A stretch of 64,000 nt of DNA from Cellulomonas sp. Y8 (GTDB taxonomy: Bacteria > Actinomycetota > Actinomycetes > Actinomycetales > Cellulomonadaceae): positions 1,860,001 to 1,924,000 of the forward strand of contig NZ_CP041203.1 in assembly GCF_008033115.1 (NCBI RefSeq), in the 5' to 3' direction. How positions within the stretch are numbered: position 1 is the stretch's first letter; every line of letters begins with the position of its first letter. A program made the translations under genes and the position numbers. The notes below the pieces were generated by a model, which saw only the letters and a list, made by a program, of their open reading frames with translations, was not told the origin of the DNA and did not search any database. Below, in pieces: positions 1 to 64,000 of the stretch.

Positions 1-1922
1 GGCGGAGCGTCGAGGCGGGGTACGTGGTCGGCTCACCGTCGGTGACGTCGGTCAGCGCGAAGGTGTCGAGCGTGATGTCGGCGTTCGGGAGCAGCGTGGC
101 GCCGTCCTCGCTGGCCCGCAGGGAGAGCACGTGCTCACCGGCGGTCAGCTCGACCTCCAGCTCGGCGGACCCGCGGTACTGCCACCGGGACGTCGCGTTC
201 AGCGCGAGGTCGGCGGCGTACTGCACCGAGCCGGCGTGCGCGTCGTCGACGAACAGCGCGTGGCGCCCCGGGACGCCGGGAGCCGCGCCCGACCACCTCG
301 AACCGGTACGTGCCGTCGCGCGGCACCTCGACCGTCCAGTCCGCGCGCGACGTGGCGCGGTTGAAAGACCCGACGTCCTTGCCGTGCGAAGCCAGGAACT
401 TCCAGCCGCCGCCCTGCTTCGGGTCCTGCGTGTAGACCTGCGCGTCGGTGAGCGCCGTGTCCTCCGCCTCGACCGAGGCGTGGAAGACCGCGTCCACCGC
501 GACCTCGCGATCCTGCGCCGGGGTGATGACGACCTGGTAGCCGGCGTACCGGTCGTAGGTCGGCACCGTGAGGGCGAGCTCCCCGTCCACCACGGCGACG
601 TCCTGCGCCGCCTGGATGACACGCGGCGTCGCCGCGACGCCCTCGGCGCCGGTTAGCCGCACCTCGCGCACCTCGACGTCGACCGCGCTGCCGAGAACGG
701 CGGGGTCCAGACCGGCGAGGTCGACCCGCACGTCCTTCGACCCGCCGCCGTACAGCACGGTGGCCCGTCGGTTGTCGACGTCGACGGCGCCGATGCCCTG
801 CAGCGTGTCCACGGCGTTCAGCGCCGGCGGCGTCACCGCGACCGTCTGCGACCCCTCGAGGTCGCCGTACCACTTGAACATCCACCAGCCGCCGTTCGCG
901 GCGTTGGCCCGGGCGCTGTTGTCCGACAGGTTGCCCGCGTAGTTCCAGTACGCGACCTGGCCGTCGATCTTGAGGTCCTCCATGATCGAGAACCACTGGA
1001 TCAGCTGACCCGGTGTGCTCATGTCGCGGAGCATCCCCCACTCGGTCACGTTCACGTGCAGCGGCTCCAGGCCCAGGCGCTGCTCGAGCGCCCGGTACGC
1101 GTCGTAGTTGCCGCGGAACGTGGCCAGGTTGTCGATGCCGAGCTCGTGCCAGATGAACACGTCCGGCACCGTCCCCGACGCCATCGTGTGCTGCAGGAAC
1201 GCCTCGGAGCGCTCGGGCTGCCAGCGCGTGTCGCCGGGGCCGCCGATGCGGGCGTCCCCGAGCCCGTGCGCGTCCCAGACCTCCTGGATCACGCCGTGCA
1301 CCGCGTCCCAGTCCTCGAGGAACGTCTGACCCAGCGTCGACCAGTTCGCGTACCAGTTCCCGCCGTCCGGCTCGTTGAACGGGATGAACACGTAGTCGCC
1401 GGGGCGGTCCGACTCGGTGGCGACCGCCTCGGCCACGATCCGCGTCACCTCGAGGAAGTCCCAGGTGCCGTTCGGCGTGTCGGTGAACTCGCCGGTCGCG
1501 AGGTCGTAGGTACGGGTGTCGCCCGGCCGCTGCCCGCCGTGGTACGGCCAGTCCGGGTAGTAGTCCTGCACGTAGATGTACAGGTCCTGGCCGTGCTTGT
1601 CGAAGAACCCGTCCTCGATCTGCAGGGCGTCGCCCGACGGGTGCTGGGTGCCGAACGGCGCCTTCTGCGACACGTTGGTGATGTGCGCGCCGTTGATCAG
1701 CGCCTGCGTGGGCGCGCCGTCGTCACCCAGGCCGTACAGCGCACCGGACGCGCCGCCGCGGAAGTCGCCGGTCGCGCTCGCGAGGTCGACCTGGAGCACG
1801 TCGACGTCCGCCTGCTCGGCCTGCCCTGGGGACGGCTGGGCCGACGCCGGGACGGCGCCGAGCACTCCGGTGCCCAGACCCAGGGTCGCGGCCACGGCCA
1901 GCCAGCGTGGTGTTCTCGTCAT
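1..1922 (-). CDS. Secreted clan GH-A glycoside hydrolase with C-terminal carbohydrate-binding-like domain; 3' end outside window; apparent frameshift
   Basis: The start at 1922 gives a classic signal peptide (basic N-terminus, hydrophobic core, AxA cleavage near residue 28), so the enzyme should be exported. The catalytic part resembles clan GH-A (TIM-barrel, retaining): the likely acid/base is Glu184 in an FNEPDGG motif and the likely nucleophile is Glu294 in VTEWG. I cannot assign the exact GH family; GH39-like enzymes are a possibility. After about residue 545 the open frame becomes arginine-rich and stops at 135, while another frame on the same strand continues with a plausible beta-sandwich (HALFVDDAHAG, then LTAGEHVLSL) to the window edge. 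An indel therefore lies near 262-300, and the gene continues beyond position 1. A LacI-type operator-like site lies about 140 bp upstream (2065-2078). It differs from the palindrome of the main regulon, so control may be separate. Confidence 0.75.
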
Positions 1923-2064
1923 CGAGACGTTCCTTCGCGGTAGGAGGCGAGCTCGTCGAGCGCGAACGGCACGGGCGCGACTGCGAGCTCGTGAGACGTC
2001 CGTTCATGAAAGCGCATATCACGCGCGACTGGCAAGGCCTCGGCATTGATGGCTGGCGTCGCCC

Positions 2065-2078
2065 TGCAAGCGTTATCA
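2065..2078. promoter_or_regulatory. LacI-family operator-like palindrome
   Basis: TGCAAGCGTTATCA fits the general LacI-family pattern TGNNANCGNTNNCA with a central CG. It is not the TGGNATCGNTNCCA word found through the rest of the window, so a different LacI-family protein would be expected to read it. It lies about 143 bp upstream of the secreted glycosidase start. The functional role is inferred. Confidence 0.45.
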
Positions 2079-2087
2079 GCGCGACGC

Positions 2088-2112
2088 GACCGGACCGGAC
2101 CGGACCGGACCG
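2088..2112. repeat. Tandem pentamer GACCG x5
   Basis: Five perfect back-to-back copies of GACCG. It is a short simple repeat upstream of the glycosidase and no function is evident. Confidence 0.8.
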
Positions 2113-2257
2113 GAAGGACGCCGTGGACCGCGCGCAGGTCGATGGGGCGCCACGCCGACCGCGCCGACGACCCCGGTGCCCGCTTCCGCCACCGGGATGC
2201 CGACGGTGACCGCGCTGCCCCGAGGGGCTGCCGACGACGCCGCGCGTCGGGGAAGCA

Positions 2258-2290
2258 CGAGAGCCCCGCCGGACTCCGGCGGGGCTCTCG
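2258..2290. terminator. Hairpin terminator after tRNA-Ser
   Basis: A 15-bp perfect stem, CGAGAGCCCCGCCGG (2258-2272) with its reverse complement at 2276-2290, and a 3-nt loop. It lies just 3' of the leftward tRNA-Ser. There is no clear T-tract, which is common in high-GC actinobacteria. Confidence 0.7.
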
Positions 2291-2295
2291 TCGAG

Positions 2296-2382
2296 CGGTA
2301 GCGGTGGGATTTGAACCCACGGTGGACTTTCACCCACACACGCTTTCGAGGCGTGCTCCTTAGGCCGCTCGGACACGCTACC
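2296..2382 (-). tRNA. tRNA-Ser (anticodon CGA)
   Basis: On the minus strand the acceptor GGTAGCG (from 2382) pairs with CGCTACC at the 3' end (2297-2303), with a G discriminator at 2296. The anticodon stem CACGC/GCGTG encloses loop CTCGAAA, giving anticodon CGA, which reads UCG serine codons. A long variable arm (class II tRNA) and a T-arm with GGTTCAAATCC are present. CCA is not encoded. The hairpin at 2258-2290 follows directly. Confidence 0.93.
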
Positions 2383-2437
2383 TCGGGCCAGAACAGTACC
2401 GGATGCGAGGCGGAACTCCCGCATCGGGAGTCGTACG

Positions 2438-3343
2438 GTGGTGGACGTGACACCCCCGCGCCTGCCGATCCCCCTCCACGACGCCGTCCGGCCGAACCCG
2501 GGGACCGTCGACGACGCGGTCCGACTGCTCCGCGGCAGCCGCCTCACCGTGCTCACCGGGGCGGGCCTGTCGACCGACTCCGGCATCCCCGACTACCGGT
2601 CGCCGGACTCCCCACCGCGGAACCCGATGACGTACCAGCAGTTCGTCGGCGACGAGGGCTTCCGCCGGCACTACTGGGCGCGCAACCACGTCGGCTGGCG
2701 TTACGTGCACCGCACGCACCCGAACGCGGGGCACCGGGCGCTGGCGTCGATGGAGGCGCACGGCGTCGTGCTCGGGGTCATCACGCAGAACGTCGACCTG
2801 CTGCACGAGCAGGCGGGCTCGCGCCGGGTGATCGACCTGCACGGCCGGTACGACCGGGTCATCTGCCTGCGGTGCCACCGGACCGTGACGCGCACCGAGC
2901 TCGCCGAGCGGCTGGAGGCCGCCAACCCCGGCTTCGCCGAGTCGGTCGGCGCGGTCGGCGACGTGGAGATCGCGCCCGACGCGGACGCCGTCATCGAGCA
3001 GACGTCGCACTTCCGGGTCGTCGACTGCTGGCAGCCCGACCCCGACGGCGGCGACGGCCCGTGCGGCGGGATGCTGAAGCCGGACATCGTGTACTTCGGC
3101 GAGACGGTGCCCGGGCCCCGGGTGGCGGACGCGTACGCGCTGGTCGACGAGGCGGACGCGCTGCTGGTCGCGGGGTCGTCGCTGACGGTCCAGTCCGGGC
3201 TGCGGTTCGTGCGGCACGCGGCCGAGGAGGGCAAGCCGGTCGTGATCCTCAACCGCGGCGCCACCCGCGGGGACCCCCTGGCGACGCTCACGCTGGACGC
3301 GGGGGCGTCGGAGACGCTGACGGAGCTGGCCGACCGGCTCTGA
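2438..3343 (+). CDS. Sir2-family NAD-dependent protein deacylase (sirtuin)
   Basis: Sirtuins remove acyl groups from lysine using NAD+. Seen here: the GAGLS nucleotide-binding motif (residues 41-45), TQNVD (116-120), the catalytic histidine in DLHGR (His135), and four zinc-type cysteines in two pairs (C143/C146 and C197/C209). The second pair is spaced wider than usual by an Asp/Gly-rich insert. The length (301 aa) is normal to slightly long. The start is GTG at 2438, but a TACGGT box at 2434-2439 ends 7 nt before an alternative GTG at 2447, which would suit a leaderless transcript, so the first three residues are uncertain. It stands alone between the tRNA and the convergent membrane-protein genes. 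Confidence 0.9.
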   Translation: MVDVTPPRLPIPLHDAVRPNPGTVDDAVRLLRGSRLTVLTGAGLSTDSGIPDYRSPDSPPRNPMTYQQFVGDEGFRRHYWARNHVGWRYVHRTHPNAGHRALASMEAHGVVLGVITQNVDLLHEQAGSRRVIDLHGRYDRVICLRCHRTVTRTELAERLEAANPGFAESVGAVGDVEIAPDADAVIEQTSHFRVVDCWQPDPDGGDGPCGGMLKPDIVYFGETVPGPRVADAYALVDEADALLVAGSSLTVQSGLRFVRHAAEEGKPVVILNRGATRGDPLATLTLDAGASETLTELADRL

Positions 3344-3364
3344 GGGCGGCCGGGCGGCCGGCTC

Positions 3365-3958
3365 TCACCGGCCGGCGCACCACGTGACGCAGGCCGGGCC
3401 CCGGCAGCGCGGGCAGTCCGGCACCCCGCCCAGCGCGTCCAGGCGCCGCACGTCCCGCTCGACCGCGACCACCTCCCAGACCGCGGCCGCGATCAGCAGC
3501 GCCAGCACCGCCAAGGCCATCCGGTCACGCAGGACCGCGTTGACCTGCTCGTCGAAGCCGACCCACTGCTGGAGCCTGGAGACCCAGCCCTGGTGCGTGA
3601 TCCAGAGGGCGTCGTGCATGGCGACCGACACCGCGAACCAGACCACTGCCAGCGCCGGCTGACCAGCCAACGCCCCCCACCGCCACCCGCGGCGTCCCCC
3701 CGAGCGCGGCCATCTCGCCATGCACGCCGGAGCGATCCCCCATAGCGCGAACACCGCGAGGTTCACCAGGTCAAGTTCCATCCCGACGTGCCGGTTGATC
3801 TGCCGGCCGTACGGGTCACGGGGCATGAGGAGACCCAGGCCCATGACCAGGACGAACAGCGGGAGCCCGGTCACGGCCGAGCGCACACGCGCCCGCGCAC
3901 GAGCCCGCAGCCGCTCGGACTCGGCCAGCAGCGCGTTCCACCCCGCCTCACCGCTCAC
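3365..3958 (-). CDS. Four-TM membrane protein, downstream tandem paralogue
   Basis: I do not recognise this family. The 197-aa protein begins with a charged helix rich in Glu-Arg and Ala-Arg pairs, then shows about four hydrophobic segments (near residues 28-43, 64-84, 96-114 and 147-164) and ends in a cysteine-rich tail with CPRC and CVTWC. It is a clear paralogue of the next gene upstream (same N-terminal helix, same VWEVVAVERDVRRLDALGG block near the end). Its GTG start at 3958 overlaps that gene's stop by 11 nt, so the two are probably translationally coupled. It may pair with the secreted protein at 4606-5838, for example as a protective partner; that is speculation. Confidence 0.75.
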   Translation of the reverse strand: MSGEAGWNALLAESERLRARARARVRSAVTGLPLFVLVMGLGLLMPRDPYGRQINRHVGMELDLVNLAVFALWGIAPACMARWPRSGGRRGWRWGALAGQPALAVVWFAVSVAMHDALWITHQGWVSRLQQWVGFDEQVNAVLRDRMALAVLALLIAAAVWEVVAVERDVRRLDALGGVPDCPRCRGPACVTWCAGR

Positions 3959-4586
3959 AGTCGCACCACGTCAGGCAGGTCACGCCCGGGCGGCCCGGGC
4001 AGTCCGGCACTCCGCCGAGCGCGTCCAGGCGCCGCACGTCCCGCTCGACCGCGACCACCTCCCACACCGCGGCCGCGACCAGCAGCACGACGACGGCCGC
4101 CGCCACCAGGGAGCGCAGCCCGGTGTCGGTCTGGGGGTCGAACCCCAGCCAGTGCTGCAGGTTCGAGGTCCAGCTCGGGTGCGCAGCGTCGAACGCGTCG
4201 TACGCCGCCATCGCCACCGCGTACCAGACCGCCGCCAGCACCGACTGACCCGCCAGCGCCCCCCAGAGCCACCTGCGCCGCTCCCCCGAACGCACCCACC
4301 GCGCCATGCAGATCGGAGCGACCCCCCAGACTACGAACACCGCGATCAGCACCACCCCGAGCTCCGATCCGACGGACCGGTTGGCCGGCGAACCGTGCGG
4401 GTCCCGGGGCAGGCACAGACCCAAGGCCAGGACCAGGACGAACAGCGGCAGGCCGGTCACGGCCGAGCGCACCCGGGCCCGCCCACGCGCGCGCAACCGC
4501 TCCGACTCGGCCAGCAGCCGGTTCCACCCCGCCAGGTCGGGCGCGGGCCGCTCATGCGGCCCGCGCCCGACTCCCTCGTGCGGCAT
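3948..4586 (-). CDS. Four-TM membrane protein, upstream tandem paralogue
   Basis: This 212-aa protein has the same architecture as the gene at 3365-3958: the N-terminal motif NRLLAESERLRARGRAR, four hydrophobic helices, and the conserved VWEVVAVERDVRRLDALGG segment followed by cysteines near the C-terminus. I chose the ATG at 4586; a GTG three bases upstream is an alternative. It lies 19 nt after the stop of the secreted protein gene and probably shares its transcript. Tandem duplication of a small membrane protein behind a secreted protein is the notable point. The function is unknown. Confidence 0.75.
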   Translation of the reverse strand: MPHEGVGRGPHERPAPDLAGWNRLLAESERLRARGRARVRSAVTGLPLFVLVLALGLCLPRDPHGSPANRSVGSELGVVLIAVFVVWGVAPICMARWVRSGERRRWLWGALAGQSVLAAVWYAVAMAAYDAFDAAHPSWTSNLQHWLGFDPQTDTGLRSLVAAAVVVLLVAAAVWEVVAVERDVRRLDALGGVPDCPGRPGVTCLTWCDCER

Positions 4587-4605
4587 CACCGCACGACCGC
4601 CGGTG

Positions 4606-5838
4606 TCAGTCCATGCCGATCGACCGCAGGTACCGCAGCGTCACCCGGCTCGTCGCTGTGAGCAGCAGACCCGCCACGGCGGCCTGGTTGATCACGTCCT
4701 TCATCGCCAGGGTCGCGATCGACACTCCCGCGAGCGCGATCGCCACCACCACACCACCGGGACCGCCGGCTGCGGCGACCGCCGCCGCCAGGAGCACGCC
4801 GACGACCGCGTCGCGAACCTCCTTGCCATGGTCGCCCACGGTCAGCCCGCTCTCGATCCGGTCGACGATGACGTGTGGGCTGTCACCGGCATTCCAGGCG
4901 TCCCTCAGGCGCTGCACGACCTCCCTATCGCGGAACACCTGCAGCAGGTCCCAGCCCGCCTCGGCGACGTGAGCGATTCGCTCCACCGCCCGCTTCGACC
5001 CTTGGAACACCTCGCGGATGCTCGCCGGCGCCTTCGCGATGCTCGCCATCGCGAAGCCCGCGTCGCTCAGGTCCTTGCCGAGTTGTGCGTTCGGACCCAC
5101 CTGGAGGAACCGCTCGAAGACCAGCCGGTCCTCCTCGGTCAGCCACGAGGCGTACCGGTTCGCGTGCGAGTTGTAGTCGACCGGGTAGAGCGCCGGGTCC
5201 TGCGGGAGGTCCACGTAGTGCGAGAGGTACATGTAGAGCGTCTCGGAGCCGATGTCCCGGGCGTTGCGGTCCCGCCGGGAGTTCAGCTCCGCCATGTCGT
5301 AGGCGTGCGCCAGCCACTCCGCCTGCAGGTCGTTCCGCGCAGAGTCAGCCGTCGGCGCCGGGGCCGACGGCACCGGCTCCGCCAGCGGGCCGACCGGCAG
5401 GCCGCTGCCCCACAGCACGCCCTCACCGAGCATCGGCGGACCGACGACCATGCCGCCCGACCCCGGGTCGGGCTCCGGCTCCGGGTCCGGGTCCGGGTCC
5501 GGGTCCGGGTCCGGGTCGGGCTCCGGGTCCGGGTCCGGGTCGGGCTCCGGGTCCGGGTCGGGCTCGGGCTCGCCGCCCAACCCGTCGAGCAGCTCCTCGA
5601 GCTCGGCCAGGAACTCCGGCCCGCGGTCCTCGAGGTCCGCGAAGTCGGCGAACGACAGCCCGAGCGAACCCAGGGCCCGCTCGGCCTCGTTCACCTCGGC
5701 GACCATGTCGGCCAGCGCGACCTCGGGCACCGGCTCGGGTGCGGCGCGGACCGGGGCGGCCTGCGCGGTCCCCACCGTCGTCAGCGCCATCGTCGCCGCG
5801 GTCAGCAGACCCACGGTCGTGCGTGCGGTGCGTCGCAT
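4606..5838 (-). CDS. Secreted protein with Asp/Pro/Glu-Pro repeat linker and hydrophobic C-terminal segment
   Basis: The start at 5838 has GTGAGGA 7-13 nt upstream and gives a signal peptide (MRRTARTTVGLL, cleavage near AQAAP, residues 26-29). Order of regions in the 410-aa product: short acidic helix (about 40-85), a PD/PE dipeptide repeat (about 92-127) encoded by a GGGTCC-like hexamer tandem on the plus strand, an unfamiliar globular part with many aromatic residues (about 155-330), and a long glycine/alanine-rich hydrophobic stretch (about 345-390) that could insert in a membrane. I recognise no known domain. The rigid linker plus membrane-active-looking C-terminus, followed by two duplicated membrane proteins, recalls a toxin with immunity genes, but this is an inference only. 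Confidence 0.75.
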   Translation of the reverse strand: MRRTARTTVGLLTAATMALTTVGTAQAAPVRAAPEPVPEVALADMVAEVNEAERALGSLGLSFADFADLEDRGPEFLAELEELLDGLGGEPEPDPDPEPDPDPDPEPDPDPDPDPDPDPEPEPDPGSGGMVVGPPMLGEGVLWGSGLPVGPLAEPVPSAPAPTADSARNDLQAEWLAHAYDMAELNSRRDRNARDIGSETLYMYLSHYVDLPQDPALYPVDYNSHANRYASWLTEEDRLVFERFLQVGPNAQLGKDLSDAGFAMASIAKAPASIREVFQGSKRAVERIAHVAEAGWDLLQVFRDREVVQRLRDAWNAGDSPHVIVDRIESGLTVGDHGKEVRDAVVGVLLAAAVAAAGGPGGVVVAIALAGVSIATLAMKDVINQAAVAGLLLTATSRVTLRYLRSIGMD

Positions 5839-6171
5839 GAGCGTCCTCACTCGTTCGTTCGTTGACGGCGGCTGACGACCCCCCGGGGCGGGGTGACGCG
5901 GCTCGCAGGCTAGGGGTGGGACGGCGCCCCTCATCCCCACCCCGAACTGCCAGATGCCCGCACGAAGGCACGCTTGGGTGCCCCACGCACCCGACGAGCA
6001 GGCACGCAGCCGCCACCGGGCGACCGCCGCCGACCGGGGCGCCGGGAGCACGGTCCTCCGGAGGCGGGCGACCCCGCTCCGTGCCACGCTCCGGACATAT
6101 CGCCCGTGCAGCAGAGCAGCGGGCATCGCGGGAGCCTTGCGGCGACCCCACCCGACACCTATAGTCGCGGC
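5839..6171. other. Intergenic region, no gene seen
   Basis: A divergent gap between the leftward secreted protein gene and the rightward ABC permeases. A short CGTT tandem lies near 5851-5862 and GC-rich sequence follows. No open frame here has a credible start and composition. Promoters for both directions must lie here, but I cannot place them securely. The LacI-type operator begins at 6172. Confidence 0.4.
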
Positions 6172-6191
6172 ATGTGGCATCGTTGCCACAT
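6172..6191. promoter_or_regulatory. LacI-type operator before the ABC permease operon
   Basis: Eight-base perfect arms ATGTGGCA and TGCCACAT flank a TCGT centre; the core TGGCATCGTTGCCA (6175-6188) is one member of the window-wide TGGNATCGNTNCCA family. It lies 60 bp upstream of the permease start, where a bound repressor could block transcription. The regulator is inferred to be the LacI protein at 12577-13629. Confidence 0.75.
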
Positions 6192-6251
6192 CGTCGGGCG
6201 AGGGAGCTGGGCAGGCCTCCCGCCGGCGTCCACGGTCGACTGGAGGCCTCG

Positions 6252-7229
6252 ATGACGCAGCTGAGAGCCGACGCCGCTCCGGCCGTCGCACCCTCGTCCC
6301 GCGCCGCTCGCAAGCGCCGCACGCCCAAGGTGCCCTACAACAAGCGCGAGGCGCTGACGGGCTACCTGTTCATCTCGCCGTGGATCGTCGGGTTCCTGGT
6401 CTTCACGGCCGGCGCGATGATCTACAGCCTGGTGATCTCGTTCAGCCACTACAACCTGGCGACGAACACCGCCCGCCCCGCGGGCTTCGACAACTACTCC
6501 CAGCTGTTCAGCGACCCCCGGGTCGCGACGTCGCTGGCGAACACCCTGTTCTACGCGGTGCTCGCCGTGCCGTTGGAGATCCTGGTCGCGCTGGGCCTCG
6601 CCTCGCTGCTGAACCAGGCGGGTCGCGGGGCCGGCTTCTTCCGGACCGTCTACTACCTGCCCAAGATGACGCCCGCGGTGGCGACGGCGGCGGTGTTCTT
6701 CCTGCTGCTCAACGGCAACACCGGCGCGATCAACCAGTTCCTGCGGATCTTCGGCATCGAGGGCCCGCAGTGGCTCGTCGACCCGGCGTGGATCAAGCCG
6801 TCGATCGTGCTGATGACCCTGTGGGGCGTCTCCGGGACGATGGTGATCTTCCTGGCGGCGCTCAAGAACGTGCCGCGCGAGCTCTACGAGGTCGCCGAGC
6901 TCGACGGCGCGGGGGTCTGGCAGCGGTTCCGGAACATCACGCTGCCGATGATCTCCAGCGCCATCTTCTTCAACGTGATCGTGCTGTCGATCGCCGCGTT
7001 CCAGGTGTTCGACCAGGCCTACCTGCTGTTCTGGCGCGACCAGTCGAACGCCTCGCCCGAGGCGTCGCTGTTCTACGCGATCTACCTGTTCCAGCAGGCG
7101 TTCCGGCAGTTCAACTTCGGGTTCGCCGCCGCCATGGCGTGGCTGCTGTTCCTCATCATCATGGTCATCACGGCCATCCAGATGAAGTTCGGCAACCGGT
7201 TCGTCTACTACGAGGGGGGCAGGGACTGA
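6252..7229 (+). CDS. Carbohydrate ABC transporter permease, MalF/UgpA type
   Basis: An inner-membrane subunit of a CUT1-type sugar importer. The ATG at 6252 was chosen because GGAGG precedes it by 7 nt; upstream in-frame sequence runs through the operator. The 325-aa product has six predicted TM helices and the EAA-type cytoplasmic loop (YEVAELDGAGVWQRFRNITLP) that docks to the ATPase. The stop overlaps the start of the second permease by one base (TGATG). The likely binding protein gene is 36 kb away at 43459 under the same operator type, and no ATPase gene is present in the window, so a shared MsiK-like ATPase elsewhere is expected. Confidence 0.93.
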   Translation: MTQLRADAAPAVAPSSRAARKRRTPKVPYNKREALTGYLFISPWIVGFLVFTAGAMIYSLVISFSHYNLATNTARPAGFDNYSQLFSDPRVATSLANTLFYAVLAVPLEILVALGLASLLNQAGRGAGFFRTVYYLPKMTPAVATAAVFFLLLNGNTGAINQFLRIFGIEGPQWLVDPAWIKPSIVLMTLWGVSGTMVIFLAALKNVPRELYEVAELDGAGVWQRFRNITLPMISSAIFFNVIVLSIAAFQVFDQAYLLFWRDQSNASPEASLFYAIYLFQQAFRQFNFGFAAAMAWLLFLIIMVITAIQMKFGNRFVYYEGGRD

Positions 7230-8202
7230 TGGCCAGCACCGGCACCACCAGCACGCCCGTCCGCCAGGTCCCCGGCCTGCCGGAGGACGCCACGGGCCAG
7301 GGCGACCGCCCGATCGACCCGAACCGGCCGCCGCTGGACGAGAACCGGCCCGGCGGCCGCACCGGCCGCCGGGTGCGCCGCGGCCTCGTCATCGCGGCGC
7401 TCGTCGTGATGTCGTTCGTGTTCCTGTACCCGTTCGCCTGGCTGCTCGCGGCGAGCCTCAAGGGCCGCGGCCAGGTGTTCGACAACTCCCTGTGGCCGAG
7501 CGAGTTCCACTGGGGCAACTACGTCCGCGTGTTCGACGAGCTGCCGCTCGGGAACTGGATGATCAACAGCGTCGGGATCGCGGTGCTGGCCGCGGTCTCG
7601 GTCGCGGTGTCCTCGTCGCTGGTCGCGTGGGGGTTCGCGCACTTCCGGTTCCCGCTGCGCGGGTTCCTGTTCGGGCTCGTGCTGGCGACGATGATGCTTC
7701 CCGGCGCGGTCACGATGATCCCGATCTACCTCATCTGGAAGGAGCTCGGGTTCCTCGGCACCTGGGTCCCGCTGTTCGGCGCGAACCTGTTCGGGTCGGC
7801 GTTCTACATCTTCCTGCAGCGGCAGTTCTACCTGGGCCTGCCGCGGGAGCTGTTCGAGGCCGCGCGCATCGACGGGGCGAACCAGTGGCGCACGTACTGG
7901 CGGATCGTGTTCCCCCTGTCGCTGCCGTCGTTCATCATCGTCCTGCTGTTCGAGTTCCAGGCGTCCTGGAACAACCTGCAGGCGGCGCTGATCTACCTGA
8001 ACGCCGGCAGCCCGGAGGACTTCACCGCCGCTCGGCATCGCGTACGCGATGACCCCGGTACTCGCCGACGGCGGGTGGCCAGGGCGACTACCAGTACGTG
8101 ATGGTCGCGGCGCTGCTCGTGACGCTGCCGATGCTCGCGCTGTTCGCGTTCGGGCAGCGGTACTTCATCGAGGGCGTGGCGACCCAGGGCCGCAAGGGCT
8201 GA
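7229..8202 (+). CDS. Carbohydrate ABC transporter permease, MalG/UgpE type (two apparent indels near the 3' end)
   Basis: The second permease of the importer, translationally coupled to the first. It has a Pro-rich hydrophilic N-terminus of about 45 residues, then six TM helices with the EAA loop FEAARIDGANQWRTYWRIVFP. Read straight, the frame after PEDFTA turns into nonsense at about 8028. Conserved sequence resumes as LGIAYAM in another frame and, after a second shift near 8053 in a run of C, as YQYVMVAALLVTLP to the natural end FIEGVATQGRKG and a TGA at 8200-8202. The two nearby indels look like sequencing errors rather than a dead gene. A large palindrome follows immediately. Confidence 0.85.
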
Positions 8203-8220
8203 CGACGCGCACCCACCTTC

Positions 8221-8294
8221 CGCCGAGATAGGACCTCCGCGTCGAGATCGGACCGCCCAAGGTCCGATCTCGACGAGAGGGTCCTATCTCGGCG
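8221..8294. repeat. Nested double palindrome between convergent operons (probable bidirectional terminator)
   Basis: The outer 15-bp stem CGCCGAGATAGGACC (8221-8235) pairs with 8280-8294. The inner 14-bp stem GTCGAGATCGGACC (8241-8254) pairs with 8261-8274 around a 6-nt loop. All four arms are variants of one word, CGAGATMGGACC, in the order plus, plus, minus, minus. It lies 18 nt after the permease stop and about 40 nt after the end of the opposing gene, so termination in both directions is likely. It is one of seven elements of this style in the window. Confidence 0.85.
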
Positions 8295-8336
8295 GCGTGG
8301 GCGCCGGAGCAGGCCCCGGGGACGGCGCGGTGCGCG

Positions 8337-10373
8337 TCAGACGGGGTCGGGCAGGAGCGACGGGTCGGCCAGCGCCTGCTCGCAGGCCAGGAGCAGCGCT
8401 CCGCCGGACCAGGCGTGGCTCAGCGTGAGCAGCATGCCCTTCGGCTGGAAGCACGCCGTCTGGTAGTACCGCTCGGACGTCATGCCCCGGTAGGCGTTGA
8501 AGTCGCCGTCGAACCGGGCGACCAGCTGCCGGAAGCACGCGAGGGTCTCGGCGGCCCGGTCGGCGTAGTGCGGGTCGCCGGTGGCGGCGGACAGCTCGGC
8601 CAGCTCCTGCGTGCACACCAGGCCGTAGGCGTGCAGGTGCTGGTTCGACGGCGAGGCGTTGTCGGCGCCGCGGGTGGCGAACCGGTAGACGTCCAGCGGG
8701 GTCCCCTCCGGGAACCGGGTGTTGTACGTGTACCGGAAGGTCAGCATCCAGTCGGCGGCGCGGCGGGCCAGGTCGAGCCAGCGCGGGTCCCCGGTGCGCC
8801 GGTGCAGCGCGACGTACGACATGACGGCGACGTACCCGTCCTCGGACGTCGGCGCCAGGTCGACGTCCTCCGGCGCGCCGTGCAGGAACTCCCGGTCGAC
8901 GAACTGCGCGTAGTGCTCGCCGGCCCGCACCGCGGCCGCGAGGTAGGCGCCGTCCGCGCCGTCCGGACCGTCCCACCGCTCCGCCTCGGCGAGCGCGGCG
9001 ACCCAGGTCAGGCCGGCGGCGCCGTGCCAGGACAGCACCTCCCCCGTCTGGGCGTGGTGGGCCGAGCCGAGGTTGCCGTCGGGCCGCTGCCGGCGGACGA
9101 CGACGTCGAGGTTCGACCGCAGCGCCGCGGCCCAGCCGGGGTGCGCGGCGCGGACATCCTCGCCCAGCTCGAGCGCCCGGGCCAGGAACAGCGACGCCTC
9201 CGCGAGCGTGCGGGAGTGCAGCGCGCCCGGGGTGCGGGACCAGCTCTGCGACCAGCCGTGCTCCGCGTACCAGACGCCCCAGAACGTGCCCGAGGGCGAC
9301 AGGTGGTCGCAGACGAAGTCGACGACCCGGGCCGCCGCCGCACCTGCCTCGTCCGCGCCCCGCCGGCGCGCGTGCGCCAGCAGCGCGTACGCCCACGGGA
9401 TGCCGCTGACCCAGCCGACGTGCATGGCCTGCCGGTCGACGGTCAGGCCGTCCCGGCCCGAGACCTCGCGGTCGAAGCCGACCGTCTCGAGCAGCACGCC
9501 CGGCTCCGCGTAGTGCCAGCGGTGCAGGCCCTCGGCGGCGAGGTCGGCCGCCTCCGCGATCCCGACCCAGGGCCGCAGCGGCGAGGCCGCGCGGGTGCGC
9601 TCGTGCTCCTCGCGCAGGATCGCGGCGTAGGCGTGCCGGTCCGGGCCGGTCGCGTACACGGCGAACCGCAGCGTGACCCGCTCCCCCGGCGCCCAGCGGT
9701 AGGTCGTCGTCTCCGCGGGGCGCGGCGTCCCCGAGCCGTAGTACGACACCGGGTCCTCGCGGAACGGGAAGGTCAGGTGCACGCTGCCGACGCCGGTCGC
9801 GACGTCGTGCGCCAGGCCGAGGCCGGTCATGCCGAGCGCGGTCGTCTCCGGGGCGACCAGCGCGACGCCGCCGGGGCCCGCCCAGGCGAGCACGGCCGGT
9901 GTCGCGGCGCGGTCCGCGCGGTACTCCCAGTGGTCGCTCACCATGCCGGCCGGGTCGTCCGCGCCCACCTCGAACCGCGGGAACGGCCGGTCGCAGTCGA
10001 CGGGCCGGTTCTCGCCGTAGAACGCGCCGGGGATCAGCCACCAGGGCGCCTCGGGCGCGGCGGGCAGGTGCACCCGGAACCGGATGCCGGCCCCGGTCGG
10101 CTCCGCGCCGCGGTGCTCGACGTCGAGCCGCACGTCGACCCGCCCCGACGGGGTGGGTGCCGCCCAGGTGGCGAGCGCGCGGAACGACCCGGCCTCGCCG
10201 GCGACCGCGCCCGGCCCCGCCGGGGTCGACGGCACGGGGAGCACGGAACCGTCCGCGAGCACCACCTCGGCCACGTGCGGCACGGTGGCCACCACGGGGC
10301 CGTCGTCGCCGGGCCACGCCGGGCCCGCAGGCCGGAGCGACCCCGTCGGTCGCAGCAGGACGCCCTCGTCCAC
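8337..10373 (-). CDS. Putative six-hairpin-type glycosidase of unknown family
   Basis: 678 aa, without signal peptide or TM helix, so probably cytoplasmic. The N-terminal half (1-270) is beta-rich, with FRVHLPAAPEAPWWL and the motif GAFYGENRPVD. The C-terminal half looks like an (alpha/alpha) toroid with repeated helical hairpins rich in Trp and His (GWVSGIPWAYALLAHA, GTFWGVWYAEHGWSQSW, TYNTRFPEGTPLDVYRF). I do not recognise the family and cannot name catalytic residues. It is the last gene of a ROK kinase-SIS-glycosidase operon under the shared operator, which supports a role in cytoplasmic breakdown of imported oligosaccharides. The start at 10373 follows the SIS stop by 52 nt. Confidence 0.7.
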   Translation of the reverse strand: MDEGVLLRPTGSLRPAGPAWPGDDGPVVATVPHVAEVVLADGSVLPVPSTPAGPGAVAGEAGSFRALATWAAPTPSGRVDVRLDVEHRGAEPTGAGIRFRVHLPAAPEAPWWLIPGAFYGENRPVDCDRPFPRFEVGADDPAGMVSDHWEYRADRAATPAVLAWAGPGGVALVAPETTALGMTGLGLAHDVATGVGSVHLTFPFREDPVSYYGSGTPRPAETTTYRWAPGERVTLRFAVYATGPDRHAYAAILREEHERTRAASPLRPWVGIAEAADLAAEGLHRWHYAEPGVLLETVGFDREVSGRDGLTVDRQAMHVGWVSGIPWAYALLAHARRRGADEAGAAAARVVDFVCDHLSPSGTFWGVWYAEHGWSQSWSRTPGALHSRTLAEASLFLARALELGEDVRAAHPGWAAALRSNLDVVVRRQRPDGNLGSAHHAQTGEVLSWHGAAGLTWVAALAEAERWDGPDGADGAYLAAAVRAGEHYAQFVDREFLHGAPEDVDLAPTSEDGYVAVMSYVALHRRTGDPRWLDLARRAADWMLTFRYTYNTRFPEGTPLDVYRFATRGADNASPSNQHLHAYGLVCTQELAELSAATGDPHYADRAAETLACFRQLVARFDGDFNAYRGMTSERYYQTACFQPKGMLLTLSHAWSGGALLLACEQALADPSLLPDPV

Positions 10374-10425
10374 GTGCCCACCCTCCGCCGCGGAGCGGCC
10401 GTCGATCGGTCGGTCTGCCGGCCGC

Positions 10426-11100
10426 TCAGGCCGCGGGCGGCTCGTCGGCGGCCCAGGCGTCCACCATCTCGCTGATCACGTGCAGCACCAAGGTGTGCAT
10501 CTCCTGGATCCGCGGCGTCGCCGAGGACGGCACCAGCAGCAGGTGGTCGGCGTGCTCCCGGGCGGGCCCGCCGTCCCCGCCGGCGAGCAGCAGCGTGGTC
10601 GCACCGTTCGCGCGGGCGGACTCGAGCGCGCGGACGACGTTCGGGGACCGGCCGCTCGTGGTGAACGCGACGACCAGGTCGCCCGGGTGTGCGAGGGCCT
10701 CGACCTGGCGGGCGAACACGTCCTCGTAGGCGTAGTCGTTCGCGATGCAGGTCATCGACGTGGGGTCCGTGCTGAGCGTGACGGCGGGCAGCGGGCGCCG
10801 GTCCCGCTTGTAGTGGCCGACGAGCTCGCCGGTCAGGTGCTGCGCGTCCGCGGCGCTGCCGCCGTTGCCGAACGTGTAGAGGGTGCCGCCGCGGGCGAAC
10901 GTGTCCCGGACCAGCTCCCCGGCGGCCCGGATGCGGTCGGCGAGCCCGACCATCGCGCCGGCCACGTCGGCGTGGGCGGCGAGGTGGGCGTGCAGCCAGT
11001 CGGCGGGGGCGTCGGGCGCGTCGGCCGCGGCCGGGCGAGCAGCGGCGGCCGGGGCGGCCGGAACGGCCGTCGTCAGGATCGGGGCGGTGGGATCAGACAC
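10426..11100 (-). CDS. SIS-domain sugar-phosphate isomerase, GmhA-like
   Basis: 224 aa. The SIS fold binds phosphosugars. Here the core TLYTFGNGGSAADAQHLTGELVGH closely resembles sedoheptulose-7-phosphate isomerase (GmhA), with the second loop FTTSGRSPNVVRAL. The GTG start at 11100 overlaps the kinase stop (11093) by 8 nt, indicating translational coupling. In this setting (ROK kinase upstream, glycosidase downstream, mannosidase regulon) the substrate is more likely a hexose or amino-sugar phosphate than a heptose phosphate; that is inferred from neighbours. About 35 Ala/Pro-rich residues precede the domain and are of unknown use. Confidence 0.85.
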   Translation of the reverse strand: MSDPTAPILTTAVPAAPAAAARPAAADAPDAPADWLHAHLAAHADVAGAMVGLADRIRAAGELVRDTFARGGTLYTFGNGGSAADAQHLTGELVGHYKRDRRPLPAVTLSTDPTSMTCIANDYAYEDVFARQVEALAHPGDLVVAFTTSGRSPNVVRALESARANGATTLLLAGGDGGPAREHADHLLLVPSSATPRIQEMHTLVLHVISEMVDAWAADEPPAA

Positions 11101-12211
11101 GAGCGGCCTCCGTCGGCGCGTGGTCGTGCGGCGGGCGGGTGGGTGCGGCGCCGGCGGCGTCGGCGGGCGCAGCGGCACCGGCGGGCGCGGCGACGACCCC
11201 CGCGCCACCCGCGGCCAGCACGTCGAACGCGATCGCCCCGGCCCCGACGACGCAGACGACGTCCCCGAGCGCGGCGAGCCGCACCGTCGCGGCGCGCGCC
11301 GCCGGCGGCATGGCCTCCCGGGCGACGATCGCCCGCACCGGGTCGAGCAGCATCGCGCCGGACCTGGTCACCCCGCCGCCGAGCACGACGAGCTCCGGCT
11401 CCAGCACGTTGACCAGGTCGGACACCGCGCTGCCGAGCAGGTCGACGGTCTCGTCCCAGACCCGCGCGGCGAGCGGGTCCCCGGCGGCAGCGGCGGCGCT
11501 GACGTCCGCGGCGGTGACGGCGGCCAGGGCGGCGAGCGACGAGGGCGTCTCCCCCGGGACCGGGTCGGCGAGGGCGTCGGCGGCCCGCGCCGCGATCGAC
11601 GACCCCGACGCGTACGCCTCGATGCAGCCGCGCCGCCCGCACGAGCAGGCGCGGCCGCCGCGGCGGACGGTGATATGGCCGAGCTCGCCGCCGTTGCCGG
11701 CCGCGCCGCGGTGCAGCCGCCCGTCGAGCACGACGCCGCCGCCCACACCGGTCGACACGGTCAGGTACACGAGGCTGCCGAGCCCGCGCCCGGCGCCGTA
11801 CCGGTGCTCGGCGACGGCCGCGGCGGTGGCGTCGTTCTCCAGCGCGAACGGGACGCCGAACGCGGCGGTCGCGAGCAGGCCGATCGGGACGTCGTCCCAG
11901 CCGGGCAGGTGCGGCGGCGACTGGAGCACGCCGGTCGGCGCGTCGAGCGGGCCGCCGCACGCGATGCCCACGGCGCCGACGGGTCCGAGCCCGGCCTCCG
12001 CGACGGCCTCGTGCCCCATCGCGAACAGCCGCGCGATCACGGCGTCCGGCCCCTCCTCGCGGCGGGTCGGGCGGACGCGCAGCCCGTGCACGGCCCCGTC
12101 CGGGGTGACCACGCCGACGGCGAGCTTGGTCCCGCCGATGTCGAGCGCGAGGACCGGCGCGCCGCCGGCCGTGCCTCCGCCCGCGGGCGCGGGCGAGCCG
12201 TCCGTCGTCAT
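11093..12211 (-). CDS. ROK-family sugar kinase
   Basis: 372 aa. ROK kinases phosphorylate glucose, mannose, fructose or N-acetyl-hexosamines with ATP. Seen: the N-terminal phosphate-1 motif LDIGGTKLAVG (from Asp24), the ROK sugar-binding/zinc signature with ELGH followed by CSCGRRGCIEAY, and a C-terminal adenosine motif VVLGGGVTRSGAML. No helix-turn-helix precedes the kinase domain, so it is an enzyme and not a NagC/XylR-type repressor. The ATG at 12211 has GGAGG 8 nt upstream. Two operator palindromes lie 92-183 bp upstream. Mannose, GlcNAc or ManNAc are sensible substrates given the surrounding glycosidases, but the sequence alone does not decide. Confidence 0.88.
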   Translation of the reverse strand: MTTDGSPAPAGGGTAGGAPVLALDIGGTKLAVGVVTPDGAVHGLRVRPTRREEGPDAVIARLFAMGHEAVAEAGLGPVGAVGIACGGPLDAPTGVLQSPPHLPGWDDVPIGLLATAAFGVPFALENDATAAAVAEHRYGAGRGLGSLVYLTVSTGVGGGVVLDGRLHRGAAGNGGELGHITVRRGGRACSCGRRGCIEAYASGSSIAARAADALADPVPGETPSSLAALAAVTAADVSAAAAAGDPLAARVWDETVDLLGSAVSDLVNVLEPELVVLGGGVTRSGAMLLDPVRAIVAREAMPPAARAATVRLAALGDVVCVVGAGAIAFDVLAAGGAGVVAAPAGAAAPADAAGAAPTRPPHDHAPTEAARV

Positions 12212-12302
12212 CCGTCCTCCAGACCCCCGGCGGGCGCGCGGCCGGGTGCGGCGGCGCGTGGCGACCCCGGAGCCCACCGGCGTCGGTGCCGTGGGATCGC
12301 CC

Positions 12303-12316
12303 TGGGATCGATTCCA
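12303..12316. promoter_or_regulatory. LacI-type operator, proximal site for the ROK operon
   Basis: TGGGATCGATTCCA, a near-perfect palindrome of the TGGNATCGNTNCCA family, 92 bp upstream of the ROK kinase start. A second copy lies 64 bp (centre to centre 78 bp) further upstream, so looping between two bound repressor dimers is possible. Confidence 0.75.
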
Positions 12317-12380
12317 GATCGAGCATAGGAGCGGGCGGAAGAGAGCGTCAAGCCAGGCGCGGGAAAACGACGCCGCGACG

Positions 12381-12394
12381 TGGGATCGAGTCCA
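12381..12394. promoter_or_regulatory. LacI-type operator, distal site for the ROK operon
   Basis: TGGGATCGAGTCCA, the same family as the site at 12303-12316 with one arm mismatch. It lies between the LacI gene's 3' end and the ROK operon. Confidence 0.65.
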
Positions 12395-12576
12395 GGTCAG
12401 CCGCCGTCCGCACCGGGCCCGACGCACGACCGGGCGCGCCGCGAGAGTGGAACGCCGTGACGGACACGCCGACGGCGTGTCGGGCGCGACGTCCCACCGA
12501 GCGGGCACGGCGGCAGCACCCGGGCGCGCGAGTGCGGCAGCCCCGCGTCAGGCGGGGGTCGTCGACCGACCCCGCG
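12395..12576. other. Intergenic remainder between LacI and the ROK operon, no gene
   Basis: Together with the two operators this completes the 365-bp gap 12212-12576. I see no credible coding sequence. The short direct repeat GCGTCAGGC occurs twice near 12544-12580, partly in the 3' end of the LacI gene. Confidence 0.4.
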
Positions 12577-13629
12577 TCAGGCCGCGGGCGGGGGCGCGGT
12601 CGAGCCGCGCTGCGCCACGGCGGCCGAGAGCATCACGGTCCGCTTGGGCGACTCGGGGCTCTGGATCCGCTCGACCAGCTGCCCGACCGCGGCCTCGCCG
12701 AGCGCGACCGCGTCCTGCGCGACCGCGGTGACGCCGGGCGTCACCATCGTCATCCACGGGGCGTCGTCGAACGACACCAGGCTGAGGTCGTCGGGCACCC
12801 GCAGGCCGAGCGCCTGCGCGGCGCGCCACACGCCCTCCGCGAGCACGTTGTTGGCCGCGAACACGGCGGTCGGCCGGTCCGGCCCGCCGAGCAGGTCCCG
12901 CGCCACGCCGGTCGCGGCGCCGACGTCCCAGCCGCCGCGCACCACGAGGGCGTCGTCCAGAGAGAGCCCGGCGGCGAGGAACGCGGACCGGTAGCCGACC
13001 AGGCGGTCCCGGCCGGTCGTCCAGTCCATCTCGTCGATGAGCAGCGCGACCCGGCGGTGGCCCTGCTGCAGCAGGCCGGTGGTGACCCGCTCGGCGGCCG
13101 CCTTGTTGTCGACCACCACGGCGTCGCAGGCGCCCTCGGCGAACTGCCGGTCGACCTCGATCACGGGGATCCGGTGCCGGCCCAGGTACTCGGCGACCTC
13201 GGCGGACAGCGGGGTGAGGATGACGCCGGCGACGCGCAGCGCGACGAAGGTCTCGGCGGCCTCGAGCTCGGCCTCGACCGATCCCGCGTCGTCGGCCAGC
13301 ATCATCGCGTAGCCGCGCTTGCGGGACTGGGCGCTGACCCCGCTCGCGAGGTCGGCGTAGAACGAGTTCCGCAGGTCGGAGACGAGCACGCCGATGGACC
13401 GGCTGACCTGCTGGCGGAGGTTGCGCGCCATCGCGTCCGGCACGTAGCCGAGCGTCTGGGCGGCGCGCCGGACCCGCTCGCGCACGGCGGGCGCCACGTA
13501 GCCGCGGCCGGTGAGCGCGCGCGAGGCGGTGGAGCGGGAGACGTCGGCGGCCTCGGCCACGTCCTTGATCGTGGCGCGGCGTCCCGGGGCGGTCGCCGCA
13601 CCGCGCGTGCCCGGCGCGGCAGCCTCCAT
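12577..13629 (-). CDS. LacI-family transcriptional repressor, probable regulator of the glycan regulon
   Basis: 350 aa, the usual LacI length. The N-terminal helix-turn-helix reads ATIKDVAEAADVSRSTASRA, followed by the hinge-helix region (PDAMARNLRQQ) and a periplasmic-binding-protein-like sensor domain (SIGVLVSDLRNSFYADL onward). The ATG at 13629 is preceded by GAGGAG at about 7-12 nt. It is the second gene of an operon with the tandem metallo-beta-lactamase protein (32-nt gap), whose promoter carries one of the shared palindromes, implying autoregulation. As the only LacI gene in the window, amid eight matching palindromes, it is the natural candidate to bind them all. The inducer is unknown. 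Confidence 0.92.
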   Translation of the reverse strand: MEAAAPGTRGAATAPGRRATIKDVAEAADVSRSTASRALTGRGYVAPAVRERVRRAAQTLGYVPDAMARNLRQQVSRSIGVLVSDLRNSFYADLASGVSAQSRKRGYAMMLADDAGSVEAELEAAETFVALRVAGVILTPLSAEVAEYLGRHRIPVIEVDRQFAEGACDAVVVDNKAAAERVTTGLLQQGHRRVALLIDEMDWTTGRDRLVGYRSAFLAAGLSLDDALVVRGGWDVGAATGVARDLLGGPDRPTAVFAANNVLAEGVWRAAQALGLRVPDDLSLVSFDDAPWMTMVTPGVTAVAQDAVALGEAAVGQLVERIQSPESPKRTVMLSAAVAQRGSTAPPPAA

Positions 13630-13661
13630 GCAGTGCTCCTCGATCCCCCGGCCCGTGGGCC

Positions 13662-15527
13662 TCAGTCCGCCACGACGTCCACGAGCGCCTCGGCGTGCTG
13701 GCCGAGGCGCAGGTCCCCGATGCTGACGTCGACGGCCAGCCGCCGGCGGACCGCCGCGGGACCCGTGGGCACCACGTCCAGGTCGATCTCCGCGTGCCCG
13801 CCGGGCGGGAGCGCGACGACGGCCTCGTCGGGGTGCGCGCGCCAGCCTAGCGGCAGCACCGCGCGCACGGTCGCCTTCCGCTCCTCGCGCGCGGGGTTGC
13901 GGACCGTCACGGTGAACCGCGCGGGCCGGTCGGCGGGCACCCGGGAGACGTAGGGGGCGATCCGCGCCATGTGCGTGTCGCTGCCCAGGTCGAGCTCGTC
14001 GAGCGGCAGCAGGTCGTGGTGGATCTGCACCAGCTCCTCGGCCTCGTCCTCCAGCATCGCGAGGTAGGAGTCGTCGACCCACCGGGGCTCCCAGTGCCCC
14101 GACACCATGACCCCCGGCGCGACCCGGCGGTAGAGCGCGGCGCTGTCCCGGTAGTCGGTGATCCGGAACAGGTTCCGGTACTGGTAGTTGAGGATCTCCC
14201 GCCGGTTCCCGGGGATGCCGAGCCCGTCCTGCTGGTCGCCGGTGACGAGCACCCGCACGCCGTCGACCTCCACCTCGAAGGCGGCGGCGTACAGCGTGTG
14301 GCCGGGCAGCTCGTGCACCGTGATCTCGTACTCGTGCCACCGGAAGGTCCCCCCGATCGGGAGGACGCGGTCGACCGGGATCGGGTCGTACCACTGGCAG
14401 GGCAGGTCGAAGCGCATCGGGTCGGTGAGGATCGGCGCGACGTTCGACGGCGCCCACACCTCGGTGCCCTCGACCTCGCGCAGCAGGTTCATCCCCGCCA
14501 CGTGGTCGTCGTGGTAGTGCGTGGGCAGCACCGCCTCGACCGTGGTGACGCCGTGGTCGCGGCGGAGCGCGGGCAGCGAGGCGAGCCACGGGCGGCGGGA
14601 CGCCCGGTCGCCGCCGGAGGGCAGGCCCGTGGTCATGTCGTACCCGTAGTCCATCAGCAGCGCCGCGCCGTCCCGCGAGACGAGGACGTACGAGCACGCG
14701 TTGCTCGACAGGTTCAGCAGGAAGTGCTCGGTGATCCGCTGGAACGGCTCCGCCAGGCGCAGCCGCAGGTCCCACGGCTGCGGACGCCGCGAGTCGACGT
14801 AGCCCCGCATCCGGGTCGCCAGCAGGCCGAGCGCGTGCTGCGGGTCGCCCATCGGGCGACCGTGGGACGGGAGCAGCAGGTCGAGGTGCTCGTCCATCAG
14901 CAGGTAGCAGGACAGGACCGTCATCGCCGGCCCCTCGTTCTCGGTGTACGACCACTGGGTGGCCGCGAGCGACCAGACCTTGCCGGGGGCGTAGACGAGG
15001 TCGCCGGTGAACCCGAGCCGCCGGCCGTCGCGCTCGACGACGTAGGACACCGACCCGGTGGTGTGGCCCGGCGTCGGGACGACCTGGACCGCGACCCCGC
15101 CGTAGACCCGCGTGCGGTACTCGGGCACCACGTCCGCGACCGGGACGGGGTCGAGCAGGGAGAACCGGTCCTCGCGCAGGTTGTAGTCGTTGACCACGCG
15201 CCGGGTGCGCCACATCTCGTCGACCCGGTCGAACAGGTCGCGCTCGACGGGCGGGACGTGGATGGCGATGCCGGCGGCGACGGCACGGGGCAGGCCCTGG
15301 CCCTGGTCGCGGTGGTGGTGGGTCATCAGCACGTCGGTGATCCGGTCGACGCCCATCTCCGCCAGGAGGTCCAGCACGACGCCGGAACCGAAGTCGATCG
15401 CGACCGCGGTGCGGGCGCCGTCGGGCGCGGGCTCGGCGGCGCGGACGACGTAGACGTGGCAGGTGTCGGCGACCCGGAACACGCCTGGCGCGACCTCGAC
15501 GACCTCGGCGGCGACGGTGGCGGGCAT
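13662..15527 (-). CDS. Tandem metallo-beta-lactamase-fold hydrolase with C-terminal beta domain
   Basis: 621 aa. Two MBL-like domains are joined head to tail. Domain 1 (about 10-235) has THHHRDQG (70-75), PGHTTG (His155), FTGD (Asp176) and PSHGRP (His222); the last His of the canonical HxHxDH is Gln75. Domain 2 (about 275-500) has the intact THYHDDH (337-342), LPGHT and VTGDQQD. The last 100 residues look like an NPCBM/NEW-type beta-sandwich (FTVTVRNPAREERKATV). There is no signal peptide. MBL folds hydrolyse esters, lactones or phosphodiesters; near an FAD sugar oxidoreductase, a sugar-lactone substrate is an attractive but unproven idea. It is first in the operon with LacI, and an operator ends 9 nt before the start codon. 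Confidence 0.82.
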   Translation of the reverse strand: MPATVAAEVVEVAPGVFRVADTCHVYVVRAAEPAPDGARTAVAIDFGSGVVLDLLAEMGVDRITDVLMTHHHRDQGQGLPRAVAAGIAIHVPPVERDLFDRVDEMWRTRRVVNDYNLREDRFSLLDPVPVADVVPEYRTRVYGGVAVQVVPTPGHTTGSVSYVVERDGRRLGFTGDLVYAPGKVWSLAATQWSYTENEGPAMTVLSCYLLMDEHLDLLLPSHGRPMGDPQHALGLLATRMRGYVDSRRPQPWDLRLRLAEPFQRITEHFLLNLSSNACSYVLVSRDGAALLMDYGYDMTTGLPSGGDRASRRPWLASLPALRRDHGVTTVEAVLPTHYHDDHVAGMNLLREVEGTEVWAPSNVAPILTDPMRFDLPCQWYDPIPVDRVLPIGGTFRWHEYEITVHELPGHTLYAAAFEVEVDGVRVLVTGDQQDGLGIPGNRREILNYQYRNLFRITDYRDSAALYRRVAPGVMVSGHWEPRWVDDSYLAMLEDEAEELVQIHHDLLPLDELDLGSDTHMARIAPYVSRVPADRPARFTVTVRNPAREERKATVRAVLPLGWRAHPDEAVVALPPGGHAEIDLDVVPTGPAAVRRRLAVDVSIGDLRLGQHAEALVDVVAD

Positions 15528-15535
15528 GACGCCTA

Positions 15536-15549
15536 TGGTATCGATTCCA
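15536..15549. promoter_or_regulatory. LacI-type operator before the MBL-LacI operon
   Basis: TGGTATCGATTCCA, one mismatch from perfect symmetry and a member of the TGGNATCGNTNCCA family. It sits 9-22 nt upstream of the MBL start, so a bound repressor would cover the start region. Its position predicts negative autoregulation of LacI. Confidence 0.75.
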
Positions 15550-15640
15550 GAGTGCGCGCCACAAGCGATGCGACGGAAGAGAAGCGCTGCTCAGCAGCGG
15601 TTTCGGCCACTATGCCCGGATCGTCCCGCGCCGCCCCGCG

Positions 15641-17221
15641 TCACAGCGCCAGGACCTGGCCCGCCGCCCGCAGCTCGTCCTGCAGCGCGGCCACGTCGAC
15701 CGCCTGCACCGCCCGCCCCGACGCCGCCGCCCGCGCCGCCGCGAGCCCCGCGACGTGCCCGAGCATCTGGTACTGCGGCTCCATCCGGATCGACGAGAAC
15801 GCCACGTGCGAGGCGGACACGCACACCGGCACGACGAGGTTCGTGCAGTCCGCCCACCGCGGCACCAGCGCCCGGTACGGGATCGGGTACGGCGGCACCG
15901 GCACGGAGTAGTACCCCTCGGTGACGACCATCCCGACCGGGCGCGGGTGCTCGTGCACCCAGCGCCAGGTGCGCTGCACCTCCCGGACGTCCAGGTGGTA
16001 CGAGCCCATCGCCACGACGTCGTGCCACCTGGCCGGCCCGCGCAGGTCGTGCTCGGTCAGCACCACCTCGCCGACCATCCGGCGCGCCTCCCGGACGTAG
16101 AGCTGGTGCGGCAGGTGGCCCGTGTCGGCGAACTCGTCGGCGGGCAGCCCCCAGCGGGCCAGCTCGCGGCGCACCGGCGCGGGCACCTCCGGGTCGTGGC
16201 TGAGGAACCACAGGAGGTCCTGGGCGTGGTGCAGGTGGTGCCGGCGGATCTCCTCGCGGCGGTCCGGGTCGGCGGTCGGGTACTCCCACGCGGTGCCGTC
16301 GAGGACGCTGAGCGAGAACGGCCCGAGCGAGTTCCCGTCGGCCTTGCCGCCGGGGAGGTTCGGCTCGAGCCCGAGCAGCGACCCCGCCTCCGGGACGTGG
16401 CCGGCGCGGGCCCAGTGCCGGAACAGCCGGCGGCCGAGCTCCCAGTGCGCGTCGTCGTACCCGGGGCGGCGCTCGACGGGGACCCGGTCCGCCGCGGTGG
16501 TCAGGCACAGCCGGTAGCCGTAGGACATCACCCCGCCGTCGCCGGACCCGACCGGCGCGAGCGGCACGTCCCGGACCTGCGGCAGCACGGGGCCGGGCGT
16601 CTGCCCTGACGGGTCGTCGACGAACGGCGACACCCACCCGGGGAACGCGTGCCGCCCGGGGACGGGCTCGCGGCGGCCGGCGAAGGCCTCGCCGTGCAGC
16701 GACCGGTCCTCCCGGCCGACCCGCGACGGCACGCCCGCGAGCGCCAGCAGGTCGCCCTCGTAGGTCGCGTCGACGAACGATCCTCCGGCCCAGGTCCGGC
16801 CGTCCGCGGTGCGCACCGACCGGATCGCCCGGTCCGCCACGTCCGCCGACCGCACCGCCGCGCCGTGCTCGACCCGGATGCGCGGGTGGTCGAGCCAGCG
16901 CCGCAGGACCGCCTCCGCGACGTGCGCCTCCGGGCCGGCGTACGCGCCGACGGGCACGCCGTAGTGCGCCGCGACCTCCGCCCGGAACCGGGCGGCCATG
17001 CCGCCCAGCACCCGGACGTCGCCGACGTCGGTGTAGCCGAGGCCGCCCGAGGTCATGCCGCCGACGTGGTCGCCGGGCTCGAGCAGCAGCACGGAGGCGC
17101 CGGCCTCGGCCGCGGCGGCCGCGGCGCACACGCCCGCCGAGGTGGCGCCGACCACGACGACGTCGGCCTCGGCGACCGGGCCGGGATCGCGGGCGGCGCC
17201 GGCTCCCGGGTCCGCCCTCAC
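15641..17221 (-). CDS. FAD-dependent oxidoreductase, FAD_oxidored-type, carbohydrate-cluster associated
   Basis: 526 aa. The N-terminal Rossmann dinucleotide motif is VVVGATSAGVCAA (about 22-35) with the acidic strand end LLLEPGDHVGGMTSGG, typical of the FAD_oxidored/fumarate-reductase-like group. A C-terminal FAD motif (about SSIRMEPQYQMLGHVAGLAAA) closes the domain. Many His and Trp residues in the middle suggest a sugar-sized pocket. Proteins of this group often lie in polysaccharide clusters, but the reaction is usually unknown. The GTG at 17221 overlaps the upstream gene's stop as GTGA. It is the last gene of the GH2-GH1-GH36-like operon. No export signal is present, so it acts in the cytoplasm. 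Confidence 0.85.
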   Translation of the reverse strand: MRADPGAGAARDPGPVAEADVVVVGATSAGVCAAAAAAEAGASVLLLEPGDHVGGMTSGGLGYTDVGDVRVLGGMAARFRAEVAAHYGVPVGAYAGPEAHVAEAVLRRWLDHPRIRVEHGAAVRSADVADRAIRSVRTADGRTWAGGSFVDATYEGDLLALAGVPSRVGREDRSLHGEAFAGRREPVPGRHAFPGWVSPFVDDPSGQTPGPVLPQVRDVPLAPVGSGDGGVMSYGYRLCLTTAADRVPVERRPGYDDAHWELGRRLFRHWARAGHVPEAGSLLGLEPNLPGGKADGNSLGPFSLSVLDGTAWEYPTADPDRREEIRRHHLHHAQDLLWFLSHDPEVPAPVRRELARWGLPADEFADTGHLPHQLYVREARRMVGEVVLTEHDLRGPARWHDVVAMGSYHLDVREVQRTWRWVHEHPRPVGMVVTEGYYSVPVPPYPIPYRALVPRWADCTNLVVPVCVSASHVAFSSIRMEPQYQMLGHVAGLAAARAAASGRAVQAVDVAALQDELRAAGQVLAL

Positions 17222-19137
17222 GCCCGAGCCCCCGCCGCGGACCCCGCGCGCAGCCCCGCCCGGTACGCCGCCCACGACCGCGCCACCAGCGCGAGGTCCT
17301 CGGCGGTCAGCGCCTCCTGCGACCGGTCGACGCGCTCGGCGTAGTACAGCGCCGGCACCCCGCCCTCGGCCTGCGCCGCGACGTAGTCCCGCCACTGCGC
17401 CAGGTCGAGCATCGGCCACTGGTCGGTGTCGACGAGGTGCCCGGGGAGCGCGGCGCGGGCGATCGACCGGCGCACCCGCATCTGGTCGGCCAGCGGCACG
17501 ACGGCACCCGCGGTGTCCCGCTCCAGCACGTCGTTGAGCCGGACCATGTCGCAGACGTCCGCGAACGCGGGGTGCGGGGTGTGCGTGACGACCAGCGCGT
17601 CGGGCTTGGCGGCCTTCGCCGCGCGGTACAGGTCGCCGAGCAGGGCGTGCAGCGCGGCGACGCCCCACGGCGCGTCGGCCGCGGCGGTCGCCGGGTGCCG
17701 GCGCACCGAGTGCCCCGCCGGCGCCCGCTGCGTGAAATCGACCTTGAACCCGTCCGCGTCGACCCCGTCGGGCCCGAGCAGGTGCGCCACGGCGCGCCGG
17801 ACCCGCTCCCGGTAGGCCGGGCTGGCCGGGTCGACCGCGACGGGCCGGCCGGCGGCGTCCACCAGGCACTCCTCGACGGGGAGCCCCTCCGGGTCCCAGG
17901 CCTTCCACCACAGCAGCACCCGCTGCCCGGCCGCGTGCCGTGCGGCCACCCAGGCGCGGAGGTCGGGCCACCGGTCGGGGTCGACCTCCGCCGTCCCGTA
18001 GTCCCGCTGCCACTTGTCGTCCACCACGACCGTCCCCGGGACCACGTCGTGCGCCGCGAGGTGGGCGAGCAGCTCGTCGTACACGTCCTGCCGGGCCAGG
18101 TCCGGCGCGATCGGCAGGCCCGGGGGCACGACCGCCGGGCCGAGGTCCTGGACGAAGAACGGGTGGGCTGCGGGCTCGCCGGGCAACGGGGCGCGGGCGC
18201 ACTGGGCGCCCCAGCCGCAGAAGATCGGCTCCGCCCACCAGTCCGCGGCCGGCGCGACCGGCCCCTCCGGCGCACCCGCCGCCACCAGGTCCGCGCGGTG
18301 GTCCGCGAGCGCCGCCCACGGGTCGGCGGCCGGGCGCAGCACCAGGGCCGGGCTGCACCAGGTGCCGTCGACGGCGGTGTGCGCGTCGTGGTCGAGCTCG
18401 AGCAGGAAGCCGCCGTCGAGGGGCTGGTACCGGAGCTCGGTCAGGCGCAGCGCGGCGACCGGGGCGACCAGGCCGAGGGCGAGCCAGCCGGGGGCGGCGC
18501 CGTCCGCCGCACCGGGCGTCGCCGGCACGTCGAGCGCCGACGCCGCGGGCTCCCGGCCCAGCACGAGGCACAGCGGCGGCGGGGAGAACACGGCGTGCAG
18601 CCTCCCCGGCGAGGCGTCGCCCAGCACGCCCAGCGTCGCCGCCGAGGCCGCCGGGCGGACGAGGTCGACCGGCTCGGTGGGTGTCGGGACGAACACCGAC
18701 CGGTACTCGACCGAGGACCGGAACGTCCCGCCCGCGCCGGTGCGCAGCACGGCCCGCCCGCCGAGCAGCCGGACGTCGGTGAGCACGCCCGCCCCCGCGA
18801 CCTCGACGGTCAGCTCGAGCCGGTCGGGCAGGCAGCGCAGCGTCGTCCGCCGGCGGCCCCAGGCGGTGCTGCCGCAGTCGAGCCGCACCTCGGCGACGGG
18901 GGTGTCGACGTCGTCGCCCCCGACCGGCGCACCCTCGGCGTCGTGCACCGTCGGGGCGCCGACGTCGTACGACTCGTCCACCGCGCCGACGACGTCCACC
19001 GACGCGAGCAGGCTCAGGTGCGACCAGATCCGGCCGTCCGGGTCGGCGAGCACCGCGCGCGGCGGGTCCGCGCGGACCTCGAGCAGGTAGGCGTCGGCGT
19101 GGATCGTGCGGGTGCCGGGGGCGGCGGTGATGCGCAT
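17218..19137 (-). CDS. GH36/GH27-like (clan GH-D type) glycoside hydrolase
   Basis: 639 aa, no signal peptide. An N-terminal beta-supersandwich-like region of about 280 residues precedes a TIM barrel that begins near ADWWAEPIFCGWG. The retaining-enzyme motif DADGFKVDFTQ supplies the likely nucleophile (the Asp after KV), and VVDDKWQRDYG is the usual early barrel strand of the clan. The DQWPMLD region near 560 may carry the acid/base. This suggests an alpha-galactosidase-like enzyme, but the exact sugar is not clear from sequence. The start ATG at 19137 has GAGGA 5-9 nt before it, and the gene follows the GH1 gene after 42 nt within one operon. Confidence 0.78.
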   Translation of the reverse strand: MRITAAPGTRTIHADAYLLEVRADPPRAVLADPDGRIWSHLSLLASVDVVGAVDESYDVGAPTVHDAEGAPVGGDDVDTPVAEVRLDCGSTAWGRRRTTLRCLPDRLELTVEVAGAGVLTDVRLLGGRAVLRTGAGGTFRSSVEYRSVFVPTPTEPVDLVRPAASAATLGVLGDASPGRLHAVFSPPPLCLVLGREPAASALDVPATPGAADGAAPGWLALGLVAPVAALRLTELRYQPLDGGFLLELDHDAHTAVDGTWCSPALVLRPAADPWAALADHRADLVAAGAPEGPVAPAADWWAEPIFCGWGAQCARAPLPGEPAAHPFFVQDLGPAVVPPGLPIAPDLARQDVYDELLAHLAAHDVVPGTVVVDDKWQRDYGTAEVDPDRWPDLRAWVAARHAAGQRVLLWWKAWDPEGLPVEECLVDAAGRPVAVDPASPAYRERVRRAVAHLLGPDGVDADGFKVDFTQRAPAGHSVRRHPATAAADAPWGVAALHALLGDLYRAAKAAKPDALVVTHTPHPAFADVCDMVRLNDVLERDTAGAVVPLADQMRVRRSIARAALPGHLVDTDQWPMLDLAQWRDYVAAQAEGGVPALYYAERVDRSQEALTAEDLALVARSWAAYRAGLRAGSAAGARA

Positions 19138-19179
19138 GGGTCCTCGTTGTCGATGGTCGGGGGTGCGGTCGGCGCGGGG

Positions 19180-20571
19180 TCAGCCGAACGGGGCGATCAC
19201 GGGCGGGGCGTCGGGCAGCGAGCCGGTGCGGGCGATCTCCGCGTACACCCGCCCGGAGTCCTTCACCGTCCGCCGCCCGGTCGGGTAGTCGAGGTGCACG
19301 AGCCCGAACCGGGGCCGGTACCCGAGGGACCACTCGAAGTTGTCCAGCAGGGACCAGTGCAAGTACCCGACGACGGGCGCGCCGGCCGCCATCGCCTCGT
19401 GCACGGCCCGCAGGTGGCCCAGCAGCAGGTCGGTGCGGCGGACGTCGTGCACCCGGCCGTCGTGGGTGGGCCCGTCGCCGAACACGCCGCCGTTCTCGGT
19501 GATCATCAGCGGCGAGCCCGGGTGGTCGCGGTGCAGCCGGAGCAGCAGGTCGCGCAGCGCGTCGGGCACGATCTCCCAGCCCTCGTCGGTGCGCCGCACG
19601 TCGCCCGACGGCCCGACGACCTGCCACGGGAACGGCCGGTCCGGGCCGGTCGGCGCGGCGGCCACGACGCGGCGGGTGTAGTAGTTCACGCCGATCCAGT
19701 CCTGCCGGCCGCCGATCCGGTCCTCGTCGCCGGGGCGGATCACGTCGTCCAGCGACCGCCCGAGCGCGCGCTCCCAGTGCGCCCGCGCGTCGTCGGGGTA
19801 GCCGCGGCCCGCGAGCGGGTCGAGCGACCACCGGTTCACGTAGCCGTCCGAGCCCCAGGCCGCCGCCGCGTCCTCGGCGGAGCCCGTCGCCGGGTCGCAC
19901 GGGAACAGGCTCAGCGCGCAGCCGGTGCGGGCGCCGGGCGCGTGGGCCTTGATCGCGTCCGCCGCGGCGCCGTGGCCGAGCAGCACGTGGTGCGAGGCGG
20001 CGACCGCGGCGCCGAGGTCGGCGACCCCCGGCGCGTGCAGGCCGAGCTGGTAGCCGAGCAGGGCGACGATCCACGGCTCGTTCTGCGTGACCCACCACGT
20101 CACCCGGTCGCCCAGCCGCCCGGCGACCGCGTCGGCGTACTCGGCGAACGCGTCGACGGACGACCGGCCCGCCCAGCCGCCGTCCGCCATGAGCGCCTGC
20201 GGCATGTCCCAGTGGTTGAGCGTGAGCACCGGCTCGACGCCCCGCTCGAGCAGGGCGTCGACGACCCGCTCGTAGTGGTCGAGCCCGCGGGTCTCGACGC
20301 GCCCGCGGCCCTCCGGCACGACCCGGGACCAGGCCACCGAGAACCGGTACGCGCGGAGCCCCAGCTCGGCGACCAGGTCGACGTCCTCGCGCCAGCGCCG
20401 GTACGAGTCGCAGGCGCGCGAGCCGTCGCCGCCGCCCTCGACCGCGCCGGGCCGGGCGGCGAACTCCTCCCAGACCGAGCGGCCGCGGCCGTCGGCGTCG
20501 AGGCTGCCCTCCACCTGGTACGCCGAGGTGGCGGCGCCCCAGAGGAAGCCGGGCGGGAAGGTGACGGTCAC
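19180..20571 (-). CDS. GH1 beta-glycosidase (beta-glucosidase/beta-mannosidase type)
   Basis: 463 aa, the normal GH1 length, intracellular. It starts FPPGFLWGAATSAYQVEG, the N-terminal family signature. The acid/base is Glu165 in TQNEPW and the nucleophile Glu359 in ITENGG; the +1/-1 subsite residues HWDMPQAL and NYYTRR are in place. The GTG at 20571 overlaps the GH2 stop as GTGA. GH1 enzymes act on beta-glucosides, galactosides or mannosides; the neighbouring GH2 and mannosidases make beta-mannosides or cello-oligosaccharides reasonable candidates. Confidence 0.94.
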   Translation of the reverse strand: MTVTFPPGFLWGAATSAYQVEGSLDADGRGRSVWEEFAARPGAVEGGGDGSRACDSYRRWREDVDLVAELGLRAYRFSVAWSRVVPEGRGRVETRGLDHYERVVDALLERGVEPVLTLNHWDMPQALMADGGWAGRSSVDAFAEYADAVAGRLGDRVTWWVTQNEPWIVALLGYQLGLHAPGVADLGAAVAASHHVLLGHGAAADAIKAHAPGARTGCALSLFPCDPATGSAEDAAAAWGSDGYVNRWSLDPLAGRGYPDDARAHWERALGRSLDDVIRPGDEDRIGGRQDWIGVNYYTRRVVAAAPTGPDRPFPWQVVGPSGDVRRTDEGWEIVPDALRDLLLRLHRDHPGSPLMITENGGVFGDGPTHDGRVHDVRRTDLLLGHLRAVHEAMAAGAPVVGYLHWSLLDNFEWSLGYRPRFGLVHLDYPTGRRTVKDSGRVYAEIARTGSLPDAPPVIAPFG

Positions 20572-23361
20572 GGGCGGGCCTCCTGGGGGACGCGGTGGGC
20601 GGGGACGAGCGGGGCGAGGTCGGCGGCCGGGAGGTTCCAGGCCTCGAGGACCAGCCGGCGGCCCCGGGTGGGGGCGGTCCAGCGGGCGCGGAGGGTGCGG
20701 GAGGCACCGGGGAGCAGCGGCCGCGGGTCGCCGTCGAGGACCGCCCGGCCGGGCGCACCGGCGGGCCGGGCGTCGAGCAGCGCGAGGCCGACGACCGCCG
20801 GCCCGGCGCGGTGCGCGACCTCGACGCGCGCCGCGTCCGGGCCGTCCGGGCGCACGGCGACGTCGACGGTCGCCGGTGCGAGGTCGAGCAGCGGCGCCAG
20901 GTCGGCGGCCGACGTGGCGACGACCACCTCGTGGTCCAGCCGCTCCCCGTCCGCGGCGGTCCACACCACCTCCCCAGAGCAGCACGGCCGCCCGCGGCAG
21001 CGCGGCCGCGGGGTGCCGGAGGTCGCCGACCGGGCGCGGCTCCCGCACCGCGTCCGGCACCGCCCACCGGCGCTCGGCCAGCACGTCGCCGTCGGCGGTC
21101 CGCAGCCGGGCGACCACGCGCGAGCCGGCGCGGACACCCGCGTCGGACCACAGCCAGACCTCGGCCGCGGCGTGCGCCCGGCCGCCCCACGCGGTCGTCG
21201 GGGTGCGCAGCGTCGCGCGGTCGGGGGCGAAGGCGCGGGCGACCGCGTGGAACGCCGGCTTCGCGTCGCCGAGGTGGTCGACGACCGCGGTGCACCACGT
21301 GTTCGGGTACGACTCGGCGAGCTGCCAGGGCAGCACCAGCGAGCACCGCGGCCACCGGCGCCGGTCCGCCTCGACCGCGTACGCCAGGCCGGTCGCCTGC
21401 AGGTGCTGGCTCGCGCGCCGGTAGCCGTCGACGTCGGCGAGCCGACCGCCGAAGCACCGCTGCACCAGCGGCGCGTTGTCCCACCACTCGCCGAGGTGCC
21501 GGTGCACGGGGTTCGACCGGTCGAGCGGCCACACCCGGTCGGCGGGCACCAGGTGGTCGAGCAGCCGGCGGTTGGCCATGCCCTCGACGCCGAACTCGCT
21601 GTGCGCGAGGCAGGTGCCCGCGTCCGCCAGGGCGTGCTGGCCCGTCAGGCCCTGGTGCTCCCACGGGCCGTGCACGTCGTGCTGGTCGTCCGGGGCGGCG
21701 GCGATGACGTCCGCCCGGTGGTGGAACGCCGGCCCGGTGGGGGACGTCGGGAGCCACGCGCGGCCGGGGTCGAGGCGGGCGACCTCGTCGCGCAGCGCCG
21801 CCAGCACCGGCGACCGGTCCTCGTCGAGCGGGACGCCGTCGAGGTCGAGCTCGTTGCCGCCGCCCCAGACCAGCAGGCTCGGGTGGTGCGTGCGCGGCGG
21901 CACCACGACCGCGGCCTCGCGCCGCATGAGGTCGACGAACTCCGCGTCCTCGGCCGGCGCGCTCTGCATGCCCGACGACGACTGGGACAGCTCCTGCCAG
22001 ACCAGCAGCCCGGCGCGGTCGCAGGCGTCGAAGAAGGTGTCGGTCTCGACCAGCCCGCCGCCCCACACCCGCAGCAGCGCCGCGCCCGACGCCGCGGCCA
22101 GCCCGACCAGGTGCTCGACGCGGTCGCGGGTGGTCGTGCCGTACTGGGCGTCGGCGGGTGCCCAGTTCCAGCCGACGAGCGGGAGCCGGACGCCGTTGAC
22201 CTCCGCGGTGTACCCGCGGGCGTCACCGGGAGCGCCCGCGTTCGGGACCAGGCGGGCGGAGCGGAAGCCGGTCGTGCCGCGCCACAGCTCGCGGCCGCCG
22301 TCGGCGACGGCCAGGCGGACGGTGTACGTCGTGGGGGTGCCGAGGCGGCGGGGCCACCACAGGTCGGGCGCGGGGACGCGGAGGGTGACGTCGAGCGGGC
22401 GGGCGGAGGTCGCGCCCGGGAGGCGCGGGCCGGGGGCGTCGAGCGCACCGGGGAGGTCGACGCGCCGAGCGGCCGCGACGGCGCCGGAGGCGTCGAGCAC
22501 CGCCACGTCGACCGCGGCGTCCCCGCCGTCCCCCACCTCGACGATCCCGCGCACCCGTACGGTCCCGTCGACCGCGGCCCCGAGATCGGTGCTTCCGGCC
22601 GAGATCGGTGCTTCAGAGCACCGATCTCGAGCCGAACCACCGACCTCGGCGGCCGCGAGGTCCGCCCGGACGGTCACCTCCGCGAGGTGCACCCGGTCGA
22701 TCACGACGCGGGCCGGGCGCCACAGGCCCTGGTGCGGCAGCCGCGGGCAGAAGTCCCAGCCCTCGGTCATCCGAGGCCGGTGCACCCGGACGCGCTCGGT
22801 GCGCCCGACCTGCGGCTCGTTCGGCGGCACCGGGTCGACGACGACGGCCAGCCGGTGCGTGCCCGGGGTCGCCGCAGCGGTCGGGACCTCCGCCCGGAAC
22901 CGGTGGTACAGCCCCTCGACACGGCCGAGCGGCTCCCCGTCCCAGAGCACCGTGCCCGACGGGTCGACGCCGTCGAGCTCCAGCACGGCCCGCTCCCCCG
23001 GCCCGCGCGCCGGCAGGTCGACGGTGCGGCGGTAGACCCAGTGCCGGGCGCCGGTCCACTCGGCGGCGCGGCTGTTCCGGTCCCGGTACGGGTCGGGCAG
23101 CTCGCCGGCGCGCGCCAGGTCGGTGACCACCGAGCCGGGCACGGTCGCGGGCCACCAGCCGGGGGTCGTGGCGGCGGCCCGGGCGGCGTCGGCGGCGTTG
23201 TTCCCGGCCGCGACCGGCGCGTCGACGTACCACTGCCAGGTGTCGCCGAGCGCCTCGCGGACCAGCCAGCCAGGGCCGGCGAGGTCGAGGACGCGCCCGT
23301 CCCGGGAGCGCAAGGGGGCCGGGGCGTCGTCGCTGGTCGGCGGATGTGGCATCGATGCCAT
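20568..23361 (-). CDS. GH2 beta-mannosidase-like enzyme (apparent frameshift; contains an in-frame palindromic repeat)
   Basis: Roughly 930 codons. Domain order: jelly-roll sugar-binding domain (WQWYVDAPVAAGN, VPGSVVTDLARAG), Ig-like domain, TIM barrel with the acid/base in WGGGNELD and the nucleophile in AHSEFGVEG, then beta domains. ACDRAGLLVWQEL and the SEFG motif fit beta-mannosidases best. The frame breaks near 20975 (a run of C); the true C-terminus continues as EVVWTAADGERLDHEVVVA to the stop at 20568. At 22581-22650 a palindromic repeat is translated as an extra segment between the first two domains. The start lies inside the operator: ATG at 23361 or 23352. It is the first gene of the GH2-GH1-GH36-FAD operon. 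Confidence 0.85.
22581..22650. repeat. Palindromic repeat element inside the beta-mannosidase coding sequence
   Basis: The word CGAGATCGGTGCTTC occurs twice in direct orientation (22581-22595 and 22600-22614), then inverted as AGCACCGATCTCG (22617-22629) and again in degenerate inverted form (ACCACCGACCTCGG, 22636-22649). This is the same plus, plus, minus, minus layout seen in the intergenic palindromes, and its CGAGATCGG core matches the element at 8221-8294. The frame stays open through it, adding about 22 residues including CSEAPISAGSTD. Confidence 0.8.
23347..23360. promoter_or_regulatory. LacI-type operator overlapping the GH2 start codon
   Basis: TGGCATCGATGCCA is a perfect 14-bp palindrome and the most symmetrical member of the family. 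Both candidate start codons of the GH2 gene lie within it, so a bound repressor would block initiation directly. The divergent small membrane protein gene starts 127 bp away. Confidence 0.8.
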
Positions 23362-23486
23362 ACGACGACGTAACCACACCGGCGCGAGGCGGGTCAACGC
23401 CGGCACCTCGTGGATCTCGTCGTGGGATCGCCCCCGCGAGCCGCCCCCGCGCTGCCACACTCGGCAGCACGACGGACGGGGGCGCG

Positions 23487-23957
23487 ATGGCCGAGGCACG
23501 GCTGGACGACGACCGGGACCCCGCACGCCCCGCGCCGCCGGACGACCCCGGGGCCCGCGCCGCGCGCGACCGACGCCGCTCCGAGCTTGCCCGCGTGGTC
23601 GAGGTCGTCGCGCTGCTCGGCGGGGCGGCGCTGATCCCGGTGCTGTTCTGGCAGTACCTCGACGTGTACCTGGCGTTCTTCGGCGAGCAGAACGTCGCGA
23701 GCCCGGAGGACGGCACCCGGTACGTCGTCACCGCGGCCGCGTGCGTCGCGCTGCTGCTGGTCGGCACGGCCGCGGCGATCGTCGGCGAGCACACCAGGGC
23801 GGTCGTGGCGGGCACGGCGCTGCTGGTCGTCGGGCTGGTGGCGGCGTTCCTGCTCGCCGTGCCGTCGGACCGGTTCGCCGTCGACCCGCCGGACAACCGG
23901 CCCGGACCCGACTACGTCCCCTGCTACAGCGGCAGCGGCGACTGCCTCGGCGGCTAG
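23487..23957 (+). CDS. Small membrane protein, unknown function
   Basis: 156 aa from an ATG at 23487. There is a charged N-terminus (Asp/Arg-rich, about 1-35), then hydrophobic segments near 40-60, 80-100 and 108-128, and a Pro-rich tail ending in CYSGSGDCLGG with two cysteines that could form a disulfide outside the membrane. I do not recognise the family. It is divergent from the GH2 operon and convergent with the GH13 gene, and no link to sugar metabolism is evident. Confidence 0.65.
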   Translation: MAEARLDDDRDPARPAPPDDPGARAARDRRRSELARVVEVVALLGGAALIPVLFWQYLDVYLAFFGEQNVASPEDGTRYVVTAAACVALLLVGTAAAIVGEHTRAVVAGTALLVVGLVAAFLLAVPSDRFAVDPPDNRPGPDYVPCYSGSGDCLGG

Positions 23958-23998
23958 CCAGCCCTCCGGGTGCACGGACCGGGCGCCGGGGCCGGCCG

Positions 23999-25534
23999 TC
24001 AGCCCGGTCCCGGCCCCCGCCCGAGCCCGTCCTCCGCGAGCGCCGCCAGGTCCGCGACCGACGCGTACCGCGCGGCGCCCTCCGGCCCGCCGGCCACCTC
24101 GACCGCGAACGCCGGCGCCCCCGGCGTCAGGTCGACGGTCAGCACCGCCGTGGCGCCCGCGCCGTCGTCCCAGCCGAGCACCAGCCGCCCCGGCCCGTCC
24201 TCCCGGGACGCGAACGCGCCCCCGAACGCCGGGTGCCGGGTCCGCAGCGCGACGAGCCCGAGCTGCGCCCGCGTCACCTCGCCCGCGAGCGCCGCGGCGA
24301 GCTCGGCCGCGTCGTAGACGTGCCGGTTCACCTCGCGGCCCTGCCCAGTGCGCGCGAACCGGTCCATGTCGTCCGTCCCGGCGAGCAGCCCGACGTAGTA
24401 GATCTGCGGCCGGCCGGGCACGAACAGCTGCACGGCGCGGGCGAGCAGGTACGCGACCGGGTCCTCGCCGAGCACCGAGAAGAACGTCGCGTTGATCTGG
24501 TGCGGCATCGCGGCCCACGCGGGCGTGGTGGACGCGAGCGCCGACCGGCCCGCGGTCCGGCGCTCGGCCTCCGCGAAGACGCCCGCCATCTCCTCGGTCG
24601 ACAGCAGGCCGGGCCGGTCGCCCGCCGGGCCCGCGTCGATCACGCCGATGCCGTCGTGGGTGTCGAGCACGGTGATGGCGTTGCGGGGCCGGATGTCCAG
24701 CCAGCGCGCCAGCAGGTCGGTCCGCCCCGTCGCCAGCCCGTGCAGCAGCAGCGGCGGCAGCGCGAAGTCGTAGACCAGGTCAACGAGCGGGGCGATCGCC
24801 GCCTGCTGGGTGTGGTGCGCGTGCACCTCGACCAGCACCTGCAGCCCTTCGGCCTGCGCCAGGGCGGTGATGTCCTCGACGAAGGCCAGCGTCTCCGGTG
24901 TCATGAACGAGTCGGTGCCCGGCGTCTTCACCGCGTAGCCGACCGCGTCCAGCCGGACCGTCGACACCCCGCCGTCGGCGAGCGTGCGCAGGGTGCGGCG
25001 CAGGTAGGCGCGGGCGGCCGGGTGCTGCACGTCGAGGTCGACCTGCGTCGGCATGAACGTCGTCCACACCAGCCGCCGGGAGCCGTCGGCCCGCTGGTAC
25101 GGCGTGAACGGCAGGCCGAGCCGCGGCCGGTAGAACGCCGTGATCTCGCGCTCGCCGGCACCGGCCGGGAACACCGTGTCGTAGGTGAGGAACATGCCGT
25201 CGGCCGGCGACTGCGCGCCCCGGGCCAGCCAGTCGCGGAACTCGGCCGAGTCCGCCGACACGTGGTTGACGATGAGGTCCGCGGTCACGTGGACGCCGTC
25301 GGCGGCGAGCGCCCGCACGTCGTCCCAGGTGCCGAGGCGCGGGTCGACGGCGTTGTGGTCGACCGGGTCGAAGCCGGCGTCGTCGCCGTCGAACGGCACG
25401 AAGAACGGCAGCAGGTGCACGCCGCGGAACACCGCGAGCGGGCCGTCGCGCAGCAGCGCGCGCACGCCCGCGAGGTCGCCGCCGAGCCGCTCGGTGTAGG
25501 CGAGCAGGTGCACGCCGTGGTCGGCGGCGGTCAC
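23999..25534 (-). CDS. GH13_18 sucrose-phosphorylase-type glycoside phosphorylase
   Basis: 511 aa. Retaining phosphorylases of this subfamily split sucrose, sucrose-6'-phosphate, glucosylglycerol or glucosylglycerate to alpha-glucose-1-phosphate. Motifs: nucleophile Asp196 in VRLDAVGYAVKTPGT, acid/base Glu236 in LVEVHAHH, transition-state Asp294 in VLDTHDGIGVID. The subfamily loop GTDSFMTPE is present. The GTG at 25534 overlaps the racemase-like gene's stop. It is the last gene of a leftward operon with racemase-like, LacD-type aldolase and FGGY kinase genes, which argues for a substrate other than plain sucrose; acceptor specificity cannot be read from the sequence. Confidence 0.9.
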   Translation of the reverse strand: MTAADHGVHLLAYTERLGGDLAGVRALLRDGPLAVFRGVHLLPFFVPFDGDDAGFDPVDHNAVDPRLGTWDDVRALAADGVHVTADLIVNHVSADSAEFRDWLARGAQSPADGMFLTYDTVFPAGAGEREITAFYRPRLGLPFTPYQRADGSRRLVWTTFMPTQVDLDVQHPAARAYLRRTLRTLADGGVSTVRLDAVGYAVKTPGTDSFMTPETLAFVEDITALAQAEGLQVLVEVHAHHTQQAAIAPLVDLVYDFALPPLLLHGLATGRTDLLARWLDIRPRNAITVLDTHDGIGVIDAGPAGDRPGLLSTEEMAGVFAEAERRTAGRSALASTTPAWAAMPHQINATFFSVLGEDPVAYLLARAVQLFVPGRPQIYYVGLLAGTDDMDRFARTGQGREVNRHVYDAAELAAALAGEVTRAQLGLVALRTRHPAFGGAFASREDGPGRLVLGWDDGAGATAVLTVDLTPGAPAFAVEVAGGPEGAARYASVADLAALAEDGLGRGPGPG

Positions 25535-26235
25535 CGGGCGCCTCCCGCCAGCGCGGCGACCAGCGCCGCGAGCCCGCCCGCGGGCGAGGTGAGCACGGGG
25601 ACCGGCGCCTCCGCCCGCGCGGCCGCGCCCGCCATCGACGCCTGCGCCAGCACCACCGCGTCGGCCCCGGCCGCGGCCTCCGCGACCGCCCGGGCGACGA
25701 GGGCGTCGGCCCGGTCGCCGTCCCCGGCGTCCCGCGCGGCCGCGGCGCCGTCGACCACCCGGGCGTCGACCTCGACCGCCGCGCCCACGTCCGCCGCGGC
25801 GCGCGCCACGAGCCGGCCGGTCGGACCGAGCGTCGAGGCGAGCGTGGCGAGGACGGCCACCCGGCCGCGGGCGCCGGGTTCCGTGGCCGCGGCGACCGCC
25901 TCCCGCGCCATCGGGGCGTCGACCCGGAGCACGGGGACGTCGACGCGTGCCGCGGCGGTCTCGGCCGCCTCCCCCACGGACGAGCAGGTGACGAGGACCG
26001 CGGACGCGCCCGCGTCGGCGAGGTGCCGGACGTGCGCGAGCACGGCCGCCTCGACCTCGGGCGTGACGCCGGACGCCACGGCGGTGGCCAGCAGCCACCC
26101 GTCGACCACGTGCAGCCGGCGCAGGCCCGGGGCCGCGGCGTCGAGGTCGGCGTCGAACCGGGCCGCGAGCGCCGGGACGGTGTGCAGCAGCCCGGCGGTG
26201 CCGGCCGCGCCGGGCGCCGCGGGCGCGGGCGTCAC
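25531..26235 (-). CDS. Asp/Glu/hydantoin racemase-superfamily protein
   Basis: 234 aa. The fold has two half-domains each with a catalytic cysteine in classical racemases. Here the first is visible in VLVTCSSVGEAAET (Cys near 79), while the position expected for the second (VVLAQASMAGAAA) has Ala/Ser in place of Cys. A loss of one cysteine suggests a lyase or isomerase of the superfamily rather than a true racemase. The GTG at 26235 overlaps the aldolase stop (GTGA). Its place between aldolase and phosphorylase suggests work on a sugar-acid or keto intermediate. Confidence 0.75.
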   Translation of the reverse strand: MTPAPAAPGAAGTAGLLHTVPALAARFDADLDAAAPGLRRLHVVDGWLLATAVASGVTPEVEAAVLAHVRHLADAGASAVLVTCSSVGEAAETAAARVDVPVLRVDAPMAREAVAAATEPGARGRVAVLATLASTLGPTGRLVARAAADVGAAVEVDARVVDGAAAARDAGDGDRADALVARAVAEAAAGADAVVLAQASMAGAAARAEAPVPVLTSPAGGLAALVAALAGGAR

Positions 26236-27116
26236 GCCGCGGTCCACGGCCGGGCCTCCGCGTCGACCAGCTCGACGAGCCGCTCCAGCCGCGGCACCGA
26301 CACCTCCGCGAGCGCTGCCGGCACGTCCGGACGGCCGACGACGTCGCTCCACAGTGCCCGCCCGGCCAGGAACCCGCTCGCCCCGCCCCGGCAGGCCGCG
26401 CGCACGGCCCCGGCGAAGTCGTCGCGGTCGACGCCCTGCGACAGCACGACCCACGGGCCCGTGACGGCCTCGCCCAGCGTGGCGCACGCCCGCTCGAGCT
26501 CCGCCGGCTCGGCGCGGCCGCCCAGCGGCACCTGCACCTTGTAGAGGCTCGGGCGGAGCGCGGACAGCTCGCGCGCGGCCTCCGCGATCGCGACCTCGGT
26601 GTCCCAGGTCCCCGCCGCGGTCTCTTCGGGCGTCGCCCGCACCACCGGCTCCAGCACCGACAGCACCCCCCGAGCGGCGGCGACCTCGATGAACCGCCGG
26701 GCGAGCTCCACGCGCTGCTCGCGGCGCGCGTCCCGGCGCCAGATCACCAGCAGCTTGACCGCGACGGCGCCGTGCAGGTCGGAGTCCGGGGCGACGACGA
26801 CCTCGTCCAGCCCCGTCTCCTCGACCGGGCCGCCCGGCTCCTGCTCCAGCGCGTCGGCGGCGAGGATCAGCCCGCACGACGGCGGCAGCAGCGGGGCCGC
26901 GCGCTCGACGCCGTACTCGCGGTCGATGAGGAACCCGGAGGCCAGCGGGCTCAGCGCCCGGGCGACGTCGAGCTTGAACGCGACCATGCGCTCGTCGTCG
27001 ACGCGGCCGGCTCCGGCCTGGTCGAACATGTGGCGCAGGCTCTCGCGCTGGTCCATCGCGACCATCGCGAGCGCGCCGGACGGGCGGGCGATGGCGTCGA
27101 GCGTCGGTGCGGTCAC
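26232..27116 (-). CDS. LacD/YihT-type class I aldolase
   Basis: 294 aa. This group includes tagatose-1,6-bisphosphate aldolase and sulfofructose-1-phosphate aldolase, which split ketose phosphates to DHAP plus an aldehyde. The N-terminal MVAMDQRESLRHMF is diagnostic, and the Schiff-base lysine is expected in SLYKVQVPLGG. The GTG at 27116 overlaps the FGGY kinase stop (GTGA). The kinase just upstream would supply the phosphorylated ketose. Without the rest of a sulfo-EMP pathway I would not call it sulfoquinovose-specific. Confidence 0.85.
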   Translation of the reverse strand: MTAPTLDAIARPSGALAMVAMDQRESLRHMFDQAGAGRVDDERMVAFKLDVARALSPLASGFLIDREYGVERAAPLLPPSCGLILAADALEQEPGGPVEETGLDEVVVAPDSDLHGAVAVKLLVIWRRDARREQRVELARRFIEVAAARGVLSVLEPVVRATPEETAAGTWDTEVAIAEAARELSALRPSLYKVQVPLGGRAEPAELERACATLGEAVTGPWVVLSQGVDRDDFAGAVRAACRGGASGFLAGRALWSDVVGRPDVPAALAEVSVPRLERLVELVDAEARPWTAA

Positions 27117-28705
27117 GGGTGTCCTCCGGGGGTCGGGGCGAGGTCGTCGGGGTCGCGGGCGGCGCGGGTGAACCGGGCCAGCGCCGCGTCGGCGTGAGGG
27201 TGCGGCGGCGGCAGCGGCTCCCCGCCGGGCAGCCCAGGCAGGGTGGGCAGCACGGGTGGGTCGTCCGGGTCGAGCAGGCCGGCGCGGTGCAGGGCCAGGA
27301 GGGCAGCGCCGGCCGCGACCGGCTCGGCGCAGTCGACGAGCCGCACCGGCACGGGGCTCAGCTCGGCCTTGGCGCGCATCCACGCCGCGTTCCGGGTCGC
27401 GGGGCCGCCGAGCACGACGAGCCGGTCCGGGCGCAGGGTCGGGTCGGCGGCGGCACCCAGCGCCAGCTGCGCGTCGAGCATCCACCGGGCCTGCAGCGCG
27501 AGGCCGTCGACCATCGCGGCCGTCAGCGCCACCGCGTCGTGGGCCGCGCGGTCCCCGACGACCCGGGCGTGGGCGGCCGGGTCGGGGTCGGGCGTCTGGC
27601 GGCCCGAGACGTACGGGAGGACGACCGGTCCGGTGGCGCGGTCGGGGCGGGCGTCGTCGGGCAGCGCGGCGACCGCGGCGAACAGGTCCCCCGCCGGGCG
27701 TCCGTCCGCCTCGTGCTCGAGCCACCACCGCACCATCGCCCCCGCGCTCGACGACCCGGCGAGCAGCGCGGGCCGGCCGACGACGGTGCGGACCAGGCTC
27801 ATCCCGGCGCGCGCGACGTCGGCGCGCACCGGGTCGGCCGCCAGCACGGTGCAGACCGCCTCCGCGGTGCCGATCGAGTCCGCGGTGCTCCCGGGCTCCC
27901 GGACGCCCGCGGCCCAGGCCCCGACCGCGTGGTCGTGGCCGGCGACGGTGACGGGCGTGCCGGCGCGCAGGCCGGCGGCGACCCAGGCGCCCGGCCGGAC
28001 GGTCCCGGCGACCGAACCGGGGGCGGCGACGCGCGGCAGGTGCTCCGGGCGCAGGCCGACCTCGGCCAGCAGCTCCGCGTCGAACGCCGCCGGCAGCGCC
28101 GCGCCCACCGCGGGCAGGCGGTAGGCCATCGAGCGGCCGGCGAGCGTGTGGTCGGTGACGAGGTCGCCGGTCAGGCCGAGCGCCGCGAGGTCCGCGACCC
28201 CCGCCCACCGGGCGAGCGCGCCGGCCCGGTCGGGGTCGTGCGCCGCGAGCCAGGCCAGCGTCGCGAGCGGCACCTTGGCGCTCGGGCGCACGCCGGTGGC
28301 CTCGAACAGCGCGGTGGCGCCGAGCCGGTCGGCGAGCGCCGCCGCCTCGGCCGCGGCCCGCTGGCCGTCCCAGCGCAGCCAGGTCCCGAGGGGGCGGTCG
28401 CGCGCGTCGAGAGGGACGCCGGTCTCGGCCATCGAGGCGACGCCGACGGCGAGGGGGACGGGGGCGGCCCGGCGGAAGCGGGGAGGTCCGGGCGGTCCGG
28501 GCACCTCGACCCGGCCCGCCGCCGCGAGCGCGCGGACGGCGAGCTGCCGCAGCACCCGGTCGAGGTCCGCGGGCCCGGGCGTCGGCGCGGACGCCACCGC
28601 GAGCAGCTCGACGACCCCGTCGGCGGCCGACCTCGGCGCGGCGACGAGCGCGACCTTCGTGTTCGTGGTCCCGACGTCGATGCCGAGTCCGAGCAGGCGG
28701 CTCAC
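27113..28705 (-). CDS. FGGY-family carbohydrate kinase
   Basis: 530 aa from a GTG at 28705; a TTG at 28741 is a weaker alternative. The N-terminal ATP motif LGIDVGTTNTKVAL and the C-terminal LVVLGGPATRNAAWMRAKAE are those of FGGY kinases; the sugar-binding Asp is expected in VAGHDHAVGAW. Substrates in the family include xylulose, rhamnulose, ribulose, glycerol and others. It is the first gene of the leftward operon FGGY-aldolase-racemase-like-GH13 and is divergent from deoR, which presumably represses it. Confidence 0.88.
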   Translation of the reverse strand: MSRLLGLGIDVGTTNTKVALVAAPRSAADGVVELLAVASAPTPGPADLDRVLRQLAVRALAAAGRVEVPGPPGPPRFRRAAPVPLAVGVASMAETGVPLDARDRPLGTWLRWDGQRAAAEAAALADRLGATALFEATGVRPSAKVPLATLAWLAAHDPDRAGALARWAGVADLAALGLTGDLVTDHTLAGRSMAYRLPAVGAALPAAFDAELLAEVGLRPEHLPRVAAPGSVAGTVRPGAWVAAGLRAGTPVTVAGHDHAVGAWAAGVREPGSTADSIGTAEAVCTVLAADPVRADVARAGMSLVRTVVGRPALLAGSSSAGAMVRWWLEHEADGRPAGDLFAAVAALPDDARPDRATGPVVLPYVSGRQTPDPDPAAHARVVGDRAAHDAVALTAAMVDGLALQARWMLDAQLALGAAADPTLRPDRLVVLGGPATRNAAWMRAKAELSPVPVRLVDCAEPVAAGAALLALHRAGLLDPDDPPVLPTLPGLPGGEPLPPPHPHADAALARFTRAARDPDDLAPTPGGHP

Positions 28706-28781
28706 GGCAGCAGTCTGTGCGGTGTCGAACAGATCGGTCAACCGTGTGCGCTCGTTGACATCCGTGCCGGGCGACTGTTGG

Positions 28782-29567
28782 ATGGCGTCCGTGCGCTACT
28801 CCGCCGCCCCCCGCCGCCGGGACGAGCTGCTGCGCCGGCTCGAGGAGTCCGGCTACGTCTCGTCGAGCACCGCCGCGGCCGAGCTCGGCGTCTCGGAGAT
28901 GACGATCCGCCGCGACCTCGGGCAGCTCGCGGCCGAGGGCCGGGTCCGGCGCGTCGTCGGCGGCGCGTCCCTGGTCGACGGCAGCGCCGCCCCGCCGTTC
29001 GAGCTGCGCCGGGGCGAGGCCGCCCGCGAGAAGGACGCGATCGCCCGCGCCGCGCTGCCGCTGCTCGCCGACGCGGGGGTGGTGGCGCTCGACGCCGGCA
29101 CGACGGTGGCGACCCTCGCCCGGCGGCTGCCGCAGGGGCTCACGGTGATCACGCACTCGGTCCCGGTCATCACCGCGTGCACCGGCCGCGACGACCTCGA
29201 GGTGGTGGCGCTCGGCGGGACGTTCCACCGGGCGACCCGCTCGTTCGCCGGCCCCGCGACGCGCGCGGGCCTCGCGGACCTGGCCGTGGACGTCGCCGTG
29301 CTGTCCGCCACCGCCGCGGGCCCGGGCGGCGTCTACTCCGCCGACCCCTGGGACGCCGACACCAAGCGGGCGATGGCCGCGATCGCCGACCGGGTCGTCC
29401 TGCTGCTCGACCACCGCAAGCTCGCGGCCCGGGCGCCGATGCGGGTGCTGGGGCTCGAGGACGCGCACGCCGTGGTCGTCGACGACGAGGCGACGCCGGA
29501 GCAGCTCGCGATGCTGCGCGAGCGGTGCGAGCGGGTCGTGGTCGCGGACACCGGGGCGGCGCCGTGA
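28782..29567 (+). CDS. DeoR-family transcriptional repressor
   Basis: 261 aa. N-terminal winged helix (RRDELLRRLEESGYVSSSTAAAELGVSEMTIRRDLGQL) with the SEMTIRRDL recognition helix, followed by the DeoR sugar-phosphate sensor domain (LDAGTTVATLARRLP, VVALGGTFHRATRSFAG). The ATG at 28782 was chosen; a GTG at 28791 is possible, and neither has a strong ribosome site. It is divergent from the FGGY operon across only about 76 bp and is followed with overlap (GTGA) by the OtnK-like gene, so it most likely controls both arms of this island. Confidence 0.9.
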   Translation: MASVRYSAAPRRRDELLRRLEESGYVSSSTAAAELGVSEMTIRRDLGQLAAEGRVRRVVGGASLVDGSAAPPFELRRGEAAREKDAIARAALPLLADAGVVALDAGTTVATLARRLPQGLTVITHSVPVITACTGRDDLEVVALGGTFHRATRSFAGPATRAGLADLAVDVAVLSATAAGPGGVYSADPWDADTKRAMAAIADRVVLLLDHRKLAARAPMRVLGLEDAHAVVVDDEATPEQLAMLRERCERVVVADTGAAP

Positions 29568-30884
29568 CCGGACCCCGGCTCGGCGTCGCGGCCGGACCCC
29601 GGCTCGGCGTCGTCGCCGACGACGTCACCGGAGCGTGCGACCTGGCCGACGCCGTCCGGGACGCGGGCGGCTCCGCCGTCGTCGTCCTCGGGGTGCCGGG
29701 CGCCGGCGCTCGACCTGCCGCCGTGCGACGCCGCCGTCGTCGCGCTGCGCACCCGCACCGCGCCCGCTCCGCAGGCGGTCGCGGAGTCGGTCGCAGCGGC
29801 GTCCTGGCTGCTCGACCGCGGCGCGTCGGCCGTCTACCAGAAGTACTGCTCGACCTTCGACTCCACCGACGAGGGCACCATCGGGCCGGTCGCCGACGCG
29901 CTGCTCGACCTGCTCGGGCCGGGGGCCGTGGCGGTCGGGACGCCCGCGACGCCGCGCGCCGGGCGGACGCAGTACCAGGGGCACCTGTTCGTCGGCGACC
30001 GGCTGCTGTCGGAGTCGCCGCTCCGGCACCACCCGCTCACGCCGATGACCGACCCCGACCTCGTGCGGGTGCTGGGACGGCAGACGCCGCGCGGGGTGCG
30101 GCTGCTGCCGTGGGGGGCGCTGCGGGGTCCGGACGCCGGCGCTGCGCTGGCGCGGGTCGCCGACGGCGGGGTCGGGCACGTGCTGGCGGACGCAGTGACG
30201 GACGAGGACCTGGACGCGCTGGCGCGGGTCGTCGGGGCCGGCGGCGACCCCCGGGTCGACGGGCGGCCGGTGCTGCTCGGCGGCGCGGCCGGGTTCGCCG
30301 CCGCGCTCGCGCGCTCCTGGGCGCACGACGCGGCGGAGCCGGCCGACGCCCCCGCACCCCGGGCCTCCCGCGGCCGGGCGCTGATCGTCTCCGGCTCCTG
30401 CTCGGCCCGCACCCGCGAGCAGGTCGACCGGTTCCCGGGCCCGCGGGTCCCGCTCGACGCCGACGCGCTGGCCGCCGACCCCGACGGCGCGCTCGCCGCG
30501 GTGCTCGACGCGCTGCGCGCCGCCTACGCGGACGGCCCCGGCCCGGTGCTGGTGTCGTCGTCGGCCGACCCGGACGCGGTCCGCGGCACCCAGGAGCGGC
30601 TGGGGGTCCGGCGGGCGGCGGCGGTGCTGGAGCGCGCCGCGGGCGAGGTCGCAGCGCGAACCGTCCGGGACCTCGGCGTCGGCAGGTTGCTGGTCGCGGG
30701 CGGGGAGACCTCGGGGGCCGTCGCCGCGGCGCTCGGGCTCGGCGTGCTGCGGGTCGGGCCGGCTGCGGCGCCCGGCGTCCCGTGGATGGTGCCGGTCGAC
30801 GGGCCGGCCGTCGCGGTGCTGCTCAAGTCGGGCAACTTCGGGGGCCCGGACCTGTTCACGACGGCGTGGGAGGCGTGCCCGTGA
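29564..30884 (+). CDS. OtnK-like four-carbon acid sugar kinase (DUF1537; apparent frameshift)
   Basis: About 440 codons. OtnK enzymes phosphorylate 3-oxo-tetronates at C4. The N-terminal half carries VVADDVTGACDLADAVRDAGG (ADDxTGA motif) and YQKYCSTFDSTDEGTIGP; the C-terminal half has the nucleotide-binding LLVAGGETSGAVAAALG and KSGNFGGPD. The frame shifts by one near 29700-29711 in a GCCGGCGC run, with clear homology on both sides, so an extra base in the sequence is the simplest reading. The GTG start overlaps the DeoR stop; the stop overlaps the next start (GTGA). The OtnC-like aldolase follows, matching the known OtnK-OtnC pair for threonate/erythronate use. Confidence 0.85.
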
Positions 30885-31609
30885 CCGAGGAACGCCCCAG
30901 AGGCACCTGGGACCCGTGGGCCGTCCCTCCCGGCCCGGACCGCCTCGAGCTCGAGGCGGCGACCGTCGACGCCGCCCGCGAGCCGCTCGTCACGGCCTGC
31001 CGGCACCTGGCCGCTCGCGGGTTGTCACCCGGCGGGTCCGGCAACGTCAGCGTCCGGGCCGGGTCGTCGCTGCTGATCACGCCGACCGGGTCGAGCCTGT
31101 CCCGCGTCGGCCCGCGGGACCTGGCCGTCGCGGCCGTCGAGCCGGGGCCCCCGAGCGGTGACCCGAGCGACCCGGTCCCGTCCAAGGAGCTCCCGCTGCA
31201 CCGCGCCGTGTACGCCGCGCGCCCCGACGCCGTCGCCGTGGTGCACCTGCACTCCCCCGCCGCCGTCGCCGCCTCCTGCCTCGAGCCCGCCGCCCTGCCC
31301 CGGGAGACGGCGACCGGGCCGCTGCCGGCGGTGACGCCGTACCAGGTGATGCGGCTCGGCGACCTGCCCGTGGCGCCGTTCGCGCTGCCGGGGTCGGCGG
31401 CCCTGGCCGCGGGGGTCGCGGCGCTGGCGGCCGACGCGCCGGCGATGCTGCTGGCCAACCACGGCTCGCTGGTCGCGGGGGCGCACCTGCCCGCCGCGCT
31501 CGACCTGGCGGAGGAGCTGGAGGCCGCGGCGCAGGTCGTGCTGCTGCTCGCGGGCGTCCCCCACCGCCGCCTCACGGCCGCGCAGGTCGCGGCGCTCCGC
31601 GCCCGCTGA
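30881..31609 (+). CDS. Class II aldolase/decarboxylase, OtnC-like
   Basis: 242 aa. The AraD/FucA-type fold uses Zn2+ held by His residues; HLHSP and ANHGSL are visible, along with GSGNVSVR at the phosphate-binding loop and SKELPLHRAVY around the catalytic acid. In the Otn pathway it decarboxylates 3-oxo-tetronate 4-phosphate to DHAP. The GTG at 30881 overlaps the kinase stop. It is last in the deoR-otnK-otnC operon, and a repeat-rich palindromic region follows. Confidence 0.88.
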   Translation: MTEERPRGTWDPWAVPPGPDRLELEAATVDAAREPLVTACRHLAARGLSPGGSGNVSVRAGSSLLITPTGSSLSRVGPRDLAVAAVEPGPPSGDPSDPVPSKELPLHRAVYAARPDAVAVVHLHSPAAVAASCLEPAALPRETATGPLPAVTPYQVMRLGDLPVAPFALPGSAALAAGVAALAADAPAMLLANHGSLVAGAHLPAALDLAEELEAAAQVVLLLAGVPHRRLTAAQVAALRAR

Positions 31610-31643
31610 CCCGCCGGCGCGCCGGGCGGGCCTCGGGCCCGGC

Positions 31644-31753
31644 GTGAGGTCGGCACAACGGCGCGCGGTCGTCACTCACGAGTGACGACCTCACCCGATT
31701 GTGACGACCTCACCGGCTTGTGACGACCTCACCGGGTCGGGCCGACCTCACCG
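31644..31753. repeat. Multi-copy inverted/direct repeat region between convergent genes
   Basis: The word TGACGACCTCAC appears three times as spaced direct copies between about 31682 and 31733, with a degenerate fourth copy (GCCGACCTCACCG), preceded by inverted copies GTGAGGTCGGCAC (31644-31656) and GGTCGTCACT (about 31667-31676). A 10-bp hairpin forms between the last inverted and first direct copy. It sits between the OtnC-like gene and the opposing STAS gene, so termination in both directions is plausible. It belongs to the same style as the 8221 and 50458 elements but with extra copies. Confidence 0.75.
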
Positions 31754-31761
31754 CGCCGGGG

Positions 31762-32007
31762 TCAGGCCGGCAGCCGGACCTGGCCGCCGAACTCCCGGCA
31801 GTGCCGCTGCACCGCCTCGAGCGTGCTGCGCCCGGCCTCGTCGACGACTCGCACCGCGGTCGCGTCGACCGTGAGCTCCTCGCCGGTCGCGCCCAGCAGG
31901 CAGTGCAGCGCTTCGCGCAGGGCCGACGCGCTGTGCACGTCGAGGTCGCCGCGCACGGCGATCACCGACGGCTGCGTCGGCCGCCCCAGGTCGATCGTGA
32001 CGTCCAC
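31762..32007 (-). CDS. Small STAS-domain protein (anti-sigma factor antagonist-like) lacking the phospho-serine
   Basis: 81 aa; GTG at 32007 chosen because GGGAGGCGGG lies just upstream. STAS proteins such as SpoIIAA are switched by serine phosphorylation in a DSSG motif. Here the equivalent stretch is VVDEAG (Asp56-Glu57-Ala58-Gly59), so no serine is available and Glu may mimic a phosphorylated state. The rest of the domain (VIAVRGDLDVHSASALREAL) is conventional. No anti-sigma kinase is nearby. It is divergent from the GH38 gene at 32268. Confidence 0.75.
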   Translation of the reverse strand: MDVTIDLGRPTQPSVIAVRGDLDVHSASALREALHCLLGATGEELTVDATAVRVVDEAGRSTLEAVQRHCREFGGQVRLPA

Positions 32008-32137
32008 GGTCCCGCCTCCCCGCCCCGTCGCGGGCCGCTGCTGCTGCACCCCGCGCTGCGAGGGTAGAAGCGGTTCTCCTGCGGCGCGCGGGGAAGTGGT
32101 GCGCCGCCCTCTGTCCCACATCCGGGCGATGCCCTGG

Positions 32138-32153
32138 TGTGCGAAGTCGCACA
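32138..32153. promoter_or_regulatory. Perfect inverted repeat upstream of the GH38 gene
   Basis: TGTGCGA-AG-TCGCACA has 7-bp perfect arms. It lies 10 bp before the LacI-type operator in the divergent STAS/GH38 gap. It is unlike the TGGNATCGNTNCCA family and may bind another regulator. Confidence 0.45.
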
Positions 32154-32163
32154 TCCTCTAGTG

Positions 32164-32177
32164 TGGCAACGTTCCTA
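32164..32177. promoter_or_regulatory. LacI-type operator before the first GH38 gene
   Basis: TGGCAACGTTCCTA, a variant of the shared family with a perfect AACGTT centre and two arm mismatches; the wider word TGTGGCAACGTTCCTACA keeps TGT/ACA ends. It lies 91 bp upstream of the GH38 start. Confidence 0.65.
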
Positions 32178-32267
32178 CATCCGTCCGGCGTCGCACGGTC
32201 CCCGGGACGCGGGCCCGTCAGGCCCGCGCCGCGGACGGAGCCGCGCGGCACCACGCCGAGGAGAGCC

Positions 32268-35200
32268 GTGCACCGCACCCTGTCCGACCTCACCGCCCGC
32301 ATCGACCGCGTCCTGAGGGACCGGGTGCTGCCGGTCGTCCACACGCACCGCACCCCGCTGGAGGTCACGGTCGTCCACCTGCCCGGCGAGCCCGTGCCGT
32401 TCGCCGAGGCCGCCCGGCTGCCGTTCGCCCCGACGGCCGTCGGGGAGCCGTGGGGCCGCGCGTGGTCCACGAGCTGGTTCCGCCTGCGCGGCGTCGTCCC
32501 GCCCGAGATGTCCGGCCGGCGCGTCGAGGTGCTCGTCGACCTCGGCTTCCGCACCGGCGGACCCGGCTTCGAGGCGGAGGGGCTCGTCTACACGCCCGAC
32601 GGCGTGCCGCTCAAGGGCATCGAGCCGCGCAACCTGTACGTGCCCGTCGCGGACCCGGCCCGCGGCGGCGAGGTGGTCGACCTGTACGTCGAGGCCGCGG
32701 CCAACCCGTCGATCGGCGGCTCGCCCACCACCGACCTCGGCGACCTGGACACCGTCCCGGACGTGCTGCTCTACCGGCTCGCCCGGGCCGAGGTCGCGGT
32801 GCTGGACGAGGAGGTGCAGGCGCTGGCGCTCGACGTCCAGGTGCTGCACGAGCTCGCCCTCCAGCTCCCGGCGAACGACCCGCGCCGCGAGCGCGTCCGC
32901 TCCGGGCTGGAGCGGGCCGTCGACGCGCTCGACGTCCGGGACGTCCCGGGCACGGCCGCCGCCGCCCGCGCGGAGCTGGCCGAGCTGCTCGCCTCCGGCC
33001 GCGCCGAGCGCGCACCGCGTGTCCGCCGTCGGGCACGCGCACATCGACTCCGCCTGGATGTGGCCGGTGCGGGAGACCGTCCGCAAGTGCGCCCGCACGT
33101 TCTCGAACGTCGCCGCGCTCGCCGACGCCTACCCGGACCTGCGGTTCGCCTGCTCCTCGGCGCAGCAGTACGCGTGGGTCCAGGAGCACCACCCGCACGT
33201 GTTCGCCCGGATCCGGGAGAAGGTCGCGTCGGGGCAGTTCGTCCCGGTCGGCGGCATGTGGGTCGAGTCCGACACCAACCTGCCCGGCGGGGCGAGGCGC
33301 TCGCCCGGCAGCTCGTGCAGGGCCGGCGGTACTTCGCGCGGGAGCTCGGCGTCGAGGAGCAGCCCGAGGTCTGGCTGCCCGACTCCTTCGGCTACACCGG
33401 CGCGTTCCCGCAGCTCGCCCGGCTCGCCGGCGCGCGGTGGTTCCTGTCGCAGAAGATGTCCTGGAACACCACCAACCGGTTCCCGCACCACACGTTCTGG
33501 TGGGAGGGCATCGACGGCTCGCGGGTGTTCACGCACTTCCCGCCCGCCGACACCTACGGCGCGAAGCTCTCGGGCGAGCAGCTCGCCTACGGGGTGGCGA
33601 ACTTCGCCGACGCCGGGCCGGCCAACCGCAGCCTGCTCCCGTTCGGCTACGGCGACGGCGGCGGTGGACCCACCCGCGAGATGATGGAGACCGCGCGCCG
33701 GGTGGCCGACCTGGAGGGCTCGCCGCGGGTCGTCGTCGAGACGCCGGCCGAGTTCTTCGCCGCGGCCGAGGCCGAGTACCCGCAGGCGCCGGTGTGGTCC
33801 GGCGAGATGTACCTGGAGTTCCACCGCGGCACGTACACCAGCCAGCTCGCCATGAAGCAGGGCAACCGGCGCACCGAGCACCTGCTGCGCGAGGCCGAGC
33901 TGTGGGCCGCGACCGCCGCCGTCCGCGCCGGGGCCGACTACCCGTACGAGCACCTGGACCGGCTCTGGCAGGACACCCTGCTGCTGCAGTTCCACGACAT
34001 CCTGCCCGGCAGCAGCATCGCCTGGGTGCACCGCGAGGCCCGGGACACCTACCGCCGGCTGGCGGGCGAGCTCGAGGCGCTGGTCGGCGAGGCGCTGGCC
34101 GCGGCCGCCGGGCCGGGCGACGTCGAGGTGCTCGCGAACGCCGCCCCGCACGACCGGGCCGGGGTGCCGGCGCTGGCGGCGGCGGTCGCGGCGGTCCCGC
34201 CCGGGGCCGTGGCCGTGTCCCGCGAGGGCGACGCCGTCGTGCTCGACAACGGCGTGCTGCGGGTGCGGGTCGACGCGGACGGCACCATCGGGTCGGTGCG
34301 GGACCTCGTCGCCGACCGCGAGGTGCTGGCACCCGGGACCTCCGCGAACGTGCTGCAGCTGCACCCCGACCAGCCCGTGCGGTTCGACGCGTGGGACGTC
34401 GACGAGTTCTACCGCCACCGCGTGCGCGAGGTCCGGTCGGTGACCGCGCTGGACGTCGACGACGCGGACCCCGCGCGCGCCGAGGTCCGGGTCACCCGGC
34501 ACGACGGCGACTCCGCGTACGTGCAGACGATCGCGCTGGCGGCGGGCGAGCGGCGGGTCGACCTGGCCCTCGACGTCGACTGGCACGAGCGCGAGACCCT
34601 GCTCAAGGCGGCGTTCCCGCTGGCGGTGCACGCCGAGCGGTCGACGGCGGAGACGCAGTTCGGCCACGTGGACCGGGCGACCCACACCAACACCTCCTGG
34701 GACGCCGCCCGGTTCGAGATCTGCGCCCACCGGTGGCTGCACGTCGCCGAGCCCGGCTACGGCGTCGCGGTCGTCAACGACTCGACCTACGGGCACGACG
34801 TCGGCCGCCCCGGACCCGGGGACGCGCGCGGCGCCGGGGCCACGACGGTCCGGCTGTCGCTCGTCCGGGCGCCGCGGTACCCCGACCCGGAGACCGACCA
34901 GGGCCGGCACACGATGCGGTACGCGCTCGTGCCCGGCGCGGGGATCGACGAGGCCGTGCGCGAGGGGTACCGGATCAACCTGCCGGACCGCAGGGTGCGG
35001 GGCGCGGGCCCGGTCGAGCCGCTGGTCGCCGTCGAGGGCGCGGTCGTCGAGGCCGTGAAGCTCGCCGACGACCGGTCGGGGGACGTCGTCGTGCGGCTCT
35101 ACGAGGCCCGCGGCGGGCGGTCCCGGGCGGTGGTGCGACCGGGGTTCGCCTGCGCGGGGGCGTCGGTGCGCGACCTGCTCGAGCGCGAGGACCCGGAGGT

Positions 35201-35297
35201 GGCGGCCCTGGCGCCGCTCGCCGACGCGGGCGACGGCGCGCTGACGCTGGACCTGGGGCCGTTCCAGGTGGTGACCCTCCGCCTGACCCGCGCCTGA
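32268..35297 (+). CDS. GH38 alpha-mannosidase, first copy (two apparent indels)
   Basis: About 1010 codons, Zn-dependent retaining alpha-mannosidase, no signal peptide. The GTG at 32268 has GAGGAG upstream. The N-terminal beta-region (1-245) is followed by the catalytic domain GHAHIDSAWMWPVRET (zinc His and Asp), and the nucleophile Asp is in WLPDSFGYTG; the middle domain has HDILPGSSIAWVH and the C-terminal beta-sandwich ends near 35297. The frame shifts near 33012 and back near 33292; between them, the correct protein is read in the other frame. Two compensating shifts in GC runs suggest sequencing error. This long form resembles the cytosolic/ER-type GH38 (Ams1/MAN2C1-like). Confidence 0.87.
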   Translation: MHRTLSDLTARIDRVLRDRVLPVVHTHRTPLEVTVVHLPGEPVPFAEAARLPFAPTAVGEPWGRAWSTSWFRLRGVVPPEMSGRRVEVLVDLGFRTGGPGFEAEGLVYTPDGVPLKGIEPRNLYVPVADPARGGEVVDLYVEAAANPSIGGSPTTDLGDLDTVPDVLLYRLARAEVAVLDEEVQALALDVQVLHELALQLPANDPRRERVRSGLERAVDALDVRDVPGTAAAARAELAELLASGRAERAPRVRRRARAHRLRLDVAGAGDRPQVRPHVLERRRARRRLPGPAVRLLLGAAVRVGPGAPPARVRPDPGEGRVGAVRPGRRHVGRVRHQPARRGEALARQLVQGRRYFARELGVEEQPEVWLPDSFGYTGAFPQLARLAGARWFLSQKMSWNTTNRFPHHTFWWEGIDGSRVFTHFPPADTYGAKLSGEQLAYGVANFADAGPANRSLLPFGYGDGGGGPTREMMETARRVADLEGSPRVVVETPAEFFAAAEAEYPQAPVWSGEMYLEFHRGTYTSQLAMKQGNRRTEHLLREAELWAATAAVRAGADYPYEHLDRLWQDTLLLQFHDILPGSSIAWVHREARDTYRRLAGELEALVGEALAAAAGPGDVEVLANAAPHDRAGVPALAAAVAAVPPGAVAVSREGDAVVLDNGVLRVRVDADGTIGSVRDLVADREVLAPGTSANVLQLHPDQPVRFDAWDVDEFYRHRVREVRSVTALDVDDADPARAEVRVTRHDGDSAYVQTIALAAGERRVDLALDVDWHERETLLKAAFPLAVHAERSTAETQFGHVDRATHTNTSWDAARFEICAHRWLHVAEPGYGVAVVNDSTYGHDVGRPGPGDARGAGATTVRLSLVRAPRYPDPETDQGRHTMRYALVPGAGIDEAVREGYRINLPDRRVRGAGPVEPLVAVEGAVVEAVKLADDRSGDVVVRLYEARGGRSRAVVRPGFACAGASVRDLLEREDPEVAALAPLADAGDGALTLDLGPFQVVTLRLTRA

Positions 35298-35370
35298 CCG
35301 GGCGGGGGGTCAGGCGGCGGTGCCCGCCGGCTCGGAGCATCCGCCTCTACCCCGCCCCGGGGCGCCCCGT

Positions 35371-35465
35371 CGCCGAGCGCGGTGGGCCCCAGCGACCGCG
35401 GTGGTTCCCGCCGGGCGCGGTCGTTCCATCTACCGCGCTCGGCGCGAAGCACCGCGCTCGGCACG
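35371..35465. repeat. Palindromic repeat element between convergent GH38 and GH84 genes
   Basis: CGCCGAGCGCGGT (35371-35383) is matched by inverted copies ACCGCGCTCGGCG (35432-35444) and ACCGCGCTCGGC (35451-35462), with partial copies (GACCGCGGT, GCGCGGTCG) between. It fits the plus...minus, minus style of the other elements and probably terminates transcripts from both sides. Confidence 0.7.
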
Positions 35466-35501
35466 CGCGAGGATCGGCCGCGACCGCACCGTTCGGGCGC
35501 G

Positions 35502-37565
35502 TCAGGGCACGGAAACGGCGGCGAGGGGTGGGGCGGGGGCGAGGAGGCGTGCCAGCGCCTCGTCCAGCAGGGCCCGGCCGTCGTCGGTGAGGAGCCAGCG
35601 CGCGGCGCCGTCGCTCGTGAGGAACGCGACCGTCCGCGCGGCCGGCGCGAGCGCGCCCGTCGTGAGCGGCGTGCCCGCCGGCACCTCGACGAGCACCGGG
35701 CGCGGCTCCGGCTCCGGCGCGCGCGCCAGCACGCGGGCCCCCGGCACCGGCTCGCACCAGGTCAGCCGCCCGGCGCCGCGGTGCACGACCACCTCGCGGG
35801 GGCCGGCGCGGCCGTCGTCGCGCACCAGGCGGTCGCGGTCGAGCTGCACACCCGAGGCCGTCGCCACGCCCAGCGTCACCAGCCGCCCCCAGGCGAGCAC
35901 CGGCACGGCGGCCCCGGCCAGCGCCGCAGCAGCGGCCGCCGGGGCGTCCGGGGTGAGCGCGACCAGGTCGACGTCGGCGCCGTCGGCAGGCGGCCAGGTC
36001 GACGCGGTCCGCACGGCGAGCCCGCGCGACCGCAACCAGCGGGCCGTCGCCTCGTCGCCCGCGGAGGGCTCCGCGCCCGTGACCAGCACCGCCCGGCGCC
36101 CCGACCCGGCTCCCGCGTGCGCCGAGCGCGCACCGTCCCCGCCGAGCGAGGGCTCCGCACCTGGCGCACGGTCCTCGCCCTCGCCGCCAGGCCCCCGACG
36201 GGCCAGCGCCGCCCGGACGAACCGCGCGACGTCCGACCGCAGCACGTCCGGGAAGTCGGCCTCCACGACGTCGAGCGCCGCCCGCGCCGCGCCGGCGTCG
36301 CCCGCCCCGCGCAGCAGCGCGCACGCCGCCAGCCCCGCGGCCCCGGCGTGCGCGGCGGCCTCGAGCCACGGCCGCAGCGCCGCCACCAGCGCGTCCGCCG
36401 CCGCGTCCGCACCGGCACCGGTCGCGTCCGCCGCGCAGCCGGCCAGCGCCCGCATCCGCCCCTCGACCTCCGCCAGCGCCCCCGCGTCGCCCGCGAGCGC
36501 CGCCCTCGTCGCCAGTGCGAGCCCCGGGTCCCGCGGCGCCCCCGGCGGCCACGCCGCGCACGCCCGCGCCAGCGGCCCGACGACCCCCGCGCGCGGCCCG
36601 GCGACCAGCGCCAGGGCGTCCGCCGCCGCCCGGGCCGGGTCGTACGCCGCGGGGTCCCGCGCCCAGGCCCCGACGGTCGCGAGCGGCAGCCGGGACGGCA
36701 GCGCCTCGATCATGGCGTTCGCGACGGCCCCGTCCAGCGGCAGCCCGTCGACGTCGTCCGGCCGCCCGGTGAGCGGGCCGAGGAACAGCCGCGTCCGGTC
36801 GAAGTCGTTGACCGGGACGTTGTCCCACAGCACGATCCGCCGCCCGAAGGCCTCGGCCGCGGCCAGCACGTCCTCCCGGGTGACCTCGCCGACGACGACG
36901 TCCCGCCCGGTCCACAGCACGCGTGCGTCCGCCGGCAGCGCCGCCGCCAGGGCGTCGCGGTACGGCGACCGCCCGCAGCCGGCGTAGTCCGTGGGGCACA
37001 CCGTCATCGGCCCCGTGAGGCCGCGCGGCAGCAGGAACGTCTCCCGGAACCGCGCGGCCGCCTCCCCGTGCGCCCGGCCGCTGCCCGCCTGGCCCGGGCC
37101 GAACGCCGCGACGTCCTCGGGGTGCGGCAGGTCGTACGGCACGTCGTCGAACAGCAACCACACGTCCCGGACCCCGACGGCGCGCACCTGCTCGGCCTTG
37201 GCCGCGAGCGCCGCGTGCTCGGCGTCGTCGGAGAACCGCATCGACAGCCCCGGCGCGACGGACCACACGAACGCCACCCCCGCGGCCGCGGCGCGCGCGG
37301 CGAGCTCCCCGAGCCGGGCGAGCTCCGCGTCGGGGTACGGCTCGCGCCACCGCTCCCGGTGCCAGGGGTCGTCCTTCGGGGCGTAGAGGTACGTGTCCAG
37401 CCCGAGCCCGGGCGCGGCGTCGAGCAGCGCCAGCCGCTCGTCGTGCCGCCACGGCGGGCCGTAGAACCCCTCGACCACCCCCGCGGACAGCCGCCCGCCC
37501 CGGCGTGGATCCCCCGGGCCCGACGCGGGACGTGCGGGCGCGTGCGGTCGGCGTCGACGCGGCAT
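35502..37565 (-). CDS. GH84 beta-N-acetylglucosaminidase-like enzyme
   Basis: 687 aa, no secretion signal (Arg-rich N-terminus of about 28 residues). GH84 enzymes remove GlcNAc by substrate-assisted catalysis. The family entry motif GVVEGFYGPPWRHDER is clear, and the catalytic Asp pair is in LLFDDVPYDL (about 140-141). VLWTGRDVVVGEVTRED and LWDNVPVNDF complete the active site. The C-terminal half (from about 330) is Ala-rich helical then of unknown fold. The ATG at 37565 is preferred to a GTG at 37571. It is divergent from the second GH38 gene across a shared operator, linking GlcNAc and mannose release. Confidence 0.88.
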   Translation of the reverse strand: MPRRRRPHAPARPASGPGDPRRGGRLSAGVVEGFYGPPWRHDERLALLDAAPGLGLDTYLYAPKDDPWHRERWREPYPDAELARLGELAARAAAAGVAFVWSVAPGLSMRFSDDAEHAALAAKAEQVRAVGVRDVWLLFDDVPYDLPHPEDVAAFGPGQAGSGRAHGEAAARFRETFLLPRGLTGPMTVCPTDYAGCGRSPYRDALAAALPADARVLWTGRDVVVGEVTREDVLAAAEAFGRRIVLWDNVPVNDFDRTRLFLGPLTGRPDDVDGLPLDGAVANAMIEALPSRLPLATVGAWARDPAAYDPARAAADALALVAGPRAGVVGPLARACAAWPPGAPRDPGLALATRAALAGDAGALAEVEGRMRALAGCAADATGAGADAAADALVAALRPWLEAAAHAGAAGLAACALLRGAGDAGAARAALDVVEADFPDVLRSDVARFVRAALARRGPGGEGEDRAPGAEPSLGGDGARSAHAGAGSGRRAVLVTGAEPSAGDEATARWLRSRGLAVRTASTWPPADGADVDLVALTPDAPAAAAAALAGAAVPVLAWGRLVTLGVATASGVQLDRDRLVRDDGRAGPREVVVHRGAGRLTWCEPVPGARVLARAPEPEPRPVLVEVPAGTPLTTGALAPAARTVAFLTSDGAARWLLTDDGRALLDEALARLLAPAPPLAAVSVP

Positions 37566-37585
37566 GCGCACCAGCCCACCAGCGG

Positions 37586-37601
37586 TGACACCGAGGTGTC
37601 A
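37586..37601. promoter_or_regulatory. Perfect inverted repeat upstream of GH84
   Basis: TGACACC-GA-GGTGTCA has 7-bp perfect arms, starting 20 bp upstream of the GH84 start codon. A second short palindrome, CGCACA-CA-TGTGCG, lies at 37607-37620. Both could be operator or promoter elements of the GH84 transcript; the binding protein is unknown. Confidence 0.45.
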
Positions 37602-37678
37602 ATGTCCGCACACATGTGCGCCGACGCGCACGACGCGCACGCGCGCCCGTCGGCGAGCACCGTCGACACCTCTCGTTA

Positions 37679-37692
37679 TGGGATCGATTGCA
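37679..37692. promoter_or_regulatory. LacI-type operator between GH84 and the second GH38 gene
   Basis: TGGGATCGATTGCA, two mismatches from perfect symmetry, a member of the shared family. It lies 47 bp upstream of the rightward GH38 start and about 113 bp from GH84. Confidence 0.7.
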
Positions 37693-37739
37693 GAGTACGA
37701 TCGACCCGACCACCCGCGCGACGACGCACGAGGAGCACG

Positions 37740-40550
37740 ATGAGCCGGCCACGCCAGACCACGGGCGCGCCCCTGTCCAACGCACCGGCGGGCACCCAGC
37801 CCCGGGACCTGCCGCCCCACCCCCGCCCGCACGCGACGCCGGACCGGACCATCCACATGATCGGGAACTCGCACATCGACCCCGTCTGGCTCTGGCCGTG
37901 GCAGGAGGGCTACCAGGAGGCGCGCGCGACGTTCTGGTCGGCGATCCACCGGATGGACGAGTACCCCGACTTCGTGTTCACCTGCGACCAGATGGTCCTG
38001 CTCTCCTGGGTCGAGGAGCAGGACCCGGAGCTGTTCGCCCGGATCACCGAGCGGGTCGCCGAGGGCCGGTGGGTCAACGTCGGCGGCTGGTGGGTCGAGC
38101 CGGACTGCAACATGCCGATGGGCGAGTCGTTCGCGCGGCAGGGCCTGTACGGCCAGCGCTACCTGATCTCCCGGTTCGGGAAGCCGGCGACGGTCGGCAT
38201 GAACGCCGACCCGTTCGGCCACAGCGCCAGCCTGCCGACGGTGCTCCGCGGGCACGGCCTCGACTCGTACCTGTTCCTGCGCCCCGGCCCGCACGAGAGC
38301 GCCCTCGACGACACCCTGTTCCACTGGCAGGCACCCGACGGCAGCCGGGTGCTCGCCTACCGGATCCCGTTCGAGTACTGCTCCCCCGCGGGCTCGGTCG
38401 ACGGCCAGGTCGACAAGGCGCTCGGCGCGCTCGACCGGTCGCTCGGCGACGTCATGGTCCTCTACGGCGTCGGCAACCACGGCGGCGGCCCGACGATCGC
38501 CAACATCGAGTCGATCCACCGCTACGACCGGATGGGCTCGTTCGGGCGGCTGCGGATGTCCTCCCCGCGCGAGTACCTGGACGGCGTCCGCGACCGCGGG
38601 CCGGCGTTCCTCGACGGCCTGCCGACCTGGACCGACGACCTGCAGCACCACGCCCCCGGCTGCTACTCGGCGCACTCCGGGATCAAGGCCTGGCAGCGCC
38701 GCGCCCAGTACGCCCTGCTGTCCGCCGAGCGCTGGGCCGCGGTCACCGCCGTCCACGACGGCACCCCGTACCCGCGCGAGGACCTCGAGCGCGCCTGGAA
38801 GCAGGTGCTGTTCAACCAGTTCCACGACGTGCTGCCGGGCTCCGCGATCGAGCACGCGTACGACGACGCCCGCGACCAGCTCGGCGAGGCCGTCGCGATC
38901 GCCAAGCGGATCATCGTGCGGGCGCACAACACGATCGCCCGGCAGGTCGACATCCCGCTCGACACCGCGACTCAGCCGGTGCTCGTGTTCAACCCGCACC
39001 CGTGGCCGGTCTCGACGGACGTCGAGCTGCACTACGGCTCCCACCCGGGCGCCGTGCACGTGGTCGACGGGGACGGCGCGGTCGTGGTGTCCCAGCCGAC
39101 GCAGTCCCGCGCGGCCACCAACCAGACCGGCCGCGGTGCGCTGGTGTTCCGCGCCGAGGTCCCGGCGCTCGGCTACCGGCTGTACCGGGTCCGGACCGAG
39201 GCCGAGCCGGTCCGCCCGGAGTGGAGCGCCGCCGCCCCGGGCGGCCTGTCGGCGACCGAGACGGTGCTGGAGAACGACCTTGTCCGCATCGAGCTCGACC
39301 CGGCGACCGGCTGGATCCGCTCGTACCTGGACAAGCGCACCGGGCTCGACGTCCTGCGGGGCGTGGACGGCCGCCGGCACACCCAGGTGTGCGACGACCC
39401 GACCGACACCTGGGGCCACCGCGTCGTGTCCTACGCCTGGGCGGGCGACAGCATGGCGCTCGCGCGGGTCGTCGTCCGGGAGTCCGGCCCGCTGCGCGCC
39501 CGGGTGCGGGTGGAGCGGACGTGGGGGTCCTCGACGCTCACCGAGGAGCTGCTGCTCGACCACGACTCCGCGGTGCTGCGGGTCGACGTGACGCTGGACT
39601 GGCGCGAGCGGGCGCACCTGCTCAAGCTCCGGTTCCCGACCGCGCTCACCGACCCCCGCGCGACCTACCAGATCCCGTACGCCGAGCTCGAGCGGCCGGT
39701 CGACGGCGCCGAGGAGCCCGGCCAGGGCTGGGTCGACCTCACCGGCACCCTCGACGGGCGGCCGGCGGGCCTGACGCTCGTCACGACGAACAAGCACGGC
39801 TACGACGTGTCGCCCGGCGACGAGCCGAGCATCGGCGTCACCGCCGTGCGCAGCCCGGTGTACGCGTGGCACGACCCGCGCCTGCTCGACGGCGACGACG
39901 TCTACGCGTACCAGGACCAGGGGATCCAGCGGTTCTCCTACGAGCTGGTCCCGCACGCCGGCGACCGGCACGCCGCCGACCCCAGCCGGCGGGCCGCGCT
40001 GCTCGGGTCGCCGGTGCGCGCGATGCTCGAGTCGTTCCACGCGGGCGCGCTGCCGCACACGGGGTCGTTCGCGTCCGACCGCGGCGGCGAGGTGTCGATC
40101 ACCGCGCTCAAGGGCTCGGAGGACCCGGTCGACGGGCCCGGCGGCGCGGACCTCGTCGTCCGGGCGGTCGAGACCCGCGGCGAGCGCGGGACCGCCCGGC
40201 TCGAGCTGCCCGTCGTCGGGCGGACGCTCGAGGCGGAGTTCGGGCCGTTCCAGCTGCGGACGTTCCGGGTGCCGGCCGACCCCGACGCGCCGGTGGTGGA
40301 GGTCGACCTGGTGGAGCGCCCGCTCGCCGACGCGGGAGGTGACGTGCGGGCCGCGGCGGTGGGGTCGGCAGAGCCCGGGGGCCGGGCGGCCGACGAGCAG
40401 GAGCGGGGTGTGGCGGCGGAGACGCCCGGGGCGACGCCGACCGACGACCACGCGGCCACCGACGCGCTGACCACCACGGAGGCGTCGACGCCGGACGCCA
40501 CGGGCCGCCCGCGCCCGACCGAGGCACCGTCGGCGGACGACGCGGGCTGA
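37740..40550 (+). CDS. GH38 alpha-mannosidase, second copy
   Basis: 936 aa, cytoplasmic. GNSHIDPVWLWPWQEG carries the zinc His45 and Asp47; the nucleophile is Asp157 in MNADPFGHSASLP. The mid-domain motifs YGVGNHGGGPT and NQFHDVLPGSAIEHAYDDA are typical of bacterial GH38. The C-terminus has about 70 extra Ala/Thr/Pro-rich residues after the last beta domain (from about 865), of unknown use. The ATG at 37740 has AGGAG 5-9 nt upstream. It is one of three GH38 genes in this regulon and distinct in sequence from both others, so a division of linkage specificity (alpha-1,2/1,3/1,6) is plausible but unproven. Confidence 0.93.
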   Translation: MSRPRQTTGAPLSNAPAGTQPRDLPPHPRPHATPDRTIHMIGNSHIDPVWLWPWQEGYQEARATFWSAIHRMDEYPDFVFTCDQMVLLSWVEEQDPELFARITERVAEGRWVNVGGWWVEPDCNMPMGESFARQGLYGQRYLISRFGKPATVGMNADPFGHSASLPTVLRGHGLDSYLFLRPGPHESALDDTLFHWQAPDGSRVLAYRIPFEYCSPAGSVDGQVDKALGALDRSLGDVMVLYGVGNHGGGPTIANIESIHRYDRMGSFGRLRMSSPREYLDGVRDRGPAFLDGLPTWTDDLQHHAPGCYSAHSGIKAWQRRAQYALLSAERWAAVTAVHDGTPYPREDLERAWKQVLFNQFHDVLPGSAIEHAYDDARDQLGEAVAIAKRIIVRAHNTIARQVDIPLDTATQPVLVFNPHPWPVSTDVELHYGSHPGAVHVVDGDGAVVVSQPTQSRAATNQTGRGALVFRAEVPALGYRLYRVRTEAEPVRPEWSAAAPGGLSATETVLENDLVRIELDPATGWIRSYLDKRTGLDVLRGVDGRRHTQVCDDPTDTWGHRVVSYAWAGDSMALARVVVRESGPLRARVRVERTWGSSTLTEELLLDHDSAVLRVDVTLDWRERAHLLKLRFPTALTDPRATYQIPYAELERPVDGAEEPGQGWVDLTGTLDGRPAGLTLVTTNKHGYDVSPGDEPSIGVTAVRSPVYAWHDPRLLDGDDVYAYQDQGIQRFSYELVPHAGDRHAADPSRRAALLGSPVRAMLESFHAGALPHTGSFASDRGGEVSITALKGSEDPVDGPGGADLVVRAVETRGERGTARLELPVVGRTLEAEFGPFQLRTFRVPADPDAPVVEVDLVERPLADAGGDVRAAAVGSAEPGGRAADEQERGVAAETPGATPTDDHAATDALTTTEASTPDATGRPRPTEAPSADDAG

Positions 40551-40570
40551 CCCGCGCCTCGACCGTGCAC

Positions 40571-40617
40571 CCGACGCGTCGAGCGAGCAGGCCACGGCTA
40601 CTCGCTCGACGCGTCGG
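40571..40617. terminator. Strong bidirectional hairpin between convergent GH38 genes
   Basis: A 17-bp perfect stem, CCGACGCGTCGAGCGAG (40571-40587) with its complement at 40601-40617, around a 13-nt loop. It lies 20 nt after one GH38 stop and 15 nt from the other. The stem contains the self-complementary GACGCGTC, so it shares the repeated-word style of the other elements. Confidence 0.8.
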
Positions 40618-40632
40618 CTACCCCCTCGGCGA

Positions 40633-43212
40633 TCAGCCCTCCCGCCGGAGCAGCACCTCGCCCACGCCGTGCGGGCCCAGCGCCACCCGGCCGCCGCCCG
40701 CGACCCGCCCGGGGCCGTCCCACGCGACCTCGGCCGCCACCGGGTCGGCGCCCACGTTCCGCAGCCGCACGCGCACCGACCCGTCCGGCATCGGCCGCAC
40801 CTCGGCCAGCACCCGCTCCGCCGGCGTGACCCGCAGGCCCAGCCCGCCCTCGGCGGCCACCGGGCCGTCGTACGCCCGCGCCTGCAGCGGCTCCGCCAGG
40901 TCCCGCCCGAACACCCGCACCCGCTCCCGGGTCACCGGGCCGTCGACCGCCGCGAACCGGTACCGGTACGTCCGGGTGCCCTCCTGCCGGGCCTGGAAGT
41001 TGGTGAAGTGCAGGTTGTTCATCAGCCAGGAGGAGACGTACCCGGTCGGCGCCCGCAGCGTCCGGGCCCACTCGCCGGTGTGCAGGCCGCCGAGCTGCAC
41101 GAGCGGCGCGTCGACCGCGCCCCACAGCACCCCGCCGTCCGTCCCCGGTGCGTGCACCCCGACCGCGTGCTGGATCGAGTACCAGTCCTTCGAGGTGTCG
41201 GGCAGCTGCTCGGTCTCGGCGGCGTACACGGCGCCGGCGGTCTCCAGCAGGAACTCGGGGTCGGCGACGCGGAACGGGAACGCCACGTGGATGCTCTCCG
41301 GCCCGAACGCCTCCGGCTTCACCAGGGCGACCTCGAGGTCCACGACGTCGACGTCGCGGTAGAGGGTCAGGGTGGTGGTCGCGGCGGGCAGCCCCGGCGG
41401 GGTCGTGCGCCACGCGATCCGCGCCCAGGCCTCGCCCTCGGTGACCAGCGGCTCCTCGTCGCCGGTCGCGTGCCGCCGGTCGAAGTCGGGCCCCGGGAAG
41501 TCGGGGTGGAAGTCCTTCGGGTCGCGGACGACCATCGGGTGCGCGCTGCCCGGCACCACGGTCTCGGTGACGACCGCGCCCAGGCCGGGGCCGTCGGCGT
41601 CCACCAGCTCGCGCCCGCTCGGCACGTGCACCAGCGAGACCACCCCGCCGCGCGCCGGGTCCACGACGGCCCGGTACGCGCCGCACGCCACCTCCCGCGC
41701 CGCCCGCGCGGGCCCCGGCTCCGGCGGGAGCGGCACGGTCGCCACCCCGAACGCCGGGACGGTCGCGACGGTCCGCGCGCGCGTCCGGCCGTGCACCTCG
41801 ACGTCCACCGGCTCGATGCGCGCCCGCTCGGTCGGGTTCACGACCACCACCCGGGTCGCCCCCGCGTCCGCGGCCGGGCCCTCCCCGGCGGTCCTGCCCC
41901 CGCTCGCCAGCACCCGGAACAGCCCCTCGACCGCGAGGTCCCGCGCGAGGTCGAACGCCCCGTACGCGAACCCGGCCTTGGCGTTCCAGTGGGAGTGGCT
42001 GAACGAGGAGTACGGCTTGGAGTAGGTCTCCCAGGACCCCCAGGTGTGCTCCGCGAACAGCAGCAGCTCCGCGTCCACCCGCTCCAGGTCGCGCGCCACC
42101 TCGGCGTCGGACCGCAGCCGCACCGGCCCGCGCCGGTAGCCCATGACGTCCGCGAGCGCCGGCGTCCCGTCCCCGCGCAGCCGCGTGAGCCCGAGCGTGG
42201 TCTGCGCGGCGCGGGCGAACGACCGGGCCTCCCGGTAGACGGCGACCTCCCGGGCGGTGGACCCGTGCCCGTGCGCCCACCAGTCCGACCACTCCCCGCG
42301 CGCGACCGGGACGTCGGCGGCCTCGGCCTGCGGGACCAGCACGTCCAGGGCGTCGTCGATCGTGGCCGTGCGCATCGGCACCTCGGGGTGCCGGGCGTTC
42401 CAGTGCCGCACGACGTCGAGGAACAGCGCCGTCGGCCACCGGTTGTCGTTCGCCGCGTGCACGACCGCGGTGTCGTACGGGTAGTCGTCCCGCTTCCCCA
42501 GCGCGGCGACGAAGTCGGCGACGTGCGCCTCGGCCGCCTCGACGTCCCCGTCGACGATCCCCCACTCCTCGCCGACGCCGTAGTGCGTCGACAGCCACGC
42601 GAACACCCGCGCGCCCGAGGGCCCCTCCCACCAGAACCCGGTCGGCTGCGGGTAGGGCGCGCGGCCGTGGTCGGGGTTGAGCGCCATCGCGAGCCGGTCG
42701 ATCCCGGCGCGGCGCATCGCGTCCACGGCGCCCCAGGCGATCCCGTTCACGTCGCCGTGCTGCTCGGTGCGGACGGGGACGCCGGCGGCCCGCACCCGGT
42801 CCAGCGCGTCGTAGGCCGCCCCGAGCTCGGCGTCGCCGAGCAGCTGGGTCATGTTGAGGTAGCCGCCGGTCACCGCGACCCGCCCCTCGCCCACCCGGCG
42901 GCGCAGCCGCTCGACGTCCGCGGGCCCCGCCTCGGCGAGGAACCGCAGCACCGGGCGGGCGACCTCGAACGTCCAGCGGAACGCGTCGGGGCCGTCGCCG
43001 TCGTTCGTGTCGCACAGGTCGAGCACCCGCCGTACGGTCGCGGCGTGCAGGTCGTCGACCAGGCGCGGGCTGTTGGTGTAGCCGACGTCGTGGTGGGTGT
43101 GGCCCACCAGCAGGACCTGCCGGATGGGGCGGTCCGGCCACGGGCCGCCGGGCAGCGGCCGGGCCGCCGTCGGCGACGGGTCGGTCGGCGTCTCGTCAGG
43201 TGCGGACGGCAT
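40633..43212 (-). CDS. GH38-like alpha-mannosidase, third divergent copy
   Basis: 859 aa. It has the zinc-site motif VGHTHHDVGYTN (His38, His40, Asp42), typical of the divergent GH38 group, and a likely nucleophile Asp154 in EQHGDVNGIAW. FAEHTWGSWETYSKPYSSF provides a further conserved His-Trp segment. A C-terminal beta-sandwich follows. The ATG at 43212 was chosen because GTGAGGA precedes it; an earlier in-frame ATG at 43245 overlaps the operator. It is divergent from the solute-binding protein gene and shares operator DNA with it. Confidence 0.85.
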   Translation of the reverse strand: MPSAPDETPTDPSPTAARPLPGGPWPDRPIRQVLLVGHTHHDVGYTNSPRLVDDLHAATVRRVLDLCDTNDGDGPDAFRWTFEVARPVLRFLAEAGPADVERLRRRVGEGRVAVTGGYLNMTQLLGDAELGAAYDALDRVRAAGVPVRTEQHGDVNGIAWGAVDAMRRAGIDRLAMALNPDHGRAPYPQPTGFWWEGPSGARVFAWLSTHYGVGEEWGIVDGDVEAAEAHVADFVAALGKRDDYPYDTAVVHAANDNRWPTALFLDVVRHWNARHPEVPMRTATIDDALDVLVPQAEAADVPVARGEWSDWWAHGHGSTAREVAVYREARSFARAAQTTLGLTRLRGDGTPALADVMGYRRGPVRLRSDAEVARDLERVDAELLLFAEHTWGSWETYSKPYSSFSHSHWNAKAGFAYGAFDLARDLAVEGLFRVLASGGRTAGEGPAADAGATRVVVVNPTERARIEPVDVEVHGRTRARTVATVPAFGVATVPLPPEPGPARAAREVACGAYRAVVDPARGGVVSLVHVPSGRELVDADGPGLGAVVTETVVPGSAHPMVVRDPKDFHPDFPGPDFDRRHATGDEEPLVTEGEAWARIAWRTTPPGLPAATTTLTLYRDVDVVDLEVALVKPEAFGPESIHVAFPFRVADPEFLLETAGAVYAAETEQLPDTSKDWYSIQHAVGVHAPGTDGGVLWGAVDAPLVQLGGLHTGEWARTLRAPTGYVSSWLMNNLHFTNFQARQEGTRTYRYRFAAVDGPVTRERVRVFGRDLAEPLQARAYDGPVAAEGGLGLRVTPAERVLAEVRPMPDGSVRVRLRNVGADPVAAEVAWDGPGRVAGGGRVALGPHGVGEVLLRREG

Positions 43213-43230
43213 CGTCGGGTCCTCACTTTG

Positions 43231-43244
43231 TGGCATCGTTTCCA
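43231..43244. promoter_or_regulatory. LacI-type operator between the third GH38 gene and the SBP gene
   Basis: TGGCATCGTTTCCA, family TGGNATCGNTNCCA, 19-32 bp upstream of the leftward GH38 start and about 215 bp upstream of the SBP gene. Confidence 0.7.
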
Positions 43245-43363
43245 TACGAGCCTAGCGATGGGTCGGGCTCGCAGTCCACGGTGTTCAGGCGTTCAACAGG
43301 CGTGATCACTCCGTGATCCCGAGGGTCTTGTCTCAGCCGAAGGCCCTGAACTACCGTCCGATG

Positions 43364-43377
43364 TGGGAAGGTTTTCA
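43364..43377. promoter_or_regulatory. Weak LacI-type operator-like site before the SBP gene
   Basis: TGGGAAGGTTTTCA keeps the TGG...CA ends but has GG in place of the central CG. It is 82 bp upstream of the SBP start and may be a second, weaker site serving the rightward gene. Confidence 0.35.
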
Positions 43378-43458
43378 GATCCTCGGCACCGGTGCCGGGG
43401 GCTCTCCCGCGGGCCGGCGACGACGCCGCCCCGCAGGTGCGAGGAAGGGAAGACGTTC

Positions 43459-44829
43459 ATGAGGAAGAGTCGCCGCGCCGCGATCGCCCTGCTGCCGGTC
43501 ACCGCGCTGGCCCTGGCCGCCTGCAGCTCGGGCGGAGGTGGTGACGAGGGGTCCGGCGGATCCACCGACTTCAGCACCGAGGCCTCGGGCTCGCTCAAGG
43601 CCTGGGGCTTCGAGAACGCCGACGACGTCGGCCAGTCGCGCCTCGACTACGCCGCCGACCAGCTGTCCGACGTCCAGATCGATCTCGACGCCACCGCGTT
43701 CGACGCGCAGAAGTTCACCACCCGGCTCGCCTCCGGCGACGTCCCGGACGTGGTGCAGATGGACCGCCGGTACGTGACCACGTACGCGGCGCAGGACCTG
43801 ATCCTGCCGCTGGACGCCTGCTACAGCGCCCACGACGTCGACCCGGACGAGCAGTACTACCCCTCGGTCGTCGACGACGTGCGGTACGGCGACCAGGTGT
43901 GGGCGGTGCCGCAGTTCTACCAGCCGCCGGCCATCATCCTGAACAAGCGGGTGATGGACGCCGCGGGCGTGACGGCGGACCAGATCGACACCTCGCAGCC
44001 CGACGTCCTCGTGGCCGCCGTGGAGAAGATGTACGCCGAGAGCGGCGGCGTCCCGACCACCCTCGGCTTCGACCCCCAGGCGACCGGCCAGGGCGGCCTG
44101 TGGATCCTCGGCCAGGGCGGGCAGCTCACCGACGCGGACGGCAAGCCGACGCTCGACGACCCGTCGAACGTCGCCGGCATCGAGCTGCTGAAGCAGATCA
44201 CCGACGCCCAGGGCGGCTTCGCCAAGGTGAAGTCGTTCACCGACTCGTTCGACACCTTCGGCGACAACAACCAGTACGTCACCGACCAGGTCGGCGCGCA
44301 GGTCAACGCCCAGTGGTACCCGAACGTGCTCGGCGCCTACGTGGGCCAGATCCAGATCGAGGCGGTGCCGTTCCGCGACCAGGACGGCAACCCGTTCTCC
44401 GTCGCCTCCGGCACGGCGTTCGTCATCCCGGCCGGTGCCCAGAACAAGGACGCCGCCTGCGCCTGGATGCTGGACCTCACCTCGCAGGACGCGTGGATGG
44501 CCGCCGGCGAGGCCCGCGCCGACACCATCGCGACCGACGGCGGCATCAACACCGGCCTGTTCACCGGCTCGCCCGCGGCCGACAAGGCGATCCGCGACCA
44601 GTACGTCACCGAGACCGGCGACGCCGGCTTCGACCAGGTCATCTCGACCTACTACGACGTCGTGGACTACGGGAAGACCTTCGGGTCCTCGCCCGCCGGC
44701 CAGGACATCCAGAACGAGCTGAACAACGCCATCACCGCGGCGCTGCTCGGGGACAAGACCCCGGAGGAGGCGCTGGCCGACGCGCAGACGGCCGCGCAGC
44801 GGGCGTACGACAACATCACGGGCGGCTGA
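43459..44829 (+). CDS. Carbohydrate ABC transporter solute-binding lipoprotein
   Basis: 456 aa. A lipoprotein signal with lipobox LALAACSSG (lipidated Cys near 19-20) is followed by a Gly/Asp-rich linker and a family-1 extracellular binding domain (KAWGFENADDVGQSRLDYAADQL, VPDVVQMDRRYVTTYAAQDLILPLD, WAVPQFYQPPAIILNKRVMDAAG). It would bind an oligosaccharide outside the membrane and deliver it to the permeases at 6252-8202, which carry the same operator but lie 35 kb away. The ATG at 43459 is preceded by GAGGAAGGGAAG. It is divergent from the third GH38 gene. Confidence 0.93.
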   Translation: MRKSRRAAIALLPVTALALAACSSGGGGDEGSGGSTDFSTEASGSLKAWGFENADDVGQSRLDYAADQLSDVQIDLDATAFDAQKFTTRLASGDVPDVVQMDRRYVTTYAAQDLILPLDACYSAHDVDPDEQYYPSVVDDVRYGDQVWAVPQFYQPPAIILNKRVMDAAGVTADQIDTSQPDVLVAAVEKMYAESGGVPTTLGFDPQATGQGGLWILGQGGQLTDADGKPTLDDPSNVAGIELLKQITDAQGGFAKVKSFTDSFDTFGDNNQYVTDQVGAQVNAQWYPNVLGAYVGQIQIEAVPFRDQDGNPFSVASGTAFVIPAGAQNKDAACAWMLDLTSQDAWMAAGEARADTIATDGGINTGLFTGSPAADKAIRDQYVTETGDAGFDQVISTYYDVVDYGKTFGSSPAGQDIQNELNNAITAALLGDKTPEEALADAQTAAQRAYDNITGG

Positions 44830-44850
44830 CCTCCGCACCACCCGGCACCA

Positions 44851-44890
44851 CGAGGGCCCCGCCGCGGACGGCACCGCGGCGGGGCCCTCG
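44851..44890. terminator. Hairpin terminator between the SBP gene and tadA
   Basis: A 17-bp perfect stem, CGAGGGCCCCGCCGCGG (44851-44867) with its complement at 44874-44890, and a 6-nt loop. It lies between convergent genes and probably works both ways. There is no T-tract. Confidence 0.8.
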
Positions 44891-44901
44891 TCGTGCGGGA
44901 C

Positions 44902-45372
44902 TCAGCGGTGCTGCGCGAAGAACTCCCGCAGCACGGCGCCGCACTCCTCCTCGCGCACCCCGCCGACCACCTCGACCCGGTGGTTCAGCCGCGAGTCGCG
45001 CACCACGTCCCACTGCGACCCGCACGCGCCCGCCTTCGGGTCCCACGCCCCGAGGACCAGCCGCGGCACCCGCGCCAGCACGGTCGCCCCCGCGCACATG
45101 AGGCACGGCTCGAGCGTCACCACCAGCGTGCAGTCGTCGAGCCGCCACCGGCCGAGCGCCTCCGACGCGGCGCGCAGCGCCAGCACCTCGGCGTGCGCGG
45201 TGGGGTCGCCGTCGGCCTCGCGGCGGTTCCGGCCCGCGCCGACGACCTCGCCCCCGGGCCCGAGCACGACCGCGCCCACGGGGACGTCCCCGGTCGCGGA
45301 GCAGCCCGCGGCCTCGGTCAGGGCCAGGCCCATGGCGGTCAGGTCGTCGGGACGCGCGAACATGCGGCCCAT
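44902..45372 (-). CDS. tadA: tRNA-specific adenosine deaminase TadA
   Basis: 156 aa. It converts A34 to inosine in tRNA-Arg(ACG). The zinc-deaminase signature is complete: HAEV (His60, Glu62 as proton shuttle) and PCLMCAGA (Cys90, Cys93). DVPVGAVVLGPGG and GRNRREADGDPTAHAE are the usual substrate loops. Start at 45372 or a second ATG at 45363. It is the only deaminase of this type in the window and stands beside the end of the carbohydrate region. Confidence 0.92.
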   Translation of the reverse strand: MGRMFARPDDLTAMGLALTEAAGCSATGDVPVGAVVLGPGGEVVGAGRNRREADGDPTAHAEVLALRAASEALGRWRLDDCTLVVTLEPCLMCAGATVLARVPRLVLGAWDPKAGACGSQWDVVRDSRLNHRVEVVGGVREEECGAVLREFFAQHR

Positions 45373-45396
45373 CCTCGCGCACGCCCGACGGGGCGG

Positions 45397-45753
45397 TCAG
45401 CGCCCCGCGCAGCCCACGCAGGTCCGCGCGGTCGGCACGGCACGCAGCCGCTCGACGGGGATCGGCCGGTGGCACCGCGTGCACGTCCCGTACGTGCCCG
45501 CGGCGAGCCGGTGCTCCGCCTCGTCGATCTCCCGCAGCCGGTCGCGCTGGTCGTGCGTCAGGGCGTCGAGCAGCCGGCGCTCGTAGGCGATCGTCGACCC
45601 CTCGGGGTCGTGCTCGTCGTCGGCGACCGACTCCCGGGAGGCGGCGACGACCGCGTCGCGCTCGGCGTCGGTGCCGGCGAGCCGCGCCAGGGCCTCCCGC
45701 CGCCGCTCCGCGAGGAGCGCGGTGACCTCGGTGGGGTCCAGCGTCTGCGCCAT
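45397..45753 (-). CDS. DksA/TraR-family zinc-finger protein
   Basis: 118 aa. An N-terminal helical pair with many Glu/Arg residues (coiled-coil-like, about 10-85) is followed by the C4 zinc finger CTRCHRPIPVERLRAVPTA...CVGC. The family acts on RNA polymerase through the secondary channel in DksA; many actinobacterial members are shorter and less studied. The acidic tip between the helices reads SVADDEHDPEGS. It lies 24 nt upstream of tadA on the same strand, probably co-transcribed. Confidence 0.87.
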   Translation of the reverse strand: MAQTLDPTEVTALLAERRREALARLAGTDAERDAVVAASRESVADDEHDPEGSTIAYERRLLDALTHDQRDRLREIDEAEHRLAAGTYGTCTRCHRPIPVERLRAVPTARTCVGCAGR

Positions 45754-45823
45754 GGGACCAGTATCCGCCCGGACGGCGCGACGCGGCAGGTCGACCTGTG
45801 CGCCCCCGCGCGCGGGACCCGGG

Positions 45824-46774
45824 TCAGCCCGCGAGGACGCGCGCCTTCGCGGCGGCGTACTCCTCCTCCGACAGCGCCCCCGAGGCCCGCAGCGCCTGCA
45901 GCCGCTCCAGCGCGTCGACGACCGAGCCGGCGCCGCGCGCGCCCGCCGAGGACGACGCGCCCGGCCGGCCCGAGCCCGAGGGACCCGGCGTCCCGGTCCG
46001 CCCCGGACCCGCGGGCCCGCCGCCCGGGAAGTCGTCCTCCGGCAGCGGCACGAGCACCCGGACCGCCTGCTCCCGGGCGGCGCGGCCGGCAGCGGTGAGC
46101 GGCGGCGACGGCACCACGACCACGAGCCGCTCGGCGTCGTCCGGCCGCTCGGGGTCGTAGTAGGCGCGCGGCGGGTGCCGGAACGCCTCCCGCGGCACCC
46201 GGGTGCGCACCGCGTGCCGGACGCCGCGGGCGTCGTCGAAGTGCACCGTCGCCCCGACCACCGGGCCGGTCCCGCTCTCGTAGTCCCGTACCCGCGCCCA
46301 GGTGCCGGTGCGCCCGCCGAGCCGCGCGAGCAGCCCGGCGCCCCGCAGCACCCGCACCCCGCCCCACAGGGCGGCGACCAGCCCGAGCGCGAGCACCAGC
46401 GCTGCGATCAGGACGTTCCGGCGCACCGCCTGCTCCGTGGTCAGCCCGTCGGTCACGGCCGCCGACCAGCCCGCGAGCAGCGCCCCGGCGCCGAGCACGA
46501 CCGCGAGCCCCGGCGTCGCCCGCCGGGTGAGCGGCACGGCGGCGGCCCCGGCCGCGAGCAGCGCCAGCCCGCCCAGCACCGGCGCGGCCCCCGCGAAGTC
46601 GTCCGTCGCGCACGTGCCCGCGAAGCACTCCCAGCGCACGAGCGTCGCGTCGTGCGCCCCGAGCCGCAGCAGCCACCACGCCACCACGCCGAGCGCGACG
46701 GCGGCGAGCGCCGTGCCGGCGGTGCGGGCGGCGGACCGGGACAGGACGGACGTGGGGTCGGGCGCGGGTGTCAC
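45824..46774 (-). CDS. Membrane protein with C-terminal SHOCT domain
   Basis: 316 aa. Four hydrophobic segments (about 20-38, 62-80, 88-108, 118-142) are followed by a soluble domain resembling DUF3592 (TGTWARVRDYESGTGPVVGATVHFDDARG) and a Gly/Pro/Ser linker. The last 30 residues, LERLQALRASGALSEEEYAAAKARVL, are a standard SHOCT oligomerisation motif. The function is unknown. It ends 70 nt before the DksA-like gene on the same strand. Confidence 0.75.
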   Translation of the reverse strand: MTPAPDPTSVLSRSAARTAGTALAAVALGVVAWWLLRLGAHDATLVRWECFAGTCATDDFAGAAPVLGGLALLAAGAAAVPLTRRATPGLAVVLGAGALLAGWSAAVTDGLTTEQAVRRNVLIAALVLALGLVAALWGGVRVLRGAGLLARLGGRTGTWARVRDYESGTGPVVGATVHFDDARGVRHAVRTRVPREAFRHPPRAYYDPERPDDAERLVVVVPSPPLTAAGRAAREQAVRVLVPLPEDDFPGGGPAGPGRTGTPGPSGSGRPGASSSAGARGAGSVVDALERLQALRASGALSEEEYAAAKARVLAG

Positions 46775-46811
46775 GACCCCATCCTGCCAACGCCGCGGGT
46801 CCGGGCGCAGG

Positions 46812-47618
46812 TCAGGGCGCCGACGACCGGACGACGCCCGGACGCAGCGGTGTCACCCGTCGACGCAGGTCGCGCGGCCGCGGCCGTCGGTCGAGCACCA
46901 CGGGGACGGCCGAGGTGGCCAGGAGGAGCCCTCGGAGGTCCCGGTCGATCATGGCGGCGAGGCGCAGCAGGTCGCCGAACCCCTCGGCCGCGGTTCGCCG
47001 GCGCTCGCGGCCATCGGGGCCGCGCTGCCCCGGGAGGGGGTGTCCGGCGATGAGTGGCTCGTGGTGCGCCACGCGGTTGCGCAGCGCGTTGACCCGGGTG
47101 ACGACCTGGTGCGCGTAGGTAAGGCCCCAGCGTTCCCCGTCCGCACGCGCGGTCGCGCGACCGCCGGGGAACGCGCGGTCCAGAACCCCTCGCCACAGGA
47201 CCAGGTCGTAGTCGCACCGCACCCGCCGAGGATCGCGACCCGTGTACGCCCCGCGGTCGAGCAGCCCGGCCCAGAACCCGAAGGTGCACTGCGCCACGAC
47301 CCGGCCCGGGAGCTTCGGTCCTACGACGCGACCGTGGGCCTCGGCGAGCTGCGCCGCGGTCCGGTCGTCGAGCGGGACCTCGACCCGCTCGTACCAGCGC
47401 TCGCCCCACCGCTCCGCCAGCCGGTCGTTCATCGTGTTCCGGAGCGCGATCTCCAGGAGCGCGATGTCGGCGAAGAACGCCACGGCGAGCTCCCGGTCCC
47501 AGAGGTACCGCGCTCGGGCGAGGTCGGCGTCACCGCCCGACACGCGCACGTAGGTGCCCATCCGGGTCGCGGACACGGAACGGTCCAGGGCGTCGCGCTG
47601 CGCGCGGGAGAGGGGCAT
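46812..47618 (-). CDS. Abi_2-family (AbiD/AbiF-like) abortive-infection protein with HEPN motif
   Basis: 268 aa; the ATG at 47618 follows GGAGG. Abi_2 proteins are implicated in abortive phage defence and several are HEPN-type RNases. The sequence shows LLEIALRNTMNDRLAERWG (first family motif, Arg60-Asn61) and ALRNRVAHHE, an intact HEPN R-x4-H signature (Arg180-Asn181...His185). WAGLLDRG and YDLVLWRGVLDRAFP are further family landmarks. A compact hairpin with a T5 run lies 40-90 nt upstream on the opposite strand, a layout reminiscent of ncRNA-associated AbiF systems. No other defence gene is adjacent. Confidence 0.85.
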   Translation of the reverse strand: MPLSRAQRDALDRSVSATRMGTYVRVSGGDADLARARYLWDRELAVAFFADIALLEIALRNTMNDRLAERWGERWYERVEVPLDDRTAAQLAEAHGRVVGPKLPGRVVAQCTFGFWAGLLDRGAYTGRDPRRVRCDYDLVLWRGVLDRAFPGGRATARADGERWGLTYAHQVVTRVNALRNRVAHHEPLIAGHPLPGQRGPDGRERRRTAAEGFGDLLRLAAMIDRDLRGLLLATSAVPVVLDRRPRPRDLRRRVTPLRPGVVRSSAP

Positions 47619-47639
47619 CGGTGCGCCTCCGGGAAGGGG

Positions 47640-47645
47640 TAGCCT
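47640..47645 (+). promoter_or_regulatory. Candidate -10 box of the hairpin RNA
   Basis: TAGCCT matches the TANNNT -10 pattern and is identical to the box placed 7 nt before the aminotransferase gene. A transcript from it would begin around 47651-47653. There is no convincing -35. Confidence 0.35.
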
Positions 47646-47650
47646 GGACG

Positions 47651-47707
47651 GGCAATCCCCGGCGTACGCCTCTGTCGAACTCGAGTCGGCACGCAGCCGG
47701 GGTTTTT
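47651..47707 (+). ncRNA. Candidate small hairpin RNA beside the Abi_2 gene
   Basis: Arms CCCCGGC (47657-47663) and GCCGGGG (47696-47702) close a 32-nt loop containing GCC/GGC and a palindromic ACTCGAGT, and are followed at once by TTTTT (47703-47707). A T-run after a GC stem is otherwise absent from this window and marks an intrinsic terminator on the plus strand. With the -10-like box at 47640 it defines an RNA of about 55 nt transcribed away from the Abi_2 start. Alternatively the structure is a 5'-UTR hairpin of the Abi_2 mRNA read on the minus strand. It might correspond to an abiF-type RNA motif; I could not test this. Confidence 0.4.
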
Positions 47708-47807
47708 CTCTGCCCCAGCCTGGGGGCCGCTCGGACCGCGCAGCGGGACGTTCGCCCCACCCGGCCACCGCACGGACGACGGACACGGCGCCGACACATC
47801 GCGGGGC

Positions 47808-47813
47808 TAGCCT
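47808..47813 (+). promoter_or_regulatory. -10 box of a leaderless promoter (aminotransferase)
   Basis: TAGCCT ends 7 nt before the GTG at 47821, so transcription should start at or next to the start codon. No ribosome binding site is present, in agreement with a leaderless mRNA. Confidence 0.55.
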
Positions 47814-47820
47814 GCACCCC

Positions 47821-48978
47821 GTGCCCGAGATCGCCCCCCACGCCCGCGCCGTCCCCGCCTCCGGCATCCGCCGGATCACCGAGCTCGCGTGGTCGCTGCC
47901 GGGGGCCGTGGTGCTGAGCGTCGGCGAGCCCGACCTCCCGACCGCGCCGCACGTGCTGGAGGCGGCACGCGAGGCGCTGGCCCGCGACGACACCCGGTAC
48001 ACGCCCAACGGCGGCATCGCCCCGCTTCGGGACGCGGTCGCGGCCTGGCTGGACCCGGAGCACTCCCTGCCCGTCCGCCGCGACAACGTGTGGATCACGG
48101 CAGGTGGTGCGCAGGCGCTGCACCTCGGGCTCAGCCTGACGGTCGGCGCGGGCGACGGCGTGCTGGTCCCGGACCCCGGCTACCCGCCGTTCTCGATGGC
48201 GACCCGGCTGCTGCAGGCCGAGGCGCAGCCCTACGCGCTGCGGCCGGAGGACGGCTTCCTCCCCGACCCCGCCGCGGTCGAGGCGGCGATCACCGACCGC
48301 ACCCGGGTGCTGCTGCTGAACTCGCCGTCGAACCCGCTCGGTACGAGCCTGCCCGCGGACCTGGTCGCGGAGCTGGTCGACGTCGCCCGGCGGCACGACC
48401 TGTGGGTGCTGTCCGACGAGTGCTACGCCGCCTTCACCTACGACGCGCCGCACGTGCCCGCCGCGCGGTTCGACACCGACGGCCGGGTGCTGACACTGCA
48501 CACGTTCTCGAAGACGCACGCGATGACCGGGTTCCGCGTCGGGGTGCTGGTGGTGCCGGACCGGATGGCGCCGCTGATGCCGACGCTGCAGGAGTCGATC
48601 GTGTCGTGCGTGAACACCCCGGCGCAGTACGCGGCGCTCGCCGCGCTGACCGGCCCGCAGGACGCCGTCGAGGACGCGCGGCGCACCTACCGGGAGCACC
48701 GGGACCTCGCGACGGCGATCCTCGACGAGCGCGGCATCCCCTGGCTGCCCGCCGCCGGCGGGATCTACCTGTGGGCGGACGTCGCGCACGCGACCGGCGG
48801 CGACGTGGCGGCCTGGGCGGAGGACCTGGTGCGGACGGCGGGGGTCGCGGTGGCCCCGGGCTCGGCGTTCGGCGCCGCGGGCGAGGGCTGGGTGCGGATC
48901 TCGCTCACCGCGAGCGCCGAGGACCTGCGCGCGGGGCTGTCCCGGCTGCCGGCACGGACGGCGGTCGCCGCGGGCTGA
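47821..48978 (+). CDS. PLP-dependent class I/II aminotransferase
   Basis: 385 aa. Fold-type I aminotransferase: VGEPDLPTAPHVLEAAREAL at the N-terminus, the substrate-entry RYTPNGGIAPLRDAVAAWL, GGAQALHLGLSL, NSPSNPLG around the PLP Asn/Pro, Asp in LSDECYAAF, the PLP lysine in FSKTHAMTGFRVG, and the carboxylate-binding Arg near WVRISLTAS. It resembles AspC/DapL-type enzymes of actinobacteria; the amino-acid substrate is not certain. GTG start with leaderless promoter. Confidence 0.88.
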   Translation: MPEIAPHARAVPASGIRRITELAWSLPGAVVLSVGEPDLPTAPHVLEAAREALARDDTRYTPNGGIAPLRDAVAAWLDPEHSLPVRRDNVWITAGGAQALHLGLSLTVGAGDGVLVPDPGYPPFSMATRLLQAEAQPYALRPEDGFLPDPAAVEAAITDRTRVLLLNSPSNPLGTSLPADLVAELVDVARRHDLWVLSDECYAAFTYDAPHVPAARFDTDGRVLTLHTFSKTHAMTGFRVGVLVVPDRMAPLMPTLQESIVSCVNTPAQYAALAALTGPQDAVEDARRTYREHRDLATAILDERGIPWLPAAGGIYLWADVAHATGGDVAAWAEDLVRTAGVAVAPGSAFGAAGEGWVRISLTASAEDLRAGLSRLPARTAVAAG

Positions 48979-49001
48979 CGCGCGGCCGGGACGCGCGGCG
49001 G

Positions 49002-49526
49002 TCAGTGCTCCGCGAGCGCGTCCTCGAACGCGGCGAGCACGCCGGGCGAGAACAGCACGAACCGCACCAGGTCGAGGCCGTCCGGGTGCGCGGCGGCCCA
49101 CCCCCGCGCGGCGGCGACCGCCACCTGGGCGACGGTCACCGGGGCCCAGCCGTAGACGCCCGCGCTCACCGCGGGCACCGCCACGGTGCGCGTCCCGACC
49201 TCCGCCGCGACGTCGAGCGAACGCGTGAACGCCGAGCGCAGCAGCGCGGGGTCGGTCTCACCGGCGTGGGCGTTCGGCCCCACGGTGTGCACCACCCAGC
49301 GCGCCCGCAGCCGGCCCGCGCCCGTCGCCACGGCGTCCCCGACCGGCAGCCCGCCGGGCAGGGACGTGCGGCGCAGCTCGCGGCACTCGGCGAGCAGCTC
49401 CGGCCCGGCGGCCGCGTGGATCGCCCCGTCGACTCCCCCGCCGCCGAGCAGGGAGGAGTTGGCCGCGTTGACGACCGCGTCGACGTCCTGGTCGGTGATG
49501 TCCCCGGGGACCGCCTCGATGCGCAT
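49002..49526 (-). CDS. Macrodomain protein (O-acetyl-ADP-ribose deacetylase-like)
   Basis: 174 aa, a single MacroD-type domain. The ADP-ribose-binding motifs are clear: GDITDQDVDAVVNAANSSLLGGGGVDGAIH and AVSAGVYGWAP. The family removes acetyl from O-acetyl-ADP-ribose or ADP-ribose from proteins. The ATG at 49526 gives the usual start MRIEAVPGDIT. It may relate functionally to the sirtuin at 2438, whose product is O-acetyl-ADP-ribose, although the genes are 46 kb apart. Confidence 0.92.
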   Translation of the reverse strand: MRIEAVPGDITDQDVDAVVNAANSSLLGGGGVDGAIHAAAGPELLAECRELRRTSLPGGLPVGDAVATGAGRLRARWVVHTVGPNAHAGETDPALLRSAFTRSLDVAAEVGTRTVAVPAVSAGVYGWAPVTVAQVAVAAARGWAAAHPDGLDLVRFVLFSPGVLAAFEDALAEH

Positions 49527-49620
49527 GACCCCATCGTGGCGCGGACCTGCGGCGCTCGTCCTGCGGGCGCGACCGCCCCGGCCTACGGTGGCTCCACCTG
49601 CGAGCCCCCGGGAGGACACC

Positions 49621-49845
49621 GTGACCGAGCCGATCCCCACCGAGCCGACCCCGGCCGGCCCCGACGGCACCGAGCCCGTCCCGGTGCAGCACGACGGCCG
49701 CGAGGACGTGCCGCTGCTGGAGGACGACGAGACGATCCCCCCGCGCCCCGAGGAGGACGTCGCCGACGTCGCCCGCGCCGTGCCGGACCCCTCCGGGCAC
49801 GGCGTCCCGGAGGTCGGCGCCGACGAGGCGCGCCTGCACCCCTGA
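49621..49845 (+). CDS. Small acidic proline-rich protein, unknown
   Basis: 74 aa, GTG start with GGGAGGA upstream. It is rich in Pro, Glu and Asp (EPIPTEPTPAGPDGTEP; VPLLEDDETIPPRPEEDV), with no predicted TM or globular domain, so it is probably disordered. Divergent from the macrodomain gene. The function is unknown. Confidence 0.6.
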   Translation: MTEPIPTEPTPAGPDGTEPVPVQHDGREDVPLLEDDETIPPRPEEDVADVARAVPDPSGHGVPEVGADEARLHP

Positions 49846-49913
49846 CGCGTTCACCCGGGGACGCGCCGTGCGCCCCGGGCGACGAGCCGCGAGCCGTGCG
49901 GCATGCTGTCGGC

Positions 49914-50396
49914 GTGCAGATCAGGCGCGTGCAGGAGGACGACTGGCGGTCGGTCCGGGACGTGCGCCTGCGCGCCCTGCGGGAGGACCCCGACGTGTTC
50001 GGGTCGTCGCTGGCACGCGAGGAGCTGTTCGCCGAGCCGCACTGGCGCATGCGGCTGCGCAGCGCGTCGACCTGGGTGGTCGACGAGGAGGGCACCCCGC
50101 GCGGGCTCGTCGGGATGATCCAGGAGCCGGGGTCGCCGACGTCGGACCGGCACGTGGTGCAGCTGTGGGTCGCCCCCGAGGCGCGCCGCCGCGGCATGGC
50201 GTGGGCGCTGCTCGACGCCGTGAAGGACGCGGCGCGGGCTGAGGGCGCCGAGACGGTGTCGCTGTGGGTCGTCGACGGGAACCACGCGGCGGGCGACCTG
50301 TTCGTCCGCGCCGGCTTCGTCCGGACCGGCGAGCGCCACGCCCAGACCCGCGACTCGTCACGGGTCGAGGAGCGCCTGGTCCTCCGCCTCCCCTGA
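49914..50396 (+). CDS. GNAT-family N-acetyltransferase
   Basis: 160 aa, one GNAT domain. The acetyl-CoA pyrophosphate loop is in VAPEARRRGMAWALLDAV (R/QxxGxA type), with the C-terminal NHAAGDLFVRAGFVRTGE. The N-terminus VQIRRVQEDDWRSVRDVRLRAL is typical. The substrate is unknown. The GTG start at 49914 has CATGCT 6 nt before it, which may serve as a leaderless -10. Confidence 0.87.
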   Translation: MQIRRVQEDDWRSVRDVRLRALREDPDVFGSSLAREELFAEPHWRMRLRSASTWVVDEEGTPRGLVGMIQEPGSPTSDRHVVQLWVAPEARRRGMAWALLDAVKDAARAEGAETVSLWVVDGNHAAGDLFVRAGFVRTGERHAQTRDSSRVEERLVLRLP

Positions 50397-50414
50397 CGCC
50401 GCGCCGGCGCGCCC

Positions 50415-50456
50415 GCGCCCCGCGCCCCGCGCCCCGCGCCCCGCGCCCCGCGCCCC
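50415..50456. repeat. Tandem heptamer GCGCCCC x6
   Basis: Six perfect copies of a 7-bp unit, 42 bp, immediately after the GNAT stop and before the palindrome at 50458. The strand asymmetry (C-rich plus, G-rich minus) could allow G-quadruplex formation on the minus strand. Copy number is likely unstable. Confidence 0.85.
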
Positions 50457-50457
50457 G

Positions 50458-50513
50458 CGAGTGCCTACCGGACACGTCGAGTGCCTACCCAGCGGATAGG
50501 CACTCGACGTGTC
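50458..50513. repeat. Palindromic repeat element between convergent GNAT and dtd genes
   Basis: A 17-bp perfect stem, GACACGTCGAGTGCCTA (50471-50487) with its complement at 50497-50513 and a 9-nt loop, is preceded by an extra direct copy CGAGTGCCTACCGG (50458-50471). Same plus, plus, minus style as other elements and a probable bidirectional terminator. Confidence 0.8.
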
Positions 50514-50565
50514 GGTTGTGCAGTCGGCGGGGCCGCGGCCCTCGGCACGGAGCCCCGCCCCGCCC

Positions 50566-51003
50566 TCAGGCCTCCGGGGCCGACTCCAGGAGCAGCGTCA
50601 CCGGGCCGTCGTTCACCAGCTCGACCGCCATGTCGGCCCCGAACACCCCCGTCGCGACCGTGAGCCCCCGCGCCCGCAGATCCGCCACCACCGCATCGAC
50701 CAGCGGCTCCGCCACCGGGCCGGGCGCCGCCGCGTTCCACGTGGGCCGCCGGCCCTTGCGCGCGTCGCCGTAGAGCGTGAACTGGCTGACGACCAGCACC
50801 GGCGCGCCGGCCTCGGCCACCGACCGCTCGCCGCGCAGGACCCGCAGGTCCGCGACCTTGCGCGCGACGTACTCGACCTGCGCGGGCCCGTCGCCGGGGG
50901 TCACGCCGACCAGCACGACCAGCCCCTCGCCCTCGAACGCGCCGACGACCGCACCGTCCACCGTGACCGAGGCCCGGGTGGCGCGCTGGACGACCGCCCT
51001 CAC
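50566..51003 (-). CDS. dtd: D-aminoacyl-tRNA deacylase
   Basis: 145 aa, the typical length. It clears D-amino acids and glycine from mischarged tRNAs. Signatures: [14 protein letters not shown] at the start, [17 protein letters not shown] in the active-site wall, and [11 protein letters not shown] carrying the Gly-cisPro motif. The GTG at 51003 overlaps the asparaginase stop as GTGA. It is the last gene of a leftward run from 55420. Confidence 0.94.
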
Positions 51004-52115
51004 GCGACCGCCTCGGGCGCGGCCGCCGCGAACGCCGGCACGACGGAGCCCACCGGCTCGCCGTGCCCGAGGACCGGGACGTCCCCGAGCGCGTCGAGCG
51101 CCGCCAGGTCGACCCCCGGCACCCCGGCGGCTCCCGCGACCCGCAGCGCCGCCGCGAGCACGGCCGGCCGCGGCCGCCCGCCGCCGTCGGCGACCTTGAA
51201 CGCCACCGCGGACCCGTCCGGCAGCGCCGCCGCGTAGACACCGTCGGCGCCGTCCTTGGCGACCAGCCCGGGCACCGCGCGCATGGCCCGGGTCACGTCC
51301 CGCTCCGCGCCCCCGACGAGCTCGGGGTGCTCGGCCATCGCCAGCGCCACCCGGGCGAGCGGCGTGCCGGGGTCGGCGACCGGCGCGACCGCGATGCGGG
51401 CGAACGCCCGCGCGAGCCCGGTCAGCGTCGTCGAGAACAGCGGCGCACCGCAGCCGTCGACGGTCACGTGCCAGGCCTGCTCGCCGGTGAGCTCCTCGAC
51501 CGCCGCGCGGCACGCGACCTGCACGGGGTGCTCGGGCTCCCGGTACTCCGCGGGCTCCCAGCCGGGCTCCCCGGCGTGCGCGACGCAGGTCGCCAGCATC
51601 GCGGCGTGCTTGCCGGAGCAGTTCTGCGCGACCGGCTCCCTGCCGTGCCCCTCGGTGCGCCACGCGAACGCCGCCTCGGCGTCCAGCGGGAAGTCGGGGG
51701 TGTTGTCGAGCGCCGCCTCGTCGAGGCCCGCGCCGAGCAGGGTCTCGCGCACGACCCGCAGGTGCTCCGGGGTGCCGTCGTGGCTGGCGCAGGCGAGGGC
51801 GAGGTGCGGCCCGTCGAGGTCGAGGCCGGCGCGGAGCATGCCGACGGCCTGCAGCGGCTTGAGCGACGACCGGGCGAGCACGGTGACCTCCGGGTCGCCC
51901 AGGGCCAGCCGGACGGAGCCGTCCGGCGCGAGCACGACCAGGTGCCCGAGGTGCACCGACTCGACGAGGTCCCCGCGCACCACGCGGGCCAGCGGGACCG
52001 CGGCCGAGGCCACGTCGCCCGCCCCCTCGGCGTGCCGCGCGACGACCGCGGCGGCCGCGCCGTGCAGCCGCTCGGGCAGGTCCGGGCCGCCCTGCCGGAT
52101 GCCGGGCACGCTCAC
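51000..52115 (-). CDS. Asparaginase_II-family protein
   Basis: 371 aa from the GTG at 52115, which overlaps the upstream stop as GTGA; a GTG at 52118 is an alternative. The family motifs [43 protein letters not shown] and [14 protein letters not shown] are all present. Family members hydrolyse L-asparagine, but activity in actinobacterial homologues is rarely tested. No signal peptide. It lies between DUF2516 and dtd in one likely operon. Confidence 0.88.
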
Positions 52116-52459
52116 CACCCGCCGCGGGTCGGGCCCTGGCCGCCACCGCCGCCGCGACGGCGGGAGTGCGGCGCGACGGCCGGGCGCACGTCGACCAGGT
52201 AGACGATCGCGGCGACGGCGCTCAGCAGCGCGAGGAACGTCGGGAAGGCCCCGAGCCCGAGCGGCGGCGGCACCGAGAAGAACGCCACCGCGGTCGCGAT
52301 GCCCAGGATGATCGACCAGATCTGCTTGGTCTGCTTGCCCGCCGCGACGTACGCGGACGCGGGGCGGCGCAGCGCGTCGACGAGCGCCCAGACCGCGAGC
52401 ACGAGGATGACGAGGGTGAACAGGAGGAACAGCAGCACCTGCACGTTGCCGAAGATCAC
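52112..52459 (-). CDS. DUF2516 membrane protein
   Basis: 115 aa with three hydrophobic segments (about 5-28, 48-65, 68-90) and a basic Gly-rich tail. The core [31 protein letters not shown] is characteristic of DUF2516, an actinobacterial family of unknown function. The stop overlaps the asparaginase start. Confidence 0.82.
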
Positions 52460-52523
52460 GGGGCGAGCCTACGGTGCGCCGGCCGCCGCGCGCCCGGCGG
52501 GGTCGGCCCCCGCCCCGGGCACG

Positions 52524-53645
52524 TCAGATCTCCGGCAGCGCCTCGCGCGCGGTGCGGGAGTCGACGCCCGCCGCCTCCAGCAGGTCGACCACGAGCGACC
52601 GGACGAGCAGCAGCAGGCTCTGCGCCTGCAGGTCGTCGGGCGTCAGCGTGAACGGGTCGAGCTCGCCCGCCAAGCGCAGCAGGTCCTCCCGCGCGCGCAG
52701 CGGCTCCGCCCCCGCGCCGAGCGCCGCGGCCAGGGCGTCGGCGGCGAGCGCCACCCGGTCCACGGCGTCCGCGACCGGCCCGAGGTCGCGCGCCCGGTCC
52801 GCCTGCACCGACGCGAGCGCGCGCCGGGCCAGCACCCGGGAGTTGCGCACGGCGCGGTCGACCCGGACCGCGGACTGGCCGATCCACGCGAGCTCCGTGC
52901 GGTGCCGGCGCGCCGCGGGCGAGACCCGCGCCAGGTCCCGGGCGGAGCCGGCGGCGTCCTGCCACTCGTCGAGCGCGGGCTGCGAGGCCCGGCCCCGGAT
53001 GAGCGCGTCCTCGACGTCGTGCTCCGACGGCCCGCGCATCCCGCGGGCGAGCAGCCGCAGCATCCCGGCCAGCTCCTCCACCGCGGCCCGCCCCTGGGCC
53101 CGGGGTCGCCGCCGCGGGTCGCTCGGCGTGAGCGCGGCGACGGCGAGCGCGACCAGGCCGCCGACGAGCGCGTCGGTCCACCGTCCGACCGGCCCGCCCG
53201 ACGCGCTGACCGCGGGCAGCCCGACGATGACGATCGACTGCACGCCCGCCTGGGTCGTGAGCATCGGCCCGCGGTCGAGGAACCGGGCGATCAGCGCGGC
53301 GACCAGCAGCACGAACGCCACCTGCCACGCGCCGGTGCCGATGACGTGCACCACGAGGTCGCCCAGCCCGACGCCGATCGCGACGCCCACCGCGAGCTCG
53401 GCGACCCGGCGCAGGTCGCGGTCGGCGGTGAACCCGAGCGCGATCCACGCGCTCACCGGCGCGAAGAACGGGGCGCTGTGCCCGAGCACGGCGGAGCCGA
53501 TCCAGTAGGCGACGCCCGCGGCGAGCACCGCCTGCAGGATCGGCACGAACGCCGTCCGGACGCGGGCGCGGCCCTGCCGCACGCGCGCGGCGACCTGGAC
53601 CCGGACCGCCGAGGGCCCCTGGTCGGGCCGCGCCGCGCCCGTCAC
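52524..53645 (-). CDS. FUSC/aromatic-acid exporter-like membrane protein
   Basis: 373 aa, GTG start. About six hydrophobic helices in the first 170 residues (VPILQAVLAAGVAYWIGSAVLG, FAPVSAWIALGF, AELAVGVAIGVGLGDLVVHVIG) and a long helical cytoplasmic region after. FUSC proteins are linked to export of aromatic carboxylates, but single-unit actinobacterial members have unknown substrates. It follows ygfZ after 7 nt. Confidence 0.82.
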   Translation of the reverse strand: MTGAARPDQGPSAVRVQVAARVRQGRARVRTAFVPILQAVLAAGVAYWIGSAVLGHSAPFFAPVSAWIALGFTADRDLRRVAELAVGVAIGVGLGDLVVHVIGTGAWQVAFVLLVAALIARFLDRGPMLTTQAGVQSIVIVGLPAVSASGGPVGRWTDALVGGLVALAVAALTPSDPRRRPRAQGRAAVEELAGMLRLLARGMRGPSEHDVEDALIRGRASQPALDEWQDAAGSARDLARVSPAARRHRTELAWIGQSAVRVDRAVRNSRVLARRALASVQADRARDLGPVADAVDRVALAADALAAALGAGAEPLRAREDLLRLAGELDPFTLTPDDLQAQSLLLLVRSLVVDLLEAAGVDSRTAREALPEI

Positions 53646-53652
53646 CGCGGGG

Positions 53653-54825
53653 TCACAGCATCGGGTGGCCGCCGAGGCCGCGGGTCAGCGGCCCCCGCGC
53701 GGCCGGGCGGTCGACGGACACGCCGTCGCCCGGGACCACGATCTCCTGCCCGGCGGTCAGCACGCCGCCGTCGGCCTCGACCACGACCTCGACGTCCACC
53801 GGCACCGAGCGCTTCACCACCGCGAGCGCGACCGGGCCGAGCTCGTGGTGCCGCGCGACCGTCGTGACGACGCCGACCTCGCGGCCGGGCTCGCCCGTGC
53901 TGAGCAGGTCGCCGAGGTCGCGCACGACCGCGCCGGCCTCGGGCAGCACGTGGCCCGACCCGTCGAGGTGCAGCATCACCAGGCGGCGCGGGGGCCGACC
54001 GAGGTTGTGCACCCGGGCGATGGTCTCCTGGCCGCGGTAGCAGCCCTTGTGCAGGTGCACGGCGGTGCGCAGCCAGTCGAGCTCGTGCGGGATCGTCCGG
54101 TGGTCGACCTCGCGGCCGGCGCGGGGGCGCCAGGCCTCGACGCGCACGGCCTCGCTGGCCCAGGTGCCGACGAGCGGCCAGCCCGCTGCCTCGCGCGCCC
54201 GCACGGCGTCGGCCAGGCCGGCGCGCGGGACCAGCACGAGCCGCCACGCGCGGTCGGCGCCGGGGTGCTCGTCGTCGGGCAGGCCGTACCGGGTGCCGCC
54301 GGGCAGGGTCCGCGGCCACGGGTCGCGCCAGGTGACCGGCTCTCCTTCGGCGCCCTCGGCGTCCACCGGCTCGCCGATCGCGGCCCAGTTGTCGGTCACG
54401 TCCGCGACCTCGACGCGCAGCATGAACCGCATCCGGTCCAGCCACGTCGCCAGCGCGGGCGCGGTCTCGCTGATCAGCCAGGTGGCCTCGCCGTCGTCCA
54501 CGACCGCGGCGGCGTGCTCGACGTGGCCCTGCGGGCTGAGCACGAGCGTCTCCGTCGAGGTCCGCGGCGGAAGCGCGGCGAGCTCCTGGGAGGTGATCGA
54601 GTTCAGCCAGGACAGCCGGTCCGGCCCGGTGACCCGGACGACCCCGAGGTGCGACTGGTCCACGACCGCGCCGCCGCGGGTCAGCGCGCGCTGCTCCGCG
54701 GTCGGGTCGCCGTAGTGCCAGGCCACGCCGGCGTCGGGGCCGGACGCGGCGACGGCGCCGTGCCGGTCGAGCAGCGGGCTGCGGTGCCGGGGCTCCGCCG
54801 GTGCGGCCGCGACGTCGTCGGACAC
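53653..54825 (-). CDS. ygfZ: YgfZ/GcvT-like folate-binding protein
   Basis: 390 aa. YgfZ helps maintain certain Fe-S enzymes. The family signature KGCYRGQETIARVHNLG with its conserved Cys is intact, as are LSWLNSITSQELAALP and LLVMLHLDG-type C-terminal motifs. It starts 1 nt after the nitrobindin-like gene's stop, a pairing that suggests co-transcription. Confidence 0.92.
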   Translation of the reverse strand: MSDDVAAAPAEPRHRSPLLDRHGAVAASGPDAGVAWHYGDPTAEQRALTRGGAVVDQSHLGVVRVTGPDRLSWLNSITSQELAALPPRTSTETLVLSPQGHVEHAAAVVDDGEATWLISETAPALATWLDRMRFMLRVEVADVTDNWAAIGEPVDAEGAEGEPVTWRDPWPRTLPGGTRYGLPDDEHPGADRAWRLVLVPRAGLADAVRAREAAGWPLVGTWASEAVRVEAWRPRAGREVDHRTIPHELDWLRTAVHLHKGCYRGQETIARVHNLGRPPRRLVMLHLDGSGHVLPEAGAVVRDLGDLLSTGEPGREVGVVTTVARHHELGPVALAVVKRSVPVDVEVVVEADGGVLTAGQEIVVPGDGVSVDRPAARGPLTRGLGGHPML

Positions 54826-54826
54826 G

Positions 54827-55420
54827 TCAGTCCGTCACGCGGCTGAGCCGCGCGGAGGCGTACGACTGCAGCTCGTGCCCGAACGCGGCGAGGTCGTGCG
54901 CCCACATGAGCTCGCCGTTCACCAGGCCGTACAGGCGCTTGCCCGCCGACACCTCGGCGCCGGACGCGGTGCGCGCGATGACGTCGCTGACCAGGTCGAT
55001 GCGCCCGTTGCCGGTCGCGCCGACGTACACCGCGACGTGCCCGGACGGGTCGGCCAGGAGCAGCTCGACCGGCGACAGCGCCGACCCCATGCCCTCGGGC
55101 CGCTCCGGCGGGATGCGCCAGTAGCCGCTCTCGGTGCTCCAGACCGCGCCCTCGCCGTCGGCATCGGCCGGAGCGGTCGCCTCGGTCGGGGTGCCGTCGG
55201 CTTCGGCGATGGCCGAGGCGTCGTCCGGCACGACGACGAGCCGGATGGTGGACGTGTAGGACAGGTACGGGCCGCCGTCGTGGTCGATCACCACGTCCTG
55301 GGTGAACGCCGTCTCCTCGATCCCCGGGTACCCCACGACGCCTTCGCCGTGCCACCGCCCCACGAGCCAGGCGAGCGGGTACATCTCCGGGGCGAGGCCC
55401 TCGGGCAGCGTGAACGCCAT
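54827..55420 (-). CDS. Nitrobindin-family heme-binding beta-barrel protein (FABP/DUF1794)
   Basis: 197 aa. The GxWxGxG signature appears as LVGRWHGEGVVGYPG, and the barrel continues with PYLSYTSTIRLV, STESGYWRIPPE and LYGLVNGELMWAHDLAAFG. Related proteins bind ferric heme and isomerise peroxynitrite. An Ala/Asp/Glu-rich insert at about 70-92 (EADGTPTEATAPADADGEG) is longer than usual. The ATG at 55420 was chosen. Confidence 0.88.
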   Translation of the reverse strand: MAFTLPEGLAPEMYPLAWLVGRWHGEGVVGYPGIEETAFTQDVVIDHDGGPYLSYTSTIRLVVVPDDASAIAEADGTPTEATAPADADGEGAVWSTESGYWRIPPERPEGMGSALSPVELLLADPSGHVAVYVGATGNGRIDLVSDVIARTASGAEVSAGKRLYGLVNGELMWAHDLAAFGHELQSYASARLSRVTD

Positions 55421-55434
55421 GGAAGCCCTTCTTG

Positions 55435-55542
55435 TCAGCGCTGTCCCTTGAACAGCCGGTAGACGACGAAGCCGGAGAACCACCCGATGGTGAGCGTCGC
55501 GGCGACGAGCAGACCGATGAACACGATCTCGAGTGCGTGCAT
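55435..55542 (-). CDS. Small single-pass membrane protein (35 aa)
   Basis: An ATG at 55542 opens 36 codons ending in TGA at 55435-55437. The product is one hydrophobic helix (IVFIGLLVAATLTIGWFSGFVVY) with a basic end RLFKGQR. TAGGAT at 55549-55554, 6 nt before the ATG, is an excellent leaderless -10. Being so short it is easily missed. The function is unknown. Confidence 0.65.
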   Translation of the reverse strand: MHALEIVFIGLLVAATLTIGWFSGFVVYRLFKGQR

Positions 55543-55548
55543 CTGCCG

Positions 55549-55554
55549 ATCCTA
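55549..55554 (-). promoter_or_regulatory. -10 box of a leaderless promoter
   Basis: On the minus strand TAGGAT lies 6 nt before the ATG at 55542, so the mRNA should begin at or near the start codon of the 35-aa protein. Downstream nitrobindin, ygfZ and further genes may be read from this promoter. Confidence 0.6.
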
Positions 55555-55586
55555 ACGACGACGCGGCCCCGTGCCTTCCCGACGCC

Positions 55587-56081
55587 TCAGGACCGGGCGT
55601 GCCGCACCCGGACGCCCAGCAGGTAGAGCTCGCAGCCGAGGCACAGGCCGAACGCCGCGTTGAGCACCGCGGCGACGAGCGCCGGCGCCGCCGCGACCAC
55701 CACCGCGCCCGGGACGCCCAGCAGCGCGAGCAGGACGCCCGCCCCGGTGATGACCAGGCCGACCAGCTGCGCGAACCGCGGCGGCCGCGGGTCCTCGAGC
55801 TCGGCGGGCGGGGCGAGCCGCGGACGCACGAGGCCCCGGTAGACCAGCCCCTGGACGGACCCCTGGGCCCCGCGGACGGCGCCGACGGCGAACAGCGCGG
55901 CGACGACGGCCAGCGCGACCGTGGCGGCGGCGCCGGGGAGCAGCAGGACGACCACGAGCAGGGCGGCGGTCAGGGCGGCGCCGACGCGCGGTCCGCGGGG
56001 GTCGATGCCGGCCCGGGCGTCGGGCGCGGGTCCGCGGGCGGCGGCGGGTGCGGGCTGCGGCGTGCGGGGGGACGCGGGCAC
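55587..56081 (-). CDS. DUF4395 membrane protein
   Basis: 164 aa. A Pro/Ala-rich N-terminus, then hydrophobic segments near 36-75 and 105-150, and the characteristic near-terminal cysteine motif FGLCLGCELYLLG. DUF4395 proteins usually sit beside thioredoxin-like genes and may take part in thiol redox. The next gene upstream is indeed a membrane-anchored thioredoxin. Confidence 0.85.
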   Translation of the reverse strand: MPASPRTPQPAPAAARGPAPDARAGIDPRGPRVGAALTAALLVVVLLLPGAAATVALAVVAALFAVGAVRGAQGSVQGLVYRGLVRPRLAPPAELEDPRPPRFAQLVGLVITGAGVLLALLGVPGAVVVAAAPALVAAVLNAAFGLCLGCELYLLGVRVRHARS

Positions 56082-56153
56082 GGCGGTCTCCAGGGGGGTG
56101 AGGCGGCTGGGGTGGTCGAGCCGGGGCCGGGCGGGTGCCGGCCGGGACGCCGG

Positions 56154-56594
56154 TCAGGCGGCGGCCGGACAGCGGTCGAGCGCGCCGAGCGCCTCGACGG
56201 CCTGCTCCCGGGTCGTCGCGCCGGACAGCCGGCCGCGCACGGCGCCGGCGCCGTCCAGCACCAGCACCGTGGGCGTGCGCAGCACGTCGAACCTCCGGAC
56301 CAGGTCCAGGCGCGCCTCGGCGGCGACCTCGACGTGGGCGAGCCCGGTCCGCTCCCCCGCGAGGGCGCCCAGCACGGCGGCGGTGCTGCGGCAGGGCGCG
56401 CACGCCTCGGACGAGAGCTGCAGGAACGTGGCGGCGGACCCGAGCGGCGCGCCGAGGTCGGCGGCGGTCAGCCGGTCGGCGACCCCGGCACCGCCGCGGG
56501 CCGCCACGAAGCGCCCGTTCCGCGAGCGCCACAGCAGACCGACGACGACGGCGGCCCCGAGCACGCCGAGGACCAGCAGGACGCGCAGGCCCAT
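56154..56594 (-). CDS. Membrane-anchored thioredoxin-like protein
   Basis: 146 aa. One N-terminal TM helix (LRVLLVLGVLGAAVVVGLLW), then a thioredoxin fold with a CAPC redox motif (SSEACAPCRSTAAVL) and the cis-Pro TPTVLVLDG. With the DUF4395 gene 72 nt downstream it forms a common actinobacterial pair thought to act in extracytoplasmic thiol chemistry. The ATG at 56594 is preferred to a GTG at 56600. Confidence 0.87.
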   Translation of the reverse strand: MGLRVLLVLGVLGAAVVVGLLWRSRNGRFVAARGGAGVADRLTAADLGAPLGSAATFLQLSSEACAPCRSTAAVLGALAGERTGLAHVEVAAEARLDLVRRFDVLRTPTVLVLDGAGAVRGRLSGATTREQAVEALGALDRCPAAA

Positions 56595-56645
56595 GCCCAC
56601 CCCCCGGGGTCGCGGCGCGGGCGCGCCCGGCGGGCGGCCCGGTCG

Positions 56646-57414
56646 TCAGCCGACGAGCACGCGGCCGACGACGTAGACCAGGATGCCGGTGACGGCGACG
56701 GGCAGCACAGCGACCGCCCACCCGGCGAGACGATGTTCCAGGGCGGGCAGCCGGTCGAACAGCGCGTCGCCCGCGGCGACCAGGACGCCGATCGCCGCCC
56801 CGAGCAGCGCCCCCGACAGCAGCCCGACGGTGGGCAGCGCGGCACCCGCGACCAGCCCGCCCGCGACGGCGGCGCCGAGCGTCGCGCCGGCGCCCGCCCA
56901 GCCGCGCAGGGGCAGCGCGGTGACGGCCGACCCGACGGCGAGGGCGACCGCACCGGTCACCACGACGGCGTCGCCCGCCGCCGTGCGCTCGGCGGCGAGC
57001 CAGCCGGCCGCGCACACGGGCACCAGCGCGCCGGCGACGGTCCCGGCGACCGACTCGACCAGCCGCTCGCGCCCGTCCCGCCGCGCGAGCTCCGCCACGA
57101 ACGCGGCGAGCACCGCGCCGGCCGAACACCGCGGGCACGTCGCCCAGCAGCGGCTCGGACGTCGTGACGTGCACGACCACGACGGCCGCGACCCCCGCGA
57201 GCCCGATCACGACCCCGCTCCCGACGCGCGCGGGCAGCCCGGCGACACGGGGCCAGCCGACCGCGAGGACGCCGGAGAGGACGACGAGGAGGGCGGCGAG
57301 GACGACGCCGTCCCGGCCGGCGAGCGAGACGCCCCCGAGGACACCGGCGACGGCGACGAGCGTCGCCAGGACGGCCGTGGTCACGGCGCGGTTCGAGGCG
57401 GGCACGGGCGCCAT
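56646..57414 (-). CDS. Multi-pass membrane protein, unknown (apparent frameshift)
   Basis: About 256 codons from an ATG at 57414. Seven to eight hydrophobic helices are expected ([63 protein letters not shown], then in the shifted frame [19 protein letters not shown] and several more). The frame shifts by one near 57120 within a GC run, with hydrophobic sequence of the same type on both sides. It resembles neither known transporters nor enzymes that I can identify. Divergent from glnR. Confidence 0.65.
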
Positions 57415-57571
57415 CCTCGCATCCCGGGGCCCCGCACCCGGCATCGGGCCGGTCGCGGCCGCCCGGGGGACGCGCCCCGCTTGTACCACCGCCATGTGTC
57501 GCGGACGCAGGCCTCGACGTGACATCCGAGGGGTACCGTGTCCCCAATTCGGACGGGAGGAGGGCCGCTGC

Positions 57572-58303
57572 GTGGCCGACCTGCTGCTGCTCACCCCCGC
57601 ATCGGGGGGTTCGTCCCAGGTGCTGCCCGCGCTCGGGCTGCTGTCCCACCGGGTCCGCGTGCTGCCCGTGGAGCCCTCGGCCCTCGTGGACGCGCCCGAC
57701 GCCGACATCGTCGTGCTGGACGCGCGCCGCGACCTGGTGACCGCGCGCACCACGTGCCGCCTGCTGCGCGCGACCGGCCTCACGGTGCCGCTCGTGCTGG
57801 TGCTGACCGAAGGCGGCCTCACGGTCGTCACGGCCGAGTGGGGCGCCGACGACATCGTGCTGGAGAACGCGACGCCCGCCGAGGTCGAGACCCGGTTCCG
57901 GCTGGTCATCGAGCGCGCCGCGCGGTCGTCCTACGACGACCAGCCGCAGGAGATCTCCTCCGGCGAGCTCATGATCGACGCCGGCGGGTACACCGCCCGG
58001 CTGCGCGGCCGCCCGCTCGACCTCACCTACAAGGAGTTCGAGCTCCTCAAGTACCTGGTGCAGCACCCGGGACGCGTCTTCACCCGCGCCCAGCTGCTCC
58101 AGGAGGTCTGGGGCTACGACTACTACGGGGGCACCCGCACGGTCGACGTCCACGTCCGCCGGCTGCGCGCCAAGCTCGGCCCCGAGCACGAGCAGCTCAT
58201 CGGCACCGTGCGGAACGTCGGCTACCGGTTCGACCCGCCGAAGGACCGCCGGTCCGCGGAGAGCAGCCCGACGTCGCCCGCCGAGGTCGCCGCGGACGCC
58301 TGA
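57572..58303 (+). CDS. glnR: GlnR-type OmpR-family response regulator
   Basis: 243 aa. An atypical receiver domain ([21 protein letters not shown]) with Asp50 in [10 protein letters not shown] but without the usual acidic pair at its start is followed by a winged helix of OmpR type ([53 protein letters not shown]; positions about 155-205). This matches GlnR, the global nitrogen regulator of actinobacteria, which is thought to act without a cognate kinase. The GTG at 57572 has GGGAGGAGGG upstream. Confidence 0.92.
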
Positions 58304-58372
58304 CCGACGTCCACCACCTACGCAGGGCCGGGGCCGTCGGTCGCGCTCGCCACGCGCCGCCACGATGGCGGG

Positions 58373-58588
58373 ATGACCCCGCTGACCTGGGTGCTGTCCG
58401 GCCTGTCCGCCGTCGTGCTCGTCGGCGCGCTCGCCCGGCTCCTGCACCGCACGCGCCCCGGCCGCGCGGCCCGGGGGCTGCTCGTCGTGACCACCGACCC
58501 CGCGGCCGCCACCCGCGCGGTCGAGAGGGTCGCCCTCGAGGTCGAGGCCGCCGGGGACGAGGTCGACGCCGGACGCGGCTCGCCCTGA
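58373..58588 (+). CDS. Small membrane protein, unknown
   Basis: 71 aa. One N-terminal TM helix ([19 protein letters not shown]) and a short charged soluble tail. It lies 69 nt after glnR and 88 nt before nhaA. The function is unknown. Confidence 0.6.
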
Positions 58589-58676
58589 CGCCCGCCGACG
58601 CGGCCGGTACGATCGTCCGCGGTGTGCCGGGAAGTCTGGTCGGCGTCCCCGTCGTCGACCCCACGGAGAGCCGCCC

Positions 58677-59937
58677 GTGCCCCCCTCCCCCGCACCCGCC
58701 CCGCGACGCCTGTTCGGCACCCTGTCGCCCGGCGGACTGGCGAACCTGCTCGACACCCTCCGCGCCGAGCGCACCGGCGGCGTCCTGCTGCTCGCCGGCG
58801 CCGTCCTCGCGCTGCTGTGGGCGAACTCCCCGTGGTCGGCGTCCTACACCGCGCTGTCGGAGACCGTGGTCGGCCCGGCGGCCCTGCACCTCGACCTCAG
58901 CCTCGCGTCGTGGGCGACCGACGGCCTGCTCGCGATCTTCTTCTTCGTGGTCGGCGTCGAGCTCAAGCGGGAGATCGTCGACGGGGAGCTCCGGCGCGTG
59001 CGCACCGCGGTCGTGCCGGTCGTCGCCGCCGTGGGCGGGATGGCGGTCCCCGCGCTGCTCTACCTGCTGGTCAACGCGACCGCCGCGGGTGCGACCCGCG
59101 GGTGGGCGGTGCCGACCGCGACCGACATCGCGTTCGCCGTCGCGGTGCTCTCGGTGGTCGGCCGCAGCCTGCCCGCGTCGCTGCGGGCCTTCCTGCTGAC
59201 GCTCGCCGTGGTCGACGACCTGCTCGGCATCGTCGTGATCGCCGTGGTCTACACCGACGGGCTGCACCTCGCCCTGCTGGGCGCGTCGCTCGTGGCGGTG
59301 GCGGCGTTCGCGCTGCTGGTCCGGGTCCGCCGCCCGGGCGTCGCCGGGCACGCAGCCCTCGTGGTGCTGGCGGTGACCGCGTGGGCGCTCATGCACGCGT
59401 CCGGGGTGCACGCGACCATCGCCGGGGTGCTGCTCGGCCTCACCGCGCCGGCGCTGGCCCGTCCGGGTGAGCCGTCGAGCGTCGCGGAGCGCCTCGAGCA
59501 CCGGTGGCGCCCCGTGTCCGCGGGGTTCGCGGTGCCCGTGTTCGCGCTGTTCGCGGCCGGCGTGCCGCTGTCCGGCGGCGCGCTCGCCGAGGCCGTCCGG
59601 GACCCGGTGGCCCAGGGCGTCGCGCTCGGGCTCGTGGTCGGCAAGCCGCTGGGCATCCTGGCGGCGACGTGGCTGGTCGCGCGGTTCACCCGCGCCACCC
59701 CTCGCCCCCGACCTGCACTGGCGGGACGTGGGCGCCGTGGGGCTGCTCGCCGGCATCGGGTTCACCGTCTCGCTGCTCATCGGCGAGCTCGCCTTCGGGG
59801 CCGGCAGCGCCCACGACGAGCACCTCAAGGTCGCGATCCTGCTGGCGTCGACGACGGCCGCGGTCCTCGGCGGCGCGGCCCTCGCGGCGCGCGACCGGGC
59901 GCACCGGTCCCGCCGGACGGGGTCCGGGACGCGGTAG
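58677..59937 (+). CDS. nhaA: NhaA-family Na+/H+ antiporter (apparent frameshift)
   Basis: About 420 codons, GTG start. Eleven to twelve TM helices typical of NhaA. The unwound-helix motif [22 protein letters not shown] carries the ion-binding Asp pair, and [17 protein letters not shown] and [21 protein letters not shown] are diagnostic. The frame shifts near 59696 in a CCACCCCTCGCCCCC run; the last helices ([20 protein letters not shown]) are in the other frame and end at 59937. Probably a sequencing insertion. It would exchange Na+ for H+ at alkaline pH. Confidence 0.9.
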
Positions 59938-59948
59938 GTTCGGCGTCG

Positions 59949-60872
59949 ATGACCGTCGACTCCGCCGCCCTCCTGCTCGACGGCCCGTGGCGGCACCACT
60001 TCGTCCCCGCGAACGGCTCCCGGTTCCACGTGGCCGTCGCCGGCCCGGACGACCGGGACGCCCCGCTGGTGGTGCTGCTGCACGGGCTGCCCGAGCTGTG
60101 GTGGGCGTGGCGCCACCAGCTGCCCGCCCTCGCCGAGGACGGGCACCGCGTCGTCGCGATGGACCTGCGCGGCACCGGCGGCTCCGACAAGCCACCGAGC
60201 GGCTACGACGTGCCGACCCTGACCCGGGACGTCGCCGGCGTGGTCCGGTCGCTCGGCTGCGACCGCGCGGTCGTCGTCGGGCACGGCGTCGGCGGCGGCG
60301 ACGTGGCCTGGGCCATGCCCGCCTACCACCCGGGACTCACCCGGGGCGTCGCGGTGCTGTCCTCCCCGCACCCGCTGACCCGCCGGGCGGACCCCCGCTC
60401 CGGGCTCCGCGCCCGGGCCGCGCAGCGGATGGCCGAGATCCAGGTCCCGTACCTGCCCGAGCGCGCGATGACCCGCGGCGACCTCGTCGCGCGGCTGCTG
60501 CGCGAGTGGGGCGGCCCGCGCTGGCCGGACCCCGCGGCGCTCGCGCTGTACCGCCGGGCCGCGCACGTCCCGTTCGCGGCGCACTCCGCGCTGGAGCAGG
60601 TCCGCTGGCTGTACCGCTCCGGCGTGCGCGCCGACGGGCGCCGGCACGCGGTCGCGCTGCGGGAGGCGGCGCCGGTGCCGACGCTGCAGGTGCACGGCGG
60701 GTCGGACGGCTGCTACCCGGTCTCCCGGGCGATGGCCGACGGGTCCGTGGCCCGCCGGCTCGGGCCGCACTACCGGTTCGAGATGCTCTCCGGCGCGGGC
60801 CACTACCTGCCGGAGGAGGAGCCCGACCGCGTCACCGCCGTGCTGCGCGACTGGCTCCGCGAGCTGCCCTGA
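59949..60872 (+). CDS. Alpha/beta hydrolase, epoxide-hydrolase-like, without the usual nucleophile
   Basis: 307 aa. The oxyanion region [19 protein letters not shown] and [12 protein letters not shown] are of epoxide hydrolase type. At the nucleophile elbow, where Asp or Ser is expected (GHDWGG/GHSMGG), it has GHGVGGG with Gly113. The acid Asp (VHGGSDG) and general-base His ([10 protein letters not shown]) are present. It may therefore be inactive or use other chemistry. It begins 11 nt after nhaA. Confidence 0.85.
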
Positions 60873-60876
60873 CCTC

Positions 60877-60959
60877 CCTCCCGTTCGCCGAGCGGGCACA
60901 CGATGTCCCCTCGCGCCGTGGGGTGGGGACGTCTACTGCCCGCTCGGCGGGACGGGAGG
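60877..60959. repeat. Large palindrome overlapping the 3' end of nth
   Basis: The outer arm CCTCCCGTTCGCCGAGCGGGCA (22 bp, 60877-60898, quoted in two halves: CCTCCCGTTCG, CCGAGCGGGCA) pairs with 60937-60959, which has one extra base. An inner stem pairs ATGTCCCC (near 60903) with GGGGACGT (near 60925). The right arm encodes the last residues of Nth (PPVPPSGQ). It lies between convergent genes and probably terminates both. Confidence 0.75.
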
Positions 60960-61661
60960 GGCCGCGACCCGGACCAGGGCCGACGGGCAGTCGCCCGTCA
61001 GGGGGCAGGTGGCGCAGTCCGGCTTGCGGGCGTGGCAGGTGCGGCGGCCGTGGAAGATCAGCCGGTGGCTCAGCAGCGTCCACTCCGGCCGCGGGATCAG
61101 CGCCGCGATGTCCTGCTCGACCTTGACCGGGTCCTCCTCGGTCGTCCAGCCGAGCCGCCGGGCGAGCCGGCCCACGTGGGTGTCGACGGTGATGCCGGGC
61201 ACGCCGAAGGCGTCGCCCAGGACCACGTTCGCCGTCTTGCGACCCACACCCGGCAGCGTCACCAGGTCCTCGAGCCGGGGCGGCACCTCACCGTCGAACC
61301 GCTCCACCAGGGCGCGCCCGAGGCCCTGCAGCGAGCGCGCCTTGGCCCGGAAGAACCCGGTCGGCCGGATCAGCTCCTCCAGCTCGGCGGGGTCCGCGCC
61401 CGCGTAGGCGGCGGCGTCGGGGTAGCGCGCGAACAGCGCCGGCGTCACCTGGTTGACCCGCACGTCGGTGGTCTGCGCGGACAGCACCGTCGCGACCAGC
61501 AGCTCCAGCGGCGACCGGAAGTCGAGCTCGCACCGGGCGTCGGGCCAGCGCACCGCCAGCGCGCGGTCGACCCGGCGCGCACGACGGACCAGGGCGACCG
61601 GCGGCCGGTCCGCCGCGGACCCCGGAGCGGTCGCCGCCGCGGGGCGCCGGGCGGGACTCAT
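60933..61661 (-). CDS. nth: Endonuclease III
   Basis: 242 aa. A DNA glycosylase/AP lyase for oxidised pyrimidines. The helix-hairpin-helix [14 protein letters not shown] contains the catalytic Lys142, Asp160 is in VDTHVGR, and the [4Fe-4S] cluster cysteines are Cys209, Cys216, Cys219 and Cys225 (C-x6-C-x2-C-x5-C). The N-terminal 20 residues are Ala/Pro-rich. The C-terminal tail PPVPPSGQ is encoded by the right arm of the palindrome at 60877-60959. Confidence 0.95.
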
Positions 61662-61820
61662 GCGGCCAGCGTAGGTCCCCCGGGGGACAACGGTTGCTCT
61701 GGGCGAGTGACCGGGACTTGATCACATGACCAACTTCTCAAGTCGGGTACCCCGGGCGTCGAAAGACGGGGGGACGCGACCTGTGGCCGTACGGGTCGTC
61801 CGAGAGAGTGGGCGGACCGC

Positions 61821-62243
61821 ATGACCCTGGCCGGCACGGCTGACCAGCTCGTCGAGCTGCGCCGGCAGCGCGGTGCGCTGCGCCTCGAGCACCAGCACGT
61901 CGTCCGCTGGCGGCGTCTGGTGCGCGACCGCCTCGAGCTCGCCGTGGCCGCCGCCGCGCCGCCCGAGGCGCCGGGCGCCTGCCCGGACGTGCGCAGCGTC
62001 CTGGGGGACGCCGCCGTCGACGTGCCGCCCGCCGCCGAGCTCGCGGCCGCCGTCCGGGGCGCGCTGCCGATCGCCGAGGTGCACGAGCTGCCGCGGCTGC
62101 GTGACCTGGACCTGCGCCTCGCCCGCTACGAGATGCGGCTCGAGGACGCGCTGAGCCGCCTGACCGACCGGTACATCGACCGGCTCGCCCGCGACGTCAC
62201 CGAGGGAGGCGTCGACGCGCTCCGCCGTCCTGCCGGCGCGTGA
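61821..62243 (+). CDS. Helical-hairpin protein, possibly RsiG-like
   Basis: 140 aa, ATG at 61821. Two long helices (about 7-45 and 85-130) separated by a Pro/Ala-rich loop suggest an antiparallel coiled coil. The spacing of ELRRQRGALRLEHQHVVRWRRLVRDRLELA recalls RsiG, the actinobacterial anti-sigma factor, but the RsiG c-di-GMP signature E-x3-S-x2-R-x3-Q-x3-D is not conserved (E, V, W, V, L at those places). The assignment is tentative. It lies 51 nt upstream of crp on the same strand. Confidence 0.5.
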   Translation: MTLAGTADQLVELRRQRGALRLEHQHVVRWRRLVRDRLELAVAAAAPPEAPGACPDVRSVLGDAAVDVPPAAELAAAVRGALPIAEVHELPRLRDLDLRLARYEMRLEDALSRLTDRYIDRLARDVTEGGVDALRRPAGA

Positions 62244-62294
62244 TGAGGCACACTGAGGGGCGTCACATCCCGGCAAGAAGGTGAGGTCCCTCCC

Positions 62295-62972
62295 GTGGAG
62301 GACGACGTCGTGCTCACGGCGCCCCTGTTCCAGAACATGGACCCCGAGGCGTCCCGGACGCTGCTCGCGTCGATGGCGCCCGTGCACGTCGCCCGCGGCG
62401 AGGTGCTGTTCCACGAGGGCGAGCCGGGCGACCGGCTCTACGTGATCCGCTCCGGCAAGATCAAGCTCGGCCGCCGGTCCTCCGACGGCCGCGAGAACCT
62501 CCTCGCCGTGCTCGGCCCCGGCGAGATGTTCGGCGAGCTCTCGCTGTTCGACCCGGGCCCCCGCACCGCCACGGCCACCGGCCTCGCCGACGCCGTGGTG
62601 CTCGAGCTCGGCCACCACGACCTCATCCCGTGGCTCGAGCAGAACCCCACCGTCGCCAAGCACCTGCTCGGCGCGCTCGGCCGTCGGCTGCGCCGCACCA
62701 ACGACGCCCTGGCCGACCTGGTGTTCTCCGACGTCCCCGGCCGCGTGGCCAAGGCGCTGCTCGACCTGTCGCACCGGTTCGGCCAGCAGACCGACGAGGG
62801 CGTCCGGGTCGCGCACGACCTCACGCAGGAGGAGCTGGCGCAGCTCGTCGGCGCGAGCCGCGAGACCGTGAACAAGGCGCTCGCCGACTTCGCCGCCCGC
62901 GGCTGGGTCCGGCGCGAGGGCCGCGCGATCGTGCTCCTCGACGTCGACCGGCTGGAGCGCCGCGCCCGCTGA
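62295..62972 (+). CDS. crp: Crp/Fnr-family regulator, GlxR-like
   Basis: 225 aa, GTG start. The cyclic-nucleotide domain has GEPGDRLYVIRSGKIKLGRR and GEMFGELSLFDPGPRTATATG (cAMP phosphate-binding loop with Arg), and the winged helix LTQEELAQLVGASRETVNKALADFAARGWV is of the Crp type. This is very close to GlxR, a global regulator in corynebacteria and relatives. No certain Crp box (TGTGA-N6-TCACA) was found near the sugar operons. Confidence 0.93.
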   Translation: MEDDVVLTAPLFQNMDPEASRTLLASMAPVHVARGEVLFHEGEPGDRLYVIRSGKIKLGRRSSDGRENLLAVLGPGEMFGELSLFDPGPRTATATGLADAVVLELGHHDLIPWLEQNPTVAKHLLGALGRRLRRTNDALADLVFSDVPGRVAKALLDLSHRFGQQTDEGVRVAHDLTQEELAQLVGASRETVNKALADFAARGWVRREGRAIVLLDVDRLERRAR

Positions 62973-62998
62973 GGCGCCGCACCCCACGCACCGACGGC

Positions 62999-63042
62999 GA
63001 CGGCCCGGCCGCAGCCCCTCACGGGGGCGCGGCCGGGCCGTC
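62999..63042. terminator. Bidirectional hairpin between crp and RidA genes
   Basis: A 14-bp perfect stem, GACGGCCCGGCCGC (62999-63012) with its complement at 63029-63042, enclosing AGCCCCTCACGGGGGC, which itself pairs. It lies between convergent genes. Confidence 0.8.
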
Positions 63043-63060
63043 TCGCGTCGGCGGTGGGGC

Positions 63061-63543
63061 TCAGGCCTCGGGCGCGAGCTCCACGACGATCTCGACCTCG
63101 ACCGGCGAGTCGAGGGGCAGCACCGCGACGCCGACCGCCGAGCGCGCGTGCACGCCGGCCTCGCCGAACACCTCGTGCAGCAGCGTGCTGGCGCCGTTGA
63201 TCACGCCGGGCTGGCCGGTGAACGCCGGGTCGCTCGACACGAAGCCGACGACCTTGACGACCCGGACCACCCGGTCCAGGTCGCCGACCAGCGAGGCGAC
63301 GGCCGCGACGGCGTTGAGCGCCGCCGTGCGTGCCAGGTCCTGCGCGGTCTCCGGCGACACCTGGCCGGGGCCGGTGCCCACCTTGCCGGTGACGGGCAGC
63401 TCGCCCGCCACGAACGGCAGCTGGCCGGAGGTGTGCACGTACGCGCCGGTCTGCACCGCGGGGACGTAGGCGGCGACGGGCGCGGCGACCTGGGGCAGCT
63501 CGATGCCGAGCTCCGCCAGCCGCTCGACGACGGCGCCCGTCAC
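63061..63543 (-). CDS. RidA-family protein
   Basis: 160 aa. RidA proteins hydrolyse reactive enamines/imines. The family core is seen in YVHTSGQLPFVAG, a long insert before AALNAVAAVASLVGDLDRVVRVVKVVGFV, and VEVEIVVELAPEA at the C-terminus. ARSAVGVAVLPLDSPVE carries the position of the usual catalytic Arg (here VHARSAVG). The GTG at 63543 overlaps the DUF4177 stop (GTGA). Confidence 0.87.
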   Translation of the reverse strand: MTGAVVERLAELGIELPQVAAPVAAYVPAVQTGAYVHTSGQLPFVAGELPVTGKVGTGPGQVSPETAQDLARTAALNAVAAVASLVGDLDRVVRVVKVVGFVSSDPAFTGQPGVINGASTLLHEVFGEAGVHARSAVGVAVLPLDSPVEVEIVVELAPEA

Positions 63544-63701
63544 TTCTCGCCCGTGGGGCGCTTGAGGTAGGCGACGAGCCCGGTCTCGGACTGCAGGACC
63601 TGGACGAGCTCCCAGCCGTCCTGACCCCACTGGTCGAGGATCGCCTTGGTCGCGTGGACGATGAGGGGGACGGTCGCGTACTCCCACGTGGTGGTGGCCA
63701 T
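63540..63701 (-). CDS. DUF4177 small protein (53 aa)
   Basis: An ATG at 63701 opens 54 codons to a TGA at 63540-63542. The product has the DUF4177-like pattern WEYATVPLIVHATKAILDQ, WGQDGWELVQVL and YLKRP. TAGGGT at 63708-63713, 6 nt before the ATG, indicates a leaderless promoter. It overlaps the RidA start by GTGA, so the two are translationally coupled. Confidence 0.82.
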   Translation of the reverse strand: MATTTWEYATVPLIVHATKAILDQWGQDGWELVQVLQSETGLVAYLKRPTGEK

Positions 63702-63707
63702 GGCGCC

Positions 63708-63713
63708 ACCCTA
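63708..63713 (-). promoter_or_regulatory. -10 box of a leaderless promoter (DUF4177-RidA)
   Basis: On the minus strand TAGGGT lies 6 nt before the ATG at 63701; the short gap to the whiB stop leaves no room for a longer leader. Confidence 0.55.
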
Positions 63714-63734
63714 GCCGTGCCCCGCGGGCGCCGG

Positions 63735-64000
63735 TCAGGCCCCGGCCACCTGCTCCACCGGCTCGGTGCCGAGCAGCTCGTCGTACCAGGACTCCACCTC
63801 GGGCCGCCGGCGGCGCAGCGCGCGCCGCTCCCGCTCGGTCATCCCGCCCCACACGCCGAAGTCGGCGCGCGAGTCGAGGGCGTCGGCCAGGCAGAGCAGC
63901 CTGACGGAGCACCCCGCGCACACGGCCCGGGCGTCGCGCTGCGCGGCGCCCTCCACGAACAGCGCGTCGGGCGCCACTCCCCCGGTGCCGCACTTCGCGT
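63735..64000 (-). CDS. WhiB-family transcriptional regulator (5' end outside window)
   Basis: The 3' 88 codons of a Wbl gene. It shows the Fe-S cysteines (KCGTG, then CAGCSVRLLC), PDALFVEGAAQRDARAV and the GVWGGMTERERRAL G[V/I]WGG turn before the basic tail RRRRPEVESWYDELLG. WhiB proteins bind a [4Fe-4S] cluster and usually the primary sigma factor. The match is closest to the WhiB4/WblA-like group as I recall it; exact subclass is uncertain because the N-terminus is missing. The first in-window Cys is near 63989. Confidence 0.88.
   Translation of the reverse strand, partial: AKCGTGGVAPDALFVEGAAQRDARAVCAGCSVRLLCLADALDSRADFGVWGGMTERERRALRRRRPEVESWYDELLGTEPVEQVAGA

What the first reader, a model, noticed from the sequence alone, without database searches (positions are those of the whole stretch)
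8221..60959. A family of complex palindromes, each made from its own word repeated in both orientations
At 8221-8294, 22581-22650, 31644-31753, 35371-35465, 40571-40617, 50458-50513 and 60877-60959 a 10-17 bp word is present in direct and inverted copies, mostly plus, plus, minus, minus. The words differ between loci but several begin CGAG (CGAGATAGGACC, CGAGATCGGTGC, CGAGCGCGGT, CGAGTGCCTA, CGAGCGGGCA). Six of seven sit in convergent gaps. Ordinary single-hairpin terminators also occur here (2258, 44851, 62999), so this is a distinct style. Word duplication within an element suggests an active copying process.
Basis: seen in the sequence. Interest (0 to 1): 0.72.

Follow-up and report, generated by a model that had tools for sequence, protein, structure and literature searches.

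The report
Nuclease-paired palindromic repeats in Cellulomonas
The odd palindromes are scattered copies of several repeat families, and each family appears to belong to its own DNA-cutting enzyme, whose gene is usually bracketed by two copies of the same palindrome.

Summary
The seven structures are real: each folds better than all of its 200 shuffles. The host is a Cellulomonas. Words are not unique to a locus; they recur genome-wide as arrays of 19-20 bp units, + + - -. No RAYT was found (PF01797).

The partner is a family of proteins predicted to join an AbiEi-like DNA-binding part to a nuclease part folded like Vsr and the homing endonuclease I-Bth0305I. Their genes are bracketed by matching palindromes at 70 of 88 usable Cellulomonas loci and 14 of 29 loci of other actinobacterial genera, against 3 of 300 random places. 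Clades differ in word. Six of seven window elements match a nuclease's flanks (47-74 bits; 300 random stretches at most 42); e3 matches only a contig-edge locus, by eye. D/E and C words occur in 5 of 5 and 8 of 8 genomes where I found that clade. Three species carry alleles with three different words at one chromosomal position, and dispersed copies follow each genome's own allele. Elements come and go between relatives.

Best reading: a REP-like system whose enzyme is a Vsr/homing-type nuclease, not a RAYT. That the nuclease reads and copies the words is inferred.

The parts
8219..8296 (.). e1: class A solo element, words CGAGATAGGACC / CGAGATCGGACC, + + - -
   Evidence: kept with changed words in G009; 67 bits to flanks of G009 nuclease L172
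22579..22652 (.). e2: class A solo element, word CGAGATCGGTGC, + + - -, in frame inside an open frame whose C-terminal part is a GH1 glycosidase
   Evidence: present in G009, absent in G015; 52 bits to flanks of own nuclease L171
31644..31753 (.). e3: class B array, word TGAGGTCGTCAC, + + - - - -, period 19
   Evidence: a different palindrome family in G009, nothing in G015; no match in the usable nuclease flanks (32 bits), word seen by eye beside contig-edge nuclease L201
35371..35465 (.). e4: class C element, word CGAGCGCGGT, + + + - -
   Evidence: class C in G009, another family in G015; 69 and 68 bits to flanks of nucleases L183 (G009) and L181 (own)
40560..40632 (.). e5: class D/E element, framework GACGCGTCGAG with word CGAGCA/CGAGTA
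   Evidence: kept with changed words in G009, G015 and L121; 74 bits to flanks of own nuclease L191
50458..50529 (.). e6: class D/E element, framework GACACGTCGAG with word TGCCTA
   Evidence: absent in G009 and L124-L128, other words in G015 and G037; 47 bits to flanks of nuclease L188
60877..60959 (.). e7: class F element, word CGAGCGGGCA with inner GATGTCCCC stem (core 60886-60949)
   Evidence: absent in G009, replaced in G015 by palindrome-nuclease gene-palindrome; 71 bits to flanks of G040 nuclease L252
12447..12497 (.). possible decayed class G element (GTGGAACGCCGTGACGGACACGCCG and imperfect inverse), like the flanks of own nuclease L186
   Evidence: inverted repeat I20; resemblance by eye to L145/L186 flanks

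Best explanation
The seven structures are solo, dispersed members of several palindromic repeat families. Each family is paired with one clade of a chromosomal protein that joins an AbiEi-type winged-helix DNA-binding part to a Vsr/I-Bth0305I-like nuclease part and whose gene is usually bracketed by two copies of the family's palindrome. Shown: bracketing, clade-to-word pairing, dispersal, and gain, loss and word change between relatives. Predicted by model: the two folds. Inferred: the AbiEi part reads the word, so the + + - - array is a set of about four binding sites laid out as a foldback; the nuclease part nicks or cuts the array, perhaps in its extruded hairpin form; repair by copying homogenises words within a genome and occasionally seeds new copies at gene 3' ends, where they are tolerated and may act as two-way terminators. 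It works like a REPtron (RAYT plus REPs) but with an unrelated, homing-endonuclease-like enzyme.
Against: No experiment. 18 of 88 genus loci and 15 of 29 others fail the flank test, including G040's D/E nuclease L257 and G019's class C nuclease L268. Own class A nuclease L171 has TTCGGTG beside it while the commonest dispersed word is ATCGGTG. e3 has no match among usable flanks; own nuclease L177 has no copies in the 400-kb sample. Most nuclease genes sit at conserved positions, 71 of 95 genus loci, so they are not themselves jumping often. Class C words also occur in four genomes with no such nuclease found (1, 1, 3, 5 matches). Co-occurrence is not corrected for ancestry. G040 and G019 were placed in their clades only after the word searches.
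Confidence: 0.62

Rival explanations
1. Solo-scar (homing) model: the mobile unit is the cassette palindrome-nuclease-palindrome, which homes into intergenic sites; recombination between its two palindromes deletes the gene and leaves a solo palindrome, like a solo LTR.
For: Direct bracketing; the nuclease part models onto a homing endonuclease catalytic domain; cassettes at shared positions beside core genes; one cassette at a non-resident place, G015's e7 gap, where this genome has a solo element and G009 nothing.
Against: The e7 solo here is of another family (F, not X). No case of a same-family cassette in one genome and solo at the same place in another was found among the loci held. Spacers between words differ between copies of one family, so copies are not recent identical scars.
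Confidence: 0.18
2. Regulatory reading: the flanking palindromes are autoregulatory operators and terminators of AbiEi-type proteins, and dispersed palindromes are decoy or protective sites that keep the nuclease from attacking the chromosome; no mobility is involved.
For: AbiEi represses its own promoter through inverted repeats (PMC7319586, passages); the upstream palindrome ends a median of 101 nt before the nuclease domain.
Against: A second copy lies just after the gene (median 15 nt past the stop); dispersed copies sit at 3' ends, not promoters; they come and go between relatives.
Confidence: 0.12
3. Bidirectional terminators shaped by selection and arm-to-arm conversion, with the nuclease link coincidental.
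For: 3'-end location; strong hairpins; arms covary beyond 500 shuffles at 6 of 12 variable pairs in 41 D/E hairpins.
Against: Does not explain matching palindromes on both sides of nuclease genes, word-clade co-occurrence or allele-specific words; gaps lacking the element need not gain a simple hairpin, and G009 has both at e5.
Confidence: 0.05
4. Ordinary REP/BIME elements or MITEs moved by a transposase.
For: Size, palindromy, clustering and 3'-end location resemble REPs (PMC3733652, abstract and sections 6 and 16 read).
Against: No Y1 transposase match in the genome; matching palindromes bracket the AbiEi-Vsr type genes. Insertion-sequence families were not searched systematically.
Confidence: 0.03

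Closest known systems
REPtron: RAYT (TnpA-REP) with REP/BIME elements
   Same: Dispersed extragenic palindromes at gene 3' ends, an enzyme gene bracketed by its own repeats, several families per genome each with its own enzyme (PMC3733652, section 16).
   Different: The enzyme is not a Y1/HUH protein (PF01797 absent) but an AbiEi-Vsr type nuclease; elements are 4-6 unit arrays with a 19-20 bp period; the genes stay at conserved positions beside core genes.
CGTC REPs
   Same: Palindromic repeats for which no dedicated transposase was found (PMC3733652, abstract and section 16).
   Different: Short tagged hairpins mostly of alpha-Proteobacteria; no link with a nuclease is reported in what I read.
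Vsr-like homing endonuclease I-Bth0305I (EDxHD family)
   Different: No intron or intein host; the gene is bracketed by palindromes that also exist as solo copies elsewhere.
AbiEi antitoxin (type IV toxin-antitoxin AbiE)
   Different: Fused to a nuclease; I did not look for an AbiEii toxin gene beyond the neighbours seen in 11 loci, where none was recognised.
Caulobacter VsrA (DUF559 Vsr-like protein)
   Same: DUF559-type nuclease domain (PMC12907096, passages).
   Different: Discussed as mismatch repair tied to a methyltransferase; the text has 0 occurrences of 'palindrom'.

Membership tests
REPtron (RAYT + REP) | Y1/HUH tyrosine transposase (PF01797) in the genome | tested here: not met
   0 of 1 genome, 5 of 14 control genomes ring
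REPtron (RAYT + REP) | Enzyme gene flanked by copies of the dispersed palindrome | tested here: met
   Met, but by a different enzyme: 70 of 88 genus loci, control 3 of 300
REPtron (RAYT + REP) | GTAG (or CGTC) tag at one end of each hairpin | not tested
   Most units begin CGAG as read; no tag search was made
AbiEi antitoxin | AbiEi winged-helix and C-terminal domains | tested here: met
AbiE toxin-antitoxin system | Adjacent nucleotidyltransferase toxin gene | tested here: inconclusive
   Neighbours read in 11 loci, nine of them named by Pfam; none is a toxin, but no dedicated search was made
Vsr/MTES_1575/DUF559 nuclease | Domain match and acidic core | tested here: met
Homing endonuclease | Gene moves by cutting and repair at a target lacking it | not testable with these tools
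   Only suggestive: conserved places beside core genes and one occupied/unoccupied pair at e7
Intrinsic terminator | Transcripts end at the element | not testable with these tools
   No RNA data; location and hairpin strength are compatible
Known structured RNA | Rfam family match in the window | tested here: not met
   Only a tRNA at gathering thresholds

The most novel reading that the evidence does not exclude
Actinobacterial genomes carry a large, unrecognised class of selfish genetic element: AbiEi-Vsr nucleases that each read a private word, are bracketed by palindromic arrays of that word, and drive its copying and concerted change across the chromosome. This would be a second, independently evolved enzymatic basis for REP-like repeats, with a protein-word recognition code that can be read from genomes alone, and a candidate for the missing partner of REPs that lack a RAYT, such as CGTC REPs.
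Probability: 0.5. Interest if true: 0.92.

Novelty: categorically new. Interest (0 to 1): 0.85.

Why it matters
Proteins of this family are common in Actinomycetota: profile hits in 54 of 60 Cellulomonas genomes and 75 of 296 sampled genomes of the phylum, own genome included. Among the 120 homologues listed, those with a source name are mostly called 'hypothetical' or 'AbiEi family antitoxin domain-containing'. Pairing each with its own palindrome family gives them a concrete, testable substrate. It shows that REP-like repeats can exist beside a dedicated enzyme that is not a RAYT, bears on what handles REPs that lack a transposase, and offers many natural protein-DNA word pairs for studying how recognition co-evolves.

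Tried and rejected
Tried and led nowhere: over-represented 12-mers in the sample were swamped by codon usage. Phages gave no match to the nuclease, plasmids 3 weak ones. The PDB sequence search gave nothing meaningful; the relation to AbiEi, Vsr and I-Bth0305I came only from the fold. Literature searches listed no paper that by title or abstract start links such nucleases to palindromic repeats. The lists for searches were capped (20 of 734, 15 of 2,404, 20 of 21, 15 of 928, 20 of 164, 10 of 26, 15 of 45); all 14 DUF559, 4 MTES_1575 and 6 papers were listed, of which I read passages of PMC12907096 and PMC3710099 (it names MTES_1575 as a Vsr-family REase). PMC12306157 (RepRanger) has no 'RAYT', 'nuclease' or 'Cellulomonas' in its text. 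Only open-licence papers are held.

Considered and rejected: 'each element has its own word'; a RAYT; plain terminators as the whole story. The Mantel correlation I do not count as evidence of co-evolution, because many pairs are orthologous loci; the dispersed-copy tests carry that claim. Earlier flank tests used poorer gene limits or contig-edge loci whose two flanks overlap; one search replaces them, with 7 of 124 loci dropped (L174, L196, L200, L201, L208, L209, L266). The random control inside one search drew from the whole window, elements included, and reached 70 bits in one set and 46 in another; one search repeats it with the elements excluded (300 stretches, at most 42). Single short words with one mismatch do not discriminate for classes A and C, so paired patterns were used. 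Not all nuclease hits were fetched, so clade membership of genomes rests on 124 loci. The probabilities treat genomes as independent. Hairpin covariation is mixed: 6 of 12 variable pairs exceed every shuffle, 6 do not.
Full report
SETTING. The window lies in a single-contig genome of 4,475,991 bases. It is 76.6% G+C, and the named contigs that share its genes are mostly Cellulomonas.

OBSERVATION. All seven structures are present. As single-stranded DNA each folds better than all of its 200 shuffles. An exact-word scan finds 16 places in 464 kb with a 10-mer twice direct and once inverted, against 1, 1 and 0 in simulations. The anatomy is regular: units of 19 bp (classes A, B, C) or 20 bp (D/E) arranged + + - -, with variants + + + - - and + + - - - -. 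Most units begin CGAG. The words are not private to a locus: 31 matches of the CGAGATMGG tandem pattern (control 0), 25 places with the D/E inverted pair (control 0), 16 matches of the class C pair (control 0).

TURNOVER. The window is syntenic with G009 and G015, mostly at 85-90% identity. At the seven gaps the elements are kept with the same or changed words (e1, e2 and e4 in G009; e5 in G009, G015 and L121; e6 in G015 and G037), replaced by another family (e3 in G009, e4 in G015), replaced by a cassette (e7 in G015), or absent (e2 and e3 in G015; e6 in G009 and L124-L128; e7 in G009). At e6, G037 carries a + + - - array of a new word (TGTGCA); aligned with G009 it is a clean block of 73 nt, and a target-site duplication cannot be told from the element's own ends. 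The ordinary hairpins at 44851 and 62999 are kept as simple hairpins in the relatives compared. Element e2 lies in frame inside a long open frame that G009 shares.

THE PARTNER. There is no Y1 transposase match. In G015 the e7 gap holds palindrome - gene - palindrome; the gene encodes a 348-residue protein with MTES_1575 and DUF559 matches over their cut-offs. This genome has five homologues by that protein. In four of the five a palindrome scan found matched palindromes on both sides, each with its own word; for the fifth (L144) it found the class palindrome on one side only, and a pairwise comparison of the flanks of the same gene (L171) then found a matching copy on the other. A profile of 15 members finds 5-8 matches per genome in five close genomes, and hits in 54 of 60 genus genomes and 75 of 296 genomes of the phylum, own included. 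I examined 124 loci (30 + 25 + 29 + 40), not all hits. Seven were dropped because a contig end cut them. Of the rest, 70 of 88 genus loci and 14 of 29 loci from other genera pass a fixed two-sided matching test; the same test passes 3 of 300 random places in this genome and 1, 2 and 0 of 100 in three relatives.

PAIRING OF WORD AND NUCLEASE. Six of the seven window elements match nuclease flanks at 47-74 bits, the three ordinary hairpins reach at most 33, and 300 random stretches outside the elements at most 42. e3 matches only a contig-edge locus by eye (L201). Across 60 genus genomes D/E words occur in exactly the five where I found a nuclease at least 74% identical to own L191. Class C words occur in all eight genomes with its two clades (4-16 matches) and in four others (1, 1, 3 and 5 matches, the last all at one tandem place). 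Class A words occur in four genomes, all among the six with that clade. G040 (D/E) and G019 (C) were assigned to their clades after the word searches. These counts are not corrected for shared ancestry.

Of 95 genus loci, 71 share outer flanks with another (groups of 14, 8, 8, 7, 6, 5, 5, 5, 4, 3, 2, 2, 2), beside core genes such as tuf and rpsJ, guaA, rph, or prs with the L25 gene. Similar flanks at orthologous loci therefore prove little, and I discount. The stronger test: G024, G055 and G051 carry alleles at one such position (the group of 14) with three different words. In 400-kb samples away from the nuclease genes listed for them, G024 has 4 copies of its 13-mer (one mismatch allowed), G055 5 and G051 5, with at most 1 in any other sample and reversed-word counts of 0-1 (blast version). 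Against the reading: in this genome the commonest class A word differs by a base from the word beside its class A nuclease, and own nuclease L177 has no copy in the sample, so dispersed copies may lag or be lost.

HOW IT MIGHT WORK. AbiEi binds two 23-bp inverted repeats as monomers, and Rv2827c binds four (PMC7319586, passages). A + + - - array of 19-20 bp units is what such a DNA-binding part would need, which explains the repetition inside an element. In 41 D/E hairpins, pairing exceeds 500 shuffles at 6 of 12 variable pairs (for example A-T 18, C-G 10, T-A 3 at one pair), and inner left and right words agree at 5.0 of 6 positions against 3.6 shuffled in 30 elements. This fits recognition of a folded form, or conversion between arms; the other six pairs do not exceed chance. 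I infer that the nuclease part nicks or cuts the array and that repair by copying spreads and homogenises it; the I-Bth0305I-like fold makes cut-and-copy the natural guess. A solo-scar model and a purely regulatory model remain open. Dispersed copies prefer 3' ends: 9 convergent, 13 tandem, 1 divergent and 2 inside genes among 25 places of a 400-kb sample, while 59 of 187 gaps of that sample are divergent and 27 convergent.

KNOWN OR NEW. Logically this is closest to REPtrons, where REPs bracket RAYT genes and repeat-specific enzymes exist (PMC3733652, abstract and sections 6 and 16). It fails their enzyme test. My searches, partly capped, showed no paper linking DUF559/MTES_1575 or AbiEi-fusion nucleases to palindromic repeats in the open-licence library; other journals were not searched. 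I rate it categorically new in composition, working like a known kind, with mechanism and mobility inferred.

Noticed in passing
L137 (G015) 14176-15571, the orthologue of the window's e7 gap: A whole cassette, palindrome - nuclease gene - palindrome, sits where this genome has a lone element of another family and G009 has nothing.
   Followed up: yes
window 22579-22652: Element e2 is in frame inside a long open frame and would add about 20-24 residues to the protein; G009 has it, G015 lacks it.
   Followed up: partly
window 12447-12497: A decayed palindrome resembling class G, the family beside own nuclease L186.
   Followed up: no
window 5451-5582: A CCGGGT/CGGGCT hexamer tandem repeat inside gene 4606-5814, unrelated to the elements.
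   Followed up: no
L122 / G009: The record labelled Cellulosimicrobium cellulans DE0111 is syntenic with this Cellulomonas genome and placed in the same genus by the genome search; the label looks wrong.
   Followed up: no
literature: PMC3733652 and PMC12907096: Caulobacter crescentus is named among CGTC-REP species without REP-flanked transposases and also carries DUF559 Vsr-like proteins: a possible second case of the pairing.
   Followed up: no
L147-L151 (five close genomes): The best PF18741 match in each of five genomes lies in a very long open frame (over 1,100 residues), probably the large helicase-type MTES_1575 protein and not a cassette nuclease.
   Followed up: no
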